64,000 nucleotides of DNA from a virus, in the IMG/VR virus record IMGVR_UViG_3300036861_000330, positions 1 through 64,000 of that record. One strand, given 5' to 3'. A model generated the notes under the pieces. The model saw only the letters and a program-made list of their open reading frames with translations. It had not been told where the DNA came from and ran no database searches. The translations under genes were made by a program, and so were the position numbers. Positions 1 to 64,000 of this stretch are shown in pieces (within the stretch, counting starts at the first letter, position 1; each line of letters opens with the position of its first letter).

Positions 1-126
1 ACATACCATACATACCATACATACCATACATACCATACATACCATACATACCATACATACCATACATACCATACATACCATACATACCATACATACCATA
101 CATACCATACATACCATACATACCAT
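1..126. repeat. 9-bp tandem repeat at the window edge
   Basis: About 14 near-perfect head-to-tail copies of ACATACCAT. The tract starts at base 1, so it may be a genome end, a terminal repeat or an assembly edge. It has no coding potential. Confidence 0.9.
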
Positions 127-140
127 AGTAGTGGTATGGT

Positions 141-192
141 GTAGTACATACCCTATGCGTAGTACATACCCTATGCGTAGTACATACCCTAT
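141..192 (+). repeat. 18-bp direct repeat, 2.9 copies
   Basis: GTAGTACATACCCTATGC occurs at 141-158 and 159-176, with a partial copy at 177-192. It shares the CATACC core of the preceding 9-bp repeat. Binding sites or a decayed extension of the same satellite are both possible. Confidence 0.85.
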
Positions 193-199
193 AGACGTG

Positions 200-230
200 A
201 AAAAGGGCCTTCGTACAGAAGGCCCTTTTT
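200..230. terminator. Bidirectional intrinsic terminator
   Basis: A-rich left arm AAAAAGGGCCTTC pairs with GAAGGCCCTTTTT around a 5-nt loop, so either strand ends in a U tract. It closes the leftward operon 244-773. Confidence 0.85.
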
Positions 231-243
231 CTGGTGGTACGGG

Positions 244-384
244 CTACTTACCAGCTACGTACCTTTCGAGGAATTCGCGGAGTACGGCCGAGAGATCCGT
301 CCCATCCTGTTTTGCCCTCATCTGCGCCGCTTGCCAGAGTTCGTCCGAGATGCGAATGTGGCGACCCTTGGTACCCTTAGACAT
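244..384 (-). CDS. Ribbon-helix-helix DNA-binding protein, 46 aa
   Basis: The protein reads GRHIRISDELWQAAQMRAKQ and continues with DLSAVLREFLERYV, the pattern of a small MetJ/Arc-type ribbon-helix-helix protein: a basic beta strand, then two helices. I place the start at the internal ATG (382-384), 1 bp past the stop of the upstream gene 386-592; the longer frame upstream is low complexity. It is last in a three-gene leftward operon that ends at the terminator 200-230. A repressor role is inferred from the fold only. Confidence 0.7.
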   Translation of the reverse strand: MSKGTKGRHIRISDELWQAAQMRAKQDGTDLSAVLREFLERYVAGK

Positions 385-385
385 C

Positions 386-592
386 TTAGAACCCTTCGCG
401 CTTCTCGCCCGGCTTGAGGCGCTTGAACGTAACGACCCGAACCTCGATCTCGGCACTCTCGACTGGCTTAGCCGCCATGCGCCGCTTGGCCGCCATGTGC
501 CGCTCGGCCCAGATGTCAAGATCGAACTCGCCATCCGACATGTCGAGACTGTCGAGTGCATCCCGGATGCTCAGCTTGTCTGTCTTGTCCAT
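386..592 (-). CDS. Hypothetical protein, 68 aa
   Basis: Acidic N-terminal half (DALDSLDMSDGEFDLDIW) followed by a basic stretch (ERHMAAKRRMAAKP). No family recognised. It lies between a zinc-ribbon gene and a ribbon-helix-helix gene with near-zero spacing, so it is very likely co-transcribed and could be the partner of the DNA-binding protein. Confidence 0.6.
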   Translation of the reverse strand: MDKTDKLSIRDALDSLDMSDGEFDLDIWAERHMAAKRRMAAKPVESAEIEVRVVTFKRLKPGEKREGF

Positions 593-602
593 TTTCTTCC
601 CC

Positions 603-773
603 TTAGAAGTCGATGTCGCCTTCGACCATTTCGTACCCGCCGATGTTTTTGTCGTTCTTACGAATCATGACTGCATAGGACCGGCACCTGATCGGAATGT
701 CCGATTTGCGCGACCAGGTGGCGCCACAGTCCTCGCACCCGTAGCGCTTGCGGCTTTTGACTTTCTTGTCCAT
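603..773 (-). CDS. Small zinc-ribbon protein, 56 aa
   Basis: Start chosen at the internal ATG because AGGAGG sits 6-7 bases upstream. A basic N-terminus leads into YGCEDCGATW, and a third Cys follows in IPIRCRSYAV, so a metal-binding ribbon is plausible although a fourth Cys is absent. First gene of the leftward operon. Function unknown. Confidence 0.65.
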   Translation of the reverse strand: MDKKVKSRKRYGCEDCGATWSRKSDIPIRCRSYAVMIRKNDKNIGGYEMVEGDIDF

Positions 774-959
774 TTTTGCCTCCTGGCCCTTGGTCCTTCG
801 GTGTGTCCACACCTTACCACCACCCAGCGGAGTGTGTCTACACCCAAGTGACCGATTTGATCGAAATTTCGTGAAATTCGCAAAGGTCCCTTTTTGCGGC
901 CATCCCGGGCGAGCGCACCCACAGGTAGGTGGTGGTGCGAGTCGAACTACTCGGGCGCC

Positions 960-1300
960 TTAGGTGGGTTGCCGATCTCGACAACCTTGCGCGGGGCCAT
1001 ATGGCCACCATATGATACCGCTTGATACCTCACTGTCCACTTTGTCCGGTTTTTTGTCCACTTCGTCCCTTTTGGTGTCCATTTTGATGTCCATTTTGTC
1101 CGCCTTACGACAACATATGGCACCACGTATGGCATCGCCTGAGACGGCCTGAGACACACTGTCCCATTGCTGTTCCAGTTTTTTTCGCTTTTGTCCGGTT
1201 TTTTGTCCGGTGTGTCGGTTTTTTGTCCGATTTTGTAGATATGCGTGGTATGCAATACATTGACTTTCGTGAAAGTGGTGTTTTTCAAAACAGACACATT
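960..1300. other. Non-coding stretch with many TTTTGTCC-like motifs
   Basis: At 1034-1100 and again at 1190-1230 the + strand carries about ten copies of (T)TTTGTCC spaced about 9-13 bp apart. Minus-strand frames through it are open but low complexity (repeats of Lys-Trp-Thr or Lys-x-Asp), which I read as a by-product of the repeats. Iteron or repressor-site cluster is an inference. Confidence 0.4.
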
Positions 1301-1513
1301 ACATCTATGGGTATACTTGACCTAAATGCCTCCCACCAGGCACGATAGCGAGAGTATACAATAGACGGTTGACTGTACAACTAAAAAGGTAGACTTGCGT
1401 GGGATATGGCATATGACTGAATTTGATCCTATATACCCGATAGAGCACCTGTATATACCATATACATATATATATATATACATATATAGTATTATGTATA
1501 GAGAAGGGGATAT

Positions 1514-1577
1514 GCTTGTGAATGCGTTCACAAGCGTGAGGTTAACCGCGTTAACATTCATTTGACAGTGACTGTCA
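1514..1577. promoter_or_regulatory. Three adjacent palindromes (operator or origin candidate)
   Basis: GCTTGTGAA-tgcg-TTCACAAGC at 1514-1535, GTTAAC-cgc-GTTAAC at 1541-1555 and TGACAGT-g-ACTGTCA at 1563-1577. They follow an AT-rich tract (1450-1500) containing an AT dinucleotide run. Protein-binding sites of a control region or replication origin are inferred. Confidence 0.5.
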
Positions 1578-2109
1578 GTTTTTATTCTCTCAGTCCGGAC
1601 ATTGTGGTCATTTCTGTCACAAGATCACGTTTTGGTAACGGAACCAAATGGTGACAGGGTTATACGTGATTTGTCTGGGATGTCCCAAATAGTCGGTTGT
1701 GCCCAAACGCTGGTCATGATAGCTTTGTGGTGCTGGACCAGGAGACCGGAGGGCCGAGAGACCGGATGGTCATTCACCAGTGTTGACAACTCAAGAGTGC
1801 GAGAACCGGAGCCGTCCGACCGGCGGAAACCACGTAGCGCGCAAGTGAACCGTGGGACCACCCGGCAGATGGCAGATGGCAAGTCCGAGTCTGAGAACAG
1901 GTGACGGACACGCTACGTGAGGCGCAACCTCGCTGAGTATGGGTATGAACTACTCATCTCAGTTTGGCCGCTCGGTGGAGTCAAAGGGCAAGACTTGTTC
2001 GGCAGTACCGGTGCTCGCGCGTGACCTTTGAGAATTCAATAGTGACGAAAGCCAATCAGGGAAGTAGGACTTTGGCGTAGCGTTTGGTTCCATTTGCGAT
2101 AACCCGTCT
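1578..2109. other. No convincing gene
   Basis: Open frames exist on both strands but none has a ribosome-binding site or family resemblance. It lies between the palindrome cluster and the tandem hairpins and is probably a regulatory or leader region. Confidence 0.4.
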
Positions 2110-2168
2110 GAGGAAATCCTAGAAATAGGAGATTCTCACTGAGGAGATCCTAGAAATAGGAGGTCCTC
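2110..2168 (+). ncRNA. Two tandem GAAA-loop hairpins
   Basis: Two 28-nt hairpins (2110-2137, 2141-2168; period 31 bp) have the same architecture: GAGGA stem base, 2-nt internal mismatch, ATCCTA/TAGGA(T) stem top and GAAA tetraloop. Differences between copies keep pairing at the base. It lies upstream of the first rightward gene module. Confidence 0.5.
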
Positions 2169-2381
2169 ACTTGTGAACGGTAAATCACGTGAAAGCGTGC
2201 AATGACTTGTCTCGCAATTCCAGTGAGCGTATCCCGCCTGATTGGTTAGCAGTACTGAGAATTGAATGAATGAATGAGAACACGAAACTGAAACTGCCCT
2301 TTGCCTTTCCGTGCCCTGTGGGGCTTTTGCTTTTGGCGCCGGTGGCCGGTTGGGCAAAGGGTGGGTTTCAGGAATTCGGTT

Positions 2382-2985
2382 CTCAAGGACCGTACAGTAC
2401 GTACACTGCAAACTGTAAGACGGAACGGACTAGAGGTATGATATGAACGCGGAAAGGGCTTACTGGCAAGTGGTAGACATGACAAGTGGCGAACCAGTAA
2501 ACAATGCGCAGTTATATGAGGATGTCAGCCTGGCAAAGTATGATGCTGAGTGGGAGCGTTGCGTAAACCCGGACGGGGTTTTCAAGATCCGTGTTGCGCC
2601 AAACAACAACGTTCCGTACTTTGTTGCATCGATGCTGCATGACCGTTTTGCCAATGAAACAGTCATGCACCATCACCTCATTGGTGGCACAGTGAGGAAA
2701 ATCAGGTCGCTTCGGCAAATGCTTTCCGATGTTGAGTCCGGCTCCGCCAAACCAGTGCATATCTACTGTGACCTGTGGGCAAGAGTCCCGTACGAAACAA
2801 CATTTGAGGGCGGGGCCACCGTGCATGCGCGGAAGCTCCGGGGCGAAGCCGGTAAATACTATAGCAATGAGCCAACCAACAACAGCTACTACACACCGTC
2901 AAGCCTGTGAAAACCCAAACCAACCCAGAAAGCCTGGCCCTGTGTGGCCTACTGGTTGCAGTGTACGTACTGTTCGGTCCTTGAG
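2382..2985 (+). repeat. Module 1 inverted repeat (arms 2382-2411 / 2956-2985)
   Basis: The 30-bp arms begin CTCAAGGACCG on the left and end CGGTCCTTGAG on the right; 29 of 30 pair, the exception being a central U-U (GTAC opposite GTTC). A weaker outer pair, GAATGAATGA near 2265 and TCATTCATTC near 2999, extends it. It encloses the gene 2443-2910. Confidence 0.8.
2443..2910 (+). CDS. Hypothetical protein, 155 aa
   Basis: ATG follows AGAGGTATGAT. The segment VPYFVASMLHDR ... YCDLWARVP is repeated in shorter form in the protein at 4200-4442 (VPFVVASMIFDK ... MIDLWARVP), so the two are paralogues within the left arm. No family is recognised. It is the only gene of inverted-repeat module 1. Confidence 0.7.
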   Translation: MNAERAYWQVVDMTSGEPVNNAQLYEDVSLAKYDAEWERCVNPDGVFKIRVAPNNNVPYFVASMLHDRFANETVMHHHLIGGTVRKIRSLRQMLSDVESGSAKPVHIYCDLWARVPYETTFEGGATVHARKLRGEAGKYYSNEPTNNSYYTPSSL

Positions 2986-3067
2986 CGGAAGAATCGTATC
3001 ATTCATTCAGTTCCAATGTCGGTACAATGCGCGCATTCACGCAACCCAAAAAGGGTAATGGTGCGAA

Positions 3068-3256
3068 ATGGCTGAGGTTTTCAAGCTCGTTCCCGTGACT
3101 GCCAAGTGGGATGTCGTCATCGACGGTACCCGGCGCCAGTACGAGGAATACGACATTGCCGAGGCAAAGGAATTCGCCGCGTCGGCGCGAGCAAACGGTA
3201 TCAATGCAAAGGTCGCGGTGTTTCAGCCACGGCCTGAGCCGGTCGAAACCAACTAG
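3068..3256 (+). CDS. Hypothetical protein, 62 aa
   Basis: Begins MAEVFKLVPVTAKWDVVIDG. A mixed alpha/beta composition is likely. It is preceded by the AAAGGGTAATG-type leader typical of this arm, and its TAG overlaps the GTG of the next gene by one base, indicating coupling. Unrecognised. Confidence 0.65.
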   Translation: MAEVFKLVPVTAKWDVVIDGTRRQYEEYDIAEAKEFAASARANGINAKVAVFQPRPEPVETN

Positions 3257-3387
3257 TGGACATGGACTCAAACCAGCTACAGCAGCTCTCACATACGCTC
3301 CATATGTTTGCCAAGTGGTGGTTTGACCTTGGCTTCAACATGGGTGCGTATGTTGACTGGGCGTATGATGCAATGCCCTGGTTTTGA
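3256..3387 (+). CDS. Small aromatic-rich peptide, 43 aa
   Basis: GTG at 3256 overlaps the upstream stop; an ATG at 3262 is an alternative. The peptide is rich in Trp, Phe and Met (MFAKWWFDLGFNMGAYVDW), which suggests membrane association. Unrecognised. Confidence 0.5.
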   Translation: MDMDSNQLQQLSHTLHMFAKWWFDLGFNMGAYVDWAYDAMPWF

Positions 3388-3574
3388 GTGGAACACGTAG
3401 AATAAGCGAACAGTAGTAAAGCATGCGCGCATTGTTCCGACATTGGGGTTGAACTTGTAAAGGGACTGGGCGACGCAACGTATCGCCAGTCTAGTTTGGC
3501 ACTTCTCAGTATTGCTCACAACCTTAATGATGTTCGTCGTGGTTGTTCACAAAACAAGAGGTAAGAGGTAAACG

Positions 3575-4021
3575 ATGCGTGCAGAAGATGCAGTAACGGC
3601 GAGTACATACTTCGACGCGGCATTTGGTAGTCGGAGAACGTTAGTTGCCCGTGCAAAGCGCGCGCTTGCCGATGTGGAATTCGACACAATGGTCGGGACT
3701 GGACTTTCCGGCGCGCTCGTGATTCCAACCCTTGCCAAAGCGCTCGACGTTGATTTTCTTTTGGTTCGGAAAGACAGTGACGAGTCGCACAGTTCTGGCG
3801 AACCTGCCGGAACCCTTGGCCACCAGTGGATTTTTGTTGACGACTTTGTTTCCACCGGAGCAACGCTCGCGCATGTGCGTTCCGAGGTCGAAGAGTTTGC
3901 AGAAACAAACGATATGGACCCACATTTCGATACCACCTACATGGGTGCATACCTGTACCAAACGTACAGAGGTAGAGGACCTGGATTTTGGCGGCCAGGA
4001 CACGAGTTCCCCCGCTTGTGA
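3575..4021 (+). CDS. Phosphoribosyltransferase-fold protein
   Basis: A 148-aa protein with the type I PRTase signature WIFVDDFVSTGATLAHV near residues 86-102: two acidic residues then S/T-G-A-T, the PRPP-binding loop. An upstream GTGLSGALVIP segment fits the pyrophosphate-binding loop of the family. Such enzymes transfer ribose 5-phosphate from PRPP to a base, so nucleotide salvage is the likely theme; the substrate cannot be read from sequence. Full length for a small orotate PRTase-like protein. SD-like GAGGTAA precedes the ATG. Confidence 0.8.
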   Translation: MRAEDAVTASTYFDAAFGSRRTLVARAKRALADVEFDTMVGTGLSGALVIPTLAKALDVDFLLVRKDSDESHSSGEPAGTLGHQWIFVDDFVSTGATLAHVRSEVEEFAETNDMDPHFDTTYMGAYLYQTYRGRGPGFWRPGHEFPRL

Positions 4022-4035
4022 AGAGGTAAACGAAT

Positions 4036-4203
4036 ATGTATGAACATGTTTCGATGTACGAGGAGTTCGACGAGGAGTTCGACCCTAGTTACGGCGAGCT
4101 GGAAGATCCGCCCGACGACAACTTCGACTACAGCACGAACCGCAGTGACCTGTTACGGATCATTGCCGAGATCGAAGCCGGGTACGGGTTTGGTGCACAG
4201 TGA
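4036..4203 (+). CDS. Acidic hypothetical protein, 55 aa
   Basis: ATG follows GAGGTAAACGAAT. N-terminal half is very acidic (MYEEFDEEFDPSYGELEDPP). Its TGA overlaps the GTG of 4200-4442. No family recognised. Confidence 0.65.
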   Translation: MYEHVSMYEEFDEEFDPSYGELEDPPDDNFDYSTNRSDLLRIIAEIEAGYGFGAQ

Positions 4204-4442
4204 GAGAGCCAACAGTGCCGTTTGTTGTCGCCAGTATGATTTTTGACAAACACGGTGGCAGTGCATTTTTGCACTGGCATGATCAAGGCGACACTGCCGA
4301 TGGCATCGGCAAATGGAGGCGCAAGTACGGTCTCGACACACAAATGATTGACTTGTGGGCGAGAGTTCCGGCGTCACTACTTGATTCGGAGTTCGGGCCA
4401 GTTCTTGCGGCACAAAACCGTAGAGAGTGTTTGTTCGCGTGA
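4200..4442 (+). CDS. Hypothetical protein, paralogue of 2443-2910
   Basis: An 80-aa protein starting at GTG inside GTGA. Shares VPF/YxVASM and DLWARVP with the 155-aa protein of module 1, in the same order. Function unknown. Confidence 0.65.
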   Translation: MREPTVPFVVASMIFDKHGGSAFLHWHDQGDTADGIGKWRRKYGLDTQMIDLWARVPASLLDSEFGPVLAAQNRRECLFA

Positions 4443-4566
4443 ATTCCCGTGACGAGCATCATTTGGGTTGTGAGCAGTAAAGAGTGGAAGAGTTCAAGAC
4501 TCAGTACTGCGGAATTTGGCGCTAGTGTGGCAATTGCCATTCGTGGTGACACGAAAGGTAAATGCT

Positions 4567-4656
4567 ATGCGAAGTGACAAAGTTGTCTGGACTTCCGGCA
4601 GGCCACTGCCGGCCAGAATTGGCGAGAAGGCCACGATTTACCGGAAGCCTCGTTGA
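4567..4656 (+). CDS. Basic peptide, 29 aa
   Basis: Begins MRSDKVVWTSGRPLPARI after GAAAGGTAAATGCT. Stop overlaps the TTG of the next frame. Small and unrecognised. Confidence 0.45.
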   Translation: MRSDKVVWTSGRPLPARIGEKATIYRKPR

Positions 4657-4790
4657 ACTACAAAACCATTTCCACTGCCCTGTGGGACGTGTGTAAGTGC
4701 GTGGGACCGCCAGCACTGGCATTTCTGGCCGTTCTGTACATGTTTGCACAGTTTTACTATGCAGTGGTTGTTGGTGGCCACCACCAGTGA
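4653..4790 (+). CDS. Small membrane protein, 45 aa
   Basis: TTG start within TTGA. One hydrophobic helix (PPALAFLAVLYMFAQFYYAVV), then a His-rich tail GGHHQ. Coupled to both neighbours by 4-base overlaps. Confidence 0.5.
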   Translation: MNYKTISTALWDVCKCVGPPALAFLAVLYMFAQFYYAVVVGGHHQ

Positions 4791-4879
4791 GAAACGATAC
4801 TGCGGGAATTATGATCCTACTCATTACCGCAGTGAGTCTTGCGATTGGAGTCATGTACTCATACTTTAACCCACAGTAG
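4787..4879 (+). CDS. Small membrane protein, 30 aa
   Basis: GTG within GTGA. Consists almost wholly of one transmembrane helix (AGIMILLITAVSLAIGVMY). Confidence 0.5.
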   Translation: MRNDTAGIMILLITAVSLAIGVMYSYFNPQ

Positions 4880-4916
4880 CCATGTTTGGCAATTGCCATT
4901 CTTGCGCCAAGTTCCT

Positions 4917-5654
4917 CCATATGAGTGCGTACTGACGGTTCGGTCGGTTCCTACAAAACCCAACAGGTAATGATACAAAGGAACTTGGCAATGCAAGAAC
5001 GAATTGGTTCCCAAGAAATGGCCGAACGTGCGGTGAGTACGTACCGAAACGGTTTTGAGTTTCTCGGAGCTGGTTCATTCCGTTCCGCGTACCTGGGGCC
5101 AGACGGGTTTGTCTACAAAGTGAACCATAACGGCGACTCGCAAATGCAGGCACGCGAGGCAAATGCGTTTGCGCGGTTGCAGGAAAAGGGTTACTCCTGG
5201 GCACCGCAGTACACGCTTTGGGAAACGCAGAACGGCGACGTGGTTGCCATGCCAAAGTATGGGCAAGCTCCTATCACGGAGTTCTATTCCAGCGACGAGT
5301 ATGCTGAAATGAGTCGCCTTATGTACGACGTGAAAGCTACAAACGCCGGCACGCGCGAGGATGGCTCCTACGTGTTGCTTGACGGCGGTGGCTATAGAAA
5401 TTCCGTGTCTCCGTTTACCGACGAGAATAACGACTCTGATGATGATTTCGATGCTTGGGACAACGACTTCGATAACGACTTTTTCAAATTCGATAACGAC
5501 TTCGATAACGACTTCGATAACGATTCTAACGCCACTACTCTGATGACTACTCCGTTGACTACGGCAAGTGTCACTGTCCTGTTTGTGAACGTTCTCCCCG
5601 AGGCACGTGATAGTACGTAGCGACGTGCCGAATCGTCAGTTCGCATTCATATGG
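4917..5654 (+). repeat. Module 5 inverted repeat (arms 4917-4943 / 5628-5654)
   Basis: The 27-bp arms start CCATATGA and end TTCATATGG; 24 of 27 match. The exceptions are two G-U wobbles and one central U-U (GCGTACTG opposite CAGTTCGC). Encloses the gene 4991-5620. Confidence 0.8.
4991..5620 (+). CDS. Truncated protein-kinase-like protein with Asp/Asn repeat tail
   Basis: Start set at the ATG 8 bases after AAAGGA; an ATG at 4970 is an alternative. The N-terminal lobe resembles a protein kinase: FLGAGSFRSAYLG (glycine-rich loop), VYKV (candidate ATP-binding Lys), a Glu-bearing helix, then MPKYG as hinge. The catalytic loop is missing and only a YVLLDGGG segment recalls the metal-binding Asp, so an inactive or minimal kinase is likely. 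From about residue 155 a D-N-D-F repeat follows. In the -1 frame after the repeat the sequence encodes CHCPVCERSPRGT ending at TGA 5608-5610, a Cys tail that looks more protein-like than the in-frame end. Confidence 0.55.
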   Translation: MQERIGSQEMAERAVSTYRNGFEFLGAGSFRSAYLGPDGFVYKVNHNGDSQMQAREANAFARLQEKGYSWAPQYTLWETQNGDVVAMPKYGQAPITEFYSSDEYAEMSRLMYDVKATNAGTREDGSYVLLDGGGYRNSVSPFTDENNDSDDDFDAWDNDFDNDFFKFDNDFDNDFDNDSNATTLMTTPLTTASVTVLFVNVLPEARDST

Positions 5655-5716
5655 AACCTAGTTGCGTGTTAGTATGGTAATTGCTGGTCATGCAACAACC
5701 GAAAGGTAAAAACAGT

Positions 5717-5989
5717 ATGTGCCAGCGGAACATGACCGAAATTGACCCGGCCACGTACAAGATCGAGTCGTTTTTCCACGCCCTTGTCAATGCGAAGTCT
5801 GACATTGACATTTTCGGCGTTGGAATGCTTGACGAGGAATCCAACCTGATTTGCGTGGAGGTCTCAAACCGGCTTAGCGCTGATATCGAGCGGCTCAAGA
5901 ACTGCTACCAGCGTATCGTAAAGACTGATACGGTGCCACACAAACACGACCACGACCACGGCGGAAACGAAAAGGAACTGACACAGTGA
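5717..5989 (+). CDS. Hypothetical protein with His-rich tail, 90 aa
   Basis: ATG after GAAAGGTAAAAACAGT. A helical body (IESFFHALVNAKSDIDIFGV) is followed by HKHDHDHGG, a likely metal-binding tail. Stop overlaps the next GTG. Confidence 0.65.
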   Translation: MCQRNMTEIDPATYKIESFFHALVNAKSDIDIFGVGMLDEESNLICVEVSNRLSADIERLKNCYQRIVKTDTVPHKHDHDHGGNEKELTQ

Positions 5990-6138
5990 CCCAGAAGCGC
6001 GAGCAGGCAAACAAGGCCAAAATGCGGGCAGCGGCATTTCGGCGTCGGAACGAGAAGCACCAGACAAAGGCCGGGCGCGAAGTGTCACGGTTCCGTCGGT
6101 ACTTTGAGGACTACCCTGTGTTTCCAAGTCTCTGGTAA
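5986..6138 (+). CDS. Highly basic small protein, 50 aa
   Basis: GTG within GTGA. Sequence is dominated by Arg and Lys (MRAAAFRRRNEKHQTKAGRE), suggesting nucleic-acid binding. Stop overlaps the next ATG. Confidence 0.55.
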   Translation: MTQKREQANKAKMRAAAFRRRNEKHQTKAGREVSRFRRYFEDYPVFPSLW

Positions 6139-6221
6139 TGAGCGATCGACTGCTCACACTGATAACCAGACTTCTTGTTATTGTAGTTGCAGTCCGGTTA
6201 CTCTACGTAGTCGTCACCTAA
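6138..6221 (+). CDS. Single-helix membrane peptide, 27 aa
   Basis: ATG within TAATG. One hydrophobic helix with flanking Arg residues (LITRLLVIVVAVRLLYVVV). Confidence 0.45.
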   Translation: MSDRLLTLITRLLVIVVAVRLLYVVVT

Positions 6222-6323
6222 AAACGGTGTGTGTGGCAAGCAATTGCCATTCTTGCACGCAACTAGGAAAACACTGTGTACGTTGTACTGGCGACTTGCC
6301 AAAGCATTGAAAGGTAAAATGCA

Positions 6324-6767
6324 ATGACGAGTACGCTGAATGCAATTCTTTCAGGTGACAAGGCCGAGAATTTTGGCCTTATCACAAGTTCAACAGACTT
6401 GGCTGAGATCGCACAAGCCTTTGTTGATGTCATCGCGACGGTAAGCCAATCCAAAGGCGACGAGTACGGGCGCAAGCTGGACAACATTCTGGCCAACTCG
6501 GGCGAGCACACCCATATGGGAAAACACTGTGTACGTTGTACTCACGTTCACCGCCAGCAGCAAATTGCATTCCTGTTGAACAGCAAGCTCATTCCAATGA
6601 TGCACGCCATCGCCCCTGTGGGCGGGTTTTTTGGGCTGCATCCCGACTCCGAAACTGATTTTGGCTTCTGGTTCAACGGAACCGCTGAGATGGATGCGGA
6701 GCTTGCGGGCAGCTCGGACGGCCCATCCGACGCGGAGCTACAGAACCACCCAAAGGCGAAGCGGTGA
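6324..6767 (+). CDS. Hypothetical protein, 147 aa
   Basis: ATG follows GAAAGGTAAAATGCA. Helical N-terminal half. Residues 65-73 (GKHCVRCTH) are encoded by a direct repeat of the upstream intergenic arm, so this piece appears to be a local duplication. The C-terminus is acidic then basic (NHPKAKR). Stop overlaps the next GTG. Confidence 0.6.
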   Translation: MTSTLNAILSGDKAENFGLITSSTDLAEIAQAFVDVIATVSQSKGDEYGRKLDNILANSGEHTHMGKHCVRCTHVHRQQQIAFLLNSKLIPMMHAIAPVGGFFGLHPDSETDFGFWFNGTAEMDAELAGSSDGPSDAELQNHPKAKR

Positions 6768-6934
6768 AAACCGTTCTGGCGCGTACTCTCCGCAGTGGTA
6801 TGGTTCTTGGCGACAGCAGGATTGTGGAGTTAACTGCGCGATCCATCTCAAACGGTATGGACAGCGTTTCCATTTGGTTTACAAATGGCGATCATGTCAG
6901 ACTCGATGCGAAGCAGCTCGTGCAGGTCAAGTAA
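6764..6934 (+). CDS. Hypothetical beta-rich protein, 56 aa
   Basis: GTG within GTGA; begins VKTVLARTLRSGMVLGDSRI and ends WFTNGDHVRLDAKQLVQVK. The pattern suggests a small barrel. Family unknown. Confidence 0.6.
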   Translation: MKTVLARTLRSGMVLGDSRIVELTARSISNGMDSVSIWFTNGDHVRLDAKQLVQVK

Positions 6935-7039
6935 CAAAAACAAAAACGACATTGGCAAATCGCCAGTTCAACGTACACAGTGAAGCACAACACGCTGTAT
7001 TGAGCGGCCAAATCAGTACCAATACCAAAGGTAACGTAT

Positions 7040-7348
7040 ATGGCCGACTGGATTTACAGAAATTTCGCTGGCATCATTGTCGCGGCAGTGCTGACAGTCA
7101 TCGTGGTTGCAAATCTTGGCACGCTTGCGTATGAGTCCAACAGAAGTGCTAGTAAGACTGCCAAAACCGTGGTGGTCGTCAATGAGGACTCGATGGTGCC
7201 CAATGGTGATTCGTCGCAGTTCAACCTTGTTATTCCCAAGGAATGCATTTCCGCACACGATGACGGTTCACTAACTGTACGGTGCATGTTCAATCAGGGT
7301 AGGTGGCAATTGGCACCTGACCATCGAGTGCCGGTTGTTTCAGAGTGA
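7040..7348 (+). CDS. Membrane-anchored hypothetical protein, 102 aa
   Basis: ATG after CAAAGGTAACGTAT. N-terminal transmembrane helix (residues 10-28, AGIIVAAVLTVIVVANLG) then an extracytoplasmic beta-rich domain with two Cys (KECIS, VRCMF) that could form a disulfide. Stop overlaps next GTG. Confidence 0.65.
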   Translation: MADWIYRNFAGIIVAAVLTVIVVANLGTLAYESNRSASKTAKTVVVVNEDSMVPNGDSSQFNLVIPKECISAHDDGSLTVRCMFNQGRWQLAPDHRVPVVSE

Positions 7349-7470
7349 GCGGAGCCGAAGAGTTCCTAACCCATTTTCTCATTGCAAGCCCGTTCATCAT
7401 CATGCTTGCGGTCCTTGCCGACTTACTTAAGTCCGCTCCGAAAGAGTGGCCCAGTGAGCGCATCGACTAA
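7345..7470 (+). CDS. Small membrane protein, 41 aa
   Basis: GTG within GTGA; one helix (FLIASPFIIMLAVLADLL) followed by a polar tail. Confidence 0.5.
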   Translation: MSGAEEFLTHFLIASPFIIMLAVLADLLKSAPKEWPSERID

Positions 7471-7474
7471 GGTA

Positions 7475-7549
7475 ATGATTACCACTGTTTGCATTGCGCC
7501 ATGGATCGTCTGGATCCATTTCGTTGTGCAAACCGTACTGCAAGCGTAA
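7475..7549 (+). CDS. Hydrophobic peptide, 24 aa
   Basis: Begins MITTVCIAPWIVWIHFVVQ directly after GGTA. Plausible tiny membrane peptide, but short enough to be chance. Confidence 0.3.
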   Translation: MITTVCIAPWIVWIHFVVQTVLQA

Positions 7550-7586
7550 GGATCGTTTGGCCGCTTTATTCAGCGTGTTGTGCTTT

Positions 7587-7669
7587 GCAGTATATTGTAC
7601 CGGGTACAACGATGTGGTTGAAACAGACCATCGCGGTGAAGCGTTGTTGTACCCGGTACAGTGTACTGC
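7587..7669 (+). repeat. Module 9: short inverted repeat without a gene
   Basis: Arms 7587-7610 and 7646-7669 pair over 24 bp; the only two differences are G-U wobbles in + strand RNA. Each arm contains the near-palindrome TGTACCSGGTACA. The 35-nt loop has no gene, so this looks like an empty module. Confidence 0.75.
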
Positions 7670-8169
7670 AAAAGCCTATGTGCAAAGGCAGAAGTGGAGT
7701 GATCCATATGGCTGCCATGAAAGGTACTGATACGGTCTGCATAGCAAAGGTGTTGGCGCAGTGATTTGGGCATACGGCATTACGCCAACCGCAATCGACT
7801 ACACAAGACTGTGCACGCTGTATCGGCTTGTACGGCACGTAGTCGAGCACCATAAGATCGTGTGTGCGGCAATTCTGTTGGTAATTGCAAGTTGGCACCT
7901 GTCGATTACGCACAGTGTCGAGTATGTCCACAAGCTCCGCGAGATCGATACAGGATTTGAGCACCTCTATATCCATCGTCGTGGCGTTTTGTGGGAAATT
8001 AGTCTGGACGAGGAAAACCCGTTTGGGTTTCTCGGTGACGAGACCGATTGCAATGACGACTGTGACGACATGATCCTTAAGGCAGTACTGAATTCGCCAG
8101 AAACGGAACGTTTCTAGCAAATCGAGTACTGACAAACCTACAGCCTTTGCACATAGGCTTTTGGAGTAC
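7663..8169 (+). repeat. Module 10 inverted repeat (arms 7663-7689 / 8143-8169)
   Basis: 26 of 27 bases pair; the inner 20 (AAAAGCCTATGTGCAAAGGC) are perfect. Encloses the gene 7761-8117. The left arm overlaps the end of module 9 by a few bases. Confidence 0.8.
7761..8117 (+). CDS. Membrane-associated hypothetical protein, 118 aa
   Basis: GTG start. One hydrophobic helix (residues 32-48, KIVCAAILLVIASWHLS), then a soluble domain ending in an acidic Cys motif TDCNDDCDD that may bind metal. Unrecognised. Confidence 0.65.
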   Translation: MIWAYGITPTAIDYTRLCTLYRLVRHVVEHHKIVCAAILLVIASWHLSITHSVEYVHKLREIDTGFEHLYIHRRGVLWEISLDEENPFGFLGDETDCNDDCDDMILKAVLNSPETERF

Positions 8170-8182
8170 ACTAATAACACAT

Positions 8183-8256
8183 TGGCCAGTAGCTTAACTG
8201 CGCAAAGTGCCAGTCTCCAAAACTGGTGGATAAGGGTTCAAATCCCTTCTGGCCTG
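8183..8256 (+). tRNA. tRNA-Trp (CCA)
   Basis: Anticodon stem CCAGT/ACTGG with loop CTCCAAA; T arm AAGGG-TTCAAAT-CCCTT; acceptor TGGCCAG/CTGGCCT with a 1-72 mismatch. Confidence 0.85.
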
Positions 8257-8288
8257 CGAAAGAGGTTCCCACTAAGAAAAAGGTGAGA

Positions 8289-8399
8289 ATGGCAGTTGCG
8301 ATTTCAATAACACTTGTGACGTTATGGATTTTGCTGGCAATCGCGTCATCAAAACCACGAAAAGGCCCAGGGCACCCAATGGGACGGAGATACTGGTAA
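8289..8399 (+). CDS. Small membrane protein, 36 aa
   Basis: ATG after AAAAAGGTGAGA. N-terminal helix (AVAISITLVTLWILLAIA) and a basic Gly/Pro tail. Stop is followed at once by the next ATG. Confidence 0.5.
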   Translation: MAVAISITLVTLWILLAIASSKPRKGPGHPMGRRYW

Positions 8400-8555
8400 A
8401 TGACAACAGCAACAGAGGCGTTAGAACACGCGGAGACCTTGCTTAAATGGGCAGAAACTCAAGCGACCGAAGGAAACTGGGAAACAGCATCAGCGGTAAC
8501 TGACCTTGCCAACGCATGGATTTGGTACGCACGGACAAAGTACCAACGACAGTAG
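8400..8555 (+). CDS. Helical hypothetical protein, 51 aa
   Basis: ATG abuts the upstream TAA. All-helical sequence (EALEHAETLLKWAETQAT...) suggesting a TPR-like helical hairpin. Confidence 0.55.
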   Translation: MTTATEALEHAETLLKWAETQATEGNWETASAVTDLANAWIWYARTKYQRQ

Positions 8556-8595
8556 ATCAGCGTAGAAACAAGTACAAAAAAGGTAATGATGCACA

Positions 8596-8892
8596 ATGGA
8601 CGGCGCACTGACAATTGGTAGAAACGTCGGCCCAAAACCACTCAATGACCACGATTGGGCACGGTTTGTGCTTGACACTCGTAAGGCAATCGAACACGAC
8701 GGTGGAACCGTGCATGCGGTCGCATTCAGCCACGATGGAACGTGGAGCGGCATGTTAGAGGATAATGCTGTTGTGACGTTTGCTAATGCAAATGGCCACA
8801 AGCTTCCGTACGGTCTCAAGCGACTTGCAAAGCAGTACTCACAAGATGCCATCGCGCTTGTGAGCGGGAAATCGAGGTTGGTAACGCAGTGA
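8596..8892 (+). CDS. Hypothetical protein, 98 aa
   Basis: ATG after AAAAAGGTAATGATGCACA. Contains AVAFSHDGTWSGMLEDNAVVTF, a two-strand pattern, and a helical end. Overlaps the next GTG. Unrecognised. Confidence 0.6.
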   Translation: MDGALTIGRNVGPKPLNDHDWARFVLDTRKAIEHDGGTVHAVAFSHDGTWSGMLEDNAVVTFANANGHKLPYGLKRLAKQYSQDAIALVSGKSRLVTQ

Positions 8893-9074
8893 GAAACAGA
8901 GGCGAAATGGAGTTCAGTGACAGTAGTGCGGTTATGACGTTGCGAAACGCTGTCAATGAGGACGAGCGTGAAGCTGCCGCGACGCATTTGGAAGTAAGTA
9001 TTTACGGCGCTGACGAGGATACGCTCCGTGATATCGCGTTTCAATTGCTTGACGGGCTTGAAAACAAGAGGTAA
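8889..9074 (+). CDS. Hypothetical protein, 61 aa
   Basis: GTG within GTGA. Helical, acidic; no family seen. Confidence 0.6.
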   Translation: MRNRGEMEFSDSSAVMTLRNAVNEDEREAAATHLEVSIYGADEDTLRDIAFQLLDGLENKR

Positions 9075-9079
9075 ACGAA

Positions 9080-9817
9080 ATGACAAAGACACAAGTCACC
9101 GCGTACGATGAAGCGGCCGAGACACTTGGCAAGCGACAGTCCAGAAAAGTCGGCAACAATACCTATCTGCGACGGCGCGATGAGCACACCATCGCAGTCA
9201 AACTCCACGCAACCGATGTTGTGGTTTTCAACTCAGACGGCACTGTGACACTCCACGACGGTGGCTATTTGACACCCACAACAAAAGACAGGATCAACAC
9301 GTATCTTCCGCGCCCGTACAGGGTGTACTCCGACCGTGGGCAGTGGTACCTCTACGAGTACAGTACTGAACACGGTACGCAAAAGGTCTTTCCGTACTTC
9401 GACGGTATTCGCCTTGCGTTTAACCCGTTGCGAGCAGTGAATGCCAGCGACGGGCCAGACATTGCCAAGCGTGAAAAAGAAAATGCCAAGCTCAAGCGTG
9501 AGATCAACGCCTATGTCGCGCTCTACACAAACGAGCGAGTCAAAGAGCTGCTCGAGTCGGAAACGACAGCCGGTGACTGCCTCTTCTGCCAGTTCACAAC
9601 GGAAGGCGACTCGGTTGGTGATGTAGTTGGTGACGTAAGCCATTTGCGTTACCACCTTGCCGAAAGCTACACGATGATTTCCACGCTCTATAATGCTGTC
9701 AAGGCAAAAGGATACGCAAATCCTGCTGTCATTCTGCGTTATAGCCCGGACTTGGCACGGCGGGCACTTGCTACCTACCTCCGGAATCACTTGCTAAGTG
9801 GCGTCCAAACGAGGTAG
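9080..9817 (+). CDS. Conserved phage-type hypothetical protein, 245 aa
   Basis: ATG after GAGGTAAACGAA. The N-terminal half has the DGTVTLHDGGYLTPTTKDRI pattern that I associate with a family common in actinobacteriophages and some bacteria (function unknown). The middle is a charged helix (KREKENAKLKREINAYV). Residues about 167-171 form GDCLFC, followed by an H...H segment (HLRYHLAE), a candidate zinc site. Confidence 0.7.
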   Translation: MTKTQVTAYDEAAETLGKRQSRKVGNNTYLRRRDEHTIAVKLHATDVVVFNSDGTVTLHDGGYLTPTTKDRINTYLPRPYRVYSDRGQWYLYEYSTEHGTQKVFPYFDGIRLAFNPLRAVNASDGPDIAKREKENAKLKREINAYVALYTNERVKELLESETTAGDCLFCQFTTEGDSVGDVVGDVSHLRYHLAESYTMISTLYNAVKAKGYANPAVILRYSPDLARRALATYLRNHLLSGVQTR

Positions 9818-9824
9818 AGAGAAA

Positions 9825-10355
9825 ATGACAAAGCAGCCTGCAAAGGTAAAAGAGAACACAGAAATGACAAACGACGAAGATCGAATCTTTTATAAGGGTG
9901 TCGAAACCAGTCTCGTCGGGACATATTATGGCCGCACTCCATATCTACCGGGAAAAGTCAAGCGCGCAAGGCGGCTTGATACCGGCATGCACAACTGCGG
10001 TGAAGGAATCAATGCGTGTCGGACGATTGATGACGCATTGAGTTGGGGCAACGTGATTGTCAAGTTACGTCGGCGCTCAAAGAAATTGGTGGAGCCCCCG
10101 CAGAGTAGGGCAAAAGTGCGATTTCTCGCGGCAGAGGTGCTCGATGTCGTAGGAATTGGCACTGGAATTGGTAATGAAGTACTGGACTACCGGCTTACGG
10201 CTGTCAACGAAACCCTCAGCAGTAACGGCTCGACCGTGCAGTACCGGTTTGTTGGCGATGCAAAGGTTCGCGAAAAGGTTCGCGACCGGCCCAACAACGA
10301 TTACCTATACCGTGCCGTCGAGCGAGTTCCGGAAGGCGTTACAGGAGATGAGTAA
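9825..10355 (+). CDS. Hypothetical protein, 176 aa
   Basis: Start taken at the ATG after GTAGAGAGAAA, past the previous stop. Mixed alpha/beta with many Arg/Lys residues and a single CGEGINAC motif. No family recognised. Confidence 0.6.
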   Translation: MTKQPAKVKENTEMTNDEDRIFYKGVETSLVGTYYGRTPYLPGKVKRARRLDTGMHNCGEGINACRTIDDALSWGNVIVKLRRRSKKLVEPPQSRAKVRFLAAEVLDVVGIGTGIGNEVLDYRLTAVNETLSSNGSTVQYRFVGDAKVREKVRDRPNNDYLYRAVERVPEGVTGDE

Positions 10356-10395
10356 TGGCCACGTGAGTGGTTGAACTTCTTAACACAACACAATA

Positions 10396-10436
10396 GCCCG
10401 GTAACTGGCGAAGCGGTTCGATTCCGCAACCGGGCA
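10396..10436 (+). tRNA. Miniature tRNA-like element (acceptor and T arm only)
   Basis: Perfect 7-bp acceptor GCCCGGT/ACCGGGC and a T arm GCGG-TTCGATT-CCGC, joined by only about 10 nt where the D and anticodon arms should be. Either a deletion relic of a tRNA or a deliberate tRNA-like minihelix. Confidence 0.5.
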
Positions 10437-10459
10437 CAACAGAAAAAGGAAACTACAAC

Positions 10460-10633
10460 ATGGATACGTACTGGTTTGATTTCGAAGCAACCGACCGCCT
10501 TAAGTGGCCAAGCCTCTACGGGCGCGTAATTGTTGCCGGTACAGACTACTGGGATGCATTTCTCACGGCGTTTGCGATGGTCTATGGCATGCGTGGTGTT
10601 GAAATGGTCACGCGGCTCGATTTGGTGGTATAA
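10460..10633 (+). CDS. Hypothetical protein, 57 aa
   Basis: ATG after AAAAAGGAAACTACAAC. Begins MDTYWFDFEATDRLKWPSLY; aromatic-rich. Unrecognised. Confidence 0.6.
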   Translation: MDTYWFDFEATDRLKWPSLYGRVIVAGTDYWDAFLTAFAMVYGMRGVEMVTRLDLVV

Positions 10634-10635
10634 CT

Positions 10636-10887
10636 ATGGTTCGGTACCGAATCACGGCACACACAGAAATGGGCACCAAAGGCTATACCGTTGATGTTTT
10701 ACGCTGTAAGGACAATGATACGGCATGCGGTGAGGCAAGAAAACGGTGCGCCAAAGCGCGAGCGATGTATCCTGGCACGTCTCATCTCAGCGTGTATGCA
10801 GAAACGTTTGGCGCCGATGGAAAGCCACAAGAGATGCAGCCAGTTGCGCTGATCGCCGTGAAAAACGGTCTTTACAAGGTTTCCTGA
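10636..10887 (+). CDS. Hypothetical protein, 83 aa
   Basis: Starts two bases after the previous stop. Sequence predicts a beta-alpha-beta unit with two Cys (RCKDNDTACGEA). Unrecognised. Confidence 0.6.
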   Translation: MVRYRITAHTEMGTKGYTVDVLRCKDNDTACGEARKRCAKARAMYPGTSHLSVYAETFGADGKPQEMQPVALIAVKNGLYKVS

Positions 10888-10900
10888 AAGGTAAGTAAAA

Positions 10901-11341
10901 GTGGAAACAACAGAGAATATTGTCAAGTTCTGTGCCGAAGAGTGCACACGTCAGCAGTCAGGCGAAATGAGCGTCTGGCACATGTATAAGGCGTGGAAGT
11001 GGATGGAAGATGCATACCGTAAGCCGACAGATATTACGAGAGATCTTATCTTGTCGCTTGGCAAGATAGTCGAGCCGGTCAAGAACAGGAACGGGTTTCG
11101 TACCGTTGATGTTCGTGTTGGCTATGATATCAAAATGCCGTGGCAAGATGTCGAAGGCGTAATGAGCCGGTTCCTTTTCCTCGCGGTTGATACGTCGCCT
11201 GACGAATGGTTCAAGGAATTCGAAGAGATCCACCCATTTCGCGATGGCAATGGACGAGTCGGTGCTATCGTATGGAATTTCCTACGTGGCAGCGAGTATG
11301 ACCCAACACAAGCGCCAGATTTCTGGAATGAGTATGAGTAA
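10901..11341 (+). CDS. Fic/Doc-domain protein
   Basis: GTG start after GAAAGGTAAGTAAAA. The 146-aa protein carries EEIHPFRDGNGRVGAIVWNF near residues 109-128, matching the Fic core H-P-F-x-D-G-N-G-R. The second Arg of the family motif (GNGRxxR) is replaced, so transfer activity may be altered. Fic enzymes usually AMPylate or otherwise nucleotide-modify proteins; target unknown. Size is close to a Doc-type minimal Fic domain. No adjacent Phd-like antitoxin is seen. Confidence 0.75.
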   Translation: METTENIVKFCAEECTRQQSGEMSVWHMYKAWKWMEDAYRKPTDITRDLILSLGKIVEPVKNRNGFRTVDVRVGYDIKMPWQDVEGVMSRFLFLAVDTSPDEWFKEFEEIHPFRDGNGRVGAIVWNFLRGSEYDPTQAPDFWNEYE

Positions 11342-11343
11342 CC

Positions 11344-11673
11344 ATGAGCATGGCACGTGGAGCGGCACTTGGTGAAGATGGCAACCTCTATATCGATGTG
11401 ACGGTTGCGTTTCGGTTGTCACTTTATGACCTTGCCGACGCTTTAGCAAAAAGCACACTTAATACCGACAAGGATCTCTCGTTTCGAGAAGCACTGTCAG
11501 AGATCGAGTATATCCTTTCCGCATATGGCGCTGACGTAATCGCCAACTGGAAGGACAACTACCTGGACAATGAAACCGATACGCGCAGTCGATGGGCCAA
11601 AAAACTCGTTCTCAAGCTCTTCGCGCATAAGTTCCCACAACAATCAGTTGATCAGTTCAAAAACAACTACTAA
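11344..11673 (+). CDS. Hypothetical protein, 109 aa
   Basis: Starts two bases after the Fic-like gene. Helical with basic C-terminus (WAKKLVLKLFAHKF). Not recognised; could be a partner of the Fic-like protein. Confidence 0.6.
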   Translation: MSMARGAALGEDGNLYIDVTVAFRLSLYDLADALAKSTLNTDKDLSFREALSEIEYILSAYGADVIANWKDNYLDNETDTRSRWAKKLVLKLFAHKFPQQSVDQFKNNY

Positions 11674-11691
11674 CGAAAAAAGGTAACTGAT

Positions 11692-12177
11692 ATGGTAACA
11701 GCAGTGGAGTCACCGATCGCTAACGTGACGATTGACGAGTTAGTTCGTGAGCCAGTCACGAAGGCACTAGAACTTATTGTAGAGTACGGTAGGCCGGATC
11801 TCGTTTCGATGATGAGTAAGTTACCAGGCGGTTGGCGAATTTACCAGTGTGGGCCTCCTGTCGCGAGGTGTGAAACGGAGGTCCAAGCTGTAACGGTAGC
11901 GTTTCTTGGAACAACCGTAGTAAATTTGGACAATATTCGTGGTGAAGCGAATCATCTACTCGTGGATTTCATTCCGCATCTGGCAGCGGTCCTTGTGCAT
12001 GAGTTCATGCACTTTACAACAAAGGGCGAAACCGAAACCGTTCCTATCATCATTTCAGCTCAGTTTTTGAACGGTATTCCTGGCCAAACGACACACGCGA
12101 TGTATATGTTGAGCCAGCTTAGCCAGCTCAAGCACAGTGGTGACTGGAAGTTTCAGCCGAACGAGGTAGTGGCATGA
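11692..12177 (+). CDS. HExxH-type putative metallopeptidase, 161 aa
   Basis: ATG after AAAAAGGTAACTGAT. Contains LVHEFMHFTT near residues 102-111, a zinc-binding HExxH with hydrophobic surroundings typical of gluzincin-like peptidases; a downstream Glu (GETETVP) could be the third ligand. Activity is inferred from the motif alone. Its stop overlaps the next ATG. Confidence 0.65.
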   Translation: MVTAVESPIANVTIDELVREPVTKALELIVEYGRPDLVSMMSKLPGGWRIYQCGPPVARCETEVQAVTVAFLGTTVVNLDNIRGEANHLLVDFIPHLAAVLVHEFMHFTTKGETETVPIIISAQFLNGIPGQTTHAMYMLSQLSQLKHSGDWKFQPNEVVA

Positions 12178-12336
12178 ACAAGGGATTACAGTACTTATAC
12201 CAAAAAGAACGTAGTAAAGGCTTGCCGGCACGGATCGCACTGTCATATGCATGGTCAGTATATGGGCCAGTGCTGGGCTGCTGCGACAGTGCTCTGGACT
12301 GCGATTTGTGGTGCAGCAGCGCTTGGAGATTACTGA
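12174..12336 (+). pseudogene. Small membrane protein split by a +1 frame change
   Basis: ATG within ATGA opens MNKGLQYLYQKERSKGLPARIALSYA, a start pattern common in small phage proteins. In the +1 frame 12247-12336 encodes MGQCWAAATVLWTAICGAAALGDY, a transmembrane helix with a proper end. The zero frame stays open further but overlaps a better gene. A frameshift, or two overlapping peptides, would explain this. Confidence 0.4.
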
Positions 12337-12337
12337 G

Positions 12338-12559
12338 ATGGACCCAAGTAAGCTTGACTACGTTGGCGTTCCACTCTGGCGATATGTCGAGATGGAAAAG
12401 CCATACGTGGTTGTTGATACAAAGGATGTCGAACCAGGCGAGCAGTGCCCAGTACTTGGGTGGTTTGATACCGAACAGGAAGCGTCCGAGTTTATTGGTA
12501 CACTGCCAGAATACGAGACTGGACGGTACGGTCTCGATGGTCCACCAGATGACGTGTAG
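12338..12559 (+). CDS. Hypothetical protein, 73 aa
   Basis: ATG 9 bases after GGAG, directly past the TGA at 12334-12336. Acidic (VVVDTKDVEPGEQCPVLGWF). Unrecognised. Confidence 0.65.
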   Translation: MDPSKLDYVGVPLWRYVEMEKPYVVVDTKDVEPGEQCPVLGWFDTEQEASEFIGTLPEYETGRYGLDGPPDDV

Positions 12560-12719
12560 TGCATTAGCAAAGCGCAATTTTGGAAAGGGTGCTGGCCGCT
12601 GCAATGCAGAACTGCGCAACGGCCAGTGCCCAAATGCCAGTAACCACGTGACCAATAAGTACACGGCAACCATTCGCGCGTACAGAAATGAGCTTAAGAA
12701 AGCGTTTTCCAGGAGGTAA
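12549..12719 (+). CDS. Small Cys/His protein, 56 aa
   Basis: ATG overlaps the end of the previous gene. The arrangement MTCSALAK ... GRCNAELRNGQCPNASNH suggests a C-C-C-H zinc site, with a basic helical tail. The pattern recurs in phage small proteins. Confidence 0.6.
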   Translation: MTCSALAKRNFGKGAGRCNAELRNGQCPNASNHVTNKYTATIRAYRNELKKAFSRR

Positions 12720-12720
12720 A

Positions 12721-12966
12721 ATGTATGCGAACGTTGACGTGATTGTAGAAGGCGCACTGGACAGCTACCTTGTTTTCGATAGCCAGCACGCCCTTGACGA
12801 GTACATAGAGCTGTCGATCAATGATGCAAAAGCAAATGCGTTGCACATGGAGATCTATGTGCAGTGGCATGACCACGAAATGACGCATGAGGAATGTGCG
12901 TGTGCACAGTACGAGATGAACCACCACCCGTACGCAACCTACTGCCCAAAAGAGAAATGCCAGTGA
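12721..12966 (+). CDS. Hypothetical protein with Cys/His tail, 81 aa
   Basis: AGGAGGTAAA directly precedes the ATG. C-terminal half is rich in His, Glu and Cys (HDHEMTHEECACAQYEMNHH), likely metal-binding. Stop overlaps next GTG. Confidence 0.65.
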   Translation: MYANVDVIVEGALDSYLVFDSQHALDEYIELSINDAKANALHMEIYVQWHDHEMTHEECACAQYEMNHHPYATYCPKEKCQ

Positions 12967-13268
12967 GTACCAACGTCACGGCGCAAAGCGAAATTCCTGA
13001 CGCACCCTACTACGTACTGTCCAATGACACGTTCATGAGCGGTTGGGGTCTGGCGAAAGGAAAGACCAACACACTGATCTTTCCGTGCGAGACTCGTGAG
13101 GAAGCGGAAACCGTACGAGAGAACGCATTGTACAGGACGGATCAAAAGCGTGTACGAGTTCTCGTGCGCAAGCCACAACTGCGGACAAGCAGAGTCTATT
13201 ACTCACTAACGGATCGTGAGGAAGCAGAGGCGTGGTACACGCCAGGCGCATGGAAGGACTACGAGTAA
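12963..13268 (+). CDS. Hypothetical protein, 101 aa
   Basis: GTG within GTGA. Two similar segments (TREEAETV and DREEAEAWY) each follow a beta strand, suggesting an internal duplication. Unrecognised. Confidence 0.65.
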   Translation: MSTNVTAQSEIPDAPYYVLSNDTFMSGWGLAKGKTNTLIFPCETREEAETVRENALYRTDQKRVRVLVRKPQLRTSRVYYSLTDREEAEAWYTPGAWKDYE

Positions 13269-13351
13269 TGGACGCAACAACGGTTGGCATCATTTGTGTA
13301 CTTGTTGTTATTATTCTACATGGTATGTATAGAGATTTTGGTGAGAAATAA
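13268..13351 (+). CDS. Membrane peptide, 27 aa
   Basis: ATG in TAATG; one helix (TTVGIICVLVVIILHGMY). Confidence 0.45.
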   Translation: MDATTVGIICVLVVIILHGMYRDFGEK

Positions 13352-13353
13352 TA

Positions 13354-13512
13354 ATGGTCATTATCGTCATTGCAGTCCTTGTCTTGTGGGCAGTCGGGTA
13401 CGCAGCCAACAAGATTAGCATTGCAATTGCAGCAGGCAAGTCAGGCACAAAGCCACGTGACATTCGTAAGGCACGCGCGATCAAGCACGAGCTGAAAGGC
13501 AGCATCAAATGA
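13354..13512 (+). CDS. Small membrane protein, 52 aa
   Basis: N-terminal helix (MVIIVIAVLVLWAVGYAA) then a basic tail (KPRDIRKARAIKHELKGSIK). A further 13-codon frame starts in its ATGA stop. Confidence 0.55.
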   Translation: MVIIVIAVLVLWAVGYAANKISIAIAAGKSGTKPRDIRKARAIKHELKGSIK

Positions 13513-13556
13513 CGCTTGCCTGGTGGTTATGTGCAGTGTTCTACGAATAGCACCAG

Positions 13557-13629
13557 TCCGACGTAGCTCAGTGGAAAGAGCAGTGGTTTCCTAAGCCATA
13601 TGTCGCAGGTTCAATTCCTGCCGTCGGAA
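13557..13629 (+). tRNA. tRNA-Arg (CCT)
   Basis: Acceptor TCCGACG/CGTCGGA; anticodon loop TTCCTAA; T arm GCAGG-TTCAATT-CCTGC. One of two CCT genes. Confidence 0.9.
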
Positions 13630-13632
13630 CAA

Positions 13633-13783
13633 GGGAAGCAACGCACCAAGAAGAGTTGTGCCGTGGTCACACCAAACCCGTCATGACAAGACTAAGTGCG
13701 TTGCTTCCCACAATGCTCGTAGGGGCAAGTTGAAATAACTACGTCCGGATTAGCGACGTTAAACTACACACCCCCCTACGAGC
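13633..13783 (+). ncRNA. Two consecutive stem-bounded RNA elements between tRNAs
   Basis: GGGAAGCAACGCAC (13633-13646) pairs perfectly with 13696-13709; GCTCGTAGGGG (13715-13725) pairs with 13773-13783. The second loop contains a further ACGTC/GACGT stem. No reading frame fits. A structured RNA, or empty modules of the inverted-repeat kind, is inferred. Confidence 0.5.
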
Positions 13784-13808
13784 CCCCTAATGCCCACAGG
13801 GGTGGCAG

Positions 13809-13881
13809 TCCGAGGTAGCACAACTGGCGGTGCAGCGCGCTGTTAACGCGACGGTTGCGAGTTCGAACCTCGCCCTCGGAG
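13809..13881 (+). tRNA. tRNA-Asn (GTT)
   Basis: Acceptor TCCGAGG/CCTCGGA; anticodon stem GCGCG with loop CTGTTAA; T arm GCGAG-TTCGAAC-CTCGC. Confidence 0.9.
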
Positions 13882-13909
13882 CACAAAGGAAAGGACGGCA
13901 CAAAAACAA

Positions 13910-14122
13910 ATGCCAACACCAGCACAACGTCTGCAAGAGATCCTTGGCGACGACGAACTAACCGACAAAGATACGCTGACATACACGTGGGACCACGGCT
14001 ACGAAGTGGTGACAGTAACCCACAGTGGCGGTGGTAAACTGGAATACCGAGGCGTGTTCCACCCAGATGGTGTCTGCGAAGGCAATCCATGTCACCACTG
14101 TGGAAAAGCGTTTTACGAGTAA
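13910..14122 (+). CDS. Hypothetical protein with CxxC end, 70 aa
   Basis: ATG follows AGGACGGCACAAAAACAA, a leader shared with several genes of 13.9-15.2 kb. C-terminus PDGVCEGNPCHHCGKAF offers Cys and His ligands for a metal. Unrecognised. Confidence 0.65.
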   Translation: MPTPAQRLQEILGDDELTDKDTLTYTWDHGYEVVTVTHSGGGKLEYRGVFHPDGVCEGNPCHHCGKAFYE

Positions 14123-14127
14123 CGTGG

Positions 14128-14200
14128 TCCGGCGTAGCTCAATGGAGAGAGCACCTGTTTCCTAAACAGGAGGTTACGGGTTCAAATCCCGTCGTCGGAG
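14128..14200 (+). tRNA. tRNA-Arg (CCT)
   Basis: Acceptor TCCGGCG/CGTCGGA with one G-U; anticodon stem CCTGT/ACAGG, loop TTCCTAA; T arm ACGGG-TTCAAAT-CCCGT. Confidence 0.9.
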
Positions 14201-14202
14201 CG

Positions 14203-14459
14203 GTGGCAGCCAACCGAAAAACAGGAGCTACGAACCTGTAAGTAGGTTGTCGTCTGAGCATGCCCGATACCGTAGCTGCCACGCGGTGCAGTATTCGGGT
14301 AATCGGCCTAGCGTAGAGGGCCGTGCTAGTGGATGACGCGGAGCGGGATGGCATAAACCCGCTTGTCTAGCGGTGCCAGATGAACGCAGTGATGCGTCAA
14401 TTGCTAGTGGGGAAGGCGGAGCGACAGCCGGTGAAGTAGTTCCAGCGCTTCGCCTTCCC
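14203..14459 (+). ncRNA. Structured RNA candidate, about 257 nt
   Basis: A chain of stems: GTGGCAGC/GCTGCCAC closing AACC/GGTT and ACAGG/CCTGT; CGGCC/GGCCG (14304-14323); AGCGGG/CCCGCT (14342-14363); and a 14-bp stem starting GGGAAGGCG (14410-14423 with 14446-14459, one G-U). No coding frame. It lies between a tRNA and a protein gene; no known RNA family was recognised. Confidence 0.55.
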
Positions 14460-14488
14460 TCTTCTCCTACAACTACAGGACGGCACAA

Positions 14489-14557
14489 ATGTCAGAGGCA
14501 ATAAACGGAAAAACATTTGGTGCAGAATGGGGAAGCTATGAACGACATTCGACATGA
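14489..14557 (+). CDS. Peptide, 22 aa
   Basis: ATG follows AGGACGGCACAA. Begins MSEAINGKTFGAEWGSYERH and overlaps the next gene. Supported mainly by the shared leader. Confidence 0.35.
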   Translation: MSEAINGKTFGAEWGSYERHST

Positions 14558-14744
14558 GTTCAAACGCGGTGACAAACGGGTCGGTGAGGAAAAGGTCGCT
14601 GAGATTCAACAGGCAGCGGCGCGGTACTGGAACAGAACACAGCAACAAGAACTTGATGAGCTAGGACGGCTTAGTGAAAAGCTTGGCCTCTCCGAAGAAA
14701 CCGTGACACGGATTTGGTACCGAGCACTAACCCTTATGCAATAG
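14538..14744 (+). CDS. Small helix-turn-helix protein, 68 aa
   Basis: ATG after GGGGAAGCT. The C-terminal part, LGRLSEKLGLSEETVTRIWY, reads as a helix-turn-helix of the sigma-70 region 4 kind; the N-terminal part is basic and helical. Possible transcription regulator. Confidence 0.6.
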   Translation: MNDIRHEFKRGDKRVGEEKVAEIQQAAARYWNRTQQQELDELGRLSEKLGLSEETVTRIWYRALTLMQ

Positions 14745-14753
14745 GACGGCGAA

Positions 14754-14891
14754 ATGACAACGACAAACGGCAAGCGACTCGCAATTGTACCAGTCTACGT
14801 ACTCGGACCACACTGCCACAGAATCAAGCGACGGTTTGTAACCCAAAAGCGTCCCATTCGGTACCGAATCACCTACACCGTGCGAGGCTAG
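14754..14891 (+). CDS. Basic hypothetical protein, 45 aa
   Basis: ATG after TAGGACGGCGAA. Very basic second half (CHRIKRRFVTQKRPIRYRIT). Unrecognised. Confidence 0.5.
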   Translation: MTTTNGKRLAIVPVYVLGPHCHRIKRRFVTQKRPIRYRITYTVRG

Positions 14892-15203
14892 TACAGTGGC
14901 AACGGCAACAAACATAAAGATCACAATTCTTATGCAGTAGGACGGCACAAAAACAAGCTCTCCACATAGGACGGCACAAAAACAAGCTTTCCACAAACGA
15001 CCACAGGGGCAAGGCGCCTATGGAGCCACGAAAATCTATTGTAGCAACGGCGCCGTTTACAACTACATAGCCCAGACTAGGAATCTCCCACAGTGCACTG
15101 TTTGGGCAAAATATGGGTGACACACAAAAAGACCAAGAGCGTCTCGCCCACCACACTGCCCCTGTGGTCGCTTGTGGAAAGCGAAAGGACGGCACAAAAA
15201 CAA
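14892..15203 (+). other. Intergenic region with duplicated gene leaders
   Basis: TAGGACGGCACAAAAACAAG occurs twice (about 14939 and 14968), each followed by CT-TCCACA, copying the leader of neighbouring genes without a gene behind it. One GGCGCC/CGAAAATCT unit lies at 15013-15054. A 41-codon frame (15113-15238) overlaps the next gene and is doubtful. Confidence 0.5.
15013..15054 (+). repeat. GGCGCC/CGAAAATCT repeat, 1 unit
   Basis: First recognisable unit: GGCGCC, 10 variable bases, CGAAAATCT, about 11 variable bases, GGCGCC. Its variable part (TGGAGCCA before the core) recurs in the unit at 20049. Confidence 0.85.
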
Positions 15204-15416
15204 ATGCCGCAAGGAGTAAATACGAACTTCCGAATTGAAACCGTAACGGGTGAGGATCACCCATATACAAATAAACACTACAAGATTCACCATACTGGTA
15301 AGATAGATGTAAATGGCCACCGAAACACAGGGACAGATCTTCTTACTGTCTATACACCTGAGAATGTCCCTGTCGCAGAGTATGTCCTGCTCAATATCAC
15401 AAGGATCGTGTACTGA
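15204..15416 (+). CDS. Hypothetical protein, 70 aa
   Basis: ATG after AGGACGGCACAAAAACAA. Beta-rich; no family seen. The stop overlaps the next ATG. Confidence 0.65.
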   Translation: MPQGVNTNFRIETVTGEDHPYTNKHYKIHHTGKIDVNGHRNTGTDLLTVYTPENVPVAEYVLLNITRIVY

Positions 15417-15568
15417 TGGAAACACCTGAGCACAATATTGTGCTACTGCCAAATCTCGGTATTGAGGATCTCGGTATTGAGGATAACGACAGTGGAATCG
15501 ACTGGGGTCTTGACCCTGAAGACCAAGATCCGTTTGATGGCCCACGGAAAGACGAAGACTGGGTATGA
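15416..15568 (+). CDS. Acidic protein, 50 aa
   Basis: ATG within TGATG. Contains a short repeat LGIEDLGIED, then an Asp-rich tail. Unrecognised. Confidence 0.55.
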   Translation: METPEHNIVLLPNLGIEDLGIEDNDSGIDWGLDPEDQDPFDGPRKDEDWV

Positions 15569-15729
15569 ACGACATGAACTGCGAGATTTGCGGTGCTGAC
15601 ATCCTTGGCGTAAATAAAGTATCCGTGAGTCTTGTGACTTGGGACCCAGAAATAAAAACGAATGAGCTTAACACAATTGCATGCTCCGTTGAGCATGTCA
15701 TGGAAATAGTGAAGCGGGAAAGGAGGTGA
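15565..15729 (+). CDS. Small CxxC protein, 54 aa
   Basis: ATG within ATGA. MNCEICGADILG at the start gives a CxxC knuckle; another Cys follows in IACSVEHV. Probable metal-binding peptide. Its last codons contain the AGGAGG used by the next gene. Confidence 0.6.
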   Translation: MNDMNCEICGADILGVNKVSVSLVTWDPEIKTNELNTIACSVEHVMEIVKRERR

Positions 15730-15737
15730 AGTCGGCA

Positions 15738-16049
15738 ATGGCACTGCAAGAACGGTTCACAGTTGTCCAGGACAGTCGGTACGGGTACCCTGGAAAGCCA
15801 GACCCGCAGTACGAGCATGCGCTTGAGGTTCGACGGGTCACGTTTAAGTACGAAAAGGACCGGGTGGTTAGGGCAAATGGTCTGATCTTTCCAGACTATG
15901 CTATGGCACGTATGTATGCAGAGAAGGAAATGCAGCAGCTTAAGGATGGCATGCCCGGAAGATTTGCGAATGAGCGAGTGGATGGGCTTCGCATTTACGT
16001 ACCTACGAACGACCCACGGGTGGTGACTCCACTCGAACACGCAATCTAA
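15738..16049 (+). CDS. Hypothetical protein, 103 aa
   Basis: AGGAGG lies 11 bases upstream of this ATG; a GTG at 15726 is an in-frame alternative. Basic, mixed fold (VVQDSRYGYPGKPDPQYEHA). Unrecognised. Confidence 0.6.
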   Translation: MALQERFTVVQDSRYGYPGKPDPQYEHALEVRRVTFKYEKDRVVRANGLIFPDYAMARMYAEKEMQQLKDGMPGRFANERVDGLRIYVPTNDPRVVTPLEHAI

Positions 16050-16053
16050 GCTT

Positions 16054-16194
16054 ATTTGTGGACGATGTGACAAGCCGTCAACACTTATAGGACACTACAT
16101 GCAATGGTGTTATGCTCGTGGGGCATTTCTTGATTACCATTTCTGCTGTCCAGATGATTGTGAAGTATATGTGGATCGACAGGTAAAGAAATAA
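16054..16194 (+). CDS. Cys-rich protein without a canonical start
   Basis: The frame reads ICGRCDKPSTLIGHY ... FCCPDDCEVYVDRQVKK, a convincing C-x2-C ... CC-x3-C zinc pattern, and ends just before a terminator. No ATG, GTG or TTG exists between the in-frame stop at 16024 and this region; ATT at 16054 is the best candidate start. The coupling of the upstream gene end (16047-16049) to it would suit reinitiation. Confidence 0.4.
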   Translation: MCGRCDKPSTLIGHYMQWCYARGAFLDYHFCCPDDCEVYVDRQVKK

Positions 16195-16195
16195 C

Positions 16196-16228
16196 GGAGT
16201 GAAGGTCGTGACCTTCACTCCTTTATTT
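16196..16228 (+). terminator. Intrinsic terminator
   Basis: GGAGTGAAGGTC and GACCTTCACTCC form a near-perfect 12-bp stem followed by TTTATTT. Confidence 0.85.
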
Positions 16229-16256
16229 GGTTACTACAGGTCCAAAGGATATAATA

Positions 16257-16523
16257 GTGGGATGCACAATTTGCGGCAGCATCGCATCAAGGAAAGTGGA
16301 AGTTGAAGGGAAATGGATTTGTAGTGCCAGAAAGACATGCAATCGCCGTGCACGCAAGCGCGAAATCTCCGCGCCAGGAACAGTTCCTCAGTTTAAAGGT
16401 ATGATAATGTGCCATGAGTGTTTTGAGCATTATCATCCAAGCGAAAGAGAGGGCCATGTTCGTACGGCTGCGCATAAGAAGGGGGAACTACTTGTCCGAA
16501 AGATCATAGCGGGAGGAAGTTGA
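16257..16523 (+). CDS. Zinc-finger-like protein, 88 aa
   Basis: GTG start 7 bases after AAAGGA. CTICGS, a Cys pair (WICSARKTC) and MCHECFEHYHPSEREGH make up to eight candidate ligands in two clusters. Likely nucleic-acid binding. First gene after the terminator at 16196. Confidence 0.6.
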   Translation: MGCTICGSIASRKVEVEGKWICSARKTCNRRARKREISAPGTVPQFKGMIMCHECFEHYHPSEREGHVRTAAHKKGELLVRKIIAGGS

Positions 16524-16530
16524 TCCAACA

Positions 16531-16809
16531 ATGGATGAACAAAATACGCAGCAACCACAGAAGCCGTACTTACGTGGCAGTGAGGTTGCGGCAGTGCTTG
16601 GCTGCACACCAGGGACGGTAGCAAGATACGCACAGCGGGGGACGCTTCCGTCCATTCGCACGCTAGGTGGGCATCGTCGGTATCCAACGAAATTTATTTA
16701 TCGAGTTCGTGATGAGCTTTCTAAAGACTATGCATTTCGTCGCACGCTTGATGAGGCACTACTTGCCCTTCGAGAAGAAGAATCCATTGCAAGAGTGGAG
16801 GAACTCTAG
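16531..16809 (+). CDS. BldC/MerR-like helix-turn-helix protein, 92 aa
   Basis: Residues 13-45 read RGSEVAAVLGCTPGTVARYA then RGTLPSIRTLGGHRRYP, the winged MerR/excisionase-type helix-turn-helix of BldC-like actinobacterial regulators and phage excisionases. The C-terminal half is helical. Role as regulator or recombination directionality factor cannot be separated; no integrase is in this window. Confidence 0.8.
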   Translation: MDEQNTQQPQKPYLRGSEVAAVLGCTPGTVARYAQRGTLPSIRTLGGHRRYPTKFIYRVRDELSKDYAFRRTLDEALLALREEESIARVEEL

Positions 16810-16813
16810 CCAT

Positions 16814-17101
16814 ATGGATTATATCACGATTGTTTGTACTGATGGTGACGGCGACGAAACGTTTAAACAACGGTTTCCGCTTGTTGGTGGAAATATTACC
16901 GTCCAGCTTGGCAAGATTCATTTCGTGAGCTTCTCCCGCATCGACGTGATCACGGAAATGGACGAATACAAGCCACAGCTCAGCTTTGATGAGGTTCCTG
17001 GGCGTTATCCAGGGAAAATGGCCCGTGATGATGTGACCGAGACTGGTAGCTGGGCGAGCGACCAAAAAACAAAAGACCTAGCCCGTAAGCAAGACAAATG
17101 A
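16814..17101 (+). CDS. Hypothetical protein, 95 aa
   Basis: Beta-rich N-terminus (ITIVCTDGDGDETFKQRFPL) and charged tail. Stop overlaps the next ATG. Confidence 0.6.
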   Translation: MDYITIVCTDGDGDETFKQRFPLVGGNITVQLGKIHFVSFSRIDVITEMDEYKPQLSFDEVPGRYPGKMARDDVTETGSWASDQKTKDLARKQDK

Positions 17102-17430
17102 CTCGGAAACTATTTGTGATGGTCGCGTTTGTACTCGTGTTAGTTGGGTGTGGGCCATCGGTTACTAGCGGCACTATTGTTAAAAAGACGTTCATTGCTG
17201 CACATTACGACGAATACACGACCTACTACTGCATGATGCGCAGTCAAACCGGTGGGTGTATGGTGCAAGTTCCTGAGAACCATCGGGACTTTGTGCCAGA
17301 TAACTGGCGGGTTGTATTGCGTGCGAACTGTGAGAAACCAGACCACAGGAAATGTCCTCAAGACTGGCATTCCGTCGATCATGCGACCTATGACCGGCTT
17401 GAAATTGGTTCACAATGGGAAGTACGGTAA
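17098..17430 (+). CDS. Putative lipoprotein, 110 aa
   Basis: Signal peptide MTRKLFVMVAFVLVLVGCG with lipobox LVGC, so the mature protein would start at a lipidated Cys. The rest has six more Cys, suggesting disulfides (TTYYCMM, GGCMVQV, RANCEK, HRKCPQDW). Function unknown; superinfection-exclusion lipoproteins are a known phage category but nothing here proves that. Confidence 0.7.
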   Translation: MTRKLFVMVAFVLVLVGCGPSVTSGTIVKKTFIAAHYDEYTTYYCMMRSQTGGCMVQVPENHRDFVPDNWRVVLRANCEKPDHRKCPQDWHSVDHATYDRLEIGSQWEVR

Positions 17431-17461
17431 AACAAGGGGAAGCTGCGCCATACGTGAGCAC

Positions 17462-17504
17462 GGCGCCTGAGTCAGGCACGAGAGTCTGATCCATGATCGG
17501 CGCC
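17462..17504 (+). repeat. GGCGCC/CGAAAATCT repeat, 1 unit
   Basis: GGCGCC ... CGAGAGTCT ... GGCGCC, in the intergenic region before the promoter of 17642. Confidence 0.8.
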
Positions 17505-17550
17505 AAATGTAACAACTTGGTAACGACAGACAGTGGTGGCTATGTGGGAA

Positions 17551-17577
17551 TGGACGTGGCGGGATCTGTGTTATAAT
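17551..17577 (+). promoter_or_regulatory. Extended -10 promoter
   Basis: TGTTATAAT gives a perfect TATAAT at 17572-17577 with an extended TG. TGGACG at 17551-17556 is a weak -35 (15-bp spacer). It drives 17642-18034, which has its own terminator. Confidence 0.6.
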
Positions 17578-17641
17578 GAGTAGAACACGGAGAACGGGAA
17601 GCCAGAAGGGGCTCCCGCCGCGTACAGAAAGGGACCAGGCC

Positions 17642-18034
17642 ATGACCCAAAACGCTTTTTGGGAAAACGCCACCGAACTGACCGAGGATGAGGTCGAAGA
17701 GATCAAGTCCGCGCCGGCCGGGACGCGCAGCTACAGCGAGAGCATGCTGAACGCCTTCCTTGAGAAGGGCACGCAGGGTGCGTGGCTGCCGGCCACCGCA
17801 CTTGGCACCACCAGCAAAGGCGCCGAGCGTGGCGCTGCAACCACCGCGCAGTTGCTCACCTCGTACGCTGAGTCGCACAACCTGCCCGTGAACGTGAAGC
17901 GTCACTACGAGAACGGCCTCGATGGTGTTGCGTTCTACCGGGTCGAGCGAGTCGGCGAGCCTGAGCCGCCAAAGCGTAGGGGCCGTCGCAAGAACGCTGA
18001 CGTTGTTGCCGAGGTCACGCCCGAAGTGGAGTAA
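17642..18034 (+). CDS. Monocistronic basic-tailed protein, 130 aa
   Basis: Start at the ATG after AAAGGGACCAGGCC. Acidic helical N-terminus (TELTEDEVEEIKSA), central SYSESMLNAFLEKGTQGAWL, then a KRRGRRK tail like an AT-hook. It is the only gene here with its own good promoter (17572) and a strong terminator (18068), and it is GC-richer than neighbours, so it is probably highly expressed. A DNA-binding or host-directed role is inferred; family not recognised. Confidence 0.65.
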   Translation: MTQNAFWENATELTEDEVEEIKSAPAGTRSYSESMLNAFLEKGTQGAWLPATALGTTSKGAERGAATTAQLLTSYAESHNLPVNVKRHYENGLDGVAFYRVERVGEPEPPKRRGRRKNADVVAEVTPEVE

Positions 18035-18067
18035 CTGAACACAACAAACAAATAGGGAAAGAAATTC

Positions 18068-18093
18068 AGAAGGGCCGGATTTCCGGCCCTTCT
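18068..18093 (+). terminator. Intrinsic terminator
   Basis: AGAAGGGCCGG-attt-CCGGCCCTTCT, an 11-bp perfect stem, directly after gene 17642-18034; the T run is weak. Confidence 0.75.
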
Positions 18094-18110
18094 CCCTATT
18101 GGAGCCTGTA

Positions 18111-18317
18111 TTGAGAGATACCATCTTAGGGGTTATCTACCTCACAACTGCAATGGCAATTTTCTACACTGGCTGGTCAGAACGAAAGACTGCGTGGTTG
18201 CTTCGCAAAGCAGGAGTTCACCCACCAGCAATTTGGCCGACCTATCTGCTTCAGCTCGTTGCGACTGGTATCGCGATCGTGGCGGTTGGACTGCTCATCG
18301 ACAATGTAAAGAGATAA
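18111..18317 (+). CDS. Two-helix membrane protein, 68 aa
   Basis: TTG start 7 bases after GGAG. Two hydrophobic helices (LGVIYLTTAMAIFYTGW and YLLQLVATGIAIVAVGLLI) with a basic loop between them. Confidence 0.65.
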   Translation: MRDTILGVIYLTTAMAIFYTGWSERKTAWLLRKAGVHPPAIWPTYLLQLVATGIAIVAVGLLIDNVKR

Positions 18318-18322
18318 TCGAC

Positions 18323-18517
18323 ATGCTTGCAGAAAAGTACATCGTTGTCCAAGACCTAACACTCTACTATGTCGCTGTCTGGGACCAGGGGCCTGAGATC
18401 TATAAGAGGTATATGACACTGCACGGACAACCATCACTTGACGAGGCGAAACAGATCGCGTCATTTCTCAATCTCAACGCCAAAGAAACTACAAAGGAAA
18501 CCGAAGAACGTGACTAA
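18323..18517 (+). CDS. Hypothetical protein, 64 aa
   Basis: Begins MLAEKYIVVQDLTLYYVAVW and ends in a Glu/Lys/Thr tail. Overlaps the next GTG by a few bases. Confidence 0.6.
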   Translation: MLAEKYIVVQDLTLYYVAVWDQGPEIYKRYMTLHGQPSLDEAKQIASFLNLNAKETTKETEERD

Positions 18518-18833
18518 AAAGACAGTAGAACAGCTTAAGACAGAAGTTGAACAGCTTCTCGACAGCCTTCCGTCAACACCTGAAGCTATTGCCGAGTTTC
18601 TTGTGCGCGAAGGTGTTCAAGGGGTTAGGCGATCGCCTTATGACTGCCCCCTTATCAATTGGCTCAAGGCCAAGACCGAATACCCACTCCTTCGCGCCGA
18701 TGAGTTTGACGTTATGATCGAGTTTGGTGTGTACGTCAGCATACCAGAACGTGGTAGGGAGTTCATCCACCGGTTTGATGCGTTAGACGACAACTTTGCA
18801 CCAGAACTTGTTGCGTCTGTAACGAGCCCATAG
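18510..18833 (+). CDS. Hypothetical protein, paralogue of 56546-56890
   Basis: GTG start. The 107-aa sequence shares I-A-x-[FY]-L-x3-G-V-x-G-x-R and C-x-L-x2-W-L with the 114-aa protein at 56546, plus a matching F-D-A ending. I associate this pattern with small actinobacterial proteins of unknown function. Confidence 0.65.
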   Translation: MTKKTVEQLKTEVEQLLDSLPSTPEAIAEFLVREGVQGVRRSPYDCPLINWLKAKTEYPLLRADEFDVMIEFGVYVSIPERGREFIHRFDALDDNFAPELVASVTSP

Positions 18834-18931
18834 AGCTACGAGTGCAGCACAGAAAAGGACGGGCTAGTGATACGGGCACCCTAACTAGATAACGATTTCC
18901 GTAAAACCCAAACGAATAAAAGGAAACTCTT

Positions 18932-19363
18932 TTGCCAACGTTTAGCACTCCTTCCGTAAGGACTAACCGAATGAGAATGAACCCAGTAATGATTCGCCAG
19001 GGCGATGTCCTGCTCGTGCCAGCCAAACGGCAACCTGGCACACTCAAGGAAGTTAAGCACGACAATGGTAGTGTGGTGCTTGCTTATGGTGAGCAGACTG
19101 GCCACGCACACAAGATCAATGCCAACAGCGGCGTAGCACTGCTTGAGCGTAAACTCGTCGCGACAAGTGGCCAGCACACGGACCAGCGCTTTTTGCAGGT
19201 GCTCACTGAAGGTGGTGTCAAGCTCACCCACGAGGAGCATGCAGCGGTTACCGTGCCACCTGGTTTTTATGAAGTACGGATGCAGCGTGAGTACACGACT
19301 ACCGATCTCAGGGAACGCGGTGCGTTGAGGAGTCACACTCGGCCACGGTTCTTTGTTGACTAA
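18932..19363 (+). CDS. Conserved hypothetical protein, 143 aa
   Basis: TTG start 8 bases after AAAGGAAA. The core IRQGDVLLVPAKRQPG ... VVLAYGEQTGHAHKI ... EHAAVTVPPGFYEV is a pattern I recognise from many phage and bacterial proteins of unknown function. Beta-barrel-like. Confidence 0.65.
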   Translation: MPTFSTPSVRTNRMRMNPVMIRQGDVLLVPAKRQPGTLKEVKHDNGSVVLAYGEQTGHAHKINANSGVALLERKLVATSGQHTDQRFLQVLTEGGVKLTHEEHAAVTVPPGFYEVRMQREYTTTDLRERGALRSHTRPRFFVD

Positions 19364-19372
19364 CAACGGACT

Positions 19373-19867
19373 GTGGACTCTTCTAGCAATTTTCTAGCAA
19401 TTTGGATTATTGTAGCAATTTGGATTATTCTAACAGTTTGTGTCTTCGTACATGTAGTTGTAGTCAACTTGCCTAATTTAGCAATTTGGGCCGTCCGGTC
19501 TATTTTCCTGCCACAACCATTCACAGTTGAGTGGCAACGTCATGGTCTGCTCTATCATGCGACGAGACAGCGAAGTGAAACCAGTCCAGCGAACGAACAA
19601 TATTTCCTCGATACAATGGGCGTTGGCCCGTATTTAGTAAAATATGGTTCACTGCATTACTCCGACTTGACTGGCCAGCTTTGGAGTTCCCGGCGATTTC
19701 CAGGTCGAAATGAACCAATCGTCGCCGTCCGTGTCATCGATACGACAACCAACGAAGTGCACTGGCTACGAGTTCCACCAGAGTTTCGACGAAACAGCCC
19801 ACGCGCTGCGGTTGCGTGGACATTTCGGATGGAACGGGGGGACTATTACCCAGCAGTCGAAGCATAA
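19373..19867 (+). CDS. Membrane-anchored conserved hypothetical protein, 164 aa
   Basis: GTG start. Long hydrophobic N-terminus (FLAIWIIVAIWIILTVCVFV). C-terminal part VHWLRVPPEF ... AVAWTF ... YYPAVE resembles the end of a family seen in actinobacteria (DUF6745-like). The first codons hold a short repeat of a TTTAGCAATTTGGAT type. Confidence 0.55.
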   Translation: MDSSSNFLAIWIIVAIWIILTVCVFVHVVVVNLPNLAIWAVRSIFLPQPFTVEWQRHGLLYHATRQRSETSPANEQYFLDTMGVGPYLVKYGSLHYSDLTGQLWSSRRFPGRNEPIVAVRVIDTTTNEVHWLRVPPEFRRNSPRAAVAWTFRMERGDYYPAVEA

Positions 19868-19874
19868 CAACAAT

Positions 19875-19917
19875 GGCGTCTAGATATCGTACGAAAATCT
19901 TAGATAGTGTCGGCGCC
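19875..19917 (+). repeat. GGCGCC/CGAAAATCT repeat, 1 unit
   Basis: GGCGTC ... CGAAAATCT ... GGCGCC between a protein gene and tRNA-Arg(ACG). Confidence 0.85.
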
Positions 19918-19927
19918 TACTAGAAAT

Positions 19928-20000
19928 GCGCCAGTAGTTCAGTGGATAGAACGCCGCGCTACGGACGCGGAGGGCGGGGGTTCGAATCCCTCCTGGCGTA
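19928..20000 (+). tRNA. tRNA-Arg (ACG)
   Basis: Anticodon stem CCGCG/CGCGG, loop CTACGGA; acceptor GCGCCAG/CTGGCGT with G-U at 1-72. Confidence 0.9.
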
Positions 20001-20048
20001 CGGTTGGGTAGGCTGTAAAAATGGGGCACACACTGTGTCACTACTATA

Positions 20049-20128
20049 GGCGCCTTGTGGAGCCACGAAAATCTATTGATGGGACGGCGCCTAACAGATA
20101 GTCGAGTATCTGAATGGATAGCGGCGCT
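20049..20128 (+). repeat. GGCGCC/CGAAAATCT repeats, 2 units
   Basis: Boundaries at 20049, 20086 and 20123 (last one GGCGCT); cores CGAAAATCT and CGAGTATCT. The first unit resembles that at 15013. Confidence 0.85.
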
Positions 20129-20134
20129 CAGAAC

Positions 20135-20210
20135 TGCGATCGTTGGTTAACGGATAAACCACCAGTCTTCTAAACTGGGCATATGTGGGTTCGAGTCCCA
20201 CCGATCGCAC
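20135..20210 (+). tRNA. tRNA-Arg (TCT)
   Basis: Acceptor TGCGATC/GATCGCA; anticodon stem CCAGT/ACTGG, loop CTTCTAA; T arm TGTGGG-TTCGAGT-CCCAC. Confidence 0.9.
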
Positions 20211-20212
20211 GG

Positions 20213-20350
20213 TGCAACGGTGTTACTTGTCTGGTTGGCGCTCGTACAGGCCGTAATTTGCGATCTAGCACCGTTGCATCACCTGGCACAGGGAGAGGAC
20301 TTTCCGCGGCGCTTTCACAGGCCATACTACAAGTTGCACTCTCCCTGTGC
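20213..20350 (+). ncRNA. Paired hairpins with a conserved loop motif
   Basis: Stem 1 TGCAACGGTG/CACCGTTGCA (20213-20222, 20269-20278) and stem 2 GCACAGGGAGAG/CTCTCCCTGTGC (20286-20297, 20339-20350) differ completely in sequence, yet both loops hold GGCGCT-nnn-ACAGGCC-n-TA (20237-20255, 20308-20326). Unlike stems around a conserved loop argue for a selected RNA structure. Confidence 0.6.
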
Positions 20351-20362
20351 CATCAACCTATC

Positions 20363-20405
20363 GGCGCCTATTACATGAGCGAAAATCTGCGATCTCCGCG
20401 GCGGC
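20363..20405 (+). repeat. GGCGCC/CGAAAATCT repeat, 1 unit, degenerate end
   Basis: GGCGCC ... CGAAAATCT, closing with GCGGCGGC instead of GGCGCC. Confidence 0.7.
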
Positions 20406-20412
20406 AACAATT

Positions 20413-20483
20413 GCGGTTGTAGGTTAACGGTAAACTATCTGTCTTCCAAACAGAAATTGCGGGTTCGATTCCCGCCAACCGTA
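20413..20483 (+). tRNA. tRNA-Gly (TCC)
   Basis: Acceptor GCGGTTG/CAACCGT; anticodon loop CTTCCAA; T arm GCGGG-TTCGATT-CCCGC. Confidence 0.9.
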
Positions 20484-20502
20484 CAATGGCCATACAAATA
20501 AA

Positions 20503-20689
20503 TGGTGAACAGTGAGACCACTCACGATGACCACCATACTCTAATTCATGGCCAGATCCGAGTTTTTTGACGGCTCTGAGTTTACTCGGACATCAAATAA
20601 AACCATAGCCAAAGGTTTTCTTGTAATGGTTCCTTATAAACCCTTACACGGGTACTTTGGCAGTTTCTCCCGATACCAAGGAAACTGCC
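20503..20689 (+). ncRNA. Structured RNA candidate between tRNAs
   Basis: Serial stems: TGGTG/CACCA around GTGAG/CTCAC; TCCGAG/CTCGGA; AACCAT/ATGGTT; ACCC/GGGT; and GGCAGTTTC/GAAACTGCC (20659-20667, 20681-20689). An open frame runs through it into the next tRNA and is judged accidental. Confidence 0.45.
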
Positions 20690-20693
20690 ACTA

Positions 20694-20769
20694 CGGGGCG
20701 TCGTCTAGGTTGGCCTAAGACGCAGGGCTCATAATCCTGTCATCGTGGGTTCGAATCCCACCGCCCCCA
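20694..20769 (+). tRNA. tRNA-Met (CAT), initiator-like
   Basis: Anticodon loop CTCATAA; T arm GTGGG-TTCGAAT-CCCAC. Positions 1 and 72 are C and C, unpaired, the hallmark of a bacterial initiator tRNA. The anticodon stem CAGGG/TCCTG only partly matches the initiator three-GC rule. Confidence 0.85.
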
Positions 20770-20847
20770 CGAAGGTAACGGATCGGTTGGTAATGAGGAG
20801 GTGGTAATAATGACACTATAGGTATTGCCTCACTGTAGGAGAACAGC

Positions 20848-21174
20848 ATGGCGCTCAAGGAAAAACGGCTTTATTATCTTCGCAAGTTCCTCAACCGCCC
20901 ACGCTACAGTGCTGGCGCGTTTATCATTGCTGAGGCGACTGAGCAACGCTGGGAGCACAAGACAAAGCGAGGACAGCGAGAAGAAAAAACACTACAAGTT
21001 GTCCTCGAAATCGCAGACTGTTACCATCACGTCAACCTGGAAATCGACACTAGTACGGTGCGAGAACGGACGAACGGCCTTCACAAGCTCGATGTTCTGA
21101 TAGAAACACTTACTGCACTTAGAAGTGCAGTAGAAAAGTGGTGCGTCGAGAACCCAACAAAAACTCGGCAATAA
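20848..21174 (+). CDS. Hypothetical protein, 108 aa
   Basis: ATG after GTAGGAGAACAGC. Mixed fold (TLQVVLEIADCYHHVNLEID) with a helical end (LIETLTALRSAVEKW). Lies between tRNA genes. Unrecognised. Confidence 0.65.
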   Translation: MALKEKRLYYLRKFLNRPRYSAGAFIIAEATEQRWEHKTKRGQREEKTLQVVLEIADCYHHVNLEIDTSTVRERTNGLHKLDVLIETLTALRSAVEKWCVENPTKTRQ

Positions 21175-21180
21175 GTTTAT

Positions 21181-21258
21181 GGTGATCGTAGCTCAGTCTG
21201 GTTTAGAGCGCCTGGTTGTGATCCAGGAGGTCGGGGGTTCGAGTCCCCTCGGTCACCC
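21181..21258 (+). tRNA. tRNA-His (GTG)
   Basis: Anticodon stem CCTGG/CCAGG, loop TTGTGAT; discriminator C, as expected for bacterial tRNA-His. Confidence 0.9.
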
Positions 21259-21308
21259 AGTACCTCTTATAAGCAAGAAGAGCTACTTACAGAACTTCGT
21301 ATATGCAT

Positions 21309-21381
21309 GCCCACCTAGCTCAGTTGGCAGAGCAGTGTCTTCGTAATGCACAGGTCGTCGGTTCGATTCCGACGGTGGGCT
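21309..21381 (+). tRNA. tRNA-Thr (CGT)
   Basis: Acceptor GCCCACC/GGTGGGC; anticodon loop TTCGTAA with a weak stem (GTGTC/TGCAC, one mismatch); T arm GTCGG-TTCGATT-CCGAC. Confidence 0.85.
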
Positions 21382-21384
21382 CAT

Positions 21385-21427
21385 GGCGCCTATCGGAGTT
21401 ACGAAAATCTGTAGGCATGTCGGCGCC
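21385..21427 (+). repeat. GGCGCC/CGAAAATCT repeat, 1 unit
   Basis: Exact GGCGCC at both ends and perfect core CGAAAATCT; it fills the whole gap between two tRNA genes. Confidence 0.9.
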
Positions 21428-21432
21428 AAAAC

Positions 21433-21504
21433 GGGCGTGTAGCTTAGCGGAAAAGCGCTTCGTTCACACCGAAGAGATCGCAGGTTCGAGTCCTGCCATG
21501 CCCA
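21433..21504 (+). tRNA. tRNA-Val (CAC)
   Basis: Acceptor GGGCGTG/CATGCCC; anticodon stem CTTCG/CGAAG, loop TTCACAC. Confidence 0.9.
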
Positions 21505-21516
21505 CGAGGGGGAGAA

Positions 21517-21693
21517 ATGCCAGAGCCGTACAAAATCCTTGGCGTCCCGAAGGAAGAGTGGGATCGAAAGGTAGCCGAGGCAGAAGCACGTGGCACCACT
21601 ACGTGTATAAATTGTGGCCATAAGCAGTACCGACGCCCACACCCCTGGCACTGCGGACTATGCTGGGTTTTGCAAACTGATTGTAGAGAATAA
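21517..21693 (+). CDS. Small zinc-ribbon protein, 58 aa
   Basis: ATG after GGGGGAGAA. CINCGHKQYRRPHPWHCGLC gives a C-x2-C ... H-C-x2-C set for one zinc. Short charged helix in front. Confidence 0.65.
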   Translation: MPEPYKILGVPKEEWDRKVAEAEARGTTTCINCGHKQYRRPHPWHCGLCWVLQTDCRE

Positions 21694-21715
21694 CAAGCAA
21701 GGCCCCACGGGACAC

Positions 21716-21758
21716 GGCGCCTATTACTGGAACTAAAAGATATACCCGCTGCGGCGCT
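21716..21758 (+). repeat. GGCGCC-type repeat, 1 degenerate unit
   Basis: GGCGCC ... TAAAAGATA ... GGCGCT; the core has drifted. Confidence 0.6.
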
Positions 21759-21763
21759 GTACT

Positions 21764-21837
21764 GCCCACATAGCTCAATTGGTTAGAGCACCAGTTTTGT
21801 AAACTGGTGGTTGCGGGTTCGATTCCTGCTGTGGGCT
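21764..21837 (+). tRNA. tRNA-Thr (TGT)
   Basis: Acceptor GCCCACA/TGTGGGC; anticodon stem CCAGT/ACTGG, loop TTTGTAA. Confidence 0.9.
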
Positions 21838-21848
21838 CGAAGAATAAT

Positions 21849-21889
21849 GGCGCCTGTTACGCTACGAATATCTAAGTCAAGTCGGCGTC
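21849..21889 (+). repeat. GGCGCC/CGAAAATCT repeat, 1 unit
   Basis: GGCGCC ... CGAATATCT ... GGCGTC between tRNA-Thr and tRNA-Ser. Confidence 0.85.
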
Positions 21890-21893
21890 AAAT

Positions 21894-21980
21894 GGCGGGT
21901 TGGCAGAGCGGACTATTGCACCTGTTTTGAAAACAGGCAGAGCCTAAAAACTCACGTGGGTTCAAATCCTACACCCGCCG
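21894..21980 (+). tRNA. tRNA-Ser (TGA)
   Basis: Acceptor GGCGGGT/ACCCGCC; anticodon loop TTTGAAA; long variable arm as expected for Ser. Confidence 0.9.
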
Positions 21981-22010
21981 CGAGGAGAGTGATGGGAACA
22001 CAGTGCATAC

Positions 22011-22050
22011 GGCGCCTAAAGGTTAACGGGTGCTTCGTGGATTCGGCGCT
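22011..22050 (+). repeat. GGCGCC-type repeat, 1 degenerate unit
   Basis: GGCGCC ... CGGGTGCTT ... GGCGCT, core drifted. Confidence 0.6.
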
Positions 22051-22057
22051 GTGCAAA

Positions 22058-22129
22058 GGGCAATTAGCTCAGAGGTAGAGCGCTTCCTCGACACGGAAGA
22101 GGTCGAAGGTTCAAGTCCTTCATTGCCCA
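22058..22129 (+). tRNA. tRNA-Val (GAC), C33 variant
   Basis: Acceptor GGGCAAT/ATTGCCC; anticodon stem CTTCC/GGAAG with loop TCGACAC, so position 33 is C rather than the near-universal U. Confidence 0.85.
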
Positions 22130-22133
22130 CGAC

Positions 22134-22213
22134 GGCGCCTATAACTTGCCCGAGACGCTGTACAAACGGCGGCGCCTACGCCAGCCACGGAAATCTATGG
22201 TAGAACCGGCGCC
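22134..22213 (+). repeat. GGCGCC/CGAAAATCT repeats, 2 units
   Basis: Boundaries at 22134, 22171 and 22208; cores CGAGACGCT and CGGAAATCT. Confidence 0.8.
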
Positions 22214-22217
22214 AAGT

Positions 22218-22306
22218 GGCGAGTTGGCAGAGTCAGGTCGATTGCGTCCGCCTGCTAAGCGGATAGAGTTTAATCGCTCTCGTGGGTTCAAATCCCGCAC
22301 TCGCCG
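22218..22306 (+). tRNA. tRNA-Ser (GCT)
   Basis: Acceptor GGCGAGT/ACTCGCC; anticodon stem TCCGC/GCGGA, loop CTGCTAA; long variable arm. Confidence 0.9.
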
Positions 22307-22317
22307 CAAAAGTGCAA

Positions 22318-22390
22318 TGGCATGTGGGGTAATTTGGTAGCCCGCAAGGTTCTGGTCCTTGTCGTCTAGGTTCGAGTCCTAGCGTGCCAG
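22318..22390 (+). tRNA. tRNA-Gln (CTG)
   Basis: Acceptor TGGCATG/CGTGCCA; anticodon stem CAAGG/CCTTG, loop TTCTGGT. Confidence 0.9.
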
Positions 22391-22411
22391 CAAAAGGAAA
22401 GGAGTTGACGG

Positions 22412-22624
22412 ATGAGCAGTGACAGTACACAGTACCAACAGTCATTTCCAGAGTGCTGGACGGTCTTTGACAAGCGAACGGATCGCCGTTGTACAAACGT
22501 TTCCTTTCCATCCAAAGAACTCGCGGACCAGCAAATCGCGCAGTGGGTCGAGCGAGATAAGCGAGGGAAGCGACAGGACGTGCACGATCTCATTCCACAC
22601 ATGGAAGCACGACGGGTTTGGTAA
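22412..22624 (+). CDS. Hypothetical protein, 70 aa
   Basis: ATG after GGAAAGGAGTTGACGG. Helical, charged (LADQQIAQWVERDKRGKRQD). Between two tRNA-Gln genes. Unrecognised. Confidence 0.65.
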   Translation: MSSDSTQYQQSFPECWTVFDKRTDRRCTNVSFPSKELADQQIAQWVERDKRGKRQDVHDLIPHMEARRVW

Positions 22625-22655
22625 CCGAGAAGGGTACTGCGAAAGTGACTGACTG

Positions 22656-22727
22656 TGGCGATTAGTGTAACAGGCAGCACACGAGGTTTTGGTCCTCGTA
22701 GTCTGAGTTCGAATCTTAGATCGCCAG
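22656..22727 (+). tRNA. tRNA-Gln (TTG)
   Basis: Acceptor TGGCGAT/ATCGCCA; anticodon stem CGAGG/CCTCG, loop TTTTGGT. Confidence 0.9.
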
Positions 22728-22738
22728 CGAACTGAAAC

Positions 22739-22811
22739 GGCCGCGTAGCTCAGGGGAAAGAGCATCTGGTTCCGAACCAGAAGGTCGCAGGTTCGATTCC
22801 TGTCGCGGTCG
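22739..22811 (+). tRNA. tRNA-Arg (CCG)
   Basis: Acceptor GGCCGCG/CGCGGTC; anticodon stem TCTGG/CCAGA, loop TTCCGAA. Confidence 0.9.
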
Positions 22812-22821
22812 CACAAAAAGT

Positions 22822-22863
22822 GGCGCCTATAAGATGGCGAAAGTCTACGAGAACGACGGCGCC
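22822..22863 (+). repeat. GGCGCC/CGAAAATCT repeat, 1 unit
   Basis: GGCGCC ... CGAAAGTCT ... GGCGCC between tRNA-Arg and tRNA-Lys. Confidence 0.85.
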
Positions 22864-22870
22864 AAGAAAT

Positions 22871-22943
22871 GCCCGTGTAGCTCAACTGGAAGAGCTGTGC
22901 CCTCTTAAGGCAACGGTTGCAGGTTCAAGTCCTGTCACGGGTA
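22871..22943 (+). tRNA. tRNA-Lys (CTT)
   Basis: Acceptor GCCCGTG/CACGGGT; anticodon loop CTCTTAA; T arm GCAGG-TTCAAGT-CCTGT. Confidence 0.9.
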
Positions 22944-22947
22944 CAAC

Positions 22948-23136
22948 GGCGCCTACGAGTCGTTGGAAGCTATAGTTTAGCGGCGCCTATAGAAAGAGCG
23001 AATATCTAGGATTGAACCGGCGCCTAATTGATGCCCGAAAATCTCTACACAGGAGCGGCGCCTATCAGGTACACGAAAATCTGAACGACTTGCGGCGCCT
23101 GTAGTTGCACCGAAAATCTGTATCGCACGCGGCGCC
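22948..23136 (+). repeat. GGCGCC/CGAAAATCT array, 5 units
   Basis: Period 37-38 bp (boundaries 22981, 23018, 23056, 23093, 23130). GGCGCCT and CGAAAATCT are conserved; the two spacers of about 9-11 bp differ in every unit. Confidence 0.92.
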
Positions 23137-23142
23137 AGTATT

Positions 23143-23215
23143 GCCCGTGTAGCTCAACTGGCAGAGCCCCTGACTTTTAATCAGGATGTTGCAGGTTCGA
23201 TTCCTGTCACGGGTA
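23143..23215 (+). tRNA. tRNA-Lys (TTT)
   Basis: Same acceptor as the CTT gene; anticodon stem CCTGA/TCAGG, loop CTTTTAA. Confidence 0.9.
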
Positions 23216-23276
23216 CCAAGAATTGGAGTAACCATACGAAGGTTGTTAGCTTTACGAAAGTAGTAAACATGAGTAA

Positions 23277-23350
23277 GCGGGTGTGCGCAAACTGGCAAAG
23301 CGGCTTGTCTTAGGAACAAGTGTATGAGAGTTCGACTCTCTCCACCCGTA
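23277..23350 (+). tRNA. tRNA-Leu (TAG), short variable arm
   Basis: Acceptor GCGGGTG/CACCCGT; anticodon stem CTTGT/ACAAG, loop CTTAGGA. Variable region is only about 5 nt, unlike normal class II bacterial tRNA-Leu. Confidence 0.85.
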
Positions 23351-23405
23351 CAGGGTAAGGAACCAACACCGAAAAGGAACACGTACACAAAGGAAACTGA
23401 TTCAA

Positions 23406-23903
23406 TTGTCCCAGCATGATATTGCATTCACAGTTGACATTGCAGGCTCCTCAGCGGAGTATGTGCAGTTGACTACCCACCGCGAGTTCTACGATAACGA
23501 AGAGATGTGGGTCGAGACTGTCAACGGTCGCGTCCGCAAAGCCGAAATTGACAAGGCAAAGCAGAAGGCAAAAGCCAAGAGTCGAGTTCGCTACGACGAG
23601 TACGGCGGCTTGGTTGACGACAATGACGACGACCTCCGCGCACAGGTCGAGGAACTGATCGCAGAGAAGCGGAAGAGCAAGACCGCCGAGCAGAACCCTG
23701 CTGCGCTTGAACACAAGGCCACCATTCGGATGCCAGTTGCCGACGCGGTTGGGTTCCAGACGGGCCGCTGGTACCGGCTCCGGTTTGAGCCAGTTGACGA
23801 GGGTGTAAGCCTTCGCAGCTTCTTTACGCAAGACCAGCGTGAAACGGCCGCTGTTGAGCGTAACCAGGAATCGTCCAGGCAGCAAGCAGCTCCAACCAAG
23901 TAA
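23406..23903 (+). CDS. Hypothetical protein, 165 aa
   Basis: TTG start 10 bases after AAAGGAAA. A beta-rich beginning (IAFTVDIAGSSAEYVQLTTH), a highly charged helix in the middle (KAEIDKAKQKAKAKSRVRYD) and a Gln/Ala-rich tail. Unrecognised. Confidence 0.65.
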   Translation: MSQHDIAFTVDIAGSSAEYVQLTTHREFYDNEEMWVETVNGRVRKAEIDKAKQKAKAKSRVRYDEYGGLVDDNDDDLRAQVEELIAEKRKSKTAEQNPAALEHKATIRMPVADAVGFQTGRWYRLRFEPVDEGVSLRSFFTQDQRETAAVERNQESSRQQAAPTK

Positions 23904-23923
23904 CAAGCCACGCAGTAGCAAAC

Positions 23924-23966
23924 GGCGTCTAAACTCAAGCCGAGAATCTTATACTTTGGCGGCGCC
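23924..23966 (+). repeat. GGCGCC/CGAAAATCT repeat, 1 unit
   Basis: GGCGTC ... CGAGAATCT ... GGCGCC between two protein genes. Confidence 0.85.
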
Positions 23967-24025
23967 GTTTGCTATCCTTACCCTTGCGTGCGCAGTAAAA
24001 ACTTAGAAGGAGGAAACCAAAAGAA

Positions 24026-24421
24026 ATGAACTATGAGCATCTGATCATCCGCGTGCCACATATTAACACCGAATATGCATATGAAGAAGGTGAGAAATTC
24101 GATATCACTAAGGGTGGTATAGTTAAACACCACGCGGAGGTGGTTGCGAAAGGCAAACTAGCTGAACGCGCGTACCGTCTAGCAAAGGATGGCCGTTCAT
24201 CCGGAGCACCATTTATGCAAAGTACAACACTTGGAGAAATCCCTGGTGAGTCAGCTCGCCGCTCGATGATTCGTTTTCGGAAAAGCACAACATATGGAGG
24301 AATCCCTGGCGTTATTGGAACGCTCCATCCAGGCGATGAGGTAATCGTCAGCGTTTCACGGACTGGGTATACATACAAGGCGGTTGTCGAGACCGTGTTC
24401 GAGCCGTACCTGCCAAAGTAG
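24026..24421 (+). CDS. Hypothetical protein, 131 aa
   Basis: AGGAGGAAACCAAAAGAA precedes the ATG. Two similar segments (STTLGEIPGESARRSMIRF and STTYGGIPGVIG) suggest an internal repeat. The gene is bracketed by repeat units on both sides, like a cassette. Unrecognised. Confidence 0.65.
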   Translation: MNYEHLIIRVPHINTEYAYEEGEKFDITKGGIVKHHAEVVAKGKLAERAYRLAKDGRSSGAPFMQSTTLGEIPGESARRSMIRFRKSTTYGGIPGVIGTLHPGDEVIVSVSRTGYTYKAVVETVFEPYLPK

Positions 24422-24423
24422 CA

Positions 24424-24726
24424 AGCGCCTTTCGAAACGGCGAAAAGCTAAGAACCTGTCGGCGCCTGTACATGACACGAACATCTGCTGTGGAAGCGGC
24501 GCCTGGATGAGGAACGAAAATCTATTGATCCTACGGCGCCTATGATAACGGCGAGAGTCTATTGATCCGACGGCGCCTATGATACCGGCGAGAAGCTGAA
24601 ATGCCCCCGGCGCCTACTATGAAGGCGAAAGTCTAGTACCTCCCCGGCGTCTGTCGAGCGGGCGAAAAGCTAATAACTGACCGGCGCCTAGGGCAGCATC
24701 GAATGTCTAAAGCTCGACGCGGCGCT
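24424..24726 (+). repeat. GGCGCC/CGAAAATCT array, 8 units
   Basis: Cores vary between CGAAAATCT and CGAAAAGCT. Boundary variants AGCGCC at the start and GGCGCT at the end. Two neighbours share TATGATA beginnings, indicating recent duplication. Confidence 0.92.
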
Positions 24727-24731
24727 GAGTT

Positions 24732-24804
24732 GCGGGCGTAGCTCAATTGGCAGAGCACTGCGTTGCCAACGCAGAGGTTACGGGTTCGAGCCCCGTTGTC
24801 CGCT
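24732..24804 (+). tRNA. tRNA-Gly (GCC)
   Basis: Acceptor GCGGGCG/TGTCCGC (two G-U); anticodon stem CTGCG/CGCAG, loop TTGCCAA. Confidence 0.9.
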
Positions 24805-24821
24805 CGGTGCATTTGTATAGT

Positions 24822-24974
24822 GGCGCTTGTCGTACTCCCGAAAAGCTGTTCGGAAAACGGCGCCTACGTTCAAGGCGAAAGCTGTGACATCATCGGCGCC
24901 TCTGTTCCCTGCGAAAAGCTATATAATGCACGGCGCCTTCATACAGGACGAGTAGCTAAGGAGTGACCGGTGCT
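24822..24974 (+). repeat. GGCGCC/CGAAAATCT array, 4 units
   Basis: Cores CGAAAAGCT, CGAAAGCT, CGAAAAGCT, CGAGTAGCT. The final boundary GGTGCT contains the GTG start of the next gene, and the last spacer carries its AAGGAG. Confidence 0.88.
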
Positions 24975-25152
24975 TACTCCGCGTGACCCAAACAGGATTC
25001 CAGCAATACTAGAAATGTTGAAGCAAGTCTGGACACGGTACCCAGACTGGCGGCTGGGGCAACTCATTGAAAACCTTGATATCTCGTTTTTCACCGAGGA
25101 TGACGAGGCACTTCGTAAGCTGCACGAATACGAGTTTGATACTGGCCTCTGA
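24970..25152 (+). CDS. Hypothetical protein, 60 aa
   Basis: GTG start lies inside the terminal GGTGCT of the repeat array, with AAGGAG in the last spacer. ILEMLKQVWTRYPDWRLGQL and DISFFTEDDEAL match a pattern I know from many small bacterial and phage proteins of unknown function. The gene is flanked on both sides by arrays. Confidence 0.7.
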   Translation: MLTPRDPNRIPAILEMLKQVWTRYPDWRLGQLIENLDISFFTEDDEALRKLHEYEFDTGL

Positions 25153-25155
25153 AAT

Positions 25156-25346
25156 GGCGCCTAACGCCGCTTCGAATAACTATGAACTAGACGGCGCCTA
25201 AAGAGCTAGCGAAAAACTGAGTGCAGGTCGGCGCCTGTATCAACAGCGAAAGTCTGTGCAGATCTCGGCGCCTATAGGTTTAACGAAAATCTGTGCGGAT
25301 CTCGGCGCCTGTGACATGAGCGAAAAACTGAATGCAGCTCGGCGCC
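25156..25346 (+). repeat. GGCGCC/CGAAAATCT array, 5 units
   Basis: Period about 37 bp; the middle units share GTGCxGATCTC spacers, again showing duplication then drift. Confidence 0.92.
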
Positions 25347-25350
25347 AAAG

Positions 25351-25426
25351 GGGCTTGTAGCTCAGTCAGGTTATGAGCGCTGCTCTGATAAAGCAGAGGT
25401 CGATGGTTCAAATCCATCCAAGCCCA
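25351..25426 (+). tRNA. tRNA-Ile (GAT)
   Basis: Acceptor GGGCTTG/CAAGCCC; anticodon stem CTGCT/AGCAG, loop CTGATAA. Confidence 0.9.
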
Positions 25427-25468
25427 CTTAGTGGGAGTCGATTACAAGAAAATGGAAAGGAAGAAGAG

Positions 25469-25939
25469 ATGACAATGCTGTCAGAAGCGCTAACACGGCG
25501 CGGCGACTTGATGAAAAAGCTTGTTGATCTTCGTGACCGTACAACTGCAAACGCACGGTTCCAGGAGGGAAGCGAGGCACAGGAAGACCCGAAAAAGCTG
25601 ATGGAGCAGTGGCTTACGGCAGCAAATGAACTAGCCGAACTCATTGCACGGATCAACCTGACGAACTCAGCGACACCGTTTGACGACGTTAATACGTTAA
25701 CCAACGTACTGGCAAAGCGAGAAGCACTTGGCCGAAGTCGAAAGTTTTACACTGAGCTTGCCGACGCAGCCTCAGGACGTGGCAAGCGTGTACTATGGCG
25801 CTACAGCAAGGACGAGATCCGTACACTGACCACGCTTGACGTGCCAGAGCTACGGCGACTGTCTGACGACACGGCCGCTGAGTACCGTAAGCTTGACCAG
25901 CAAATTCAGCGGCTCAACTTCACGACAGAACTTTTGTAA
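25469..25939 (+). CDS. DIP1984-family (septicolysin-like) protein, 156 aa
   Basis: ATG 6 bases after GGAAGAAGAG. The sequence MTMLSEALTRRGDLMKKLVD ... NSATPFDDVNTLTNVLAKRE ... VPELRRLSDDTAAEYRKLDQ matches the DIP1984 family as I know it: an all-helical protein common in actinobacteria and their phages. Annotations as septicolysin are not evidence of lysis. Full length. Confidence 0.75.
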   Translation: MTMLSEALTRRGDLMKKLVDLRDRTTANARFQEGSEAQEDPKKLMEQWLTAANELAELIARINLTNSATPFDDVNTLTNVLAKREALGRSRKFYTELADAASGRGKRVLWRYSKDEIRTLTTLDVPELRRLSDDTAAEYRKLDQQIQRLNFTTELL

Positions 25940-25941
25940 GA

Positions 25942-26250
25942 ACTCGACGGGAGTCTACGGCCACTCGTGAGAGCCCGTTAGGAGGGCGCCCACGACGACT
26001 CCCGTCGAGTACAACGCCAAGGTAGTTGGTAGCCAAAACAAACAAGAGCGAGTGCAACAGTGACTCCTTGTCACCAGGCTTGAAACCTGGCCACTGTGTG
26101 CGTTGGAGCCGTACGTACTTGCAAATGCGTTTACAGGGCACCGAGCAGCTCCATCGTACCGAGTACATACGCGGATGTGTCCAACTGTTCACCGCGCACG
26201 ACCACTGCACTGACTTGTGAATTTTGGTGAGGGTGGGACAGGGGACCACC
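25942..26250 (+). ncRNA. Structured RNA candidate after the DIP1984-family gene
   Basis: ACTCGACGGGAGTC (25942-25955) pairs perfectly with 25997-26010. Then CAACGC/GCGTTG (26012, 26100) encloses CAGTG/CACTG and CCAGG/CCTGG with loop CTTGAAA, which looks like an anticodon stem but lacks other tRNA arms. A distal CCAAGG/CCTTGG pair may close the whole. Confidence 0.45.
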
Positions 26251-26267
26251 TTGGCAGTAGTAGAAAT

Positions 26268-26347
26268 GGCGTCTAGTTAGCTTACGAAAATCTGTTATAG
26301 ATGCGGCGCCTATTGCGGGAACGAAAATCTGTACGTGCGTCGGCGCC
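26268..26347 (+). repeat. GGCGCC/CGAAAATCT repeats, 2 units
   Basis: Both cores perfect; first boundary GGCGTC. Confidence 0.9.
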
Positions 26348-26352
26348 ATAAC

Positions 26353-26425
26353 GGAACCGTAGCTCAGTCGGCAGAGCACCTGGCTGAAAACTAGGGGGTC
26401 GCCCGTTCAATCCGGGCCGGTTCCA
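26353..26425 (+). tRNA. tRNA-Phe (GAA)
   Basis: Acceptor GGAACCG/CGGTTCC; anticodon stem CCTGG/CTAGG, loop CTGAAAA. Confidence 0.9.
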
Positions 26426-26427
26426 TT

Positions 26428-26501
26428 GGGGGCATAGCTCAATTTGGAAGAGCATCTGCTTTGCATGCAGAAGGTTTGGGGTTCGAGTCCCCATGTCTCC
26501 A
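26428..26501 (+). tRNA. tRNA-Ala (TGC)
   Basis: Anticodon stem TCTGC/GCAGA, loop TTTGCAT; acceptor GGGGGCA/TGTCTCC with G-U pairs. Confidence 0.88.
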
Positions 26502-26507
26502 CATTAT

Positions 26508-26581
26508 GGGGCGTATTTCACTGGTTGTGGAAGCGAGGCTTATATCCCCGTTAGAGCAGAGTTCGATCCTCTGGCGCCCTA
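26508..26581 (+). tRNA. tRNA-Ile (TAT)
   Basis: Acceptor GGGGCGT/GCGCCCT; anticodon loop CTTATAT, stem CGAGG/CCCCG with one A-C. A TAT anticodon for AUA is rare in bacteria, which normally use lysidine-modified CAT. Confidence 0.8.
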
Positions 26582-26590
26582 CAATTATCA

Positions 26591-26640
26591 TGTGAACCAA
26601 TTCACAAAGTAAATTTTCACGTTTTTGGGAAATTTTGAGT
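26591..26640 (+). promoter_or_regulatory. TGTGAA palindrome with conserved 3' flank
   Basis: TGTGAACCAATTCACA followed by an AGTAAATTTTCACGTTTTT-GGGAA flank. The same layout recurs at 30405. Operator or promoter element inferred. Confidence 0.5.
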
Positions 26641-26645
26641 TTTGC

Positions 26646-26718
26646 GGTCCCGTCGTCTAGCGGCCTAGGATTGAACTCCTTCAAAGTTCGGACGCCGGTT
26701 CGAATCCGGTCGGGACTA
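26646..26718 (+). tRNA. tRNA-Glu (TTC), C33 variant
   Basis: Acceptor GGTCCCG/CGGGACT; anticodon stem GAACT/AGTTC with loop CCTTCAA, placing C at position 33. Confidence 0.85.
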
Positions 26719-26723
26719 CAAAT

Positions 26724-26766
26724 GGCGCCTGTAGCTGCCACGAAAATCTATCCGAGATTCGGCGCC
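26724..26766 (+). repeat. GGCGCC/CGAAAATCT repeat, 1 unit
   Basis: Exact boundaries and core. Confidence 0.9.
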
Positions 26767-26769
26767 AAT

Positions 26770-26844
26770 GGCCAGATGAAGGGAATTGGCATACCTGGAA
26801 TACTTAAAATATTCCGCTTGTGGGTTCGAGTCCCACTCTGGCCA
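26770..26844 (+). tRNA. tRNA-Leu (TAA), short variable arm
   Basis: Acceptor GGCCAGA/TCTGGCC; anticodon stem GAATA/TATTC, loop CTTAAAA; variable region only about 6 nt. Confidence 0.85.
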
Positions 26845-26853
26845 CCTACGTAA

Positions 26854-26928
26854 GGCCAAGTGACGGGAACTGGTATACCTCGAATACTCAAAATATTCGG
26901 TTTGTGGGTTCGAATCCCACCTTGGCTA
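26854..26928 (+). tRNA. tRNA-Leu (CAA), short variable arm
   Basis: Acceptor GGCCAAG/CTTGGCT; anticodon stem GAATA/TATTC, loop CTCAAAA; close relative of the TAA gene just upstream. Confidence 0.85.
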
Positions 26929-26932
26929 CGAC

Positions 26933-26976
26933 GGCGCCTAGTACCCATGGCGAAAATCTATGATTGCGCCGGCGCC
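26933..26976 (+). repeat. GGCGCC/CGAAAATCT repeat, 1 unit
   Basis: Exact boundaries and core. Confidence 0.9.
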
Positions 26977-26979
26977 AGT

Positions 26980-27054
26980 GGCTCCATCGTTCAGTCAGGT
27001 CTAGGACGCCAGATTGTCAATCTGGTAACGCGGGTTCGAATCCCGTTGGAGCCG
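26980..27054 (+). tRNA. tRNA-Asp (GTC)
   Basis: Acceptor GGCTCCA/TGGAGCC; anticodon stem CCAGA/TCTGG, loop TTGTCAA. Confidence 0.9.
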
Positions 27055-27059
27055 CAAGT

Positions 27060-27176
27060 GGCGCCTATGGATGAACTGCAACGCTAATGGCCGAGCGGCG
27101 CCTGTTCCATGGTCGAAAATCTATTGGTCAGACGGCGCCTGTTACACAGTCGAAAATCTATTGGCCTGACGGCGCC
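27060..27176 (+). repeat. GGCGCC/CGAAAATCT array, 3 units
   Basis: The last two units share TATTGG after the core, a recent duplication; the first core is drifted. Confidence 0.88.
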
Positions 27177-27180
27177 AACT

Positions 27181-27251
27181 GCCCCCATCGTTTATTGGTA
27201 GGATCGTAGGTTCTCAACCTACAGAAGTGGGTTCAATTCCCACTGGGGGCA
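27181..27251 (+). tRNA. tRNA-Glu (CTC)
   Basis: Acceptor GCCCCCA/TGGGGGC; anticodon stem GTAGG/CCTAC, loop TTCTCAA. Confidence 0.9.
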
Positions 27252-27269
27252 CGAAAGGAGGGAACCATA

Positions 27270-27449
27270 ATGATGTCTGATATCAGTATCGTCTTAGATG
27301 AACGGATGACATGGAAAGAGCGAGAAGAACTCGCACAACAGGTCTTTGAACTAGTCAATAGCAAGTGGAGTGAACGGTACTCCAACTCAGTTTATGGTCC
27401 ATGGCCTGGGGAGTTTGATGAATATCGATTTAAGGTTAGGGAGACGTAA
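27270..27449 (+). CDS. Hypothetical protein, 59 aa
   Basis: ATG after AAAGGAGGGAACCATA. Helical (MTWKEREELAQQVFELVNSK) with an aromatic end. TAATG overlap to the next gene. Confidence 0.65.
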   Translation: MMSDISIVLDERMTWKEREELAQQVFELVNSKWSERYSNSVYGPWPGEFDEYRFKVRET

Positions 27450-27646
27450 TGTGGGTTCGTGTTGAAGAAGACGATCGTATGAAAACCATCTATCTTGATG
27501 TCGCAGCGAAAGCTGGTAGCCTTGAAAACTATATTCACATGCCAAGAGAGTTATACGATGAGTGGCGCGGTGCACAGGACGCGCTTGAGCGCGTAGAGAG
27601 TAAGATCCGTTTATTCGTAGCAGATCAGGACGGAGTTATTCATTAG
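27449..27646 (+). CDS. Hypothetical protein, 65 aa
   Basis: ATG in TAATG; begins MWVRVEEDDRMKTIYLDVAA. Ends just before tRNA-Tyr. Unrecognised. Confidence 0.6.
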   Translation: MWVRVEEDDRMKTIYLDVAAKAGSLENYIHMPRELYDEWRGAQDALERVESKIRLFVADQDGVIH

Positions 27647-27651
27647 TGGTA

Positions 27652-27736
27652 TGCGTTAGCGCCGAAGTTGGAGAGTCGGGCCTGTCTGTAACACAGGTGC
27701 CACTGGCTGAGCTGGTTCGAATCCAGTCTAACGCAC
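27652..27736 (+). tRNA. tRNA-Tyr (GTA)
   Basis: Acceptor TGCGTTA/TAACGCA; anticodon stem CCTGT/ACAGG, loop CTGTAAC; long variable arm as expected for bacterial Tyr. Confidence 0.9.
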
Positions 27737-27759
27737 TGTCGAACAATTGGAGGGAGCAC

Positions 27760-28140
27760 GTGGCAAGTCATACGTACAAGGACGAACCATCAGGCGATGA
27801 GTTCCAGTTTCACTACCCTGATGACTTTGGCGGTGACATTCTTGTCACGATACCGTCACCACGGCTTAAGGAAGATACTCCGTCAACAACGGTGACAGTG
27901 CGAATTCCAGCAGCGGCCCTGATTGATCTCGTGACCGGACATTTTCGCTCACGAGTTGTCGAAGACATCTATAGTATGGATAACAAGGAGTTTATTGGAT
28001 GGCTCCTCTCGACGGAGCGACACACGACTGCGGACAGCAATGGGGGTTTAACCCAGCGCTCTGCCCATGTACAACTAAACAAGCCGACTACTACTCGTTC
28101 AAAGACACCCATGAAACGAAAACGCTCGCCGACAAGCTGA
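27760..28140 (+). CDS. Hypothetical protein, 126 aa
   Basis: GTG after GGAGGGAGCAC. Beta-rich first half (FHYPDDFGGDILVTIPSPRL). The last about 46 codons overlap the frame 27999-28175, which looks better, so the true C-terminus is uncertain. Confidence 0.5.
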   Translation: MASHTYKDEPSGDEFQFHYPDDFGGDILVTIPSPRLKEDTPSTTVTVRIPAAALIDLVTGHFRSRVVEDIYSMDNKEFIGWLLSTERHTTADSNGGLTQRSAHVQLNKPTTTRSKTPMKRKRSPTS

Positions 28141-28175
28141 GCACAAGCGTTGGCATCTTTCGAGGATCACTATGA
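27999..28175 (+). CDS. Hypothetical CxxxxxC/CxC protein, 58 aa
   Basis: ATG inside the upstream gene. Protein-like sequence with DCGQQW, LCPCTT and YYSFKDTHETKTLADKL. Its stop overlaps the next ATG, supporting it over the end of 27760-28140; a -1 frameshift fusion is an alternative. Confidence 0.5.
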   Translation: MAPLDGATHDCGQQWGFNPALCPCTTKQADYYSFKDTHETKTLADKLSTSVGIFRGSL

Positions 28176-28324
28176 AGATCCGAATCCCACACAAGCCAGA
28201 CTGGGAGTTTATCGGCTGGCGAACAGACCGTGAACCACCACGCAGAGTCATTCGCTGCAAGAAATGCCCCAAAATCATTGCACTTCGTGACCCATTTGCT
28301 AGACCACCAAGGAGAAGACACTAA
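28172..28324 (+). CDS. Small basic CxxC protein, 50 aa
   Basis: ATG in ATGA. IRCKKCPKII near the middle, Arg-rich tail (RPPRRRH). Contains the AAGGAG used by the next gene. Confidence 0.6.
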   Translation: MKIRIPHKPDWEFIGWRTDREPPRRVIRCKKCPKIIALRDPFARPPRRRH

Positions 28325-28325
28325 C

Positions 28326-28508
28326 GTGGGCGCACGGTTTACTCTCAGACGAGAGTGTTTCAGAATCAAAGCACCAGTTGCACTTCCTGACGAAGAAGGC
28401 GAAGTTCTCAGCGCCGAAGTCGGTGATCTCGTTGCAACGCTCAGGCTCAATCTTGAACTCGAACTCAAGACGCTTTACCCAGAGCTTACACTCGAGTGGG
28501 AGGCATAA
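28326..28508 (+). CDS. Hypothetical protein, 60 aa
   Basis: GTG after AAGGAGAAGACACTAAC. Sequence VGARFTLRRECFRIKAPVAL then acidic helix. Unrecognised. Confidence 0.6.
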   Translation: MGARFTLRRECFRIKAPVALPDEEGEVLSAEVGDLVATLRLNLELELKTLYPELTLEWEA

Positions 28509-28669
28509 TGCACCAGCCAGAAGACGAATGGAGCGACCGGTTTGAATACTTGCTCTACCGAGACTGGTACTCGTGGCGGCGAATCTTCAACAAATACTGG
28601 TGGAAGGGCCAAAAACGAGCCTTCTACCAGCGTCTCAAGCGGCTCCGTCCAAAGCCCCACAGGGGCTAG
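28508..28669 (+). CDS. Aromatic, basic protein, 53 aa
   Basis: ATG in ATAATG. Rich in Trp, Tyr, Arg (LLYRDWYSWRRIFNKYWWK). Its last codons encode PKPHRG through a GCCCC-ACA-GGGGC palindrome (28654-28666) that may act as a terminator. Confidence 0.6.
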   Translation: MHQPEDEWSDRFEYLLYRDWYSWRRIFNKYWWKGQKRAFYQRLKRLRPKPHRG

Positions 28670-28694
28670 GCTGCACCTCATATACTCCGCCCCG

Positions 28695-28763
28695 ATGCTC
28701 ATATACACCCTCTGTGGGCTCGACTGCCGGTGCCTCAAACCGTGTCCGACTTGTGACGATTGA
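28695..28763 (+). CDS. Cys-rich peptide, 22 aa
   Basis: MLIYTLCGLDCRCLKPCPTC: five Cys in 14 residues. Very short; start uncertain. Confidence 0.35.
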   Translation: MLIYTLCGLDCRCLKPCPTCDD

Positions 28764-28795
28764 CCGAGAGGAGCGTTCTCGCCGAAGGGAGTCAA

Positions 28796-29203
28796 ATGGC
28801 AGAATCGGCCATGTATATGCATTGCCTGAGAGTCTATAAGGCAATGGAGAGTGAGTCCGTCACGATTGACGGTGAGCAAATTTACAAAGGTCACTTGTCG
28901 GTGATGATGCGAGATCAGTTGGGATTACCAACGCCATACTACTCGTTCATTAAAAATACACTTGAGCATGATCTTCACTGTATTGAACAGCAAAAGCGTG
29001 GTGGAGGTACAGCACTTTCTGAATGGCGCCTGCTCATACCACCTGACCGACTTCTATTTGAGCAAATTGATCCAGACAAGCGACCAGCAAAAAGCGGTAA
29101 CACACAAATGCTTCTGCAATCGGTTGCGTCGCTCTCTGCAAGAGTGCTCGAACTAGAACGTCAGGTTATGCTGCTTACGAAGCAGCAAAAGAAAGTAGGG
29201 TAG
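28796..29203 (+). CDS. Winged-helix-like protein, 135 aa
   Basis: ATG after AAGGGAGTCAA; a TTG at 28760 is possible. Residues about 35-80 (LSVMMRDQLGLPTPYYSFIK then a wing-like GGGTALSEWRLL) suggest a winged helix, followed by a coiled coil (SLSARVLELERQVMLLTKQQ). DNA-binding regulator is a guess. Confidence 0.6.
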   Translation: MAESAMYMHCLRVYKAMESESVTIDGEQIYKGHLSVMMRDQLGLPTPYYSFIKNTLEHDLHCIEQQKRGGGTALSEWRLLIPPDRLLFEQIDPDKRPAKSGNTQMLLQSVASLSARVLELERQVMLLTKQQKKVG

Positions 29204-29227
29204 GCGCCCTTCAAAAAGGACTGTCTG

Positions 29228-29551
29228 TTGGCGACAACTGACTGGGAAACGGCAAGTCACTGCCCACGTTGTGGCGAGTCAGGTCGAAAAGTTGGCACTC
29301 GTCGTGTTGTGATGCGAATTGGGTCAACAGCACATATTTTGATGTGCGAAAATAAGCAGTGCAGGTGGTTTGGAACAACCTGGATTGTGCAGGTTGACAA
29401 AGACGGTTCGATTCCTATCAGGGAGCAAGGTGCAAAGCAGTTTCCCAAGCTCCCAGAGATTAGTGAAGAAAAGTTCCAAGAACAGCTCGACCGACAGCTT
29501 AAGCTAGAGACCAAGGCAGGCGCAGAGATACGAAACCAATTAGCAAACTGA
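29228..29551 (+). CDS. Zinc-ribbon protein, 107 aa
   Basis: TTG start 8 bases after AAAGGA. SHCPRCGESGRKVGTRRVVM and MCENKQCRWF give a four-Cys zinc ribbon; C-terminal half is a charged helix. Confidence 0.65.
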   Translation: MATTDWETASHCPRCGESGRKVGTRRVVMRIGSTAHILMCENKQCRWFGTTWIVQVDKDGSIPIREQGAKQFPKLPEISEEKFQEQLDRQLKLETKAGAEIRNQLAN

Positions 29552-29567
29552 ACTCGGGTGGAAGACT

Positions 29568-29744
29568 ATGGACTATAGAGTTGAGACGGACTATGGGGTC
29601 TTCGTTATTCGAGTAGATGCAAGTGGAGTCGTTTATGCCGCGGCACCGATTGCAAAATGGACAGTTGGCAAGTACTGGCCAGACGTGCAGAAGTATTATA
29701 AGCAACTAGGTGCGTGTACGGTACTCGATATCACGGAGGGCTAA
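29568..29744 (+). CDS. Hypothetical protein, 58 aa
   Basis: Begins MDYRVETDYGVFVIRVDASG; ends with VGKYWPDVQKYYKQLGACTV. Compact alpha/beta. Unrecognised. Confidence 0.6.
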   Translation: MDYRVETDYGVFVIRVDASGVVYAAAPIAKWTVGKYWPDVQKYYKQLGACTVLDITEG

Positions 29745-29984
29745 GTGGCTGGACAGTCAAAGGAAAAGGGTTCCAAGTCTGGCCGCAAGCGGAGGAAGCC
29801 GTGCCAGCAACGCTACGTCGCAAATAACCAGAGGAGCAAGAACAAGCTGCGACGTGTCATGAGGTGTAATGGCGAGACCTTCGCGATCCAGTGGCAACAA
29901 CGGTACTATGTGCAAGGTGACCGGCCAGCACTACAAAAGAAACAGACGTTACCAAAGATTAAGGAGAAGGCGAAACGAAAGTGA
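29745..29984 (+). CDS. Highly basic protein, 79 aa
   Basis: GTG directly after the previous stop. Lys/Arg-rich (KEKGSKSGRKRRKPCQQRYV ... KIKEKAKRK); likely RNA or DNA binding. Overlaps next GTG. Confidence 0.55.
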   Translation: MAGQSKEKGSKSGRKRRKPCQQRYVANNQRSKNKLRRVMRCNGETFAIQWQQRYYVQGDRPALQKKQTLPKIKEKAKRK

Positions 29985-30124
29985 CTACCGTTCAAGAAGA
30001 CAAGACCATTACTGAAGTGAACAGTGAAATTCAAGACTACGTAAGTAAGCATGGGATCGGGCTCGACAATGTCCTGCTTCGACTGCTTGCAGAGCTTGAT
30101 CATGCAGTGCAGAGTAGCCAATGA
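29981..30124 (+). CDS. Helical hypothetical protein, 47 aa
   Basis: GTG start; sequence ITEVNSEIQDYVSKHGIGLD then LLRLLAELDHAV. Stop overlaps next ATG. Confidence 0.55.
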   Translation: MTTVQEDKTITEVNSEIQDYVSKHGIGLDNVLLRLLAELDHAVQSSQ

Positions 30125-30408
30125 TCGGAACCTTTCTCTGGGTCGTTCTAGTAATCGTTGTCGTGATAGTTATACTTATATCATGGGCTGGCGCGGGGGT
30201 ACTGCTTCTTGAGAAGGACGAAGTAAAACGTGGCGTTGCACTTTTGTTGTTTGCGTTGCTGTTCACTGCACTCGTCATTGCACTCGCAGTTCACAACATC
30301 TCATTTGACACTGATCGTCCTGTCTGTGGCTACGACGAAGGCAAGTACAGCCGCACACCTGTTCATTGCGACTACCCACTGGAATCGCATTTCGGGTATC
30401 AAACGTGA
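30121..30408 (+). CDS. Two-helix membrane protein, 95 aa
   Basis: ATG in ATGA. Two long hydrophobic helices (residues 3-30 and 40-58) then an extracytoplasmic tail with two Cys (VCGYDEG, VHCDYP). Its stop lies inside the 30405 palindrome. Confidence 0.65.
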   Translation: MIGTFLWVVLVIVVVIVILISWAGAGVLLLEKDEVKRGVALLLFALLFTALVIALAVHNISFDTDRPVCGYDEGKYSRTPVHCDYPLESHFGYQT

Positions 30409-30450
30409 ACCGGTTCACAAGGTGCATTTCCTCGTTTTTTGGGAACTGAA
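30405..30450 (+). promoter_or_regulatory. GTGAACCGGTTCAC palindrome with conserved flank
   Basis: A perfect 14-bp palindrome followed by a CATTTCCTCGTTTTTT-GGGAA flank, a second copy of the element at 26591. It lies just upstream of the gene leading into the helicase, so an operator/promoter is likely. Confidence 0.55.
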
Positions 30451-30464
30451 CGAAGGGGGTGGCA

Positions 30465-30791
30465 TTGCGTTCGACTGGTAGATTGCAGGACGCCTTGTGG
30501 GACCTACTAATCGGTCACACCGCAGGTGACGGGACATTTTTTGAAGGCAAACTTGCAGAGCTTCCGTGGGAACGGACCAGTACCGTTATCAATGACATCG
30601 TTGATGTTGTACTCCTCAACTACCCAGAGCTTGCAGACTGCGAAGCACGGCTCGAAGCTGAGCGGAAAAACAGTGATGCTCGTGTTGACAACTTGCTTGC
30701 AAAGGTTCGAGACCAGCAACATGAACTTCAACGGTTAAATACGACGGTTGGGTCACTTCGAGCAGCGAACCGACACACTCCGAAGAGGTGA
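30465..30791 (+). CDS. Hypothetical protein with C-terminal coiled coil, 108 aa
   Basis: TTG 6 bases after AAGGGGG; GTG at 30459 is an alternative. Helical body and a coiled coil (LLAKVRDQQHELQRLNTTVG). Overlaps the helicase start, so probably a helicase operon partner. Confidence 0.6.
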   Translation: MRSTGRLQDALWDLLIGHTAGDGTFFEGKLAELPWERTSTVINDIVDVVLLNYPELADCEARLEAERKNSDARVDNLLAKVRDQQHELQRLNTTVGSLRAANRHTPKR

Positions 30792-32290
30792 TGCCAGTTA
30801 CAATCTCACTATGGGGTTTCCAACGCGAAGACGTGGAAAAGCTTCGACAACAAACCGGAGCACTACTCCTGAACGACATGGGAACCGGGAAAACTGTGGA
30901 GGCGGTCGAACGTGACCGCCTCCTCCGCCTTGACCGACCAAGTTTTGACAAACCGCTAACCCTTGTGGTTACGAAGATGGTTATTACTGAGCACTGGGAA
31001 CGTCACTTCAATTTGATGACACCAGACCTCAACATAAGCGTGTTTCGCAATGACAAGGATCGCGACGAGTTTTACGACGCACTTAAAAACCACACACATG
31101 ATGTGTATGTGCTGTACTGGCAGTGTCTTCGCAAGCCACCAGTAAGCGAACATGCTCGCTCGACATGGGCGCAGCGTGTGCTTGTACCACTGCTACTCAA
31201 GACGCAATGGTTCCACATCATTGCCGACGAGGCCCACAGGGCATCAAACCGGAAGTCGCAGCAGGCGTATGTACTGAAGCGGCTGAAGACACGATTCAAA
31301 ACCGCCGTAACTGGGACACCATTTGATAAACCACCACAGATGTGGTCAGTGCTCAACTGGTTATACCCCAAATCATACCGAAGTTTTTGGAAGTTTTTCG
31401 AGTCCTATGTCCAGTATACGGTTGTTCCACCGCTGAACTATAAGCAAATTATCGGCGTTAAGAACACTGAGGAACTTCGAAATGGCTACAACTCGTTTAC
31501 CGTTAGAAGACGAAAGCGAGATGTCCTTAAAGACTTACCAGACCGCTACTACACATCAGTGGTTGTGGACCTGGACCCGAAGCAGCGACGGGCATATAAC
31601 GCTATGCGTGACAGTCTTGTTGCCTGGATCGGTGAACGGGAAGATGAGATTTTGGTGGCAAGCGCCATCATCGCCCAGCTTCAACGATTGCAGCAGTTTG
31701 CTATCGCGCACGCTGAAATTGCAAAAAGCGGCGCGCTGGATCTTAGAGAGCCGTCTTCTAAGTTAGATGCGGTACAAGACATTTTGGAGGACGCACCTGG
31801 TGAGCAATTCGTCATCTTCAGTCAGTTTCGTGGAGCAGTCAGACTTTTGGAAACTCGTCTCCGAGGATTCGGAGAAAGCTTTAGTACTCTTACCGGCGAT
31901 ACTCCGAATCATGTACGAGGATCTGTCGTCGGTGATTTCCAAGCTGGACGTGTGCGTATCTTCGCCGGCACTATTGGAGCAGGCGGCGAAGGAATTGATC
32001 TCTTCGCATCGAACAAGGTTATCTTTCTTGATCGGAGCTGGTCACCCGCTGACAACGATCAAGCGGAATCTCGACTCCATCGTGCCGGACAGCGCAGTGC
32101 CGTCCAAGTAATTCACATCATGGCTCGTGACACGATTGATGCTGTAAAAGCTGAGAAGATCCAAATGAAGGCGAAGTGGTTCAAACAAATGCTGGGGGAT
32201 GATCGCAAGCTTATACAAACAGATATAAAAGCAATGCAACAAGACGCCGTGCAGACAGCACTCGACATTTTTGGAGTGGAAGGACCATGA
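30791..32290 (+). CDS. SNF2-type superfamily 2 DNA helicase/translocase
   Basis: Start at ATG 30791 with AAGAGGTG in front (GTG 30788 is in frame). About 499 aa, complete two-domain SF2 protein: Q-like W-x-F-Q-R-E, motif I NDMGTGKT (about residues 31-38), motif II IADEAHRAS, motif III TGTPF, and in domain 2 the motif V-VI region GAGGEGIDLF ... QAESRLHRAGQRS. The LHRAGQ variant of motif VI is typical of SWI2/SNF2 proteins. Such phage proteins remodel or translocate on DNA during replication or recombination. Overlaps the next gene by 4 bp. Confidence 0.9.
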   Translation: MPVTISLWGFQREDVEKLRQQTGALLLNDMGTGKTVEAVERDRLLRLDRPSFDKPLTLVVTKMVITEHWERHFNLMTPDLNISVFRNDKDRDEFYDALKNHTHDVYVLYWQCLRKPPVSEHARSTWAQRVLVPLLLKTQWFHIIADEAHRASNRKSQQAYVLKRLKTRFKTAVTGTPFDKPPQMWSVLNWLYPKSYRSFWKFFESYVQYTVVPPLNYKQIIGVKNTEELRNGYNSFTVRRRKRDVLKDLPDRYYTSVVVDLDPKQRRAYNAMRDSLVAWIGEREDEILVASAIIAQLQRLQQFAIAHAEIAKSGALDLREPSSKLDAVQDILEDAPGEQFVIFSQFRGAVRLLETRLRGFGESFSTLTGDTPNHVRGSVVGDFQAGRVRIFAGTIGAGGEGIDLFASNKVIFLDRSWSPADNDQAESRLHRAGQRSAVQVIHIMARDTIDAVKAEKIQMKAKWFKQMLGDDRKLIQTDIKAMQQDAVQTALDIFGVEGP

Positions 32291-32751
32291 TTCGAAAGCA
32301 AGATAGACCATCGGTGTCAACTGGAAAGCGCCTAGACAACGCAAAAAAGTCACGAGAAGTTATTGAGAAGCTACTGAGCGATCCAGATGTTGATGTTCGT
32401 GACGATGGCACAGTGTGGAAGCGTGTTGTCAGTCACGATAACAAGATGACATATAAAACCAAGTCGGTAACTATAGCACGACTCATTCTTCTTAAGTATA
32501 CTGGCGTGCTGGTCGATGATCTGCCAGTGTCATTCAAAGACAACGACCCAACAAACTTGCGCCCCGACAACCTCTATCAGGGTCCAGCGTACTCGAAAGG
32601 AACACGCCGGCTTGGACAGTTGACATTCGGAGAGCTGACGGAGATCAGGGAGACCGACGACGGGACAGACGAGTCAAGACTACGTCTTGCCTACAGGTAC
32701 GGCGTGGCCACCAATGAAATCGACAAGATCCGTGAGCTAAAGATCAGCTAA
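32287..32751 (+). CDS. HNH-like protein with degenerate motif, 154 aa
   Basis: ATG in ATGA. LVDDLPVSFKDNDPTNLRPD plus NLYQG recalls the second half of an HNH homing-endonuclease domain (x-H-x-D-x-N-x3-N-L), but the key His is Phe, so nuclease activity is doubtful. The C-terminal helices resemble a DNA-binding tail. A second, similar protein lies at 52475. Confidence 0.5.
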   Translation: MIRKQDRPSVSTGKRLDNAKKSREVIEKLLSDPDVDVRDDGTVWKRVVSHDNKMTYKTKSVTIARLILLKYTGVLVDDLPVSFKDNDPTNLRPDNLYQGPAYSKGTRRLGQLTFGELTEIRETDDGTDESRLRLAYRYGVATNEIDKIRELKIS

Positions 32752-32766
32752 CGAAAGGGTTACGTG

Positions 32767-33726
32767 ATGAGTATGACCGAGCACAATCAACTACCAGCAG
32801 CAAGACCGTATGTGAAAGACCAGAACCAGATCGACTACCGGTACGCTGTTATTCCATTGAACCAAATCACAATCGACAAGCGGTATCAGCGTCCGCTCAA
32901 TGAGGCACGGCTGCAACGGATGGTCAATAACTTTCAGCGAAACCTACTCGGTGTACTGGTGCTTTCACTGCGCCATGACGGTCGATACTACGCATTGGAT
33001 GGCCAGCACCGGTTCCGGTTGCTGAACAAGGTTGGGTGGACAACCGCGCCATCGATCGTGTATGAGAATCTAGCTGAAGCACAAGAAGCAATGCTGTTTG
33101 AGCAGATGAACACACAGCGTGCGACACCAGATGCGTTGACGCTATTCCGCGCGAAGGTGATGGGTGGCGATGTCAATGCAATTAAGGTGCTCGACATCTT
33201 GACGGGTCAGGGCTGGGAAGTGCCAGAACGCCCAGGCTTTAAGACACACAAGCCGGGCACAATGAGTGCCATCCGCTCCTGTGAACTGGCATACGAACGG
33301 TATGGCCCGGAAGTGTTTGAGATTACCGTGAACGTCTTGCGTAATGCCTGGCCACACAGCTCTGTTGCTGGCTCGTCCAAGTTGGTGCTTGGGCTCTCGA
33401 AGATGATCATGCTGTTTTACGACATTTTGAAAGTGAAGCGCCTGTTTGCAAAGCTTCAAGTGACAACGCCAGGTGCGATCCTCACTCGCGGCAGCCAACT
33501 CAAAGACGCAATCCCAGGACTGAACAAGGCTGAAGACAGCGTCGGCATGGCCCTGTGGGGGCAGTACACATCGAACATGCGGAACAAGCTGCCTAGCTGG
33601 GAAACAAGAAAGCTTAGGAAAAGCCAGAAGACCGGTAAGTATGTGGTGCAACGGCTAACGATTGAGCAGGAGTTTCCCGACGAGCCTGACGAAGAGACTG
33701 CTGAAACTGCTGAAACTGCTGAGTGA
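32767..33726 (+). CDS. ParB/sulfiredoxin-fold protein, 319 aa
   Basis: ATG 7 bases after AAAGGG (GTG 32764 also in frame). Residues 15-90 match a ParB-like N-terminal domain: VIPLNQITIDKRYQRPLNEA ... then YALDGQHRF, the phosphate-binding D-G-Q-H-R. Homologues in phages are described as ParB-like nucleases or DGQHR-type proteins. C-terminal part helical, ending in an acidic repeat (EETAETAETAE). Confidence 0.75.
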   Translation: MSMTEHNQLPAARPYVKDQNQIDYRYAVIPLNQITIDKRYQRPLNEARLQRMVNNFQRNLLGVLVLSLRHDGRYYALDGQHRFRLLNKVGWTTAPSIVYENLAEAQEAMLFEQMNTQRATPDALTLFRAKVMGGDVNAIKVLDILTGQGWEVPERPGFKTHKPGTMSAIRSCELAYERYGPEVFEITVNVLRNAWPHSSVAGSSKLVLGLSKMIMLFYDILKVKRLFAKLQVTTPGAILTRGSQLKDAIPGLNKAEDSVGMALWGQYTSNMRNKLPSWETRKLRKSQKTGKYVVQRLTIEQEFPDEPDEETAETAETAE

Positions 33727-33750
33727 AGGCAGTTGCCTTTTGGTGTGGGT

Positions 33751-33780
33751 ACGCTGTCGTGTCAGTAAACACGACAGCGT
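33751..33780 (+). terminator. Perfect 12-bp hairpin after the ParB-like gene
   Basis: ACGCTGTCGTGT-cagtaa-ACACGACAGCGT. No T tract follows, so it may be a processing or attenuation hairpin. A 30-codon frame (33723-33815) passes through it. Confidence 0.55.
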
Positions 33781-33813
33781 ATCTCACTGCCAAAATGGGA
33801 ATGCGAGAAGACT

Positions 33814-34081
33814 AATGAGCAACGACTGCGAGGGAAAGCGTCGCTACTTATCAAAAGCCACCGCCGAACGAGGTGCTGGGCAGCTTGGCTCACTCTCACT
33901 GATGGCCTACGAGCACGATGACCACTGGCATATCGGCCATCCGGGCAAACGGTCACGCACGGCGCGACGCAAGGCGCGACGCAAGCGGAAGGGTAGCCAG
34001 TCGCAATACCGAAGTGGCCCAGACTGGACTCCAACAATCGGAGATGTAAGCGATGGCAAAACTCGTCGTGCTGCGGTTTGA
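33814..34081 (+). CDS. Basic hypothetical protein, 88 aa
   Basis: Begins MSNDCEGKRRYLSKATAERG and carries a run of Arg/Lys (SRTARRKARRKRKG). Probable nucleic-acid binding. Overlaps the next gene start. Confidence 0.55.
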
Positions 34082-34460
34082 AGATGACGCCGAAGCAGAT
34101 GAATTTTGCAACAGTAAGATCCTTTATGAAGAGCCGTATTATCATCCAGTGGAAGCAACATCGGTCACTGTAGAAGGTGTCTATAAAACGCCGACACTGT
34201 TTTGCGAGTGTACTGACGGCGGCAAGGCGTGGGCGCGCGGCAGTACCAGAGGATGGTGGGTCCATGCGCTCACGCCGCCAGACAAGTCAGGTTGCGGAAA
34301 ACCGTCCCCATCTTGGGGAGAAAATCATCGGTCAGTCATTGGGTCGGCGGTCAATGAGATCGAGCGGCCATCAAAAAATACTGAGGAACTGTATGTGACC
34401 AACGCCACTGCTAAGGAGGCGTTACCGGTTGTTGAAGAGGAACCCGTACCTTCCACCTGA
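34053..34460 (+). CDS. Hypothetical protein, 135 aa
   Basis: ATG after GGAGATGTAAGCG. N-terminal beta-alpha (AKLVVLRFEDDAEADEF) and a Cys pair (FCECTDGG). Unrecognised. Confidence 0.6.
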   Translation: MAKLVVLRFEDDAEADEFCNSKILYEEPYYHPVEATSVTVEGVYKTPTLFCECTDGGKAWARGSTRGWWVHALTPPDKSGCGKPSPSWGENHRSVIGSAVNEIERPSKNTEELYVTNATAKEALPVVEEEPVPST

Positions 34461-34623
34461 GTACTGTCCACGTTGTGGTGCTTCTAAAATGTCGATGAAC
34501 AGGAAACCAGGGTCTCAACCATTCGCGAGTGATGGTCCTTGGCAATGTTGCATTTGCACTTGGACGGAGGACCATGACGATCGAGTTATGGACAATGCAG
34601 GTAACAAAACCAGACGGGTCTGA
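34429..34623 (+). CDS. Small zinc-ribbon protein, 64 aa
   Basis: TTG start inside the previous gene, about 10 bases after AAGGAGG. YCPRCGASKM and WQCCICTWTED form a C-x2-C/C-x2-C ribbon. Confidence 0.55.
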   Translation: MLKRNPYLPPEYCPRCGASKMSMNRKPGSQPFASDGPWQCCICTWTEDHDDRVMDNAGNKTRRV

Positions 34624-34762
34624 TGGTCTCTACGATTTATTCTTCTCCGAAGTGGAAGCGGTGGAGTGGAAGCCGCCATTCCCAGTGAAAGAGATGTTTC
34701 CTCGGCAAATTATGGTTGTTACAACAGACCCGAAGTTCGTAGTACCATACACTGAGGAGTAA
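34574..34762 (+). CDS. Hypothetical protein, 62 aa
   Basis: ATG directly after GGAGGACC, overlapping the zinc-ribbon gene. Beta-rich (IELWTMQVTKPDGSDGLYDL). Unrecognised. Confidence 0.55.
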   Translation: MTIELWTMQVTKPDGSDGLYDLFFSEVEAVEWKPPFPVKEMFPRQIMVVTTDPKFVVPYTEE

Positions 34763-34764
34763 AA

Positions 34765-35121
34765 GTGTTCGAGTTCTTTCGAAACTGGCGAGAAACCGGC
34801 AGTATTAGCGAAGCATTTTATTACAAGCAGACTGGCACGCGGCGTGTGCAGTCCTACGGCGTCTGGTCACATCCTGCTGGCGATACGAAACCAAAGCACA
34901 GAGGTATCTTTGGTATTTTTGGTAGTGGAACTAATGATGAAGGGTTAAACGAAATTATAAAAGACGCATACGACGCCAGGATTAGGAACCAGGACTTTAG
35001 GCAGAACCAAGGCCAAGCAAACTATCAGTTGGGAAATCCTTCTCCTCCTGTGACTGGTGGCTTTTTCGGCCCAACACCAACAGGTTATCAGGATATGAAC
35101 GGAATGTGGCATGATAACTAG
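34765..35121 (+). CDS. Hypothetical protein, 118 aa
   Basis: GTG after GAGGAGTAAAA. C-terminal half rich in Gly, Pro, Asn (NYQLGNPSPPVTGGFFGPTP), probably flexible. Unrecognised. Confidence 0.6.
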   Translation: MFEFFRNWRETGSISEAFYYKQTGTRRVQSYGVWSHPAGDTKPKHRGIFGIFGSGTNDEGLNEIIKDAYDARIRNQDFRQNQGQANYQLGNPSPPVTGGFFGPTPTGYQDMNGMWHDN

Positions 35122-35144
35122 CTAAATGGCACACTGGTTGGGTA

Positions 35145-35182
35145 AGTAAAGTGAGCAATGGTCAACCATTGCTCACTTTACT
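35145..35182 (+). terminator. 17-bp perfect hairpin
   Basis: AGTAAAGTGAGCAATGG (35145-35161) pairs fully with 35166-35182 around TCAA. Terminator or processing site upstream of the nuclease gene; only a weak T tract. Confidence 0.7.
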
Positions 35183-35197
35183 CATCCAAAAGCCATA

Positions 35198-36343
35198 ATG
35201 GAGGAACCCGTGCTTATTAGTGTTAACAAGGCTACGAGAAAGCACATTATTCGAACAAGTGACAGAGGAACATTTAAAAAGTGCCGGCAACTCTGGGACT
35301 TTACTAGTAAGATTCGGTACGACTACGAGCCACTGGTCGCGAAAGACTATTTTGATTTCGGTACTGCATGGCACGCAGCAATGGAAGCGTATTACGAGCC
35401 TGAGATGTGGAACGACACGAACAAAGGTGACCAAGGGCTTACGTTGCTTGCATTTCTGAAGACAACCAATGATCAGCGCCTTGCATACGATAAGCTTGGC
35501 CTGCTTGATGTTGAGCTTGACCAGGATTTCGACAGTCGAGTCGAGCTTGGCAAAGGCATGCTGTACCACTACTTCGAGTGGTCAGCCGGTAACGACGACT
35601 TCACACCGGTCGCTGTTGAACAAGAGTTCGAAGTCCAGATCGGCTACGAAGGCCCAGGTGGGTTGTACTTTGGATCACAGTACAAAGACATGCCTGAGTC
35701 AGATCTCGTTGTCCCGGTCTATTATCAAGGACGACTTGACGGCCTCGTAAAGGGTAGTGACGGTCGGTACTGGATCTTGGAACACAAAACGTCGAGCCAT
35801 GAAACAAGTACATCGTGGCTCGACATGGATGAACAAACAGGCTCCTATATATTTGCACTTGAAGAGAAGTTGAACATCGATATCGTTGGTGTGATCTGGA
35901 CACGAGCAATGAAACGCTTTCCAGTTCCACCGAGTCACAACAAGAAAGGCAAGACGCTCTCAACAGATCGCCGCCAGCCCACAACGGCAAAGCTCTTTCT
36001 TGAAGAACTACACAATGTTGGTGAGACGCTGGCAACGCACCCAGACTACGCAGAGTACTTCCAGTTTCTTCTCGATCCTGATGCCGCGCCGAGGTTCATT
36101 CACCGAGAGCGGATCGAACGTAGCCGTGAGATGACCGATGACATCGGGCGGCGTATCCTGATGGAAGCAGAAGATATGTTGGACAACCCACATATCTACC
36201 CAACGGTCACGCCAATGAACTGTAACTCGTGCCCGTTCAAAGGACCATGTCTTGCGCGCCAGGAGGGTTCTGACTGGGTCTTTATGTTGGAGTCGTCATT
36301 CAGAAAGCGTGGCACGGAGGGCGCAATGGAGCTACCGAAATGA
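35198..36343 (+). CDS. PD-(D/E)XK nuclease, RecB/Cas4-like
   Basis: A 381-aa protein. Early SDRGTFKKCRQLWDF and HAAMEAYYE fit the first helices of the family. The catalytic core is GRLDGLVKGSDGRYWILEHK: Asp, then Glu-x-Lys. The C-terminal MNCNSCPFKGPC supplies the Cys cluster that, with an early Cys, binds an iron-sulfur cluster in Cas4/AddB-type nucleases. Likely exonuclease of the phage recombination set, next to the Sak4-like ATPase region. ATGA overlap to the next gene. Confidence 0.85.
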   Translation: MEEPVLISVNKATRKHIIRTSDRGTFKKCRQLWDFTSKIRYDYEPLVAKDYFDFGTAWHAAMEAYYEPEMWNDTNKGDQGLTLLAFLKTTNDQRLAYDKLGLLDVELDQDFDSRVELGKGMLYHYFEWSAGNDDFTPVAVEQEFEVQIGYEGPGGLYFGSQYKDMPESDLVVPVYYQGRLDGLVKGSDGRYWILEHKTSSHETSTSWLDMDEQTGSYIFALEEKLNIDIVGVIWTRAMKRFPVPPSHNKKGKTLSTDRRQPTTAKLFLEELHNVGETLATHPDYAEYFQFLLDPDAAPRFIHRERIERSREMTDDIGRRILMEAEDMLDNPHIYPTVTPMNCNSCPFKGPCLARQEGSDWVFMLESSFRKRGTEGAMELPK

Positions 36344-36759
36344 CAGAAGCAGAACGAAAGGTACTTGAGGCGAAGCGTGACAAAGTAAGACTGAATGCTG
36401 ATAAACCAAAAACGGAAAAGATGAAGTACTTCCTCAAAGGTGAAGCAGCAGGACTCACCTGGGTACTCTCGGAGTTTGAAGTGGACGATGCTGTATCGAT
36501 AAACGAGTATATTAGGATCCAAGAATCGAGGAGTGTGATGCCACCATTGTATTTTCACCAGGAGTCGGGTACTGCGTCGCTGTATAATCAAGCATCCGAA
36601 GATGCAGGTGGTGAGCGATGGCAAACCTTCAGGTTTGTTCGGTGGGCAACAGAAGGCGAACTTCTGCTCCTCGATATTGGCGATGACAGTACTAAACGGG
36701 TTATCGCGCGGCCATGTCATGATCTTTGTGAACTGATTCTGGACGACCAGCCGCGTTGA
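36340..36759 (+). CDS. Hypothetical protein, 139 aa
   Basis: ATG in ATGA. Charged N-terminal helix (KVLEAKRDKVRLNADKPKTE), then beta-rich. Co-transcribed with the nuclease; unrecognised. Confidence 0.6.
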   Translation: MTEAERKVLEAKRDKVRLNADKPKTEKMKYFLKGEAAGLTWVLSEFEVDDAVSINEYIRIQESRSVMPPLYFHQESGTASLYNQASEDAGGERWQTFRFVRWATEGELLLLDIGDDSTKRVIARPCHDLCELILDDQPR

Positions 36760-36764
36760 CAAGC

Positions 36765-36909
36765 GTGGTGGGCTAGCCAAGCTGCGCTTTACCTCGTGGT
36801 TGACGCGCCATACCTATGCGAAAGCGCCCGGTATCTACAGTCACGCCATGTCCGGACATAGCGTGCCGTATCAGCCGGTAAGGATGGACCGCTAGTCCCA
36901 CCACTTTTT
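36765..36909 (+). ncRNA. Structured RNA candidate with U tail
   Basis: GTGGTGGG-CTAGC (36765-36777) pairs with GCTAG-t-CCCACCAC (36891-36904), followed by TTTTT. Inside: ATACC/GGTAT with a GCGAAAGC hairpin, and CACGC/GCGTG capped by the palindrome ATGTCCGGACAT. One frame translates to a short stretch vaguely like a tyrosine-recombinase end (TRHTYA ... SGHS) but has no start. Confidence 0.5.
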
Positions 36910-36922
36910 CCAGTAAAGTGCC

Positions 36923-37038
36923 GGCGCCTAAGCCAGCAGCGAGAGTCTTGTCTTCAATCGGCGTCTATCACATTGCTGTGTAGTTAACACCCTGTCGGCG
37001 CCTACACATAGGGCGGAGATCTGTGTCAACTCGGCGCC
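36923..37038 (+). repeat. GGCGCC/CGAAAATCT array, 3 units
   Basis: Cores CGAGAGTCT, TGTGTAGTT (drifted) and CGGAGATCT; boundaries GGCGCC, GGCGTC, GGCGCC, GGCGCC. Confidence 0.8.
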
Positions 37039-37062
37039 AAGACAGTAGGGAGGAGGTTTACA

Positions 37063-37179
37063 GTGTTTGGAGACAGTTCTTCTGTTGGTTCACATACTAA
37101 CAGTATCAAGAGGGAAGCGCCACCGGTCGCGTGGTGGGCGTTTAACCCGAATGGTATCCGTCCAGACCCGAAGCGGTAA
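37063..37179 (+). CDS. Peptide, 38 aa
   Basis: AGGAGG lies 6 bases before GTG. Sequence ends PPVAWWAFNPNGIRPDPKR. Flanked by a repeat array and a structured RNA. Unrecognised. Confidence 0.5.
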   Translation: MFGDSSSVGSHTNSIKREAPPVAWWAFNPNGIRPDPKR

Positions 37180-37189
37180 CCAAAGAATT

Positions 37190-37370
37190 GGGCGGCGCAG
37201 TGGTAAAACCGAGCATGCGCCAAGGTTGGAGGAGCAGTGAAGGCGGAACGAGATTAAAGGTGTGATGGCCCTTTGATCTTGAGCGCCGACGGACATAAGC
37301 CTTCGCCCACAGCATACCTTCGTGGGTGCTGTGACCGTAAGTCGCAGGCCGAGATAACGCTGCGCCGTCC
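37190..37370 (+). ncRNA. Structured RNA candidate, about 181 nt
   Basis: GGGCGGCGCAG pairs with CTGCGCCGTCC (11 bp, one G-U) to close the element. Inside, CCACAGCA ... TGCTGTG forms a hairpin with a CCTTCG loop. No coding frame. Confidence 0.5.
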
Positions 37371-37383
37371 AATTTCTAGTTAT

Positions 37384-37426
37384 AGCGCCTAAGCGGACAG
37401 CGAGTATCTATTGCGAGCCCGGCGCT
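37384..37426 (+). repeat. GGCGCC/CGAAAATCT repeat, 1 unit
   Basis: AGCGCC ... CGAGTATCT ... GGCGCT between the structured RNA and tRNA-Thr. Confidence 0.8.
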
Positions 37427-37433
37427 ACAGGAG

Positions 37434-37507
37434 TGCCCACCTAGCTCAGTTGGTAGAGCATTTCCTTGGTAAGGAAAAGGTCATCGGTTCAATCCCGATG
37501 GTGGGCT
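37434..37507 (+). tRNA. tRNA-Thr (GGT)
   Basis: Acceptor GCCCACC/GGTGGGC; anticodon stem TTTCC/GGAAA, loop TTGGTAA. Third Thr isoacceptor, isolated from the main cluster. Confidence 0.9.
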
Positions 37508-37509
37508 CG

Positions 37510-37612
37510 TTGGCAGGAAGGGTGCCCAAGGAATACTTGAATACCTGGGGATGCGTGGGGAGCCGGGCCTATGCGAACACGGTCCACGTTAGTTGCGACC
37601 CCCTCCTGCCAA
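37510..37612 (+). ncRNA. Stem-bounded RNA element after tRNA-Thr
   Basis: TTGGCAGGA (37510-37518) pairs with TCCTGCCAA (37604-37612), with GGG/CCC next to it. The about 85-nt interior is non-coding. Confidence 0.45.
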
Positions 37613-37700
37613 TAACATCATGGGAAAGGAACTACTGTGCAAGAAATAGGACTACTATAAGAAAGGTGGTGAACGCATAGCACTAACGGATCAGCCAGTA

Positions 37701-38447
37701 TTGACAGAGAGGACAATTGGCGGGTTACCAGTTCGCCAGTTGAAACGGGCATATCGCCCGATGAACCTTCTTGTCTACGGCGATCCAGGCGTGGGGAAGA
37801 CGTACTTTTGTGGAAGTGCGGACGATGTGCCCGCGTTACGAAAAGTCCTCATTCTGGATGTTGAGGGCGGAACAATGTCGTTGGAGTTGAACTACTCTAA
37901 TGTCGATGTTGTTCGTATTACCGAGTTCAAGGTTATGCAAAGTATATACGACGATTTACTACGATCCGCAGATCATGGATACGGTTGCGTCGTGTTGGAC
38001 TCTCTTACAGAGATCCAAAAACTGTCAATGGCAGGAATCATGAAAGGAGCCTCGGTAGAGAACCCTGATATGGACCCGGACATGCCAAGGATGCGTGACT
38101 GGGGTAAGAACATCGAGCAGATTCGGAAGTTAGTACGAGCATTCAGAGATCTTCCAATACCAACGCTGTTCACAGCGTTGGCAATGGACGATAAGGATAA
38201 TCGAACTGGCAACGTTCAAAAGAAACCCTCATTGAGTGGCAAGCTTGCGAATGAAGCAGCCGGGTTCGTAGATATTGTTGGCTACTTGTACGTTAAGGAT
38301 ATAAATAGCCAACAGATTCGCTATATGCTGACGAGTTCAGCAGAGGGGATTGTGGCAAAGGACCGGTCCAACCGGTTGCCACCGCTTATTGAATCTCCTA
38401 CCATGAGTGAAATCTACGAATTGGTGAGGGGAAAGCCAGTTGACTGA
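37701..38447 (+). CDS. Sak4-like RecA-fold ATPase
   Basis: TTG start, with no better one upstream. A 248-aa single-domain ATPase: Walker A YGDPGVGKTYF (about residues 27-37), acidic ILDVEGG strand, Walker B GCVVLDSLTE, and a sensor-like TALAMDD. This is the layout of Sak4/AAA_24 proteins, which promote single-strand annealing and recombination with a phage SSB-like partner. The adjacent DUF669-like gene supports that. Confidence 0.8.
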   Translation: MTERTIGGLPVRQLKRAYRPMNLLVYGDPGVGKTYFCGSADDVPALRKVLILDVEGGTMSLELNYSNVDVVRITEFKVMQSIYDDLLRSADHGYGCVVLDSLTEIQKLSMAGIMKGASVENPDMDPDMPRMRDWGKNIEQIRKLVRAFRDLPIPTLFTALAMDDKDNRTGNVQKKPSLSGKLANEAAGFVDIVGYLYVKDINSQQIRYMLTSSAEGIVAKDRSNRLPPLIESPTMSEIYELVRGKPVD

Positions 38448-38925
38448 ATCAGGATTCCGAATCAACTTCGCGCAAACGGAGCGTGTCAAGCCACTGACAT
38501 CGATCCCAGCGGGAGTCTACAAGGCATATGTCTTTGACCTTGAGTGGGGAGAGACAAGCGAAGAGTCCAAGAACCCTGGTGAGACGAAGCTGAAGGTCAC
38601 GTTCAAAATCAACGGTGGGCCACATGACGGCCGTCAGCAGTTCCGTACGTACACCTTTAGTCTGAAGTCACTGCCATTCTTTTTGCAACTCGCCGAGGCA
38701 ACGGGCAAGTGCTCGAAGGCCCAGATCGAGGGGAAGGCAGATATCACGCCAGCCGACGTGGACAACTGGCGTGGTGCTGAAGTTGCAATCTCAGTGAATC
38801 GCAAGAAGGATTCTCAGTACGGGTTAGAGGATGGGTTCTCAAACGCTGTTCGCAATGTGTACAACCTCTCCGACCCAAACGCTGCAAAAGCAACGGTGAG
38901 TCCAACCGATCCTCGCATGCCGTAA
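38440..38925 (+). CDS. DUF669-like protein, probable ssDNA-binding partner
   Basis: TTG overlapping the previous gene; GAGGGGAAA upstream. 161 aa, beta-rich: IPAGVYKAYVFDLEWG then ETKLKVTFKINGGPHDGRQQ and FFLQLAEATG, the pattern of DUF669 phage proteins found beside Sak4 and primase genes. Single-strand DNA binding is inferred from family context. Confidence 0.7.
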   Translation: MTESGFRINFAQTERVKPLTSIPAGVYKAYVFDLEWGETSEESKNPGETKLKVTFKINGGPHDGRQQFRTYTFSLKSLPFFLQLAEATGKCSKAQIEGKADITPADVDNWRGAEVAISVNRKKDSQYGLEDGFSNAVRNVYNLSDPNAAKATVSPTDPRMP

Positions 38926-38927
38926 TT

Positions 38928-39118
38928 GGCGCCTTGATCAGGAACGAAAATCTACAGCCGTGACGGCGCCTGTCTGACATGCGAAAATCTAAGTGAGCCA
39001 CGGCGCCTGTATGAGTAGCGGTTTAGAGCTAGAGAATCCTCGGCGCCTATTGTAACACGAAAAGCTAGGAGTCTATCGGCGCCTGAATCCCCACGCGAGG
39101 CTTTAACCTGTCGGCGCC
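38928..39118 (+). repeat. GGCGCC/CGAAAATCT array, 5 units
   Basis: Two perfect cores, one CGAAAAGCT and two drifted. Starts 2 bp after the stop of the DUF669-like gene. Confidence 0.9.
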
Positions 39119-39133
39119 TGAAGCGCAAGGGAA

Positions 39134-39236
39134 GTAGGCAGGGTAGATAGGCATCTGCCGGATATCGTTTGAAGAAGGCAGACACAATTCCCTGAAACTG
39201 GGAAGTAGCTGACAGTGCCCTGTCTGCCCTGCCTAC
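39134..39236 (+). ncRNA. Structured leader of the primase-helicase gene
   Basis: GTAGGCAGGG (39134-39143) pairs with CCCTGCCTAC (39227-39236); inside, TTCCC/GGGAA. It ends about 30 nt before the gene start and so may be a regulatory leader. Confidence 0.45.
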
Positions 39237-39265
39237 ACTTCTCTAGAGCAAAGAAAGGGGGACAA

Positions 39266-41437
39266 TTGAATGCAGTGATTGCCCCTGACGCAGCAAAGCA
39301 CCAAGAAGTATTCCTTTCTCATATCTTCGGGGATCTTACTGGCTATCTTTGTATTGCATGTAAAAGTGGTGCGAACTATTTCGAGCGGTTCTTCTGGTAC
39401 CCCAATGATATACAGGACGCACTTGAGTTCATCGGCAAACAGTACGCCACCCATGATATCTATTACTGTGCACAGTTGTTACGAGACCAGCGGCGTATAA
39501 AAGACAACGTTGAACTTTGCACCGCCGCATGGGCAGATCTCGACGCATGTGCACCAACAAATCTTTTAGTAGAAGCATCAATTGCGCTTGAGTCAAGCCC
39601 AGGACGCTACCAAGCCCTGTGGGTCTTGGAGCAGCCACAGGATGCGATTGAAGTCGAACAACTCTCAAAACGTATTGCGTATTTTCATCGTAAGCAAGGC
39701 GCCGACGTGTCTGGGTGGGACTTGACGCAACTGCTCCGCGTCCCATTGACATGGAATCATAAATACAACACAATTCCAAAGCCCTTTGTTAAGGTGATTA
39801 GTGTTCATGTAGCAAAGTATCGAGTCAGTGACTTCACAAAGTATCCACCGATACCAAGCGAGACCATTGAGTTCGGTCCAATACCTGACACGACAAATGA
39901 ACTATCCGCAGATGAACTGCTACAAAAGTACCAGTCGTTTCTGCCAGCAGTAGCATATGAACTGTTTGCTACTACCCCAGTTGAGGACTGGTCAAAGAGC
40001 TTATGGCAGCTTGAGATGCTACTCGGCGAAGCAGGCATGTCGGAAAAAGAGATGTTTGTTGTAGCAAGGGTATCGCGGTGTAACAAGTACGAACGTGATG
40101 GAAAAACAGACTCACCATTGTGGAAAGAAGTGCAAAAGGCATACGCCACTGTACAACAAAAACGTGATGCACTTCGTAGACTTACAAATCAGCCACTTGA
40201 CGCACTGTGGACTGATGACGAGGCCGGTGAGGTGGATGACAGCCGAACCATTGTTGAACGGTATGTTGCCTGGGCGTCAACGCAAACTGACGCTGCGCCC
40301 GCATACCACCACGCAGGTGCATTAATGATTTTATCGACAATGCTCTCTGGATCAATTCGGTTGCCGCTACGCCACGCAACACTCATTCCAAATCTTTGGT
40401 TCATGATACTTGGCGATACGACGCTCACGCGCAAGTCCACGGCGATGCGACTTGCGTCTGGAATCTTGAAACAAATCGCTCCTGGCTCACTTCTTGCAAC
40501 TGACGGATCTGTTGAAGGATTACTAACAAATTTAGCGACACGCCCAGGGGTTCCGTCGCTGTTTCAACGTGACGAGTTTTCTGGGTTATTAGAAAACATG
40601 GCAAAGAAAGATTACTACGCTGGAATGCAGCAGGACTTCATTAAGCTGTACGACGGCGACCACGTCAAGCGGGTACTACGATCGACAACAATTGAGGTTG
40701 TCGATCCGGTCTTTATTTTGTATGTCGGAGGTATTCGTGAAAAGATTTACGAGCAACTGACTGATGAACACGTCGCTAACGGGTTCGTTCCACGTTTCCT
40801 CTTCTATATTGCGGAGAGCAGTGTCGATGATCTGGAAGACGCTGAGTTGTTTGATGTTCCAGACTACGAGGCACGTGACAGACTTATTGATGAACTACGT
40901 GAGGTTTACGATGGGTTCACCGGTGTCGAAGATCTTCGGTACGGCGAAGCAAAAATCCATAAGACGAAGGTATGGCAAGCAACCGCGACAAAAGAAGCAC
41001 TACAACGCTGGAATGTACTGAACCGCACGATGCTGAAAGACGCACAAAAGATGGACAATCCAACCCTCTTCCTGCCAGTCTTTCAGCGTCTCGCAGACAG
41101 TACATTAAAAACAAGTCTCCTCCTTGCGGCTGCTCGCGCACCTGGTGAACCGATCGTGATCGAACTTATTGATGTGTTACAAGCGATCAAGTACACAAGG
41201 CAGTGGCGTGACTGGGCATGTGAAGTGATGGAAAACGTTGGTGCTTCACCATTCGAAAACCGTATGAAAAAGATGTTTGCTGCAATCAACCGCAAACCTG
41301 GTATCTCACATGCAGAAATCCTGCGCAGCTACAAAATCAACGCTCGCGACGTAAAACTATTTATCGAGACACTCGAACAACGCGACGAGATTCGTGTCAT
41401 CAGGAAAGGTGGTACAGCGAACTACTTTCCTATATAG
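39266..41437 (+). CDS. Primase-helicase (AEP-like primase and DUF3987 ATPase)
   Basis: TTG chosen because AAAGGGGG lies 4-5 bases upstream; a GTG at 39215 has no SD. 723 aa. N-terminal archaeo-eukaryotic-type primase features: AAWADLDACAP (D-x-D), then SSPGRYQALWVLE and GWDLTQLLRVPLTWNHK as in RepB-like primases. From about residue 370 a DUF3987-like ATPase with GDTTLTRKST (P-loop-like) and LFQRDEFSGL. C-terminal winged helix (PGISHAEILRSYKI). Likely the replicative primase-helicase. Confidence 0.8.
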   Translation: MNAVIAPDAAKHQEVFLSHIFGDLTGYLCIACKSGANYFERFFWYPNDIQDALEFIGKQYATHDIYYCAQLLRDQRRIKDNVELCTAAWADLDACAPTNLLVEASIALESSPGRYQALWVLEQPQDAIEVEQLSKRIAYFHRKQGADVSGWDLTQLLRVPLTWNHKYNTIPKPFVKVISVHVAKYRVSDFTKYPPIPSETIEFGPIPDTTNELSADELLQKYQSFLPAVAYELFATTPVEDWSKSLWQLEMLLGEAGMSEKEMFVVARVSRCNKYERDGKTDSPLWKEVQKAYATVQQKRDALRRLTNQPLDALWTDDEAGEVDDSRTIVERYVAWASTQTDAAPAYHHAGALMILSTMLSGSIRLPLRHATLIPNLWFMILGDTTLTRKSTAMRLASGILKQIAPGSLLATDGSVEGLLTNLATRPGVPSLFQRDEFSGLLENMAKKDYYAGMQQDFIKLYDGDHVKRVLRSTTIEVVDPVFILYVGGIREKIYEQLTDEHVANGFVPRFLFYIAESSVDDLEDAELFDVPDYEARDRLIDELREVYDGFTGVEDLRYGEAKIHKTKVWQATATKEALQRWNVLNRTMLKDAQKMDNPTLFLPVFQRLADSTLKTSLLLAAARAPGEPIVIELIDVLQAIKYTRQWRDWACEVMENVGASPFENRMKKMFAAINRKPGISHAEILRSYKINARDVKLFIETLEQRDEIRVIRKGGTANYFPI

Positions 41438-41442
41438 GAGGC

Positions 41443-41682
41443 GTGTTGTCGGGCGAGTGGATTTACAAAGGGTTTGGTATCGACGGCGACCAGGTCGCCT
41501 TTGCGATGGAAAGCCCCACAGGGGCACGGGTGAGTGTGCAGTGGCCAATGAACGAGAACGATCAAGAGGAGGTAGCTGACTTTATCAACCGGATGGAGCC
41601 CAGAGTTCTTGAGCATTTAACAAGCGAGACGAGCAGCTTTGAGCCAAGCGGAGGGAACGGGTTCAAGGCGGATGAGGGGTGA
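41443..41682 (+). CDS. Hypothetical protein, 79 aa
   Basis: GTG or the next TTG after TAGGAGG. Residues 25-31 (SPTGARV) are encoded by a GCCCC-ACA-GGGGC palindrome. Acidic helix follows. Ends 4 bp into the MazG-like gene. Confidence 0.6.
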   Translation: MLSGEWIYKGFGIDGDQVAFAMESPTGARVSVQWPMNENDQEEVADFINRMEPRVLEHLTSETSSFEPSGGNGFKADEG

Positions 41683-42008
41683 TCGATCTGGCGGTGACGC
41701 AGCGGACGATCTTCAAGTGGGTGTGTCGGAACTTCCCATCCACTGACGCGAAAAGTGACGCGAAAAGCCAGCTCCTCAATATTGGTGAGGAAGTCGGAGA
41801 ACTAATGCGCTGCGAGCTAAAGGGGTCGCAAGGAATTCGAGGTGATGACTGGGACGAACAGGCAAAGAAAGAGTTTGGTGATGTTATCTTGTCGCTGCTG
41901 TGTTATGCGTCGCTCAAGGGCTTTGATGCGGAGGAGGTAATTACTGCACGAATGAAGGAAGTGACTGTTCGCGACTGGCTTGCGAACAAGCTGACTGGCG
42001 GCGCCTAA
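41679..42008 (+). CDS. MazG-like NTP pyrophosphohydrolase
   Basis: GTG start. 109 aa with NIGEEVGELMRCELKG and KKEFGDVILSLLCY, the E-x2-E ... E-x2-D magnesium-binding helices of the all-alpha NTP-PPase fold. Such enzymes hydrolyse NTPs or dNTPs, and phage copies may adjust nucleotide or ppGpp pools. Its final codons Gly-Ala-stop are the GGCGCCTAA of the adjoining array. Confidence 0.8.
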   Translation: MIDLAVTQRTIFKWVCRNFPSTDAKSDAKSQLLNIGEEVGELMRCELKGSQGIRGDDWDEQAKKEFGDVILSLLCYASLKGFDAEEVITARMKEVTVRDWLANKLTGGA

Positions 42009-42321
42009 AACGCACGCGAAGATCTGTCAAGACCACCGGCGTCTGTACCAGGTACGAAGGTCTGTTGTCGAACCGGCGCCTACTGAAGAGTCGAAGGTCT
42101 AACCGCCGCGCGGCGCCGGTGGTGTAAGGTTGGCGCTTAATGGGAGAACGTAAATCTACCGGCTCCACGGCGCCTAGAGAATGGCGAGAAGCTGAAGTCA
42201 GTCCGGCGCCCTGCTCCAATTCGAACAGCTATGTAGTACACGGCGCCTAGTACATGACCGTATATTTATGATTGCGACGGCGCCTAGTGTGATAACGAAA
42301 AGCTAACAGAGGACCGGCGCC
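42000..42321 (+). repeat. GGCGCC/CGAAAATCT array, 8 units
   Basis: Begins within the last codons of the MazG-like gene. Cores range from CGAAGATCT and CGAAGGTCT to CGTAAATCT and CGAAAAGCT. One boundary is extended by TTGGCGCTT. Confidence 0.9.
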
Positions 42322-42346
42322 TGTAACGGGCCAGAAGGGGCACAAC

Positions 42347-42841
42347 ATGGGTAAGCTCACGTCGTTTGTCCAGCGGGACGAGTGGTACGATGCAAAGGAC
42401 AACGAGGTTGCTGCGGCATACCTCGACTGGGTGCTGAATGACGAGGACATTGACCCAGAGGACGAACTATTTTCACTCGTCGTTGATGAAGTTCGCCGTC
42501 GCCGTCGTGCGCTTGTGCGACAGCGAGAGCGAGAAGTTATTATCACGCAGCAACAAATGGTCCGTACTGGCGGTGTTGCAGCGACAATTGCAAATTTTCA
42601 GACTACTGGGTTTCGTGACTTGCCATTCACGCTACCTGGTGGGCGCCGTGTAGTTTGGGGGCTTGCAACGGTTGAAGAGCATGAGGAACGAGTCCGTATG
42701 CTTCAGCGCCACCAGGTGGCACTTGGCGAGTCCATCGATCAGCATCAGTACGCGATTCGACTCATCTCCGCAAACCCTGGCGCGAACTGTCTGAATGATG
42801 TTTACCATGACCGGCCTGTTCGTGTGGCGCCTGTGGCCTAG
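42347..42841 (+). CDS. Hypothetical protein, 164 aa
   Basis: ATG after AAGGGGCACAAC. A helical, Arg-rich middle (VVDEVRRRRRALVRQREREV) and FTLPGGRRVVWGLATVEEHE. Its last codons (RVAPVA) run through the first GGCGCC of the next array. Embedded between arrays. Unrecognised. Confidence 0.6.
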   Translation: MGKLTSFVQRDEWYDAKDNEVAAAYLDWVLNDEDIDPEDELFSLVVDEVRRRRRALVRQREREVIITQQQMVRTGGVAATIANFQTTGFRDLPFTLPGGRRVVWGLATVEEHEERVRMLQRHQVALGESIDQHQYAIRLISANPGANCLNDVYHDRPVRVAPVA

Positions 42842-43258
42842 CCGTAAATCTTATCCATGAGCGGCGCCTGGACGAGAAACGAAAATCTAAGGTATGGCCG
42901 GCGCCTACATCGGCTCCGAAGACTATGATCGACGCGGCGCCTAAGATATGCGCGAGTGCTGTATTAATACCGGCGCCTCTAGCGGCTGCGAAAATCTAAG
43001 AGTGAATCGGCGCCGAAAGAAGCGACGTGAGTCTAAGAGTGGATCGGCGCCTTGTCGAACTGCGGAATGCTTGTGGGAATCGGCGCCTAGTTGACGATCG
43101 TAAGGCTAACTTGCAGCGGCGTCTAACGACTACCCGAATGTCTGTATCTGCCGCGGCGCCTTTAGTGGCTACGTAAGTCTGATAGAGTATCGGCGCCTTA
43201 CCGAGGACCGTAAATTCGACAACCTTACGGCGAATGTGGTGGCTGATTCGCTGGCGCC
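42826..43258 (+). repeat. GGCGCC/CGAAAATCT array, 11 units
   Basis: Starts inside the end of gene 42347-42841. Period about 37 bp; cores CGTAAATCT, CGAAAATCT, CGAAGACT, CGAATGTCT and others. The last two units are degenerate. Confidence 0.9.
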
Positions 43259-43281
43259 ATAGTCAAAGGAACAGGGGAACA

Positions 43282-44064
43282 ATGAGTGACAAGTTTAAAA
43301 ACCTGCGAATCCATGCAAGGCAGTACATGCAGATCCAGCGCGTTAGGATTGCGCTTGGCAACCGACTAAGCCGGGCACAGGTTGACCCACTGCTGTTTAG
43401 CAACCAGATCGGCGCAGTTCGTGCAGCGGAAGCAATTGCAAAGAAGGACTTGAACGGCGAGTTCAAGGCAGTTGTCGCAAAGGAAATTATCGAGTGGCAA
43501 CAAAATTCTGCTGGTATCGGTGAGCATCTGCTCGCCCGGTTGCTTGGCGAGATTGGTGACCCAAAAACTGCCATCCCGATGTGGTGGGAAGGTACTGGTA
43601 AGGACCGTAAGCTCATGATTGGCGAGCCATACCAGCGAACGCCGCGGCAACTGTTTGCGTACTGCGGTGTTGGTGACCCAGAGCGGAAGCGTAAGAAAGG
43701 CATGACGGCTGAGGAAGCAGAAGCGCTGGGGCGGCCAACCGCAAAAATGATTGTGCGGCTGCTCGCAGAGTCGTGTATCAAGCAGGTTGTCAAGCCACTC
43801 GAAGATGGTGACTACGTGAACCAGGTGCAGTACCGTGCGGTGTATGACAAGGAACGTGCCCGGTACAATACTCGTGAGGGCTGGACGGACGCACGGAAGC
43901 ACAACGCTGCGCTTCGTCGTGTTGGCCGCGCGATCCTCTATGACCTGTGGCTCGTTGCGAATGGTAAGAAGGCCGGCTACACCGCAAGCGGGTCGGTGAC
44001 GTACTGCAACCGGCGCCAACCGTCCCCACTAAGGACAGGCGGAACGCCAGTCGAAAACAGGTAG
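43282..44064 (+). CDS. IS110-type Transposase_20-like helix-hairpin-helix protein, 260 aa
   Basis: ATG after GGGGAACA. Residues about 75-135 read QNSAGIGEHLLARLLGEIGD ... RTPRQLFAYCGVGDP, close to the C-terminal domain of IS110/IS1111 transposases (G-I-G-x2-L-A-x2-L-x-A-E-I-G-D ... A-Y-x-G). The DEDD catalytic N-terminal domain is missing. The tail has a helical WTDARKHNAALRRVGRAILYD segment. Probably a phage-adapted DNA- or RNA-binding protein rather than an active transposase. Confidence 0.6.
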   Translation: MSDKFKNLRIHARQYMQIQRVRIALGNRLSRAQVDPLLFSNQIGAVRAAEAIAKKDLNGEFKAVVAKEIIEWQQNSAGIGEHLLARLLGEIGDPKTAIPMWWEGTGKDRKLMIGEPYQRTPRQLFAYCGVGDPERKRKKGMTAEEAEALGRPTAKMIVRLLAESCIKQVVKPLEDGDYVNQVQYRAVYDKERARYNTREGWTDARKHNAALRRVGRAILYDLWLVANGKKAGYTASGSVTYCNRRQPSPLRTGGTPVENR

Positions 44065-44082
44065 TACAAAGTAGTGGTGTGC

Positions 44083-44122
44083 ACGGGTTGGCAGCCATTA
44101 TGGCTGCCAACCCGTTATTTAT
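44083..44122 (+). terminator. Intrinsic terminator
   Basis: ACGGGTTGGCAGCC-attat-GGCTGCCAACCCGT, a 14-bp perfect stem followed by TATTTAT. Confidence 0.88.
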
Positions 44123-44137
44123 ATTGGAGGGCTCCGT

Positions 44138-44776
44138 ATGACAAACAAGGATCTCACGTATATTGCGTTTGTGCTTGACCGTTCTGGCTCAATGATGAGT
44201 GTTGCAAGCGACACAGTTGGTGGGTTCAACTCTTTCATTAAGGATCAGCGTGAGCAGCCTGGGGCCTGCCGCGTCACGCTCACGCAGTTTGACACCGTGT
44301 ATGAAATCGTTTACCAAAACAAGCCAATCGGTGACGTGCCACCACTCGACTTCCATCCACGTGGCCGGACAGCGCTGTATGACGCAATGGCACGTACTAT
44401 TATCGAGACTGGTGAACAGCTCGCCACGGTGCCAGAAGCCGAACGTCCGGCAAATGTTTACCTCATTACGCTGACGGATGGCCTTGAAAACGCTTCGCAA
44501 GAGTTCTCGGCTGATACTCTTCGAAGGCTGATTGAACGGCAGCGTAATCAGTACCAGTGGCAGTTTGTATTCCTTGGCGCAAACCAGGATGCCATTCTGA
44601 CAGCCCAAGATCTCGGGATGCTCGGGCAGGCAGCAATGGAGTATCTGGTAACGCCAGAAGGCACACGAGGAGCGTACGCCGCTACGTCAGCGAGTGTTGC
44701 ACGCTCGCGGAAGAGTGGTCAGAGTGTGTCATTCACCGATGAGGAACGTGAACAGGCAATGCAAAAAGGGCAGTAA
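44138..44776 (+). CDS. von Willebrand factor A-domain protein, 212 aa
   Basis: ATG after GGAGGGCTCCGT. The MIDAS start AFVLDRSGSM (D-x-S-x-S) lies at residues 8-17, followed by GRTALYDAM and ITLTDGLEN, the T and D of a complete metal site. An intracellular vWA protein (no signal peptide), perhaps a scaffold or chaperone partner. Flanked by a terminator and repeat units. Confidence 0.85.
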   Translation: MTNKDLTYIAFVLDRSGSMMSVASDTVGGFNSFIKDQREQPGACRVTLTQFDTVYEIVYQNKPIGDVPPLDFHPRGRTALYDAMARTIIETGEQLATVPEAERPANVYLITLTDGLENASQEFSADTLRRLIERQRNQYQWQFVFLGANQDAILTAQDLGMLGQAAMEYLVTPEGTRGAYAATSASVARSRKSGQSVSFTDEEREQAMQKGQ

Positions 44777-44780
44777 GCAC

Positions 44781-44860
44781 AGCGCCCAGTGACAACGCGA
44801 AAATCTAAGCGAACCTCGGCGCCTACGGAACCACCGAAAATCTCGTGTACACGCGGCGCC
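44781..44860 (+). repeat. GGCGCC/CGAAAATCT repeats, 2 units
   Basis: Both cores perfect. The first 20 bases of the left unit (GCGCCCAGTGACAACGCGAA, 44782-44801) are repeated exactly at 45459-45478. Confidence 0.9.
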
Positions 44861-44888
44861 TACAGACTTACGAAAACCTTTGGACCCT

Positions 44889-44923
44889 CTCCTGGGGTAG
44901 CACTCTGAGTGCTACCCTAGGAG
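44889..44923 (+). promoter_or_regulatory. Hairpin containing an SD-like sequence
   Basis: CTCCT-g-GGGTAGCAC-tctga-GTGCTACCC-t-AGGAG. The right arm includes AGGAGG; a second AGGAGG, used by the gene 44944, follows 10 bases later. A terminator or translational switch is possible. Confidence 0.5.
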
Positions 44924-44943
44924 GTTTCCTGTCAGGAGGGTTT

Positions 44944-45114
44944 GTGTCAAGAACAAGCGTTACCATTACCATCAGGGTCGGCTTTGTCGTGCCAGATGGC
45001 GAAGACGAAGAGGAAGACAAAGAGGATGTTGCGCATGAAGTCGCCGATGAAATTGAGCAACACATAAAAGCCCGCTTCCCACACTTGGAACATGTTTTTG
45101 TGGCGAGAATCTAA
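44944..45114 (+). CDS. Hypothetical acidic protein, 56 aa
   Basis: GTG after AGGAGGGTTT. Beta strand (TSVTITIRVGFVVP), very acidic middle (DGEDEEEDKEDV), amphipathic end. Lies between repeat units, downstream of a hairpin. Confidence 0.6.
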   Translation: MSRTSVTITIRVGFVVPDGEDEEEDKEDVAHEVADEIEQHIKARFPHLEHVFVARI

Positions 45115-45123
45115 TCGCTACGC

Positions 45124-45463
45124 GGCGCTTACAGGCTTAGCGAAAATCTACCGATGCGTCGGCGCCTATAGGATGCCCGAGGATCTACAAGGAGTGGCGG
45201 CGCCTATTAGTGGAGCGAAAATCTGACGCCTAACCGGCGCCTGTACAAAAGACGAGAAGCTGTTACTGACTCGGCGCCTTTTCACTGAGCGAATATCTAT
45301 TGAGCTTCCGGCGCCTACTACTGGTGCGAAAATCTAGTCAAGCCCCGGCGCCTACTAGACCGCCGAAGATCTAAAGGCTGGGCGGCGCCTAATCAGCGGA
45401 CGAAAATCTGCGAGCCTGTCGGCGCCTTTCACGATGTCGAACATCTACGGCAACAACGGCGCC
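45124..45463 (+). repeat. GGCGCC/CGAAAATCT array, 9 units
   Basis: Very regular 37-bp period with mostly perfect CGAAAATCT cores; spacers all different. Ends at the duplicate of the 44782 sequence, where the next gene begins in place of the core. Confidence 0.92.
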
Positions 45464-45465
45464 CA

Positions 45466-45912
45466 GTGACAACGCGAATGACCAAAACATGGGCGGTGCC
45501 AATCAAGAAGGGAGTCACATTGCTTGGACTTGTCCCAACCCAAACCAAGTCAACAGCAATGCAGGTTCGGAAGATCGCCACAACGATTCCGAATTACAGA
45601 GCGCTTGTTACACCAGATGTGAAGCTGCCACTGCGACACGCTACAGGTGACCGCGCTGTTGCGCTTGGCGTTATGTGGCTCGACGGTGCTTGTCCTGACT
45701 GGCACACACGCATCACAAAGTCGGTTGATCTAAAGTCCAACTTCAACTGCGTCGGTGGGCAGGTTTTCGGTTCCTACAGCGGGATGTTGCGCCGTGCGCC
45801 AGTCTGGCTATCTCCGATAGGGCAGCACCGATGGGCCGAGCAGCATGGGTTTATCGGCATACGGCACGAACGTGCCTGGAAAGCAGTAATTGCCGAACGG
45901 CGCACACGCTAA
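45466..45912 (+). CDS. Hypothetical protein starting inside a repeat unit, 148 aa
   Basis: Candidate starts GTG 45466 and ATG 45478 both lie inside a repeat unit, and no SD is visible. The body (MQVRKIATTIPNYRALVTPD ... VMWLDGACPDWHTRI) looks protein-coding and basic. The 5' end appears created by recombination within the array. Confidence 0.5.
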   Translation: MTTRMTKTWAVPIKKGVTLLGLVPTQTKSTAMQVRKIATTIPNYRALVTPDVKLPLRHATGDRAVALGVMWLDGACPDWHTRITKSVDLKSNFNCVGGQVFGSYSGMLRRAPVWLSPIGQHRWAEQHGFIGIRHERAWKAVIAERRTR

Positions 45913-45967
45913 CAACGAACTCAACGAGGTATCCATACTCACCAAAGAGATCCCGTAGGAGATATGA

Positions 45968-46225
45968 ATGGCGATTGACGGGAAGTATGGCCGCGTGACA
46001 ATGGAGCACGGCAACATTGGTGAGGACGAACCAGTCATCGTATTTCGGGCGCAGGACAAACTGCTTCCGAATGTCCTCGGCTTCTATTACGACCTGTGCA
46101 ACAGTTCCGGGTCGCCGAAGCACCATCTTAATCGCATTCAACAGACTTCTGACGAAGTCGTTGCGTGGCAGTCAACGCATCCGACGAAAATCCCCACCAG
46201 CGATATGCTCAAGGAGACCCAGTAA
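45968..46225 (+). CDS. Hypothetical protein, 85 aa
   Basis: ATG after GGAGATATGA. Begins MAIDGKYGRVTMEHGNIGED; mixed fold. Carries AAGGAG for the next gene. Unrecognised. Confidence 0.6.
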   Translation: MAIDGKYGRVTMEHGNIGEDEPVIVFRAQDKLLPNVLGFYYDLCNSSGSPKHHLNRIQQTSDEVVAWQSTHPTKIPTSDMLKETQ

Positions 46226-46432
46226 GTGGGACTAACTCCTGGGCCTGGTATTGAATGCATTGATTGTGGGTTCGTCACCGAAACCAGAGATACGTCCGAG
46301 CCGTGCGCAGACTGTGGCTCGAAAAATACCCAACCCGTCGTGATCTCTAACTGCGATAAAAACAACGCAACGTGTGACGACATGACCCATCATTGGGGCT
46401 ATGACATGCACGTTGCGATCGTGAAGCCGTAA
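46226..46432 (+). CDS. Small zinc-ribbon protein, 68 aa
   Basis: GTG after AAGGAGACCCAGTAA. ECIDCGFVTE ... EPCADCGSKN is a clear four-Cys ribbon; a third cluster (NCDKNNATCDDMTHH) may bind another metal. Confidence 0.65.
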   Translation: MGLTPGPGIECIDCGFVTETRDTSEPCADCGSKNTQPVVISNCDKNNATCDDMTHHWGYDMHVAIVKP

Positions 46433-46450
46433 AGAGGAAGAGAGTAGATC

Positions 46451-46744
46451 TTGGACGATCAACAAAAGCTCGATGCCGTTATAGAGGTATTGACGGAATC
46501 ACATCTGCCCGATTACGGCGGCTACCCTTACGATTACAGTTGGATAGACGACAAAAATGATAATGATTTGGTCATAGCCGCCTTGGACCCGGCCAAAGAT
46601 ATGAACCGGACGGAAGTACAACTTTACAACTCAGACAAGCTGGTGGATTGGTTTGACCGTGCTGCTCAATTCGCAGTCGAGGACGGTAAAGAAGAGAAGG
46701 ATGCTGTCGAATATCTATACGAAGTCGGTTACGACGAAGAATGA
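46451..46744 (+). CDS. Acidic hypothetical protein, 97 aa
   Basis: TTG start, weak SD. Acidic throughout (GYPYDYSWIDDKNDNDLVIA ... EEKDAVEYLYEVGYDEE). Overlaps the ParB-like gene start. Unrecognised. Confidence 0.55.
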   Translation: MDDQQKLDAVIEVLTESHLPDYGGYPYDYSWIDDKNDNDLVIAALDPAKDMNRTEVQLYNSDKLVDWFDRAAQFAVEDGKEEKDAVEYLYEVGYDEE

Positions 46745-46745
46745 G

Positions 46746-47694
46746 GTGGAGGTGGCGGTCGAGATAAAAATGATGGCCATTGACGCCATCAAAATCGAAA
46801 ACAGAATCAGAAGGCGGGCTGATAAGATTGAAAGTCTAGCCAAAAGTATCAAAGAACTAGGCATGATCAATCCGCCGGCCGTAACCAGTGATGGCAGACT
46901 CATTGCTGGTGAACGACGAATCTTGGCAGCGAAGCACCTTGGGCAAACAACCGTAGAAGTCCGTGTCCTGACGTTTGAGAATGCCGTTGATCTCGTTCGA
47001 GCTGAGATGGAAGAAAACACTGAGCGTGAGAATTTTACGAAGGGGGAGGCACAGCTTGCTGCCGACCGATGGGCGAAGGCCATTGCTGCCACGCAGCGTA
47101 TCGGCAGACCATCCAACCTGCCCGAGTCGGACAAATCAGACGGACCGGCCAATCGAAACTCCGCAAATTCTGCGGAGTTTTCCAGAACAGCCCGAGAGAC
47201 GAGGGCTCAGGCGGCCAAGGCGACCGGCTACTCACATGACACCTTAGAAAAAGTCAAAAAGATACGTGAAATCGCCGAGGGCAAGCAGTCGGTTCCAAGG
47301 GAAGCAAGAGTCGCTGCACAGGAAGCGATTGCTGACCTGGATACGAATCCGAACGCGAAGGTTGCACCGAAGCTCCAAGCCGTGGAGAAGTTGATGCCGA
47401 AACCTCGACGGCCAACACGAGAACAACGAGAACGTACTGCAAGAACAAAGCGCAAAGCTGAACAGGTAGAGAAAGATCCGTTGGTTGAGCAAGAGCGTGT
47501 GAAAACTGAACAAGCACGCGCCATGCTTAGAGCGCGTCAAATGAGCACGATCGTTGCAATTCGTTATTTAAATAACATGCGCGACCATGAAGCGTTAGTT
47601 CAATCGTTCGACCGTGTTGACGCACAAGAAATTACACGATTATTACCAGTCGCGGCTGAGAGCTTAGACGAATTCGTCAAGCATTGGAGGAGCC

Positions 47695-47711
<17 letters not shown>
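46746..47711 (+). CDS. ParB-like DNA-binding protein, 321 aa
   Basis: GTG near AGGTGGAGG; GTG 46752 or ATG 46770 are alternatives. Classical ParB N-terminal domain: LAKSIKELGMINPPAVTSDG, LIAGERRILAAKHLG, then RAEMEENTERENFTKGE. A helix-turn-helix follows (SRTARETRAQAAKATGYSHD), then a long charged coiled coil. Role in partition, or in transcription control as for other phage ParB-like proteins; no ParA is present. Confidence 0.8.
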
Positions 47712-48618
<907 letters not shown>

Positions 48619-48636
48619 TGTTTAGGAGGGCATAAA

Positions 48637-49113
48637 TTGGCAAAGTTAAACCGCTCGGAGAAGATTTGGTGCCTGAACCACCTCGCTGGGCTGGAACCAT
48701 CCGCCTCAAGAGAGGCGCTTCGAGTCTTTGTAACAGATGGCACGATGGTAACGCCAAGTTTGCCAGTGGATGAATTGCCAAAGGTACGCACGTCACTAGT
48801 GGACTCTCCATCTCAATCGAGTACGTCATTAGATCAACACACAGAGGAAAATATCAAATCGCAGTTTAGTGCTAACTACAGGTTCAAGGGCAAATTTAAT
48901 AGGGCACATGATTCTGATATACTAGAGAACCCTAGTAGAGGTGGCAGGTGCTATGACTGTGACGCTCCTATGGAAAGGGGCGTGCCCTCCTATTGGTTCG
49001 ATGGTATTCGAGCGAGGAATGGGGACTGGGTGTCTCCCATCGTTGTGTGCCTTACGTGCAGCAAGAACTACGAGCAACCAAAGTACACATTCTATGACAA
49101 GCCAATGATGTAG
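48637..49113 (+). CDS. Hypothetical zinc-binding protein, 158 aa
   Basis: TTG after AGGAGGGCATAAA. Low-complexity Ser-rich middle; C-terminal GRCYDCDAPM ... VVCLTCSKNY forms a C-x2-C/C-x2-C site. Unrecognised. Confidence 0.6.
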   Translation: MAKLNRSEKIWCLNHLAGLEPSASREALRVFVTDGTMVTPSLPVDELPKVRTSLVDSPSQSSTSLDQHTEENIKSQFSANYRFKGKFNRAHDSDILENPSRGGRCYDCDAPMERGVPSYWFDGIRARNGDWVSPIVVCLTCSKNYEQPKYTFYDKPMM

Positions 49114-49123
49114 GGGGAAGTGA

Positions 49124-49192
49124 TTGGCAAATAAACACCCACTCGCAGACTGCGAAGTCTGCCCCTTACAACATAGGCCATACGTCCCATAA
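49124..49192 (+). pseudogene. Fragment resembling the N-terminus of the glycosylase-polymerase
   Basis: TTG after GGGGAAG. Encodes HPLADCEVCPLQHRPYVP then stop; compare APYADCSVCPLKNNKFVPSHG at the start of the glycosylase 600 bp downstream. The gene 49205-49795 lies between, as if inserted into or beside a duplicated N-terminus. Confidence 0.5.
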
Positions 49193-49204
49193 AAGAGAAG
49201 GCAA

Positions 49205-49795
49205 ATGACAGAAAATCAGTTAACAGAAGACCAGATTGTCAGAAAACTTGACGAGCTTCTCCCTAAGGTCAAGAAGGCTGAAGGACAGTTGGACGAGTGG
49301 CGCTTCCAAGTAGGAGACCTACTGCTACAGGCAGACGCTAAAGGCTTTCACATCAACACTAGGGAATTAGCAGAACGCCACGGTTTTGTCTATAGAACGC
49401 TTCAGGACTGGAAGAACGTTTCCTCAAAATGGCCGAGTGACAAGAGGAACACACAAGTAAGCTGGTCGATCCATAGAGCATTAAGGAACGATCCTGATAG
49501 GTTCGAAAGAATTAACGATCCAAACGGCAGGAGTGTCTATACAGCACAAGCCATCATTGATGAGAACAACAATACTACTAAGAACGTTGAGCAGAGGCTT
49601 AGAAATAACATGACGCGAGCTAGTTCTGCCGTAAACAGAGCATTAGGCGACATCAGCCGGCTCGATATTATGCAAGGTGGTCTTACCACTGGCCAAAGAC
49701 GTTTGGTGCTGACCAAGCTAGCAGAACTTGATGACGGCCTTGATGAGCTTAGGGGGCTACTTGCTAGTAGAAAGAGGGTCACCCTTCCTACATAA
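49205..49795 (+). CDS. Helical DNA-binding-like protein, 196 aa
   Basis: ATG after AAAGAGAAGGCAA. NTRELAERHGFVYRTLQDWK looks like a helix-turn-helix within a DUF3102/ParB-like helical region; C-terminal helices (LTKLAELDDGLDELRGLLAS). Codon use is a little more AT-rich than its neighbours, consistent with later insertion. Confidence 0.55.
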   Translation: MTENQLTEDQIVRKLDELLPKVKKAEGQLDEWRFQVGDLLLQADAKGFHINTRELAERHGFVYRTLQDWKNVSSKWPSDKRNTQVSWSIHRALRNDPDRFERINDPNGRSVYTAQAIIDENNNTTKNVEQRLRNNMTRASSAVNRALGDISRLDIMQGGLTTGQRRLVLTKLAELDDGLDELRGLLASRKRVTLPT

Positions 49796-49810
49796 TGAAG
49801 GGAGTTAAGA

Positions 49811-52105
49811 ATAGAAAAAGCTCCTTACGCTGATTGCAGCGTCTGCCCGCTAAAAAATAACAAGTTCGTCCCATCTCATGGCCCAACGTATGCAAAAACA
49901 GTAGTGATCGGTGAAGCCCCCGGACTGCAAGAGACAGTCCGGGGGCAGCCGTTTGTTGGAAGCTCTGGCAAGCTTCTAAGAATGATACTAAAGCACCACG
50001 ATATCAACGAAGACGAAGTCTTCTTCACCAACGTCTGTTTGTGTAGACCAGAGAAGAACGCGGACCCGCCGAAAGAAGCCATCAAAGCATGTTCTGAGCG
50101 GCTTTACCACGAAGTCTCTTCACGCGGTCCTGACACGATTTTGGCCCTCGGAAACTTTGCCGCAAAAGCAGTGCTGGCAACGAACACTGGCATCATGCAG
50201 CTCCGGGTTGGCCCGCCAAAGCAAAGCATCATTTACCCTGACACGAAGATCATTCCAACAGTTCACCCCGCCGCGTGTCTTCGAAGCGCTGACTACTTTC
50301 CGTTCCTCGTCACCGACGTTGGGAAGGTTCACTACAAACCAACAGTGTGGCGAGAGCCGTGGTACTTCGTCCCGTCAACAGAGTGGGGCGCCATCGCAGC
50401 GCTCATGTTCCTGCAACGTCAGAAGAAACTCGCCGTCGATATTGAGGTGGCCATTGACAAAGACACCGCGTTTGAGCACCCAAGTCAGTATTCCATCCTC
50501 TGCGTCGGGCTTGCTTATACTGCCCACCAAGCAGTTGTCATTCCTGGACCTCTGCTGGGAAACGATCGAGTACGATTCGCGCTCAGATCGTGTCTCAGTC
50601 ACGTTCAGATCATCGCGCAGAACGGCAAATTTGATCTTCCAGGTTTGTCAAGCGTTGGAGAGTTTAGACTTACCGCAGACACCATGCTCGCTCACTATTG
50701 CCTTGACGAACGTGGAGGAGTCCACGGACTAAAAGCCATGAGCGCCGAATATCTCGGCGCTCCCAACTATGCTGCCGAGATCCGGCAGTACATACGAGGA
50801 CCAGATGCCAACTATGGCAATATTCCAGTTGACATCCTGCATCGATACAACGCCTACGACTGCACGCTCACCTACGAACTTGCGGAGCTGTTCGAGCAGC
50901 AGCTCCAAGACAAAGGGTTACGAGAACTGCACGACTTTCTCGTGGAGGCGTCCAATGCATTGATGCAGGTCGAGTCAGAAGGGGTGGCGATCGACCTTGC
51001 AGAGCTTGATCAACTTGATGGGGATTTTGCGGCTCGCCTTTATTCATTGGAGCGGGAACTGGCACAATGGGTCGCCAACCCTCGCTCCCCTCTTCAGGTT
51101 AAAGCCTCTTTGGCTTCGAGAGGAATTAATACTGCATCGACAGATGTGTCCAATCTGCGTGCAATACGGGAGTCACTGGCTTCGTACCTGTATGATGAAC
51201 GCGCAAAAGATGTTGATGAATTCCTCAAAACACTCTTAGTATACCGAAAAGAACAGAAGCTTCATGGTACGTACATTAAGGGGGTCAGAAAGCGACTCTA
51301 TCACGGACGGATCTATCCGACGTACCTTCTCCACGGAACGACCACAGGAAGGTTGTCATGTCGTAATCCGAACGTTCAAAACATTCCGCGAGAATCCCGT
51401 ATACGTAACCTGTTTGTCCCGGCTGCTGGAAACCGCTTTATTCAGGCGGACTTCAAGCAAGGAGAGTTACGAGTCATTGCTGCCCTCAGCGGCGACCAGT
51501 ACCTCATTGACGCACTTGCCCAAGGACGTGACTTTCTGAGTGAAATCGCGACAAGGTTTTACGGCGATCACTTTACAAAAGAACAGCGCGTCAAGGCAAA
51601 AAACATTTTTTATGGTAGCTCATACGGCGCCGAGCCACTAAAACTTACTGAGTATACGAATGGGTCAGTGAAAGAAGCGGCACGATTCCAACACGAACTT
51701 TTTGAGATGATGCCGAACGTCCGAACGTGGCAACGAGACACTCGACAAAAAGTACTCGACGGCGAGGATTTGGTTACCACATTTGGTCGGCACCGGCGCT
51801 ACATGCTCATCACACCAGAAAACAAGAAGGACATATTAAATGAATGTCTTGCATTTGTTCCTCAGTCTACGCTTAGCGATATATGCCTCGCTAGCCTTGT
51901 GGTTCTTGTTCAACGAGGATATCATCCTCGCATTACTGTTCACGACTCTATCGTGGTTGAGTGTGCCGCTTCTGGAATACTCGAAATAAGCGAGGCGCTA
52001 AGTGACATCCTTACCAGAACTGCCGCAGCCAAGTTCTCAACTGCCGTCCCCTTCCCCGTTGACATCAAGGTCGGAACCTCATGGGGAGACGCCGAGGCGT
52101 CCTGA
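49811..52105 (+). CDS. Uracil-DNA glycosylase / DNA polymerase I fusion, 764 aa
   Basis: The frame needs the segment ADCSVCPL upstream of the first GTG (49904), because family 4 glycosylases bind Fe4S4 with C-x2-C plus two later Cys (NVCLC, KACSERL). The only plausible start is AUA at 49811, 6 bases after GGAG; an in-frame stop lies at 49796. Domains: glycosylase (GEAPGLQE, FVGSSGKLL) about 1-200; 3'-5' exonuclease (AVDIEVAID, LAHYCLDER, Y-x3-D) about 210-390; A-family polymerase (PTYLLHGTTTGRLSCRNPNV, QADFKQGELRVIA, KNIFYGSSYG, VHDSIVVE) to the end. Removes or avoids uracil while replicating. Confidence 0.85.
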   Translation: MEKAPYADCSVCPLKNNKFVPSHGPTYAKTVVIGEAPGLQETVRGQPFVGSSGKLLRMILKHHDINEDEVFFTNVCLCRPEKNADPPKEAIKACSERLYHEVSSRGPDTILALGNFAAKAVLATNTGIMQLRVGPPKQSIIYPDTKIIPTVHPAACLRSADYFPFLVTDVGKVHYKPTVWREPWYFVPSTEWGAIAALMFLQRQKKLAVDIEVAIDKDTAFEHPSQYSILCVGLAYTAHQAVVIPGPLLGNDRVRFALRSCLSHVQIIAQNGKFDLPGLSSVGEFRLTADTMLAHYCLDERGGVHGLKAMSAEYLGAPNYAAEIRQYIRGPDANYGNIPVDILHRYNAYDCTLTYELAELFEQQLQDKGLRELHDFLVEASNALMQVESEGVAIDLAELDQLDGDFAARLYSLERELAQWVANPRSPLQVKASLASRGINTASTDVSNLRAIRESLASYLYDERAKDVDEFLKTLLVYRKEQKLHGTYIKGVRKRLYHGRIYPTYLLHGTTTGRLSCRNPNVQNIPRESRIRNLFVPAAGNRFIQADFKQGELRVIAALSGDQYLIDALAQGRDFLSEIATRFYGDHFTKEQRVKAKNIFYGSSYGAEPLKLTEYTNGSVKEAARFQHELFEMMPNVRTWQRDTRQKVLDGEDLVTTFGRHRRYMLITPENKKDILNECLAFVPQSTLSDICLASLVVLVQRGYHPRITVHDSIVVECAASGILEISEALSDILTRTAAAKFSTAVPFPVDIKVGTSWGDAEAS

Positions 52106-52115
52106 CGATGCAGCA

Positions 52116-52331
52116 GTGACCGAAGCCGCCCGTCCGTTCACGGAACAGCAGCGAAGTTCCCAGTATAGCACGAGAGAACTCCTTCATGCAGTAATCGAGC
52201 GAACACAGAAGTCCGTTAAAGATATCGGAGGACTATTCGACGCACAGCTCGACAGCGAAGTCCAAGCCGCTGCTGTGTACCACTTCATTCAGGCTCGGAA
52301 GGAATTGGAGCGAGCACTTGAAAATCTTTGA
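52116..52331 (+). CDS. Helical hypothetical protein, 71 aa
   Basis: GTG just after the polymerase stop. Two helices (STRELLHAVIERTQKSVKDI and VYHFIQARKELERALENL). Ends overlapping the next TTG. Confidence 0.5.
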   Translation: MTEAARPFTEQQRSSQYSTRELLHAVIERTQKSVKDIGGLFDAQLDSEVQAAAVYHFIQARKELERALENL

Positions 52332-52461
52332 CTATGACGATCCTATTGATGAGTGCGAAACTTGTGGAATTGCAACACACGGAATCTTCTGTCATACCTG
52401 TAACGCTGGGCCGTTCTGCAACGAGTGCCTCGATGACCACGAAGCGTTCCAGCATGAATGA
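52318..52461 (+). CDS. B-box-like zinc protein, 47 aa
   Basis: TTG 7 bases after GGAG. ECETCGIATHGIFCHTCNAG then FCNECLDDHEAFQH gives the C-x2-C ... C-x2-C ... C-x2-C ... H order seen in B-box/RING-like fingers. Function unknown. Confidence 0.55.
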   Translation: MKIFDYDDPIDECETCGIATHGIFCHTCNAGPFCNECLDDHEAFQHE

Positions 52462-52474
52462 GTAGGAGGCGCAC

Positions 52475-52873
52475 TTGGCAGTTGGAAGACCGAGGGCTCC
52501 AATTGGAACCGAGCGTGTCAACTCGAACGGGTATCTTCAGGTAAAAATCGCCGAAGATGACTGGCAGTATAAACATAGAGTTGAGGCCGAGAAAAAGCTT
52601 GGCCGCCCTCTTGAGGACAACGAACGGGTTACATTTAAAGACGGCAACAAACAAAACCTTGACCATGACAACCTTGTTATTAGGTACAAAAACCCAGTGT
52701 CGTACCTTTATAGGAAACGGGCATATCTGCGGCGACAAATTCAAGAAGCGAGGTTCGCACTCAAACAACTGGAAGATCAACTCGAAGCACTAGACAAAAA
52801 ACTTAAACCTGACAGAGGACAAGTCGCAGAGCTTAGAGCTTGGAAAGGACCAACTGAGAAAAACCCGGTCTAA
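52475..52873 (+). CDS. HNH-like protein, 132 aa
   Basis: TTG after GGAGGCGCAC. YKHRVEAEKKLGRPLEDNER then VTFKDGNKQNLDHDNLVI follows the HNH_3-type homing endonuclease layout (H-R ... L-G-R ... V-x-x-K-D-G-N ... N-L), with the second His again lost. Coiled-coil tail. Related in style to 32287-32751. Confidence 0.6.
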   Translation: MAVGRPRAPIGTERVNSNGYLQVKIAEDDWQYKHRVEAEKKLGRPLEDNERVTFKDGNKQNLDHDNLVIRYKNPVSYLYRKRAYLRRQIQEARFALKQLEDQLEALDKKLKPDRGQVAELRAWKGPTEKNPV

Positions 52874-52883
52874 GGGTGGTGGG

Positions 52884-53381
52884 TTGGAAACCTATGTCAA
52901 GACAACTGATCCAGCGCATTTCCAAATCGGAATGACGCACCCACTTGTGGTGGCCCTTGATCCAGGAGAGACCACAGGGGCAGCACTACGAGACTCGGAA
53001 GGTAACTGGACAATTGCACATTTTACAACGCTGTTAGAAGTATACACGTACTTGTGTGATACCAATCCGCCAGTCATTATTTACGAACGCTTCATTATTC
53101 AGCCTAGACAAAAGATTGTACCCGCGCCACTCAAAGTCATTGGTGTCGTAGAACTGTATCAGCAGCAGTTTGATCCTAGATTAGTTGCACAAACGCCTTC
53201 GCAGGCCAAAAATTTTGTGTCTGATACACTTCTGCGACGAAACAACCTTTGGATTCGAGGAATGCAGCATGGGCGCGACGCAGTTCGACACTTGTTGTAC
53301 TGGCTAATTACAGAACGAAAAGATGCATCCTGGCTCGAAGTACTCAAACCACCAGCGCCTCAAGAGGAGACGACAAGCTAA
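52884..53381 (+). CDS. RuvC-like Holliday junction resolvase, 165 aa
   Basis: TTG start. LVVALDPGETTGAALR holds the first catalytic Asp in the D-P-G-x-T-T-G context; VIIYERF gives the conserved Glu; GRDAVRHLLYWL near residue 131 carries the late Asp. This is the RNase H-fold of RuvC-like phage resolvases that debranch replication and recombination junctions. Confidence 0.8.
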   Translation: METYVKTTDPAHFQIGMTHPLVVALDPGETTGAALRDSEGNWTIAHFTTLLEVYTYLCDTNPPVIIYERFIIQPRQKIVPAPLKVIGVVELYQQQFDPRLVAQTPSQAKNFVSDTLLRRNNLWIRGMQHGRDAVRHLLYWLITERKDASWLEVLKPPAPQEETTS

Positions 53382-53390
53382 GACTTATGC

Positions 53391-53469
53391 GGCGCCTTGG
53401 TACAGCGCGAGAGACTATAGTTTCGCGGCGCCTAATAGAGCATCGTATATCTAGACTTCCATCGGCGCC
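53391..53469 (+). repeat. GGCGCC/CGAAAATCT repeats, 2 units
   Basis: Cores CGAGAGACT and CGTATATCT; exact GGCGCC boundaries. Confidence 0.82.
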
Positions 53470-53487
53470 CGGAGGAAAGGAGAAACA

Positions 53488-53577
53488 GTGAAAGACACAC
53501 TGATCGTCATTGGCATCACAGCGTTTCTGCTAGGACTGCTGTGGCTCGCAGTTGGCGGCATCATGACAGGGCACTAA
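53488..53577 (+). CDS. Membrane peptide, 29 aa
   Basis: GTG after AAAGGAGAAACA. A single helix (LIVIGITAFLLGLLWLAVGG). Confidence 0.5.
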   Translation: MKDTLIVIGITAFLLGLLWLAVGGIMTGH

Positions 53578-54288
53578 TTGGCGAATCTTCCACCGGAGTT
53601 TGAGAAGCAGCTCATTCGAGTTATGACAAAGCCGGGCGCATGCTGTGGGCATCCGTCAGCTCGCCACCATGCACCAGTCCCGTGGCAAGACCCGTGGGAC
53701 CATGAAAAGTGGGATGCATGGACACGTGGTGAGCTGGAATGGCCAGCGCAGGACTTTCCATGTGATGTGGAAGGCTGCGACTGTCTCGACTGGGAACCGC
53801 TCAGGCGAACCATTGCTGTCGATTTTGATGGTGTAATTCACTCATACGAGCGTGGGTGGCAGGATGGAACGATCTATGGCACGCCACTGCCAGGTACAAT
53901 GGACGCGCTCCAAAAACTTTACAGTAACGACTGGCGGATCGTGATCTTCACTTGCCGAGTACAAGATTTGCAAGGGGAGATTATGCCAGAGCGTGTTACG
54001 GCAGTGCTTGACTGGATTGACTCACACCGAGACAGACATAGTTTTGTCATTGATGAGGTCACAAACAAAAAGCCGAACAGCGCCGTTGTGTTTCTCGATG
54101 ACCGCGCAGTACGGTTTCAGAATTGGGAACAAGCACTCGAAGATATCGAGGCAGTAGTGCCAACCTCATGTTCAAGCTGCCTTGGCGAAGGGCTTATGGG
54201 CTTTGAGTGCCCAGAATGTAACCATATGCCCAAAAATCAGAACAGGAGACTAAAGAGTGACAAAACTCAACCAGATCATCGCGATTGA
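53578..54288 (+). CDS. HAD-superfamily phosphatase with zinc-binding ends, 236 aa
   Basis: TTG directly after the previous stop. HAD motif I AVDFDGVIHSYERGW near residue 80, motif II IVIFTCR, and a late VVFLDDRAVRF as motif IV, so a full small HAD domain. An N-terminal segment GACCGHPSARHH ... CDVEGCDC and a C-terminal CSSCLGEGLMGFECPEC look zinc-binding. Phosphatase or nucleotidase; substrate unknown. Confidence 0.75.
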   Translation: MANLPPEFEKQLIRVMTKPGACCGHPSARHHAPVPWQDPWDHEKWDAWTRGELEWPAQDFPCDVEGCDCLDWEPLRRTIAVDFDGVIHSYERGWQDGTIYGTPLPGTMDALQKLYSNDWRIVIFTCRVQDLQGEIMPERVTAVLDWIDSHRDRHSFVIDEVTNKKPNSAVVFLDDRAVRFQNWEQALEDIEAVVPTSCSSCLGEGLMGFECPECNHMPKNQNRRLKSDKTQPDHRD

Positions 54289-55003
54289 GAAGGGCATCAA
54301 GAACCAGGCACATTCGCAGCTCACAGCCGCTCACCACCAGCTCCTAAAAACACAGTTGCTTACTGGGCAGTCCGGTGTATACCAGCCATTAGATGAAGAG
54401 CAGGGTGAGCGGTTTCCATCGGAGATACAGAAGGTACAGCTTAAGGCCGATGAGGTCGTAAATGACGTGGTAACCACCCTGACACGGCTGTTTGATGTCG
54501 TGGCGACGAAGGATGTAGCAAACACAGAAGCAAAAGCCAATGTGGTTGTCGATGGTAAAGTACTACTTGAGCAACTGCCGGTTACGTATTTACTCTTTCT
54601 TGAAAAGCAGCTCGAAGGACTGCACACGCTAATTAAGAAGCTCCCAGTACTTGACCCAGCACAAGAGTGGGAGTTCGACTCTGCTAGCGACGTGTACGTA
54701 ACTGAACCTGTGCAGTCGATAAAGACGAAAAAGCAGCCTCGAACACTGCCAAAAGCAATGCCAACCAAAGAGTTCCCGAACATTGTTCCGCAGGTCGATG
54801 TCTGGATGGAAGATGCGCTCGTTGGATACTGGCACCGCAAGAAGTTCTCTGGCGCCGTGCCAGCAACGCGACAAAAGCAACTGCTTGACCGTGTTGAGGT
54901 GTTACAGCGCGCCGTGGTGTTTGCACGGGAGGAGGCCAACACAAAACAAGTCGTTGACCAGAAGGTTGGCAAGGCAGTATTCGACTATTTGCTGGCTCCG
55001 TAA
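54257..55003 (+). CDS. Conserved actinobacterial protein, 248 aa
   Basis: GTG overlapping the HAD gene. TKLNQIIAIEKGIKNQAHSQ ... LTRLFDVVATKDVANTEAKA ... VTYLLFLEKQL ... VLDPAQEW ... VGYWHRKKFSGAVPATR corresponds to a well-conserved family widespread in streptomycetes and phages (DUF7873 as I recall). Function unknown. Full length. Confidence 0.75.
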   Translation: MTKLNQIIAIEKGIKNQAHSQLTAAHHQLLKTQLLTGQSGVYQPLDEEQGERFPSEIQKVQLKADEVVNDVVTTLTRLFDVVATKDVANTEAKANVVVDGKVLLEQLPVTYLLFLEKQLEGLHTLIKKLPVLDPAQEWEFDSASDVYVTEPVQSIKTKKQPRTLPKAMPTKEFPNIVPQVDVWMEDALVGYWHRKKFSGAVPATRQKQLLDRVEVLQRAVVFAREEANTKQVVDQKVGKAVFDYLLAP

Positions 55004-55028
55004 ACTGTGGCGAGTAGCGCCTTACTAA

Positions 55029-55643
55029 ATGCCAAGACGAAACAACCCACCAGAACGGAGGCGAGCGGTGGTAAAGACAAGACCAGAAGCTATCGCTCGC
55101 CAGCCGTTCACAGTACTGAAAAACCTTAACGGACTGCGTCTCACTACACCAGCCGTCGTGATGCTTGAACCGAAGTTCGTCAACAACATCGGGTCAATGA
55201 TTCGCAACTGTGCATGCTTCGGTGTTGAGTATCTGATCTATACAGGAGACCGGGTTGACATCCCCACAGGTGGGAAGGGCGACCGGCTGCCACGCCAGGA
55301 GCGCATGCGGCAGTACCAGACAGTGAAAGTTGTCAACGTGGATTTTCCAATGTCGTTCTTTCCTCCTAGTACCGTACCGGTTGGCGTTGAGCTGACACCG
55401 TCGGCGATGCCACTGCCACTGCTTGACCACCCGACCAGTGCCGTGTATATTCTCGGCCCTGAAGACGGCTCAGTCCCAGCGGGATGGCGCGAACTGTGCC
55501 ACCACATTGTACAAATTCCGTCGGAACACTGTCTCAACGTGGCACAAGCTGGTGGCATTGTGTTGTACGACCGAATGGTCTCACGGTGGCGAGCTGGCAG
55601 AGGACAGTTATTGACACTTCAAGAGGACCGTGGTCATGGATAG
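55029..55643 (+). CDS. SPOUT (TrmH/SpoU-type) RNA methyltransferase
   Basis: A 204-aa protein. VMLEPKFVNNIGSMIRNCAC (motif 1 with N-x-G-x3-R), VYILGPEDGSVPAGW (motif 2) and VQIPSEHCLNVAQAGGIVLYD (motif 3 with the AdoMet-binding knot) are all present. Family members methylate 2'-OH or bases of tRNA or rRNA; with about 40 tRNA-type genes nearby a tRNA target is plausible. Basic N-terminal extension. Confidence 0.85.
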   Translation: MPRRNNPPERRRAVVKTRPEAIARQPFTVLKNLNGLRLTTPAVVMLEPKFVNNIGSMIRNCACFGVEYLIYTGDRVDIPTGGKGDRLPRQERMRQYQTVKVVNVDFPMSFFPPSTVPVGVELTPSAMPLPLLDHPTSAVYILGPEDGSVPAGWRELCHHIVQIPSEHCLNVAQAGGIVLYDRMVSRWRAGRGQLLTLQEDRGHG

Positions 55644-55761
55644 TCAGTGGTGGTTTTGGACCAGTGCATGGCAGGAAGGCGAGCGTGAAGCAGACGAGCA
55701 AGCTCGAGACGGCAGCTATGAACAATTTCTAGACAGCGAGTCGTTCCTCGCATCGTTTTGA
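55636..55761 (+). CDS. Acidic aromatic peptide, 41 aa
   Basis: ATG overlapping the methyltransferase end. MDSQWWFWTSAWQEGEREAD; helical, acidic. Confidence 0.5.
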   Translation: MDSQWWFWTSAWQEGEREADEQARDGSYEQFLDSESFLASF

Positions 55762-55768
55762 TTTCTTT

Positions 55769-55810
55769 GGCGCCTATTTGACATCCGAAAATCTGTATGC
55801 TAGCGGCGCC
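55769..55810 (+). repeat. GGCGCC/CGAAAATCT repeat, 1 unit
   Basis: Perfect core; lies just before the permuted tRNA genes. Confidence 0.88.
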
Positions 55811-55862
55811 ATTACAGAGTTGGGCACAACCTTAAACTGAAACTGAGAATAAAAATGAACTA

Positions 55863-55946
55863 GCAACATCCGTACAGTGTAGGTTCGAATCCTACCTCGG
55901 GCTCGACGTGCCCGAGTAGCCCAATGGGAAGAGGCACCGGAGTTGC
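55863..55946 (+). tRNA. Circularly permuted tRNA gene 1
   Basis: The 3' half comes first: anticodon-stem strand TCCG (55869), T arm GTAGG-TTCGAAT-CCTAC, acceptor CTCGGGC and T73. A 6-nt linker CGACGT leads to the 5' half: acceptor GCCCGAG (pairs 7 of 7), TA, D arm GCC..GGC, anticodon strand CCGGA. The two free ends continue as a helix GCAAC/GTTGC (55863-55867, 55942-55946). If the loop is GTTGCAA the anticodon would be TGC (Ala), but the junction is unknown. Confidence 0.7.
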
Positions 55947-56002
55947 AAATTTAGACTATTGCCCAAAGTTCAAGCATTCGGTGTTCATCGCCCGATCGAC
56001 CA

Positions 56003-56107
56003 GATGTGTGCAATCTTCGCCGAGTTGGAGGTTCGAGTCCTTCCCGGGGCTCTACGTGCCCCGGTAGTTTAATTGGCAGAACGCGGCTCCGTAAGCTGAC
56101 ACACATC
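56003..56107 (+). tRNA. Circularly permuted tRNA gene 2
   Basis: Same order: anticodon strand (C)GCCG (56018-56022), T arm GGAGG-TTCGAGT-CCTTC, acceptor CCGGGGC, T73, linker CTACGT, then acceptor GCCCCGG (7 of 7), TA, D arm GTTT..GAAC, anticodon strand CGGCT. The ends are joined by an 8-bp helix GATGTGTG/CACACATC (56003-56010, 56100-56107). The sequence after the stem is CCGTAAG, so GTA or CGT-type anticodons are possible. Confidence 0.7.
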
Positions 56108-56146
56108 TTTAAATGTGCGGGCGTGTGCAAATGAACATCACCCAAA

Positions 56147-56176
56147 GGCCGGGTCCGAAGGGTATCGGACCCGGCC
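56147..56176 (+). terminator. Strong hairpin after the permuted tRNAs
   Basis: GGCCGGGTCCGA-agggta-TCGGACCCGGCC, a 12-bp perfect stem without a T tract. Confidence 0.6.
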
Positions 56177-56204
56177 TGCCAAACTTCTGACGAAAGACAC
56201 GAAA

Positions 56205-56546
56205 ATGTTCAACGCAGATCTGGCAAGACTTGCAATCAAAGAAATTGAAGCCAACCCACAGGAGTGGTCTCAGGAGGTCTGGCGCTGTGAGACAGGGTAC
56301 TGTTTTGCTGGGTTTGTCGCGCTGGCAGCAGGTGCGCAGTGGGTGAATCCAACGCTCAATGAAGATGAAGACGATGATGATGACAACAATGTCATTACAC
56401 CTGATGGCAGGATATTGTCGTCATCCGACTATGCACGGGAGGTTCTTGGTGTTGGGGCCGCCGAGAGCGCCGAGCTGTTTTGGGGCGGCAATACCATCAG
56501 CAGTTTAAAGTATCAGGTGGGTCAACTCGCTAAAAGGCATGGGTAA
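56205..56546 (+). CDS. Conserved phage-type hypothetical protein, 113 aa
   Basis: ATG after GAAAGACACGAAA. Pattern IEANPQEWSQEVWRCETGYC then FAGFVALAAGAQWV recurs in many actinobacteriophage proteins of unknown role; an acidic insert (NEDEDDDDDN) follows. TAATG overlap to the next. Confidence 0.65.
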   Translation: MFNADLARLAIKEIEANPQEWSQEVWRCETGYCFAGFVALAAGAQWVNPTLNEDEDDDDDNNVITPDGRILSSSDYAREVLGVGAAESAELFWGGNTISSLKYQVGQLAKRHG

Positions 56547-56890
56547 TGGCAACGTTTCGAACGATGGCAGAGATCAACAACCAAATGGGCATTGATGCAG
56601 CAAAAGAACTTGTTTGTAAGTACCTTGACGACCTGCCAACCGACACAACCGATGCAATTGCTGCGTACTTACGGACTCGCGGGGTCACTGGCCAGCGTGT
56701 TAACCCTTCGCGATGCGTTCTTGCACAATGGCTTAGCGATATGACAGGGCTTTATATCCTTATAGGCATGATGGTTCATATACGCTTAACCAGTAATGCT
56801 TATGTAGCGACCGTCGTAGCACTTCCGAAAACAGCTCAACTGTTCATGCACGAATTTGATGCTGGCCTCTTTCCAGATCTTGCCGAGTGA
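56546..56890 (+). CDS. Hypothetical protein, paralogue of 18510-18833
   Basis: ATG in TAATG. TDAIAAYLRTRGVTGQRVNP and CVLAQWLSDMTG match IAEFLVREGVQGVRRSPYDC and the following WLKAKTE of the earlier gene. Function unknown. Confidence 0.65.
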   Translation: MATFRTMAEINNQMGIDAAKELVCKYLDDLPTDTTDAIAAYLRTRGVTGQRVNPSRCVLAQWLSDMTGLYILIGMMVHIRLTSNAYVATVVALPKTAQLFMHEFDAGLFPDLAE

Positions 56891-56901
56891 AGGAGTGTAT
56901 A

Positions 56902-57210
56902 GTGGCGCTGAAGTTTCCGTGGAACCTCTTTTATGAACCAACTGATCTCCGGATGGACAGCACCCCAATGGGAGGTGGACGTTCGCTTGGAGGTATACTA
57001 CTTGGTGCTGCGGTGACAGCAGTGGCAGCCGGTGTTGGGCGCAGCCAAGGGAGAAGCAGCAGTGGGCAAAGACTAGCACAGCAGCATTCGCTGGTTGGTA
57101 TGGCTCCACTTGCGAAGCCGCAAGGAACCAAGCTTGGCGACTATGACACGAATGTCTGGAACACTCGTCGCCAGTGGCCCAGTGAAGCGCACAACCAACA
57201 ATGGAAGTGA
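56902..57210 (+). CDS. Hypothetical protein with Gly/Ala-rich segment, 102 aa
   Basis: GTG after AAGGAGTGTATA. A Gly/Ala stretch (GGRSLGGILLGAAVTAVAAG) may be a short membrane segment. Unrecognised. Confidence 0.55.
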   Translation: MALKFPWNLFYEPTDLRMDSTPMGGGRSLGGILLGAAVTAVAAGVGRSQGRSSSGQRLAQQHSLVGMAPLAKPQGTKLGDYDTNVWNTRRQWPSEAHNQQWK

Positions 57211-57212
57211 GT

Positions 57213-57716
57213 ATGGACCGGCAATGGCACAAGAGTACACTCAGTGCTCAAACCAACTGTGTCGAAGTGTGGCACAAGAGCACCTACAGCGGAGTCAACG
57301 CCTGTGTTGAAATGTGGCGCAAGAGCACCAGGAGCGGCACTAAAGAATGCGTCGAGGTCGGCATGGAAGATGAAGAAATTCATGTCCGTGACTCCAAAGA
57401 CCGTGACGGGCCAGTGCTGGTCTTTACTGGAAAGGAATGGGATGCATTTCTTGCAGGGGTAAAAGCTGGCGAGTTTGATCGCAAGCTCATAGTGGGGAGG
57501 GCAGCAGCAGGAACAGGTTATAAATGGGGAGGGGAGGAAGAACTTATGACTGCTGGCCATGCCTTTATCGCTGAGTTCGAGCGAGAGTTCGGTCCCGTTC
57601 CAGAGGAAGTTCTCGCCGAAGTCCAGCGAAATTGGCGCAAGGCCACCCGGAGTGGCACTAATGCGGCCGGCGTGAAGGATGGCGAGTTCGATCTCCAACA
57701 GAAGGGTTCTGCATGA
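57213..57716 (+). CDS. DUF397 protein with repeated recognition motif, 167 aa
   Basis: ATG 5 bases after GGAAG. The DUF397 start W-x-K-S-T-x-S-x4-C-V-E appears three times in a row (WHKSTLSAQTNCVEV, WHKSTYSGVNACVEM, WRKSTRSGTKECVEV), then the domain continues EIHVRDSKDRDGPVLVFTGK with EWDAFLAGVKAGEFD, and a fourth partial copy (NWRKATRSGTN) ends the protein. DUF397 is essentially confined to actinobacteria, where members pair with helix-turn-helix regulators. Confidence 0.85.
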   Translation: MDRQWHKSTLSAQTNCVEVWHKSTYSGVNACVEMWRKSTRSGTKECVEVGMEDEEIHVRDSKDRDGPVLVFTGKEWDAFLAGVKAGEFDRKLIVGRAAAGTGYKWGGEEELMTAGHAFIAEFEREFGPVPEEVLAEVQRNWRKATRSGTNAAGVKDGEFDLQQKGSA

Positions 57717-59794
57717 CGACGCGACTCCGTCCGTACTGGCCACTGCTGGTCATTGTTGCGGTGCTTGCAGCAGCGATGGCAACAATGGCCCCGCCAGCAC
57801 ATGCTGACACGCTTCAAGTTGACTGTACGAACACCACATACGTTGACGGCACCAACAACACCCAGAAGAAGAAAAACTTTGGCTCCGCGACGGATCTGGT
57901 CATCAAAGGGACGACCAAGTTTGCATTTGTCGAGTGTGTGGTTGCTGGTGTGCCTACAGGCGCAACCAGTATAAGTGGCACGCTGAATGTTTTCAGCCGT
58001 TCCGTGAACACAGCGCACACCGTTCGGTTGCATAACCAACCGACTGCATGGGTTGAGAACACTGTCACCTGGAACACATTGCACACCTTTGATGCCGCCG
58101 TGTTGGCCAGCGCACCTGGGGACCTGGTTCCCGGCGCTGGCGAGTCTGTGAACCTGCTGGCATCGACAGTGACAGGCAATGGTACGTTCCGCTTTGCCCT
58201 TGACACAACTACGACCACCGACCAGTTTTACGCCAGTGACGACTACACAACTGACATCACCCGCCGACCGAAGCTGACGGTTACTTACACACCAGCACCG
58301 CCGCCACCAACCCCGCCAACAGTGACGACCGGTGCAGCCAGCAACATTACGGAAACTAGTGTCACATTGAACGGCACGGTCAACCCAAACGGTGCAGCGA
58401 CTACGTGCCATTTCGACTACGGTACAACGACCGGCTACGGCAGCGTGACGCCTGATGACACCTCACCAGGATCAGGGACTACCGCAGTGCCAGTGTTAGC
58501 GAACGTAACTGGCCTGACTGCGAATACGCTCTACCACTTCCGGTTGTCCTGTACGAACTTGGCTGGTACCACAAACGGGTCGGACGCTACGTTCACAACT
58601 ACGTCAACACCACCGCCTAGCTGCATCCATACCGCCGACTACGGCACGCCAGCCCTCGCTGTTACGGCTACACCAGTGGATGGTTGTCTGATTGTTGATG
58701 CAAACTACACATTAACCAGTAGCCTCACCATCAACAAGTCGATGCAACTGCTGTGTCAGACGACTGGCACCGGGTTTAATGCACCAAATGGTGGTGCATT
58801 TGGTGGTCTTATCAGGATCAACAATGGTACGACCGGTGTTGACGAAGTCACCGTCGATGGGTGCGAACTGTACGGGACTGGCGCGATTACGACAGGGCTC
58901 CAAGCGGTTACAACTGGTGGAGTTGTCGGCTGCGACGTTCCCGTCACTGGCTGCATGTTCGGTGCAAAACTGCAACACCTAAATATGCACAACATTGGGT
59001 CTGGGTACCAGACTAGCTCGGGAAGCCCTCAGCGGTTCGTGTACCTGACGGACTCGAACTGCCACGACGTGGAAGGGTCGTGTGCTGGATTCTTCGGGTC
59101 AAGTGAGTTCGACATCTCGATCCTGCGTAACACGTTTACGAATACTCAAGTTGGTGGCCGGACAGGGAATGCTGCCATTCAGACCGGTGGCACAACGAGC
59201 AATGCTCATGGTCGGTTCACCATTCAGGGCAACATGATCACCAACCCCGCGCCATGCACGGTCAATAAGGTTGGTATTGGGCTTGACCAGATTAGCAACT
59301 CGCTAATCGGTGGGATAACGGCAACGCCAGGAACCGGTGACGGGAACCTCTACGAGCACTGCCTGCCAAGCGGCGCATCTGGCGAGGGTATCGTCGTCAA
59401 CGGCCCCAACAACCAGATCAAGGGCAACAAGGTCCTGGGTGTGGGGAACGGCAGCATCACGCTTATTACGTATGGCAACCCGAACCAGGCCAACACCAAC
59501 AACGTGTTAGACAACAACTACACCGACGGACTTGGGCTGACTGGTGGCCAAGGTATTGCACTGTCGTTCCCGAGCGCAGCACTTGGTGGTGCAACTCCGG
59601 TCACGGGCCTGCGGGTCACCAACAGTACCCATATCAACCAGCCGTTTGGACTCCAAGCCTACGGCTACGGCGGAGGGACCGTGCTGCCTGGCTCCGACAA
59701 CCAGGCCAACAACAACAACTTCGGCAACGGCTGCGCATGGGACGTGGTTGTTCATACCGGCACAGGGAATACCCCCACATCATGCGACGCATAA
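57713..59794 (+). CDS. Secreted multidomain protein (DNRLRE, Fn3-like, beta-helix)
   Basis: ATG in ATGA. 693 aa. Signal peptide about 1-31 ending PPAHADTLQ. Residues 32-195 match a DNRLRE/CBM96-type domain (KNFGSATDLVIKG, AWVENTVTWNT). A Pro-rich linker leads to an Fn3-like domain (SVTLNGTVNPNGAATTCHFD ... NTLYHFRLSC). From about 310 onward Gly/Asn-rich repeats fit a right-handed beta-helix. Extracellular adhesin or polysaccharide-active protein; GC and Thr content are higher than in the replication genes. Confidence 0.75.
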   Translation: MTTRLRPYWPLLVIVAVLAAAMATMAPPAHADTLQVDCTNTTYVDGTNNTQKKKNFGSATDLVIKGTTKFAFVECVVAGVPTGATSISGTLNVFSRSVNTAHTVRLHNQPTAWVENTVTWNTLHTFDAAVLASAPGDLVPGAGESVNLLASTVTGNGTFRFALDTTTTTDQFYASDDYTTDITRRPKLTVTYTPAPPPPTPPTVTTGAASNITETSVTLNGTVNPNGAATTCHFDYGTTTGYGSVTPDDTSPGSGTTAVPVLANVTGLTANTLYHFRLSCTNLAGTTNGSDATFTTTSTPPPSCIHTADYGTPALAVTATPVDGCLIVDANYTLTSSLTINKSMQLLCQTTGTGFNAPNGGAFGGLIRINNGTTGVDEVTVDGCELYGTGAITTGLQAVTTGGVVGCDVPVTGCMFGAKLQHLNMHNIGSGYQTSSGSPQRFVYLTDSNCHDVEGSCAGFFGSSEFDISILRNTFTNTQVGGRTGNAAIQTGGTTSNAHGRFTIQGNMITNPAPCTVNKVGIGLDQISNSLIGGITATPGTGDGNLYEHCLPSGASGEGIVVNGPNNQIKGNKVLGVGNGSITLITYGNPNQANTNNVLDNNYTDGLGLTGGQGIALSFPSAALGGATPVTGLRVTNSTHINQPFGLQAYGYGGGTVLPGSDNQANNNNFGNGCAWDVVVHTGTGNTPTSCDA

Positions 59795-59805
59795 GGGGAA
59801 CCAAC

Positions 59806-60318
59806 ATGACCCAGCGAGTGGTACAGCCCAGCATCAGAACGGCGATAGCACTACTGTCAGTAACTATTGTGATGTTGGTGGGTCTGCTGGTCGCCACACA
59901 GCAACCAGCAGATGCAACGGTCTTTAGTTGCAAGACCTCACAAACGTCATACCGAGGCTGGTCAACATCGGCGCGGCTGTGTGCTGAGCACGGCGCAGGC
60001 TGGTACCGAAGCTGGGCTCAGGCACAGACATGGAACACCGCGACGGGCGCTGGGGTCGCAGCGAACTACTCCTTCACCGACCTGTCGCTGTGGTACTACT
60101 GCAACACAGGTATATGCTATGCGTACGACTTTGTTGACCGGAGCGGGTTCGTCGGAGTGTTGGTCGCGACCACGCACGGCAACAACATCGGCTGCCCAGG
60201 TGCCAGCAATACGGGGAAGGTCGATATCGTCTCTGTGAACACACGCTACCCAGACGGGGTGCTGCGAAGCTGGTCGCCTGCCGAGGCGACCGGGATCGCA
60301 TTCAACAGTAATTGTTGA
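59806..60318 (+). CDS. Secreted Cys-containing protein, 170 aa
   Basis: ATG after AAGGGGAACCAAC. Signal peptide with a long hydrophobic core (AIALLSVTIVMLVGLLVATQ) and PADA cleavage region. The mature part is rich in Trp, Tyr and Cys (SARLCAEH, WYYCNTGICYAYD, IGCPGA), probably disulfide-stabilised. Unrecognised. Confidence 0.65.
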   Translation: MTQRVVQPSIRTAIALLSVTIVMLVGLLVATQQPADATVFSCKTSQTSYRGWSTSARLCAEHGAGWYRSWAQAQTWNTATGAGVAANYSFTDLSLWYYCNTGICYAYDFVDRSGFVGVLVATTHGNNIGCPGASNTGKVDIVSVNTRYPDGVLRSWSPAEATGIAFNSNC

Positions 60319-60325
60319 CCCTCCT

Positions 60326-60449
60326 AGCACAACACCTGAGTAGGGAGGTGGTCGTGCTATAGGGGACTGCGCCGGGAGCACATGGGCAGGTGGAGAGAAG
60401 TCATCGCATAGTGATGCGGGAAGCAACTTCTGCCGCAAACTCCACCTGC
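60326..60449 (+). ncRNA. Structured region between secreted-protein genes
   Basis: A hairpin TAGCAC/GTGCTA (60326-60362 region) is followed by GCAGGTGGAG (60386-60395) pairing with CTCCACCTGC (60440-60449); within it AGAAGT/ACTTCT and CGCAT/ATGCG continue the stem. Leader or processing element inferred. Confidence 0.45.
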
Positions 60450-60479
60450 TCAGCCATTTTGTTGACGAAAGGGTACGGC

Positions 60480-61457
60480 ATGTCCAAGGCAGTACATCGC
60501 AGAGCAGTTACTCTCGCAGCAGTTATCGCGCTGTTGCTTGGTGCATTTGTACTGATCAATGGGGCAGGTGGTGGCGGAAGGGCGAATGCCGTCGTACCGC
60601 CAAGCGCAACTTCGCAGCACTTCCCAGCGCATGTGCACACTGACCGTGGAGGGTTTGCGACCCTCAACCTTCAGGTGCCAGTGAGCCCAGCCAACGTTGT
60701 CATCAAGGTGGCAGCCGGTGGGACACACCTTGCTGGGGAGGATCCCAGCTTTGCGACGGTGAACTTCGCAGGGTATGTGGACTCGGACACGATCCGTGTT
60801 CGCATCATTGGCTGGCATGCCATTGTCAGTACTGGTCGCGCAGAGTTCCGGTACTACTCAAATAAGGACGCAGACCTGTTCGTGGACGTGTACGAGCGGA
60901 CTGCTGGCCCTGTCCCACCAACTACTGCACCACCAACTACTGCACCACCAACTACTGCACCACCAACTACTGCACCACCAACCACTGCACCAACTCCGAC
61001 AACTGTCCCCCCAACTACTACACCACCAACCAGTGCCGACCTGGCAGCCGGCAAGTCAGTGACTCCAACGACTGCCAAGGTTGGCGAAACTGTTATCTAC
61101 ACGCTGTCCGTCAAGAACAATGGGCCACTGGCTGCTGTCGGCACGGTGATCAAGGACAAGCTGCCAGCCGGTTTGAAGGTGGTCGATACAGCTACAAATC
61201 CACTGCCACTTAACTGCTCTGTCACCGGTGACCCAGCGACAACTGGCCAGACTGTGCTCTGCACACAGGGTGGGGTCGCTGTTGGCGCTACTGAGACAGA
61301 TGTCGTCAAGGCTACAGTAGTCGCCCCAGCCACTCCCGGTAACACCCTTACCAACACCGTCGGAGTGGATGCCAGTACGGATGACGCTGTTAGTGGCAAC
61401 AACTCCGCAACGGCATCAGTGATCGTGCTGTCAACTCCACCTCCCGCAATCGGTTAA
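60480..61457 (+). CDS. Secreted protein with Pro-Thr repeats and DUF11 domain
   Basis: ATG after GAAAGGGTACGGC. 325 aa: signal peptide about 1-36; a beta domain (residues 40-140); a repeat of PPTTA (about 8 copies); then a DUF11-type domain (SVTPTTAKVGETVIYTLSVK ... IKDKLPAGLKVVDTATNP ... NTVGVDAST). No sorting signal at the end. Probably secreted or loosely surface-bound. Confidence 0.75.
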   Translation: MSKAVHRRAVTLAAVIALLLGAFVLINGAGGGGRANAVVPPSATSQHFPAHVHTDRGGFATLNLQVPVSPANVVIKVAAGGTHLAGEDPSFATVNFAGYVDSDTIRVRIIGWHAIVSTGRAEFRYYSNKDADLFVDVYERTAGPVPPTTAPPTTAPPTTAPPTTAPPTTAPTPTTVPPTTTPPTSADLAAGKSVTPTTAKVGETVIYTLSVKNNGPLAAVGTVIKDKLPAGLKVVDTATNPLPLNCSVTGDPATTGQTVLCTQGGVAVGATETDVVKATVVAPATPGNTLTNTVGVDASTDDAVSGNNSATASVIVLSTPPPAIG

Positions 61458-61463
61458 CCAAAC

Positions 61464-61533
61464 GTGACGGGGCAGAGCAAACACGAATACGGTGTGCCAG
61501 TTGCGTGAGCGGCAACCAGCTCTGCCCCGTCAC
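61464..61533 (+). ncRNA. 15-bp stem-bounded intergenic element
   Basis: GTGACGGGGCAGAGC pairs perfectly with 61519-61533; inside, GTTGC/GCAAC. Lies between two secreted-protein genes. Not followed by a T run. Confidence 0.55.
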
Positions 61534-61548
61534 CAACCTAGAAAGGGC

Positions 61549-62382
61549 ATGATGCGTCGTCGAATTCTCCCAGTTGTTGCGTTTCTCGTCCTGGCCTTCG
61601 TCGCAGGTATTGCAGTCGCGGCATCCCCTGGATGGCTTGTACGAACCGACTACTCGCACAGTTTAAACGACGATCCAATCCTGCTCCCAGGACAACCAGG
61701 CGCGAGCCATTTGCACGACTTTTTGTGCAATACCAGCACTAATGCCAACTCGACGTTTGCCAGCATGCAAGCTGCGGCAACCAACTGTCAGATTGCAGCA
61801 GAAAAGGCTGGAATCTGGGCACCAGCGCTATATCAGAACGGCGTGAAGGTTAACCCAACCGGTGTCAGTACTCGCCAGCAAAATTATTATCGCGATAACA
61901 ACTTGACGGTTGGAACGCCAGTTGAACCATTCCCGTCTGACTTCCGGATGATTGCTGGTAATGCCAATGCCACCAGCGAAGCAACGAACCCCAAGCTAGG
62001 GAGCGAACTGTACTGGGGCTGCTCAGACAATTCTGTGCCTGGAAAGCCAAAAGCACCCCCTGCCTCTTGCCCAACTGGGATTATCTCCCTCCATGTTGGG
62101 TTCCCGAACTGCTGGAATGGCGTGAAAGACCCAACGAACGACACACCAAACCTGAAATACCCATCTGGTGGCGTGTGTCCAGCAGGCTTTACTCGAAAGT
62201 TGCCACGTTACATTCTACGTCTGGAATATCCAGTCGGGACCACAACGGGAACCATCACGCTGAGTTCTGGGCCGTACTACACTGTCCATGCGGACTACTG
62301 GTTCGTCTGGGATGAAGTGCGCTTCAACGAGCTGGTACAAAATTGCCTGAATGCTGACGTAGACTGCGGAACCAACCCCTAA
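61549..62382 (+). CDS. Secreted DUF1996 protein, 277 aa
   Basis: ATG after GAAAGGGC (a second ATG follows). Signal peptide about 1-26. The DUF1996 pattern is clear: DPILLPGQPGASHLHDFLCN with the conserved H-x-H-D-F, WAPALYQNGVKV, then LHVGFPNCWNGV and CPAGFTRKLPRYILRLEYPV. The family is common in actinobacteria and fungi; function unknown. Confidence 0.85.
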   Translation: MMRRRILPVVAFLVLAFVAGIAVAASPGWLVRTDYSHSLNDDPILLPGQPGASHLHDFLCNTSTNANSTFASMQAAATNCQIAAEKAGIWAPALYQNGVKVNPTGVSTRQQNYYRDNNLTVGTPVEPFPSDFRMIAGNANATSEATNPKLGSELYWGCSDNSVPGKPKAPPASCPTGIISLHVGFPNCWNGVKDPTNDTPNLKYPSGGVCPAGFTRKLPRYILRLEYPVGTTTGTITLSSGPYYTVHADYWFVWDEVRFNELVQNCLNADVDCGTNP

Positions 62383-62393
62383 CAGGAGACGTG

Positions 62394-62792
62394 ATGCGGA
62401 AACTTTTTGCAAGTACCACGCTGGCAGCATTAGCAGTAGCATTACTGGCATCAACAGCGCACGCAGCAGTGGACAAGAACTGCGGTGACTACACCTCGAA
62501 AGCGGCTGCGCAAGCCGCGTTGAATGCAGATCCATCCGACCCGAACGGCCTTGACGCACTCCCAGGTCGCGCCGATGGAAACGATGATCGCACAAACGGT
62601 GGCCACGGTGATGGGCAGGCATGCGAGTCGTACCCATACCCAGACAGTTCAAGTACCGTTACAGGCGGTGGAACGACAAAGGCTGGCTCATTGCCACTTA
62701 CTGGACCAAGTCCATACGCCCCTGTGGGGTTTGGACTCCTTATTGTTGGCGCAGCGCTCCTGCTCGCTACACGAAAGGCCCACAGGGGGTGA
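62394..62792 (+). CDS. LPLTG-anchored Excalibur-like surface protein, 132 aa
   Basis: ATG after GGAGACGTG. Signal peptide ending STAHA-AVDK; an Excalibur-like module (KNCGDYTSKAAAQAALNADP, DGNDDRTNGGHGDGQACESY) likely binding calcium; a Ser/Thr linker; then LPLTG, a membrane helix and RKAHRG. Sortase anchoring to a Gram-positive host wall is implied. The last codons contain a GCCCACAGGGGG near-palindrome. Confidence 0.85.
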   Translation: MRKLFASTTLAALAVALLASTAHAAVDKNCGDYTSKAAAQAALNADPSDPNGLDALPGRADGNDDRTNGGHGDGQACESYPYPDSSSTVTGGGTTKAGSLPLTGPSPYAPVGFGLLIVGAALLLATRKAHRG

Positions 62793-62888
62793 TGGCACTG
62801 AGCAACAGCACTACATGGAGCTAACGTAGCACAACGTCTATGCAGAAGCCGAAAATCTAAAGGAACGGCGGCGTTGTAACACACAAAG

Positions 62889-62938
62889 TCCGACCCTACC
62901 TGGAAGGTCTCGCGGCGGCGAGCAGGTAGGGTCGGACA
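62889..62938 (+). ncRNA. 15-bp hairpin between arrays
   Basis: GTCCGACCCTACCTG pairs perfectly with 62924-62938; an inner CTCGC/GCGAG helix tops it. A degenerate repeat unit precedes it and the large array follows. Confidence 0.55.
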
Positions 62939-62943
62939 TCTTT

Positions 62944-63354
62944 GGCGCTTAATGACCGGACGAAAATCTGTGATACAGTCGGCGCCTATAGAAGCCTCGA
63001 AAATCTAACGCTGAAACGGCGTCTATGAACCTGACGAAAATCTAGCCCGACACCGGCGCCTACGCATGGGACGAAAGTCTGCTCGAACCTCGGCGCCTAT
63101 TAGAAGTACGAAAATCTGTGATAGTGTCGGCGCCTACGCGGTTTGCGCAAAGCTAGAGTGTACGCGGCGCCTGCTACATTTCGAATGACTAGGGGATCTC
63201 GGCGCCTGACACGAACGCGAATATCTACAGCAGGTTCGGCGCCTAGGGACTCTGCGAAAATCTATATCCGGCTCGGCGCCTAGGGACTTAGCGAAAATCT
63301 ATATCCCACGCGGCGCCTATGGACTCAGCGAAAATCTAAGTTTGGCCCGGCGCT
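62944..63354 (+). repeat. GGCGCC/CGAAAATCT array, 11 units
   Basis: Longest regular array. Most cores are perfect. Two neighbouring units share TAGGGACT before and TATATCC after the core, showing tandem duplication followed by divergence of spacers only. Confidence 0.93.
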
Positions 63355-63359
63355 GTAGT

Positions 63360-63430
63360 GCCCACGTGGCTGAGTGGTGAGGCGCAGGTCTGCAAAACCT
63401 GCTTCCCCGGTTCGATTCCGGGCGTGGGCT
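63360..63430 (+). tRNA. tRNA-Cys (GCA)
   Basis: Acceptor GCCCACG/CGTGGGC; anticodon stem CAGGT/ACCTG, loop CTGCAAA. Confidence 0.9.
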
Positions 63431-63436
63431 CGTAGA

Positions 63437-63509
63437 GGGGCTGTAGCTCATATGGCAGAGCGCTGCGTTCGCATCGCAGAGGTAATGGGTTCAATTCCCA
63501 TCAGCTCCA
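63437..63509 (+). tRNA. tRNA-Ala (CGC)
   Basis: Acceptor GGGGCTG/CAGCTCC; anticodon stem CTGCG/CGCAG, loop TTCGCAT. Confidence 0.9.
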
Positions 63510-63512
63510 CAT

Positions 63513-63555
63513 GGCGTCTATGCCTGAGGCGAAAATCTGTGCTATTCGCGGCGCC
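63513..63555 (+). repeat. GGCGCC/CGAAAATCT repeat, 1 unit
   Basis: GGCGTC ... CGAAAATCT ... GGCGCC between the two tRNA-Ala genes. Confidence 0.88.
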
Positions 63556-63559
63556 AGTA

Positions 63560-63633
63560 GGGGCTATAGCTCAATTTGGCAGAGCGCTTGCGTGGCACGC
63601 AAGAGGTTGTGGGTTCGAGTCCCACTAGCTCCA
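63560..63633 (+). tRNA. tRNA-Ala (GGC)
   Basis: Acceptor GGGGCTA/TAGCTCC; anticodon stem CTTGC/GCAAG, loop GTGGCAC. Confidence 0.88.
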
Positions 63634-63647
63634 CGAAGTATCTATTT

Positions 63648-63836
63648 GGCGCCTTTTCCTCAGTCGGAAGTCTGTCCCTCGCACGGCGCCTATTTCTCTG
63701 CGGAAAGCTAATGTACGATCGGCGCCTACTTGGTACTCGGTTATCTAAAGATCTCACGGCGCCTGTCTCCGACTCGCGAGTCTATGTAGCTCACGGCGCC
63801 TAAGTCGCCACGCAAGTCTCTTTACCTATCGGCGCC
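63648..63836 (+). repeat. GGCGCC/CGAAAATCT array, 5 units
   Basis: Cores CGGAAGTCT, CGGAAAGCT, CGGTTATCT, CGCGAGTCT, CGCAAGTCT: more drifted than other arrays but with intact GGCGCC boundaries. A sixth partial unit follows. Confidence 0.85.
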
Positions 63837-63876
63837 TTTGAGAGCCACAACTATCTAAACAGAACGCAGCTAACAC

Positions 63877-63949
63877 GGGCGATAGCGAAGCTTGGTATCG
63901 CGTCTGGTTTGGGACCAGAAGACCGGGGGTTCAAATCCCTCTCGCCCGA
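63877..63949 (+). tRNA. tRNA-Pro (TGG)
   Basis: Acceptor CGGGCGA/TCGCCCG; anticodon stem TCTGG/CCAGA, loop TTTGGGA. Confidence 0.9.
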
Positions 63950-64000
63950 CTACGCACGGCGAACAAGAAAGACGACCAGTGCAACAACCGCAAGAACAAC

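What the first reader, a model, noticed from the sequence alone, without database searches (positions are those of the whole stretch)
15013..63836. About 100 copies of a two-block, 37-bp repeat in one orientation
Seen: GGCGCCT[A/G]-N8-10-CGAAAATCT[A/G]-N8-10, repeated singly or in arrays of up to 11, at more than 30 places. All copies I found are on the + strand, intergenic or clipping gene ends by a few codons. Only the two short blocks are conserved; both spacers differ in almost every unit, and recently duplicated neighbours (63240-63320, 24535-24590) diverge only in spacers. N units always carry N+1 GGCGCC. Variants of the boundary (GGCGTC, GGCGCT) still pair with GGCGCC in RNA through G-U. 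It fits no family I know: not CRISPR (spacers too short, two alternating blocks), not attC, not simple iterons. Inference: either oriented protein-binding sites or RNA hairpins (GGCGCC pairing across a loop that shows CGAAAAUCU) that separate or process transcripts.
Basis: seen in the sequence. Interest (0 to 1): 0.95.

Follow-up and report, generated by a model that had tools for sequence, protein, structure and literature searches.

The report
Scattered phage TIGR guide-RNA arrays
The repeats look like about a hundred small guide-RNA genes of the recently described TIGR-Tas kind, scattered through one phage genome and often placed just in front of tRNA genes, together with the one protein expected to carry the guides to DNA.

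Summary
The 103-kb phage record carries 103 units in 34 clusters (99 units in 32 clusters in the window), mostly 37 bp apart, on the + strand; no minus-strand match reaches 16 bits. The repeat class is known. It has the anatomy of a dual-repeat TIGR array (TIGR-Tas, Faure et al. 2025, PMC12045711): edge repeat CGGCGCCTR, 9-nt spacer A, loop repeat CGAAAATCTR, 9-nt spacer B. Both repeats share end motifs (box D CG, box C CTR), as that paper describes. A Tas protein lies at 43282-44064, directly behind an array. Its predicted fold matches TIGR-TasR best, over the Nop part only, so it looks like a nuclease-less TasA. A relative with 62% identical polymerase has the same architecture with other boxes (TG...CCA) and its own Tas.

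Unusual: about 100 guides in one genome; dispersal into 34 places, 18 ending within 20 bp of a tRNA 5' end; diverged boxes; a Tas that groups with actinophage proteins, three of four with stem-loops beside them; neighbouring spacers that look duplicated and drifted. No targets for its spacers were found above chance in the DNA held here. Expression, processing and function are untested. New variant of a known kind.

The parts
43282..44064 (+). Tas protein gene, TasA-like (260 aa, Nop/IS110 C-terminal fold, no nuclease domain seen)
   Evidence: HMM of 8 array-neighbour Tas proteins E=1.7e-6; PHROG_4285 2.3e-23; PDB 9mty by phmmer 8.4e-6; predicted fold best match TIGR-TasR 9mty, Z 14.3. No Pfam family at E<=1
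44083..44115 (+). terminator-like hairpin behind the Tas gene
   Evidence: 15-bp stem, fold z-score -5.95 for 44064-44130
15013..15054 (+). TIGR cluster, 1 unit
17462..17504 (+). TIGR cluster, 1 unit
19875..19917 (+). TIGR cluster, 1 unit, ends 11 bp before tRNA-Arg
20049..20128 (+). TIGR cluster, 2 units, ends 8 bp before tRNA-Arg
20363..20391 (+). TIGR unit without downstream edge repeat
21385..21427 (+). TIGR cluster, 1 unit, between tRNA-Thr and tRNA-Val
21716..21758 (+). TIGR cluster, 1 unit, before tRNA-Thr
21849..21889 (+). TIGR cluster, 1 unit, between tRNA-Thr and tRNA-Ser
22134..22213 (+). TIGR cluster, 2 units, between tRNA-Val and tRNA-Ser
22822..22863 (+). TIGR cluster, 1 unit, between tRNA-Arg and tRNA-Lys
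22982..23136 (+). TIGR cluster, 4 units (a degenerate fifth at 22948), between two tRNA-Lys
23924..23966 (+). TIGR unit whose edge pairing continues 9 bp outward (stem-loop-like)
24424..24726 (+). TIGR cluster, 8 units, before tRNA-Gly
24822..24960 (+). TIGR cluster, 3 scored units, after tRNA-Gly
25156..25346 (+). TIGR cluster, 5 units, before tRNA-Ile
26268..26347 (+). TIGR cluster, 2 units, before tRNA-Phe
26724..26766 (+). TIGR cluster, 1 unit, between tRNA-Glu and tRNA-Leu
26933..26976 (+). TIGR cluster, 1 unit, between tRNA-Leu and tRNA-Asp
27060..27176 (+). TIGR cluster, 3 units, between tRNA-Asp and tRNA-Glu
36923..37038 (+). TIGR cluster, 2 scored units (third, degenerate, at 36960)
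37384..37426 (+). TIGR cluster, 1 unit, before tRNA-Thr
38928..39118 (+). TIGR cluster, 4 scored units
42000..42321 (+). TIGR cluster, 8 scored units
42826..43258 (+). TIGR cluster, 9 scored units, directly upstream of the Tas gene
44781..44882 (+). TIGR cluster, 3 units
45124..45463 (+). TIGR cluster, 9 units
53354..53469 (+). TIGR cluster, 3 units
55769..55810 (+). TIGR cluster, 1 unit
62833..62875 (+). TIGR unit with weak edges
62944..63354 (+). TIGR cluster, 11 units, before tRNA-Cys
63513..63555 (+). TIGR cluster, 1 unit, between two tRNA-Ala
63648..63859 (+). TIGR cluster, 6 scored units, between tRNA-Ala and tRNA-Pro

Best explanation
The repeats are dual-repeat TIGR units: edge repeat CGGCGCCTR, spacer A (9 nt), loop repeat CGAAAATCTR, spacer B (9 nt). 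Shown by sequence: the anatomy, the shared box D (CG) and box C (CTR) in both repeats, and a TasA-like Nop protein gene beside the arrays. Inferred from the TIGR-Tas paper: + strand transcripts are cut in the middle of each edge repeat into guides of about 37 nt; a TasA dimer grips edge and loop by their boxes; spacers A and B pair with opposite strands of an 18-bp DNA site. As no nuclease domain is seen, the complex would bind and bend DNA, blocking transcription or replication of its target, rather than cut it. My own inference: units lying 4-17 bp in front of tRNA genes are carried by tRNA transcripts and partly freed by tRNA 5'-end maturation. Targets are unknown.
For: Spacer A is 9 nt in 91 of 103 units and spacer B in 87 of 98; the matrix search favoured 9 for spacer A. 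Boxes: loop CG 44 of 44, CTR 43 of 44, anchored on edges only, while the loop middle is less fixed (33-36 of 44 per base). Cluster ends are truncated as in the paper: the base before the first edge is C in only 11 of 29 clusters and the base after the last is T in only 3 of 29, against 98% and 95% inside arrays. Tas; a profile of 13 Tas proteins hits TasR 9mty at 2.4e-59 and TasH at 1.6e-30; the predicted fold's ten Foldseek rows at E<=0.001 are all TasR or TasH chains, Z 14.3 over TasR residues 108-322. Relative G001: same architecture, TG/CCA boxes, GTGCGAGCC 82 + and 0 -, own Tas beside an array. A scan with that repeat hit 13 further viral contigs; Tas lies on the fetched stretch in 12 of 13 (8 of them built the HMM; the 13th stretch, L237, holds only 1,002 bases). 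A and rc(B) do not covary (2.33 against 2.25 shuffled), as the paper states.
Against: Unit is 37, not 36. Most clusters are far from the Tas gene. Terminator-like hairpins follow only 2 of 34 clusters (random rate 0.03), against the paper's rule. The Tas model has mean pLDDT 71.8, with 104-137 and 237-260 below 50, and helical folds can score Z near 13 by arrangement alone (note). The Tas shares 21-27% identity with the other array-neighbour Tas and has no Pfam hit. No target site above chance for G000 spacers. One array points against its flanking genes, so it needs a + transcript there.
Confidence: 0.9

Rival explanations
1. Oriented binding sites for a DNA-binding protein (operator, partition or origin iterons), with the spacers as mere distance keepers.
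For: Blocks conserved, spacers free, spacing strict; the window encodes a ParB-like protein at 46653-47711; one array is oriented against its flanking genes.
Against: Does not explain a Tas/Nop gene beside the arrays here, in G001 and on 12 of 13 other array contigs, the truncated edges at cluster ends, or box ends that change together in both repeats between phages (CG/CTR here, TG/CCA in G001).
Confidence: 0.04
2. RNA processing or spacer elements that separate tRNAs and messages, without a guide function.
For: 18 of 34 clusters end within 20 bp of a tRNA 5' end; GGCGCC copies can pair in RNA, and of 8 upstream edge variants 6 are C-to-T changes that keep G-U pairs.
Against: 13 of 27 short tRNA-tRNA gaps contain a scored unit, 14 do not, so units are not needed between tRNAs; arrays of up to 11 units would be redundant; the relative's edge is not palindromic. 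The fold of one 37-nt unit is no better than shuffles (z -0.28).
Confidence: 0.03
3. Decayed TIGR arrays: the system is real by descent but most dispersed units are no longer used.
For: Some units have degenerate loops or edges (5, 72); 5 of 103 lack a downstream edge.
Against: Boxes are nearly invariant while spacers vary freely; the Tas ORF is intact.
Confidence: 0.03

Closest known systems
TIGR-Tas, dual-repeat arrays (Faure et al. 2025, PMC12045711, PDB 9MTY)
   Same: Two alternating short repeats with shared box D and box C ends, 9-nt dual spacers, truncated edges at array ends, Nop-domain protein encoded beside an array.
   Different: 37-bp unit; boxes CG and CTR instead of UG and CCA; about 100 units in 34 places instead of mostly 5-15 by the Tas gene; few terminators; a fixed palindromic GGCGCC edge.
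TIGR-Tas, stem-loop arrays (same paper); actinophage TasA-like proteins such as Euphoria gp70, Peregrin gp187, Talia1610 gp255
   Same: The G000 Tas groups with these proteins (99/97 support; 31-35% identity). One unit (23924) has a 9-bp outward stem; two stem-loops at 20213-20352 may be units of this type.
   Different: 28 of 29 G000 clusters have no outward stem above chance; repeats and spacing are of the dual-repeat type.
IS110/IS1111 bridge-RNA transposases (IS621, PDB 8WT6)
   Same: Same C-terminal Nop-like fold (Z 12.2) and split-guide principle.
   Different: The 260-aa protein aligns only from residue 124 of IS621, so no DEDD domain; many small guides instead of one bridge RNA.
Box C/D snoRNA genes
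   Same: Guide units with box C/D ends scattered through a genome, as the paper says of snoRNAs.
   Different: DNA-targeting Tas relatives; no fibrillarin or k-turn sought or seen.

Membership tests
TIGR-Tas | Two distinct alternating 8-12-nt repeats (edge, loop) | tested here: met
   Edge 9 nt, loop 10 nt
TIGR-Tas | 9-nt spacers A and B, unrelated to each other | tested here: met
   91 of 103 and 87 of 98 are 9 nt; no A/rc(B) covariation
TIGR-Tas | Box D and box C motifs shared by edge and loop | tested here: met
   CG...CTR in both repeats; TG...CCA in both repeats of relative G001
TIGR-Tas | Nop-domain Tas protein encoded next to an array | tested here: met
   Gene 43282-44064 behind array 42826-43258
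TIGR-Tas | Array begins and ends with truncated edge repeats | tested here: met
   Leading C kept in 11 of 29 clusters, following T in 3 of 29; 5 of 34 clusters were not counted for want of a last edge
TIGR-Tas | Rho-independent terminator after the array (described as typical) | tested here: not met
   2 of 34 clusters, random rate 0.03; a typical, not obligatory, trait in the paper
TIGR-Tas | Processing into 36-nt tigRNAs bound by Tas | not testable with these tools
   Needs RNA; the unit is 37 bp here
TIGR-Tas | Dual-spacer DNA targeting (A and rc(B) side by side) | tested here: inconclusive
   No target above chance for G000 spacers in the held DNA; most of sequence space was not searched
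TasH / TasR subtypes | N-terminal HNH or RuvC nuclease domain | tested here: not met
   260 aa, aligned from its residue 1 to TasR residue 108 and TasH residue 64-66; no Pfam nuclease. Hence TasA-like
TIGR stem-loop arrays | Palindromic stems in place of edge repeats | tested here: inconclusive
   The edge is a 6-base palindrome; outward stem of 6 bp or more in 1 of 29 clusters
IS110 transposase | N-terminal DEDD (RuvC-like) catalytic domain | tested here: not met
   Only the part from IS621 residue 124 on is matched
CRISPR array | One repeat of about 25-36 nt with spacers of similar size | tested here: not met
   Two repeats of 9 and 10 nt, spacers of 9 nt

The most novel reading that the evidence does not exclude
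This phage keeps its TasA guides as a genome-wide, snoRNA-like repertoire: single units and small arrays are seeded into gaps between genes, many of them in tRNA operons whose maturation helps to free the guides, and the repertoire grows by tandem copying and spacer drift rather than by capture of foreign DNA. Its Tas comes from a lineage with stem-loop arrays, so its fixed-edge units are an independent or intermediate route from stem-loop to dual-repeat TIGR.
Probability: 0.4. Interest if true: 0.85.

Novelty: new variant of a known kind. Interest (0 to 1): 0.72.

Why it matters
The TIGR-Tas paper names three open questions: what natural arrays target, how arrays arise and grow, and what nuclease-less TasA does. 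A single phage with 103 guides, one TasA and a relative lacking some of the insertions gives material for all three. The spacer pattern here (copies at intermediate divergence) is a first sequence hint about growth by duplication, and the tRNA neighbourhood suggests a testable route for guide release. The actinophage relatives with known laboratory hosts make target finding practical.

Tried and rejected
Rejected as full answers: CRISPR, attC, iterons (see rivals). Rfam has no match to 42000-45500 at E<=1. The G000 block pattern gave 4 single matches in viral contigs and at least 120 stretches, capped, one match each in the 80 rows listed, in genome contigs; I took these for chance, without a computed expectation, and none of the 4 viral records has the 37-bp pair pattern. 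One search also gave 0 in the four polymerase relatives, G001 included, because its blocks differ. A viral scan with the G000 Tas alone found no relative. Megablast of 8.5 kb against phage records: no match.

Targets: self, G001, G003 at chance. 79 G000 units in held DNA: 25 distinct near-matches (2 mismatches or fewer), shuffled pairing 25.3. For 169 units of other phages: 80 against 56.2, but 64.2 (sd 7.6, 1 of 40 shuffles as high) when shuffled within each phage, with no gap preference and no perfect match. I call that undecided.

The tree places G000 Tas on a long branch (1.71) and warns about such rows. L242 (prophiFSAT01-1) has only a 55-base gap behind its gene and was not listed with stem-loops beside Tas; I tested its stem-loops only by eye and period. 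The stem-loop counts have no random control.

The GGCGCT...ACAGGCC motif of the two stem-loops is not significant.

Papers: PMC12045711 read in parts 1-4 of 12, sections 24 and 44, and passages; PMC12385481, PMC9753669 and PMC4408529 passages only. Cluster M phages (PMC3958112, not held) are recalled only. Searches behind 'no description of dispersed TIGR units found': and find in two papers; supplements were not read.


Full report
What was checked. The window is bases 1-64000 of a 103,156-base virus record. I fetched the rest and scanned both strands. There are 102 plus-strand and 1 minus-strand matches at 14 bits or more, and 98 and 0 at 16 bits or more. With rounding, 103 units in 34 clusters are used. 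The unit is C GGCGCC T R, 9 variable bases, C G A A A A T C T R, 9 variable bases. The variable positions carry almost no information, apart from a mild T/A preference at the first base of each.

The key step was a relative. The family A polymerase with a uracil-glycosylase domain (49904-52105) has a 62% identical relative in an IMG/VR contig of 72 kb, here G001. G001 has none of the G000 blocks, but its own most over-represented words repeat at 36 and 37 bp: TGCGAGCCA, 9 bases, TGAAAYCCA, 9 bases. GTGCGAGCC occurs 82 times on + and never on -. So the architecture is shared and the letters are not. A scan with the G001 repeat found 13 further viral contigs. In 13 of the 14 records the matches lie on one strand; G018 has one on each.

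The neighbour gene gave the identity. In eight of these contigs the ORF beside the array is a related protein of about 250-360 aa. An HMM of those eight also finds L225, L229, L230, L231, G001 and, at E=1.7e-6, the window ORF ending at 44064; nothing else among the frames searched. Pfam calls some of them Transposase_20, the IS110 C-terminal domain, and PHROG_4285 'transposase' covers the window protein at 2.3e-23. That is the description of Tas proteins in the TIGR-Tas paper. A profile of 13 Tas sequences matches PDB 9mty at 2.4e-59 and TasH at 1.6e-30; the paper gives 9MTY as its TasR structure. The predicted fold of the window protein has TasR as best match. Its residue 1 aligns near TasR residue 108, so the nuclease part is absent.

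Fit to the TIGR definition. The paper describes alternating edge and loop repeats of 8-12 nt, 9-nt spacers, box D and box C at the ends of both repeats that diverge together, an A-rich loop, truncated edges at array ends and a terminator. All but the terminator are met. Inside arrays the base before GGCGCC is C in 98% and the base after it T in 95%; at cluster ends C is present in 11 of 29 and T in 3 of 29.

What is unusual here. (1) Number and place: 103 units in 34 clusters; 18 clusters end within 20 bp upstream of a tRNA gene and 10 begin within 20 bp downstream of one; 13 of 27 short tRNA-tRNA gaps hold a scored unit. The window has 37 tRNA genes, the rest of the record none. (2) Insertions: the three-unit array 93806-93922 lies between the minus-strand portal and terminase genes. 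In G001 the two orthologous ORFs overlap by 4 bases (38688-40208 and 40205-41653), so no array is there. (3) Tas and boxes diverge faster than the backbone: no blastp hit at 1e-6 links the two Tas proteins, while 54 other ORF pairs match at a median of 49% (some of these are overlapping frames of one gene); full-length alignment gives 21%. (4) Lineage: the window Tas groups with four actinophage proteins, 99/97, on a long branch. Three of these four have two or more stem-loops within about 450 bases upstream of the gene (Euphoria, Peregrin, Talia1610). So a Tas from a stem-loop neighbourhood here serves fixed-edge units, and unit 23924 has both features. (5) Spacer history: among 41 adjacent pairs in G000, 7 of 82 spacers share 7 or more of 9 bases with the neighbour, 0.29 expected. 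More than 500 bp apart, spacer B pairs with 8 or more of 9 shared number 6 against a null mean of 0.39 (0 of 300), spacer A pairs 1 against 0.51. Copying followed by drift fits the first result. The A/B difference is unexplained. In other phages the neighbour excess is seen in L226 (2 spacers, 0.26 expected) and not in most; L230 has a unit in three exact copies.

How it most likely works. Shown: anatomy, gene, fold. Inferred from the paper: transcription, cutting in the edge, binding by a TasA dimer, pairing of A and B to opposite DNA strands, and strong bending. Inferred here: no cleavage, since no nuclease domain is seen, hence interference with transcription or replication of the target; and help from tRNA maturation. 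Targets were sought as A plus rc(B) with 0-2 bases between. I derived that geometry from the paper's cut sites and overhangs. G000 spacers give nothing above chance in its own genome, two relatives and 2.57 Mb of held DNA. For other phages the count is slightly high but undecided.

Novelty. The family is in print. The scattered, tRNA-associated layout, the CG/CTR boxes and the mixed array type are not described in the parts of the two TIGR papers I saw; the searches were made, and the supplements were not read.

Noticed in passing
L239 (Talia1610), L240 (Peregrin), L241 (Euphoria), upstream of the Tas-like gene: 78 phage records (75 Mycobacterium) hold a relative of the window's Tas, annotated in the rows seen as hypothetical protein, transposase or helix-turn-helix protein. 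Three of four examined have stem-loops beside the gene, so stem-loop TIGR systems may be common in cluster-A-like mycobacteriophages.
   Followed up: partly
window 20213-20278 and 20284-20352: Two strong stem-loops between tRNA-Arg and a dual-repeat unit, sharing GGCGCTnnnACAGGCCrTA in the loop; possible stem-loop guide units, but the motif is not significant.
   Followed up: partly
spacer B of units 19875, 63092, 93806; 17462, 42826; 42242, 93880; 23094, 63275: Spacer B recurs at distant places (8 of 9 bases) with unrelated spacer A; spacer A does not recur. Unexplained.
   Followed up: partly
window 46653-47711: ParB-like protein 2.6 kb behind the Tas gene; the paper describes tasParB genes operonised with tasA. 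Not adjacent here, and no G001 match.
   Followed up: partly
L134 9928-12387 (record 93928-96387): The terminase ORF is 819 aa against 482 aa in G001, with different PHROG terminase profiles for its two halves: perhaps an intein or insertion.
   Followed up: no
window 1-127: Record begins with 14 perfect copies of ACATACCAT; contig end or assembly effect possible.
   Followed up: no
window 8183-63950: 37 tRNA genes by ARAGORN, 34 above the Rfam threshold, a large set for a phage of this size.
   Followed up: no
window 49904-52105: Family A DNA polymerase with an N-terminal uracil-DNA glycosylase domain in one ORF.
   Followed up: no

Follow-up and report, generated by a model that had tools for sequence, protein, structure and literature searches.

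What do two adjacent hairpins do between two tRNA genes of a phage? Phage tRNA arrays are widespread, and the excision of dozens of tRNAs from one transcript is poorly understood. The locus lies in a 64,000-nt stretch of DNA (positions 1 to 64,000 of IMG/VR record IMGVR_UViG_3300036861_000330, hereafter the window) of a 103,156-bp phage contig, and the window holds 37 tRNA genes as found by ARAGORN. A tRNA-Arg gene with anticodon TCT (20136–20210, plus strand) was identified by ARAGORN, by Rfam family RF00005 and from its sequence. It does not encode CCA, and its discriminator base directly abuts the start of hairpin H1 (20211–20280, plus strand), which is followed by hairpin H2 (20284–20352, plus strand). 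Between H2 and the next tRNA gene downstream, a tRNA-Gly with anticodon TCC (20413–20484, plus strand; ARAGORN), stands one unit of a genome-wide repeat (GGCGCC-n-CGAAAATCT-n-GGCGGC, 20363–20405, plus strand). The same phage also carries a gene for a SpoU-family RNA 2'-O-methyltransferase (55029–55643 of the window).

Both hairpins, which an earlier note had read from the sequence, were confirmed by folding and by comparison with shuffled sequences. The arms of H1 (inverted repeat I2; 20211–20225 and 20266–20280) form 15 bp including two G·U pairs around a 40-nt loop, with an uninterrupted Watson-Crick core of 10 bp (20213–20222 and 20269–20278), and none of 200 shuffles equalled its minimum free energy (MFE) of -29.6 kcal/mol (z -4.19). 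H2 (inverted repeat I1) pairs 20284–20297 with 20339–20352 over 14 bp with no mismatch, leaving a loop of 41 nt; its MFE of -34.1 kcal/mol (z -4.71) was likewise reached by 0 of 200 shuffles. The span of 20213–20350 given earlier located the hairpins correctly, but its end fell 2 nt short. The whole-stretch fold predicted three separate domains, namely tRNA-Arg, H1 and H2. H1 is followed by ACCTGGC and H2 by TCAACCTATC; because no U-run stands behind either, neither hairpin qualifies as an intrinsic terminator. No tRNA or tRNA-like cloverleaf with T and D loops was found at 20211–20352 by ARAGORN or RF00005. An Rfam cmscan of the whole window matched tRNAs only, and a relaxed threshold yielded only chance matches; no Rfam family matched H1 or H2.

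The two loops share a stretch, GGCGCTCGTACAGGCCGTA in H1 (20237–20255) and GGCGCTTTCACAGGCCATA in H2 (20308–20326), with 15 of 19 positions identical. It starts 11 nt inside the loop of H1 and 10 nt inside that of H2, as the earlier note had proposed with its 19-nt motif at similar spacing. This likeness was matched by 4 of 20,000 shuffled pairs in register and by 27 of 20,000 in any register, figures that concern only the adjacent pair H1/H2 picked by the earlier note; their true significance is weaker because of that choice and because GGCGCY is common in the genome. When all hairpin loops were compared with one another, the pair was not outstanding (score 11 versus shuffled maxima of 12–17.5). 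The pattern GGCGCT-nnn-ACAGGCC is present in both hairpins, and in both MFE folds most of it forms a stem-loop of its own: GGC is joined to GCC and CU to AG, with a bulged G between GGC and CU, and nnnAC is left as a loop of 5 nt. The predicted inner stem-loops, which coincide with direct repeat D2, read GGC-[G]-CU-cguAC-AG-GCC in H1 (20237–20252, plus strand) and GGC-[G]-CU-uucAC-AG-GCC in H2 (20308–20323, plus strand). Their CU/AG pairs are less certain, because the centroid structures keep the GGC/GCC pairs alone.

The earlier statement that the stems share no sequence goes too far. When the stems of H1 and H2 are lined up from their bases, 7 of 13 positions are identical (p about 0.04), and the remaining six, read from the sequence, are all double changes that preserve pairing. 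The simplest reading of this comparison is that H1 and H2 are a diverged tandem duplicate of one RNA module. Because no close relative with the locus was found, the covariation seen here is that of two paralogous copies.

We searched for the loop motif elsewhere. The 103-kb contig contains two exact copies, those of H1 and H2. An exact-pattern scan of IMG/VR gave at least 119 stretches, most of them in one recurring coding context that reads GAVTGRMTH and by eye resembles phage DNA polymerase; no flanking arms above 9 bp were present among the matches listed, and no tRNA genes at the 60 match loci scanned. A narrower pattern gave 10 matches in IMG/VR, nine of which had no long arms; at the tenth (L146), a hairpin scan found no hairpin. 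In five related records, allowing two mismatches gave 5 matches, no more than a reversed-pattern control, and a comparison of the H1 and H2 loops with those of 738 hairpins from related phages gave no score beyond the shuffled maxima. As far as the collections searched show, the loop motif thus appears private to this contig, which is one half of what the earlier note had named as refuting its proposal of a selected RNA (no further homologues and no expression).

The hairpins themselves belong to a larger, over-represented class. In the window, 10 exact inverted repeats have arms of 11 bp or more and loops of 20–150 nt, where eight first-order Markov simulations averaged about 0.9. These simulations reproduce the dinucleotide composition of whole stretches and treat coding and intergenic DNA alike. 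A relative (G001), whose DNA polymerase is 62% identical, has 14 in its tRNA region, L139, versus about 0.75 simulated, and in 1.19 Mb of contigs with related polymerases 69 distinct repeats reached 12 bp or more, versus 11 in one simulation. Two control phages with tRNA arrays, Cece (1 inverted repeat, about 1 expected) and LuckySocke (3, about 0.4 expected), suggest that the class is not general to such phages and may not be unique to this lineage. Since most loops in the window measure 35–49 nt, most of its hairpins are 59–77 nt long; the loops of the other hairpins in the contig are mostly unrelated. Among mismatched stem positions, G·T stood to A·C as 9:1 (window) and 6:3 (relative) under the strictest setting, and as 14:7 and 6:4 under the loosest; these numbers are small, and the excess of G·T points to RNA of the plus strand. 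The stem of H2 also has GCACAGGG, comparable to the CCACAGGG/CCCTGTGG of several long stems, which recurs exactly or in close variants at 2554, 4866, 11156 and 12790 of L139, 14998 of the window and 14041 of L132. This common stem sequence hints at a recognised sequence in a subset of the hairpins.

Several members of the class stand at tRNA 3' ends. Four repeats begin within 3 nt of one, whereas 0.11 would be expected over all positions and 0.24 within the 300 nt after tRNAs. In the window these are H1, behind tRNA-Arg(TCT), and a hairpin 3 nt after tRNA-Arg(CCT) (13633–13709, plus strand; 14 bp, loop 49 nt, fold z -6.65); in L139 they begin at 5277 after tRNA-Arg(CCT) and at 9293 after tRNA-Ala. 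Behind the other 35 of the window's 37 tRNAs no hairpin of this kind is present, so the hairpin is not a general requirement for processing. Tandem pairs recur as well: the hairpin at 13633 is followed by another (13715–13783, plus strand; 11 bp, loop 47 nt, fold z -4.50), as H1 is by H2, and L139 has pairs at 12719 and 12790 and at 14546 and 14604.

The two L139 cases are related structured elements of about 145 nt (5277–5419 and 9293–9439), each filling the gap between two tRNAs and ending 3–7 nt before the next one. They share the loop blocks AGwGCTATrCGAAAGyGCCCGG and GCCGGTAAGCC while their stems differ, and aligning their loops gave a score of 16, towards the upper end of the range of shuffled maxima (12–17.5). 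Neither element had a match in Rfam, and the one searched against INPHARED phages, that at 9293, had none there. The pair is suggestive of an independent case of the pattern seen in H1 and H2, to which the second shared block adds support. The earlier view of a selected RNA therefore divides: for the hairpin class it gains from the excess of inverted repeats, the preponderance of G·U over A·C, the placement at tRNA 3' ends and the relative's independently shared loops in unlike stems, but for this particular loop motif the support is weak, with two copies in one contig and no homologue detected elsewhere.

Taking these observations together, we tentatively favour, at somewhat less than an even chance, an insulating and processing role for H1 and H2 at the 3' end of tRNA-Arg, as cis-acting RNA spacer modules. 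The H1+H2 module would be transcribed inside a polycistronic tRNA precursor, where, we infer, each module serves in cis as a spacer that folds by itself. Its long stem would prevent the trailer from misfolding with neighbouring tRNAs and could block exonucleases. It might also present the trailer for an endonucleolytic cut, made either by RNase Z where the 3' end lacks CCA or by an RNase III-type enzyme in the stem; RNase III usually prefers longer duplexes, which counts against the latter. The inner bulged-G stem-loop, GGC[G]CU-nnnAC-AGGCC, could, speculatively, be a protein-recognition site. If the hairpins do serve as spacer or processing modules, they would represent a simple layout of RNA alone: tRNA, hairpin, tRNA.

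A purely tRNA-specific role is unlikely, because similar hairpins occur away from tRNAs, all on the plus strand: between genes (7596–7660; 15 bp, loop 35 nt, fold z -6.14), directly after a stop codon (25942–26010; 14 bp, a 41-nt loop with its own inner hairpin, z -4.77) and in what is apparently a 5' UTR, judging from an inferred start site (61464–61533; 15 bp, loop 40 nt, z -6.04). Seen in this light, the class resembles a general set of modules in the intergenic parts of polycistronic transcripts. It is conceivable, though we hold it to be rather doubtful, that the hairpins form an unrecognised, lineage-specific set of RNA modules whose long stems can be exchanged freely while each module has an inner motif of its own. 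Set exactly between tRNA genes and in further gaps between genes, they would process or regulate polycistronic tRNA and mRNA transcripts, perhaps together with an RNA-binding factor dedicated to them. The pattern across the class, in which stems are interchangeable, inner motifs are conserved across a phage lineage and Rfam has no entry, suggests a reservoir of undescribed phage RNAs.

Other explanations fit parts of the evidence. H1 and H2 could be stable small RNAs, co-transcribed with tRNAs and acting in trans once released; they might, for instance, decoy host anticodon nucleases or bind a phage or host protein. Their predicted autonomous folding, their tRNA-like length (69–70 nt) and the common inner stem-loop with its bulged G would suit such a function, and non-tRNA RNAs are known from phage tRNA clusters. 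That of T4 carries RNAs C and D, stable RNAs which resemble H1 and H2 in lying within a tRNA cluster but are larger. ROOL and GOLLD, which are non-coding structured RNAs, occur near tRNA islands of phages and prophages; they are very large, multi-helix and cage-forming, GOLLD often exceeding 800 nt (PMC12286853). H1 and H2 are simple hairpins of about 70 nt with no match to the ROOL or GOLLD Rfam models, so the likeness is one of tRNA neighbourhood only. We regard trans action as unlikely, since the hairpins have neither a tRNA-like T or D loop nor an Rfam match nor a loop homologue, and no Ro-type RNA-binding gene was found. A Ro-binding Y RNA was considered and rejected, as the TROVE domain (PF05731) is absent from G000, G001 and G002, contigs that may be incomplete. 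About as unlikely, in our estimate, is that a palindromic DNA element was duplicated in tandem, neutrally or selfishly; recent quasipalindrome correction would then account for the perfect stems and recent copying for the similar loops. That there are two copies only, without homologues, in a contig whose other hairpin loops are mostly unrelated agrees with this; the two G·U pairs in H1, the class-wide excess of G·T over A·C, the non-random placement at tRNA 3' ends and a clade-wide hairpin of the same type with heavy compensatory change (see below) do not.

Two further readings appear less probable still. The put RNA of phage HK022, an antiterminator, consists of tandem stem-loops in the phage transcript, and an analogous cis-acting antiterminator or pause element could let polymerase read through a long tRNA operon. 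Tandem hairpin pairs do recur in the window and in L139, and H1 and H2, with no U-run behind them, are not intrinsic terminators. Each hairpin is about twice the size of a put RNA hairpin, however, and differs from it in sequence; the tandem pairs have no visible conserved sequence, and some lie far from tRNA runs. We consider antitermination improbable. The least credible reading, to which we give very little weight, is that the 3' end of the tRNA is produced by a self-cleaving RNA. Theta ribozymes, which are HDV-like, occupy the 3' ends of phage tRNAs lacking an encoded CCA and cut after the discriminator base (PMC10879173). H1 too sits directly behind a CCA-less phage tRNA, starting at 20211, right behind the discriminator base at 20210 and hence at the theta cut site, well within 5 nt of the tRNA 3' end. 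In the nested double pseudoknot of HDV, which has a catalytic C, the 5' strand pairs internally; H1 instead has one long terminal stem joining its 5' strand to its 3' terminal strand, and no Rfam ribozyme family matched at the gathering or the relaxed threshold; we therefore rejected a theta ribozyme here.

A hairpin family was observed in phages with related polymerases. It has a variable outer stem of 14–18 bp, a GAGGGA-like 5' bulge and a variable inner stem, and lies mostly 1–2 kb after the DNA polymerase gene. Members include 62884–62942 of the window and L162, L165, L169, L172, L188, L194, L202, L203, L207, L212, L224 and others. In this family 12 of 13 outer pairs have changed on both sides, and a covariance model retrieved three members beyond its training set. 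Separately, L128 encodes at 11928–14387 a terminase-like protein that, read from its translation, is apparently interrupted by an intein.

The repeat unit found between H2 and tRNA-Gly is one of 94–98 units of 37-nt period (CGGCGCCTA-n9-CGAAAATCT-R-n8-C), nearly all on the plus strand, that extend over 15013–63831 of the window (e.g., 24424–24720, 45124–45460 and 62944–63350). A search for the A-B-A repeat in bacterial genomes gave one match, apparently a chance occurrence in coding DNA. The earlier note had likened the start of the shared loop to this repeat, a link that finds no support beyond one 6-mer: H1 and H2 have GGCGCT, but they lack both the CGAAAATCT box and a second GGCGCC at about 37 nt. 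In H1 and H2, the partner of GGC(G)CU is AGGCC, at a distance of 5 nt, whereas in the repeat (GGCGCC-n-CGAAAATCT-n-GGCGCC) the boxes can pair with each other across a loop of about 31 nt. Box variants are C>T in 25 cases versus G>A in 4, a skew not seen in spacer composition, and in 90 of 98 units all six pairs between neighbouring GGCGCC boxes are kept if G·U is allowed. From these features, the repeat resembles an RNA hairpin unit whose loop carries CGAAAATCT. Single units also occur on the minus strand of a second phage contig, L123 (IMGVR_UViG_3300036861_000154), at six places near structural genes, and the one at about 8873 of the reverse strand lies, by eye, inside a long variable stem.
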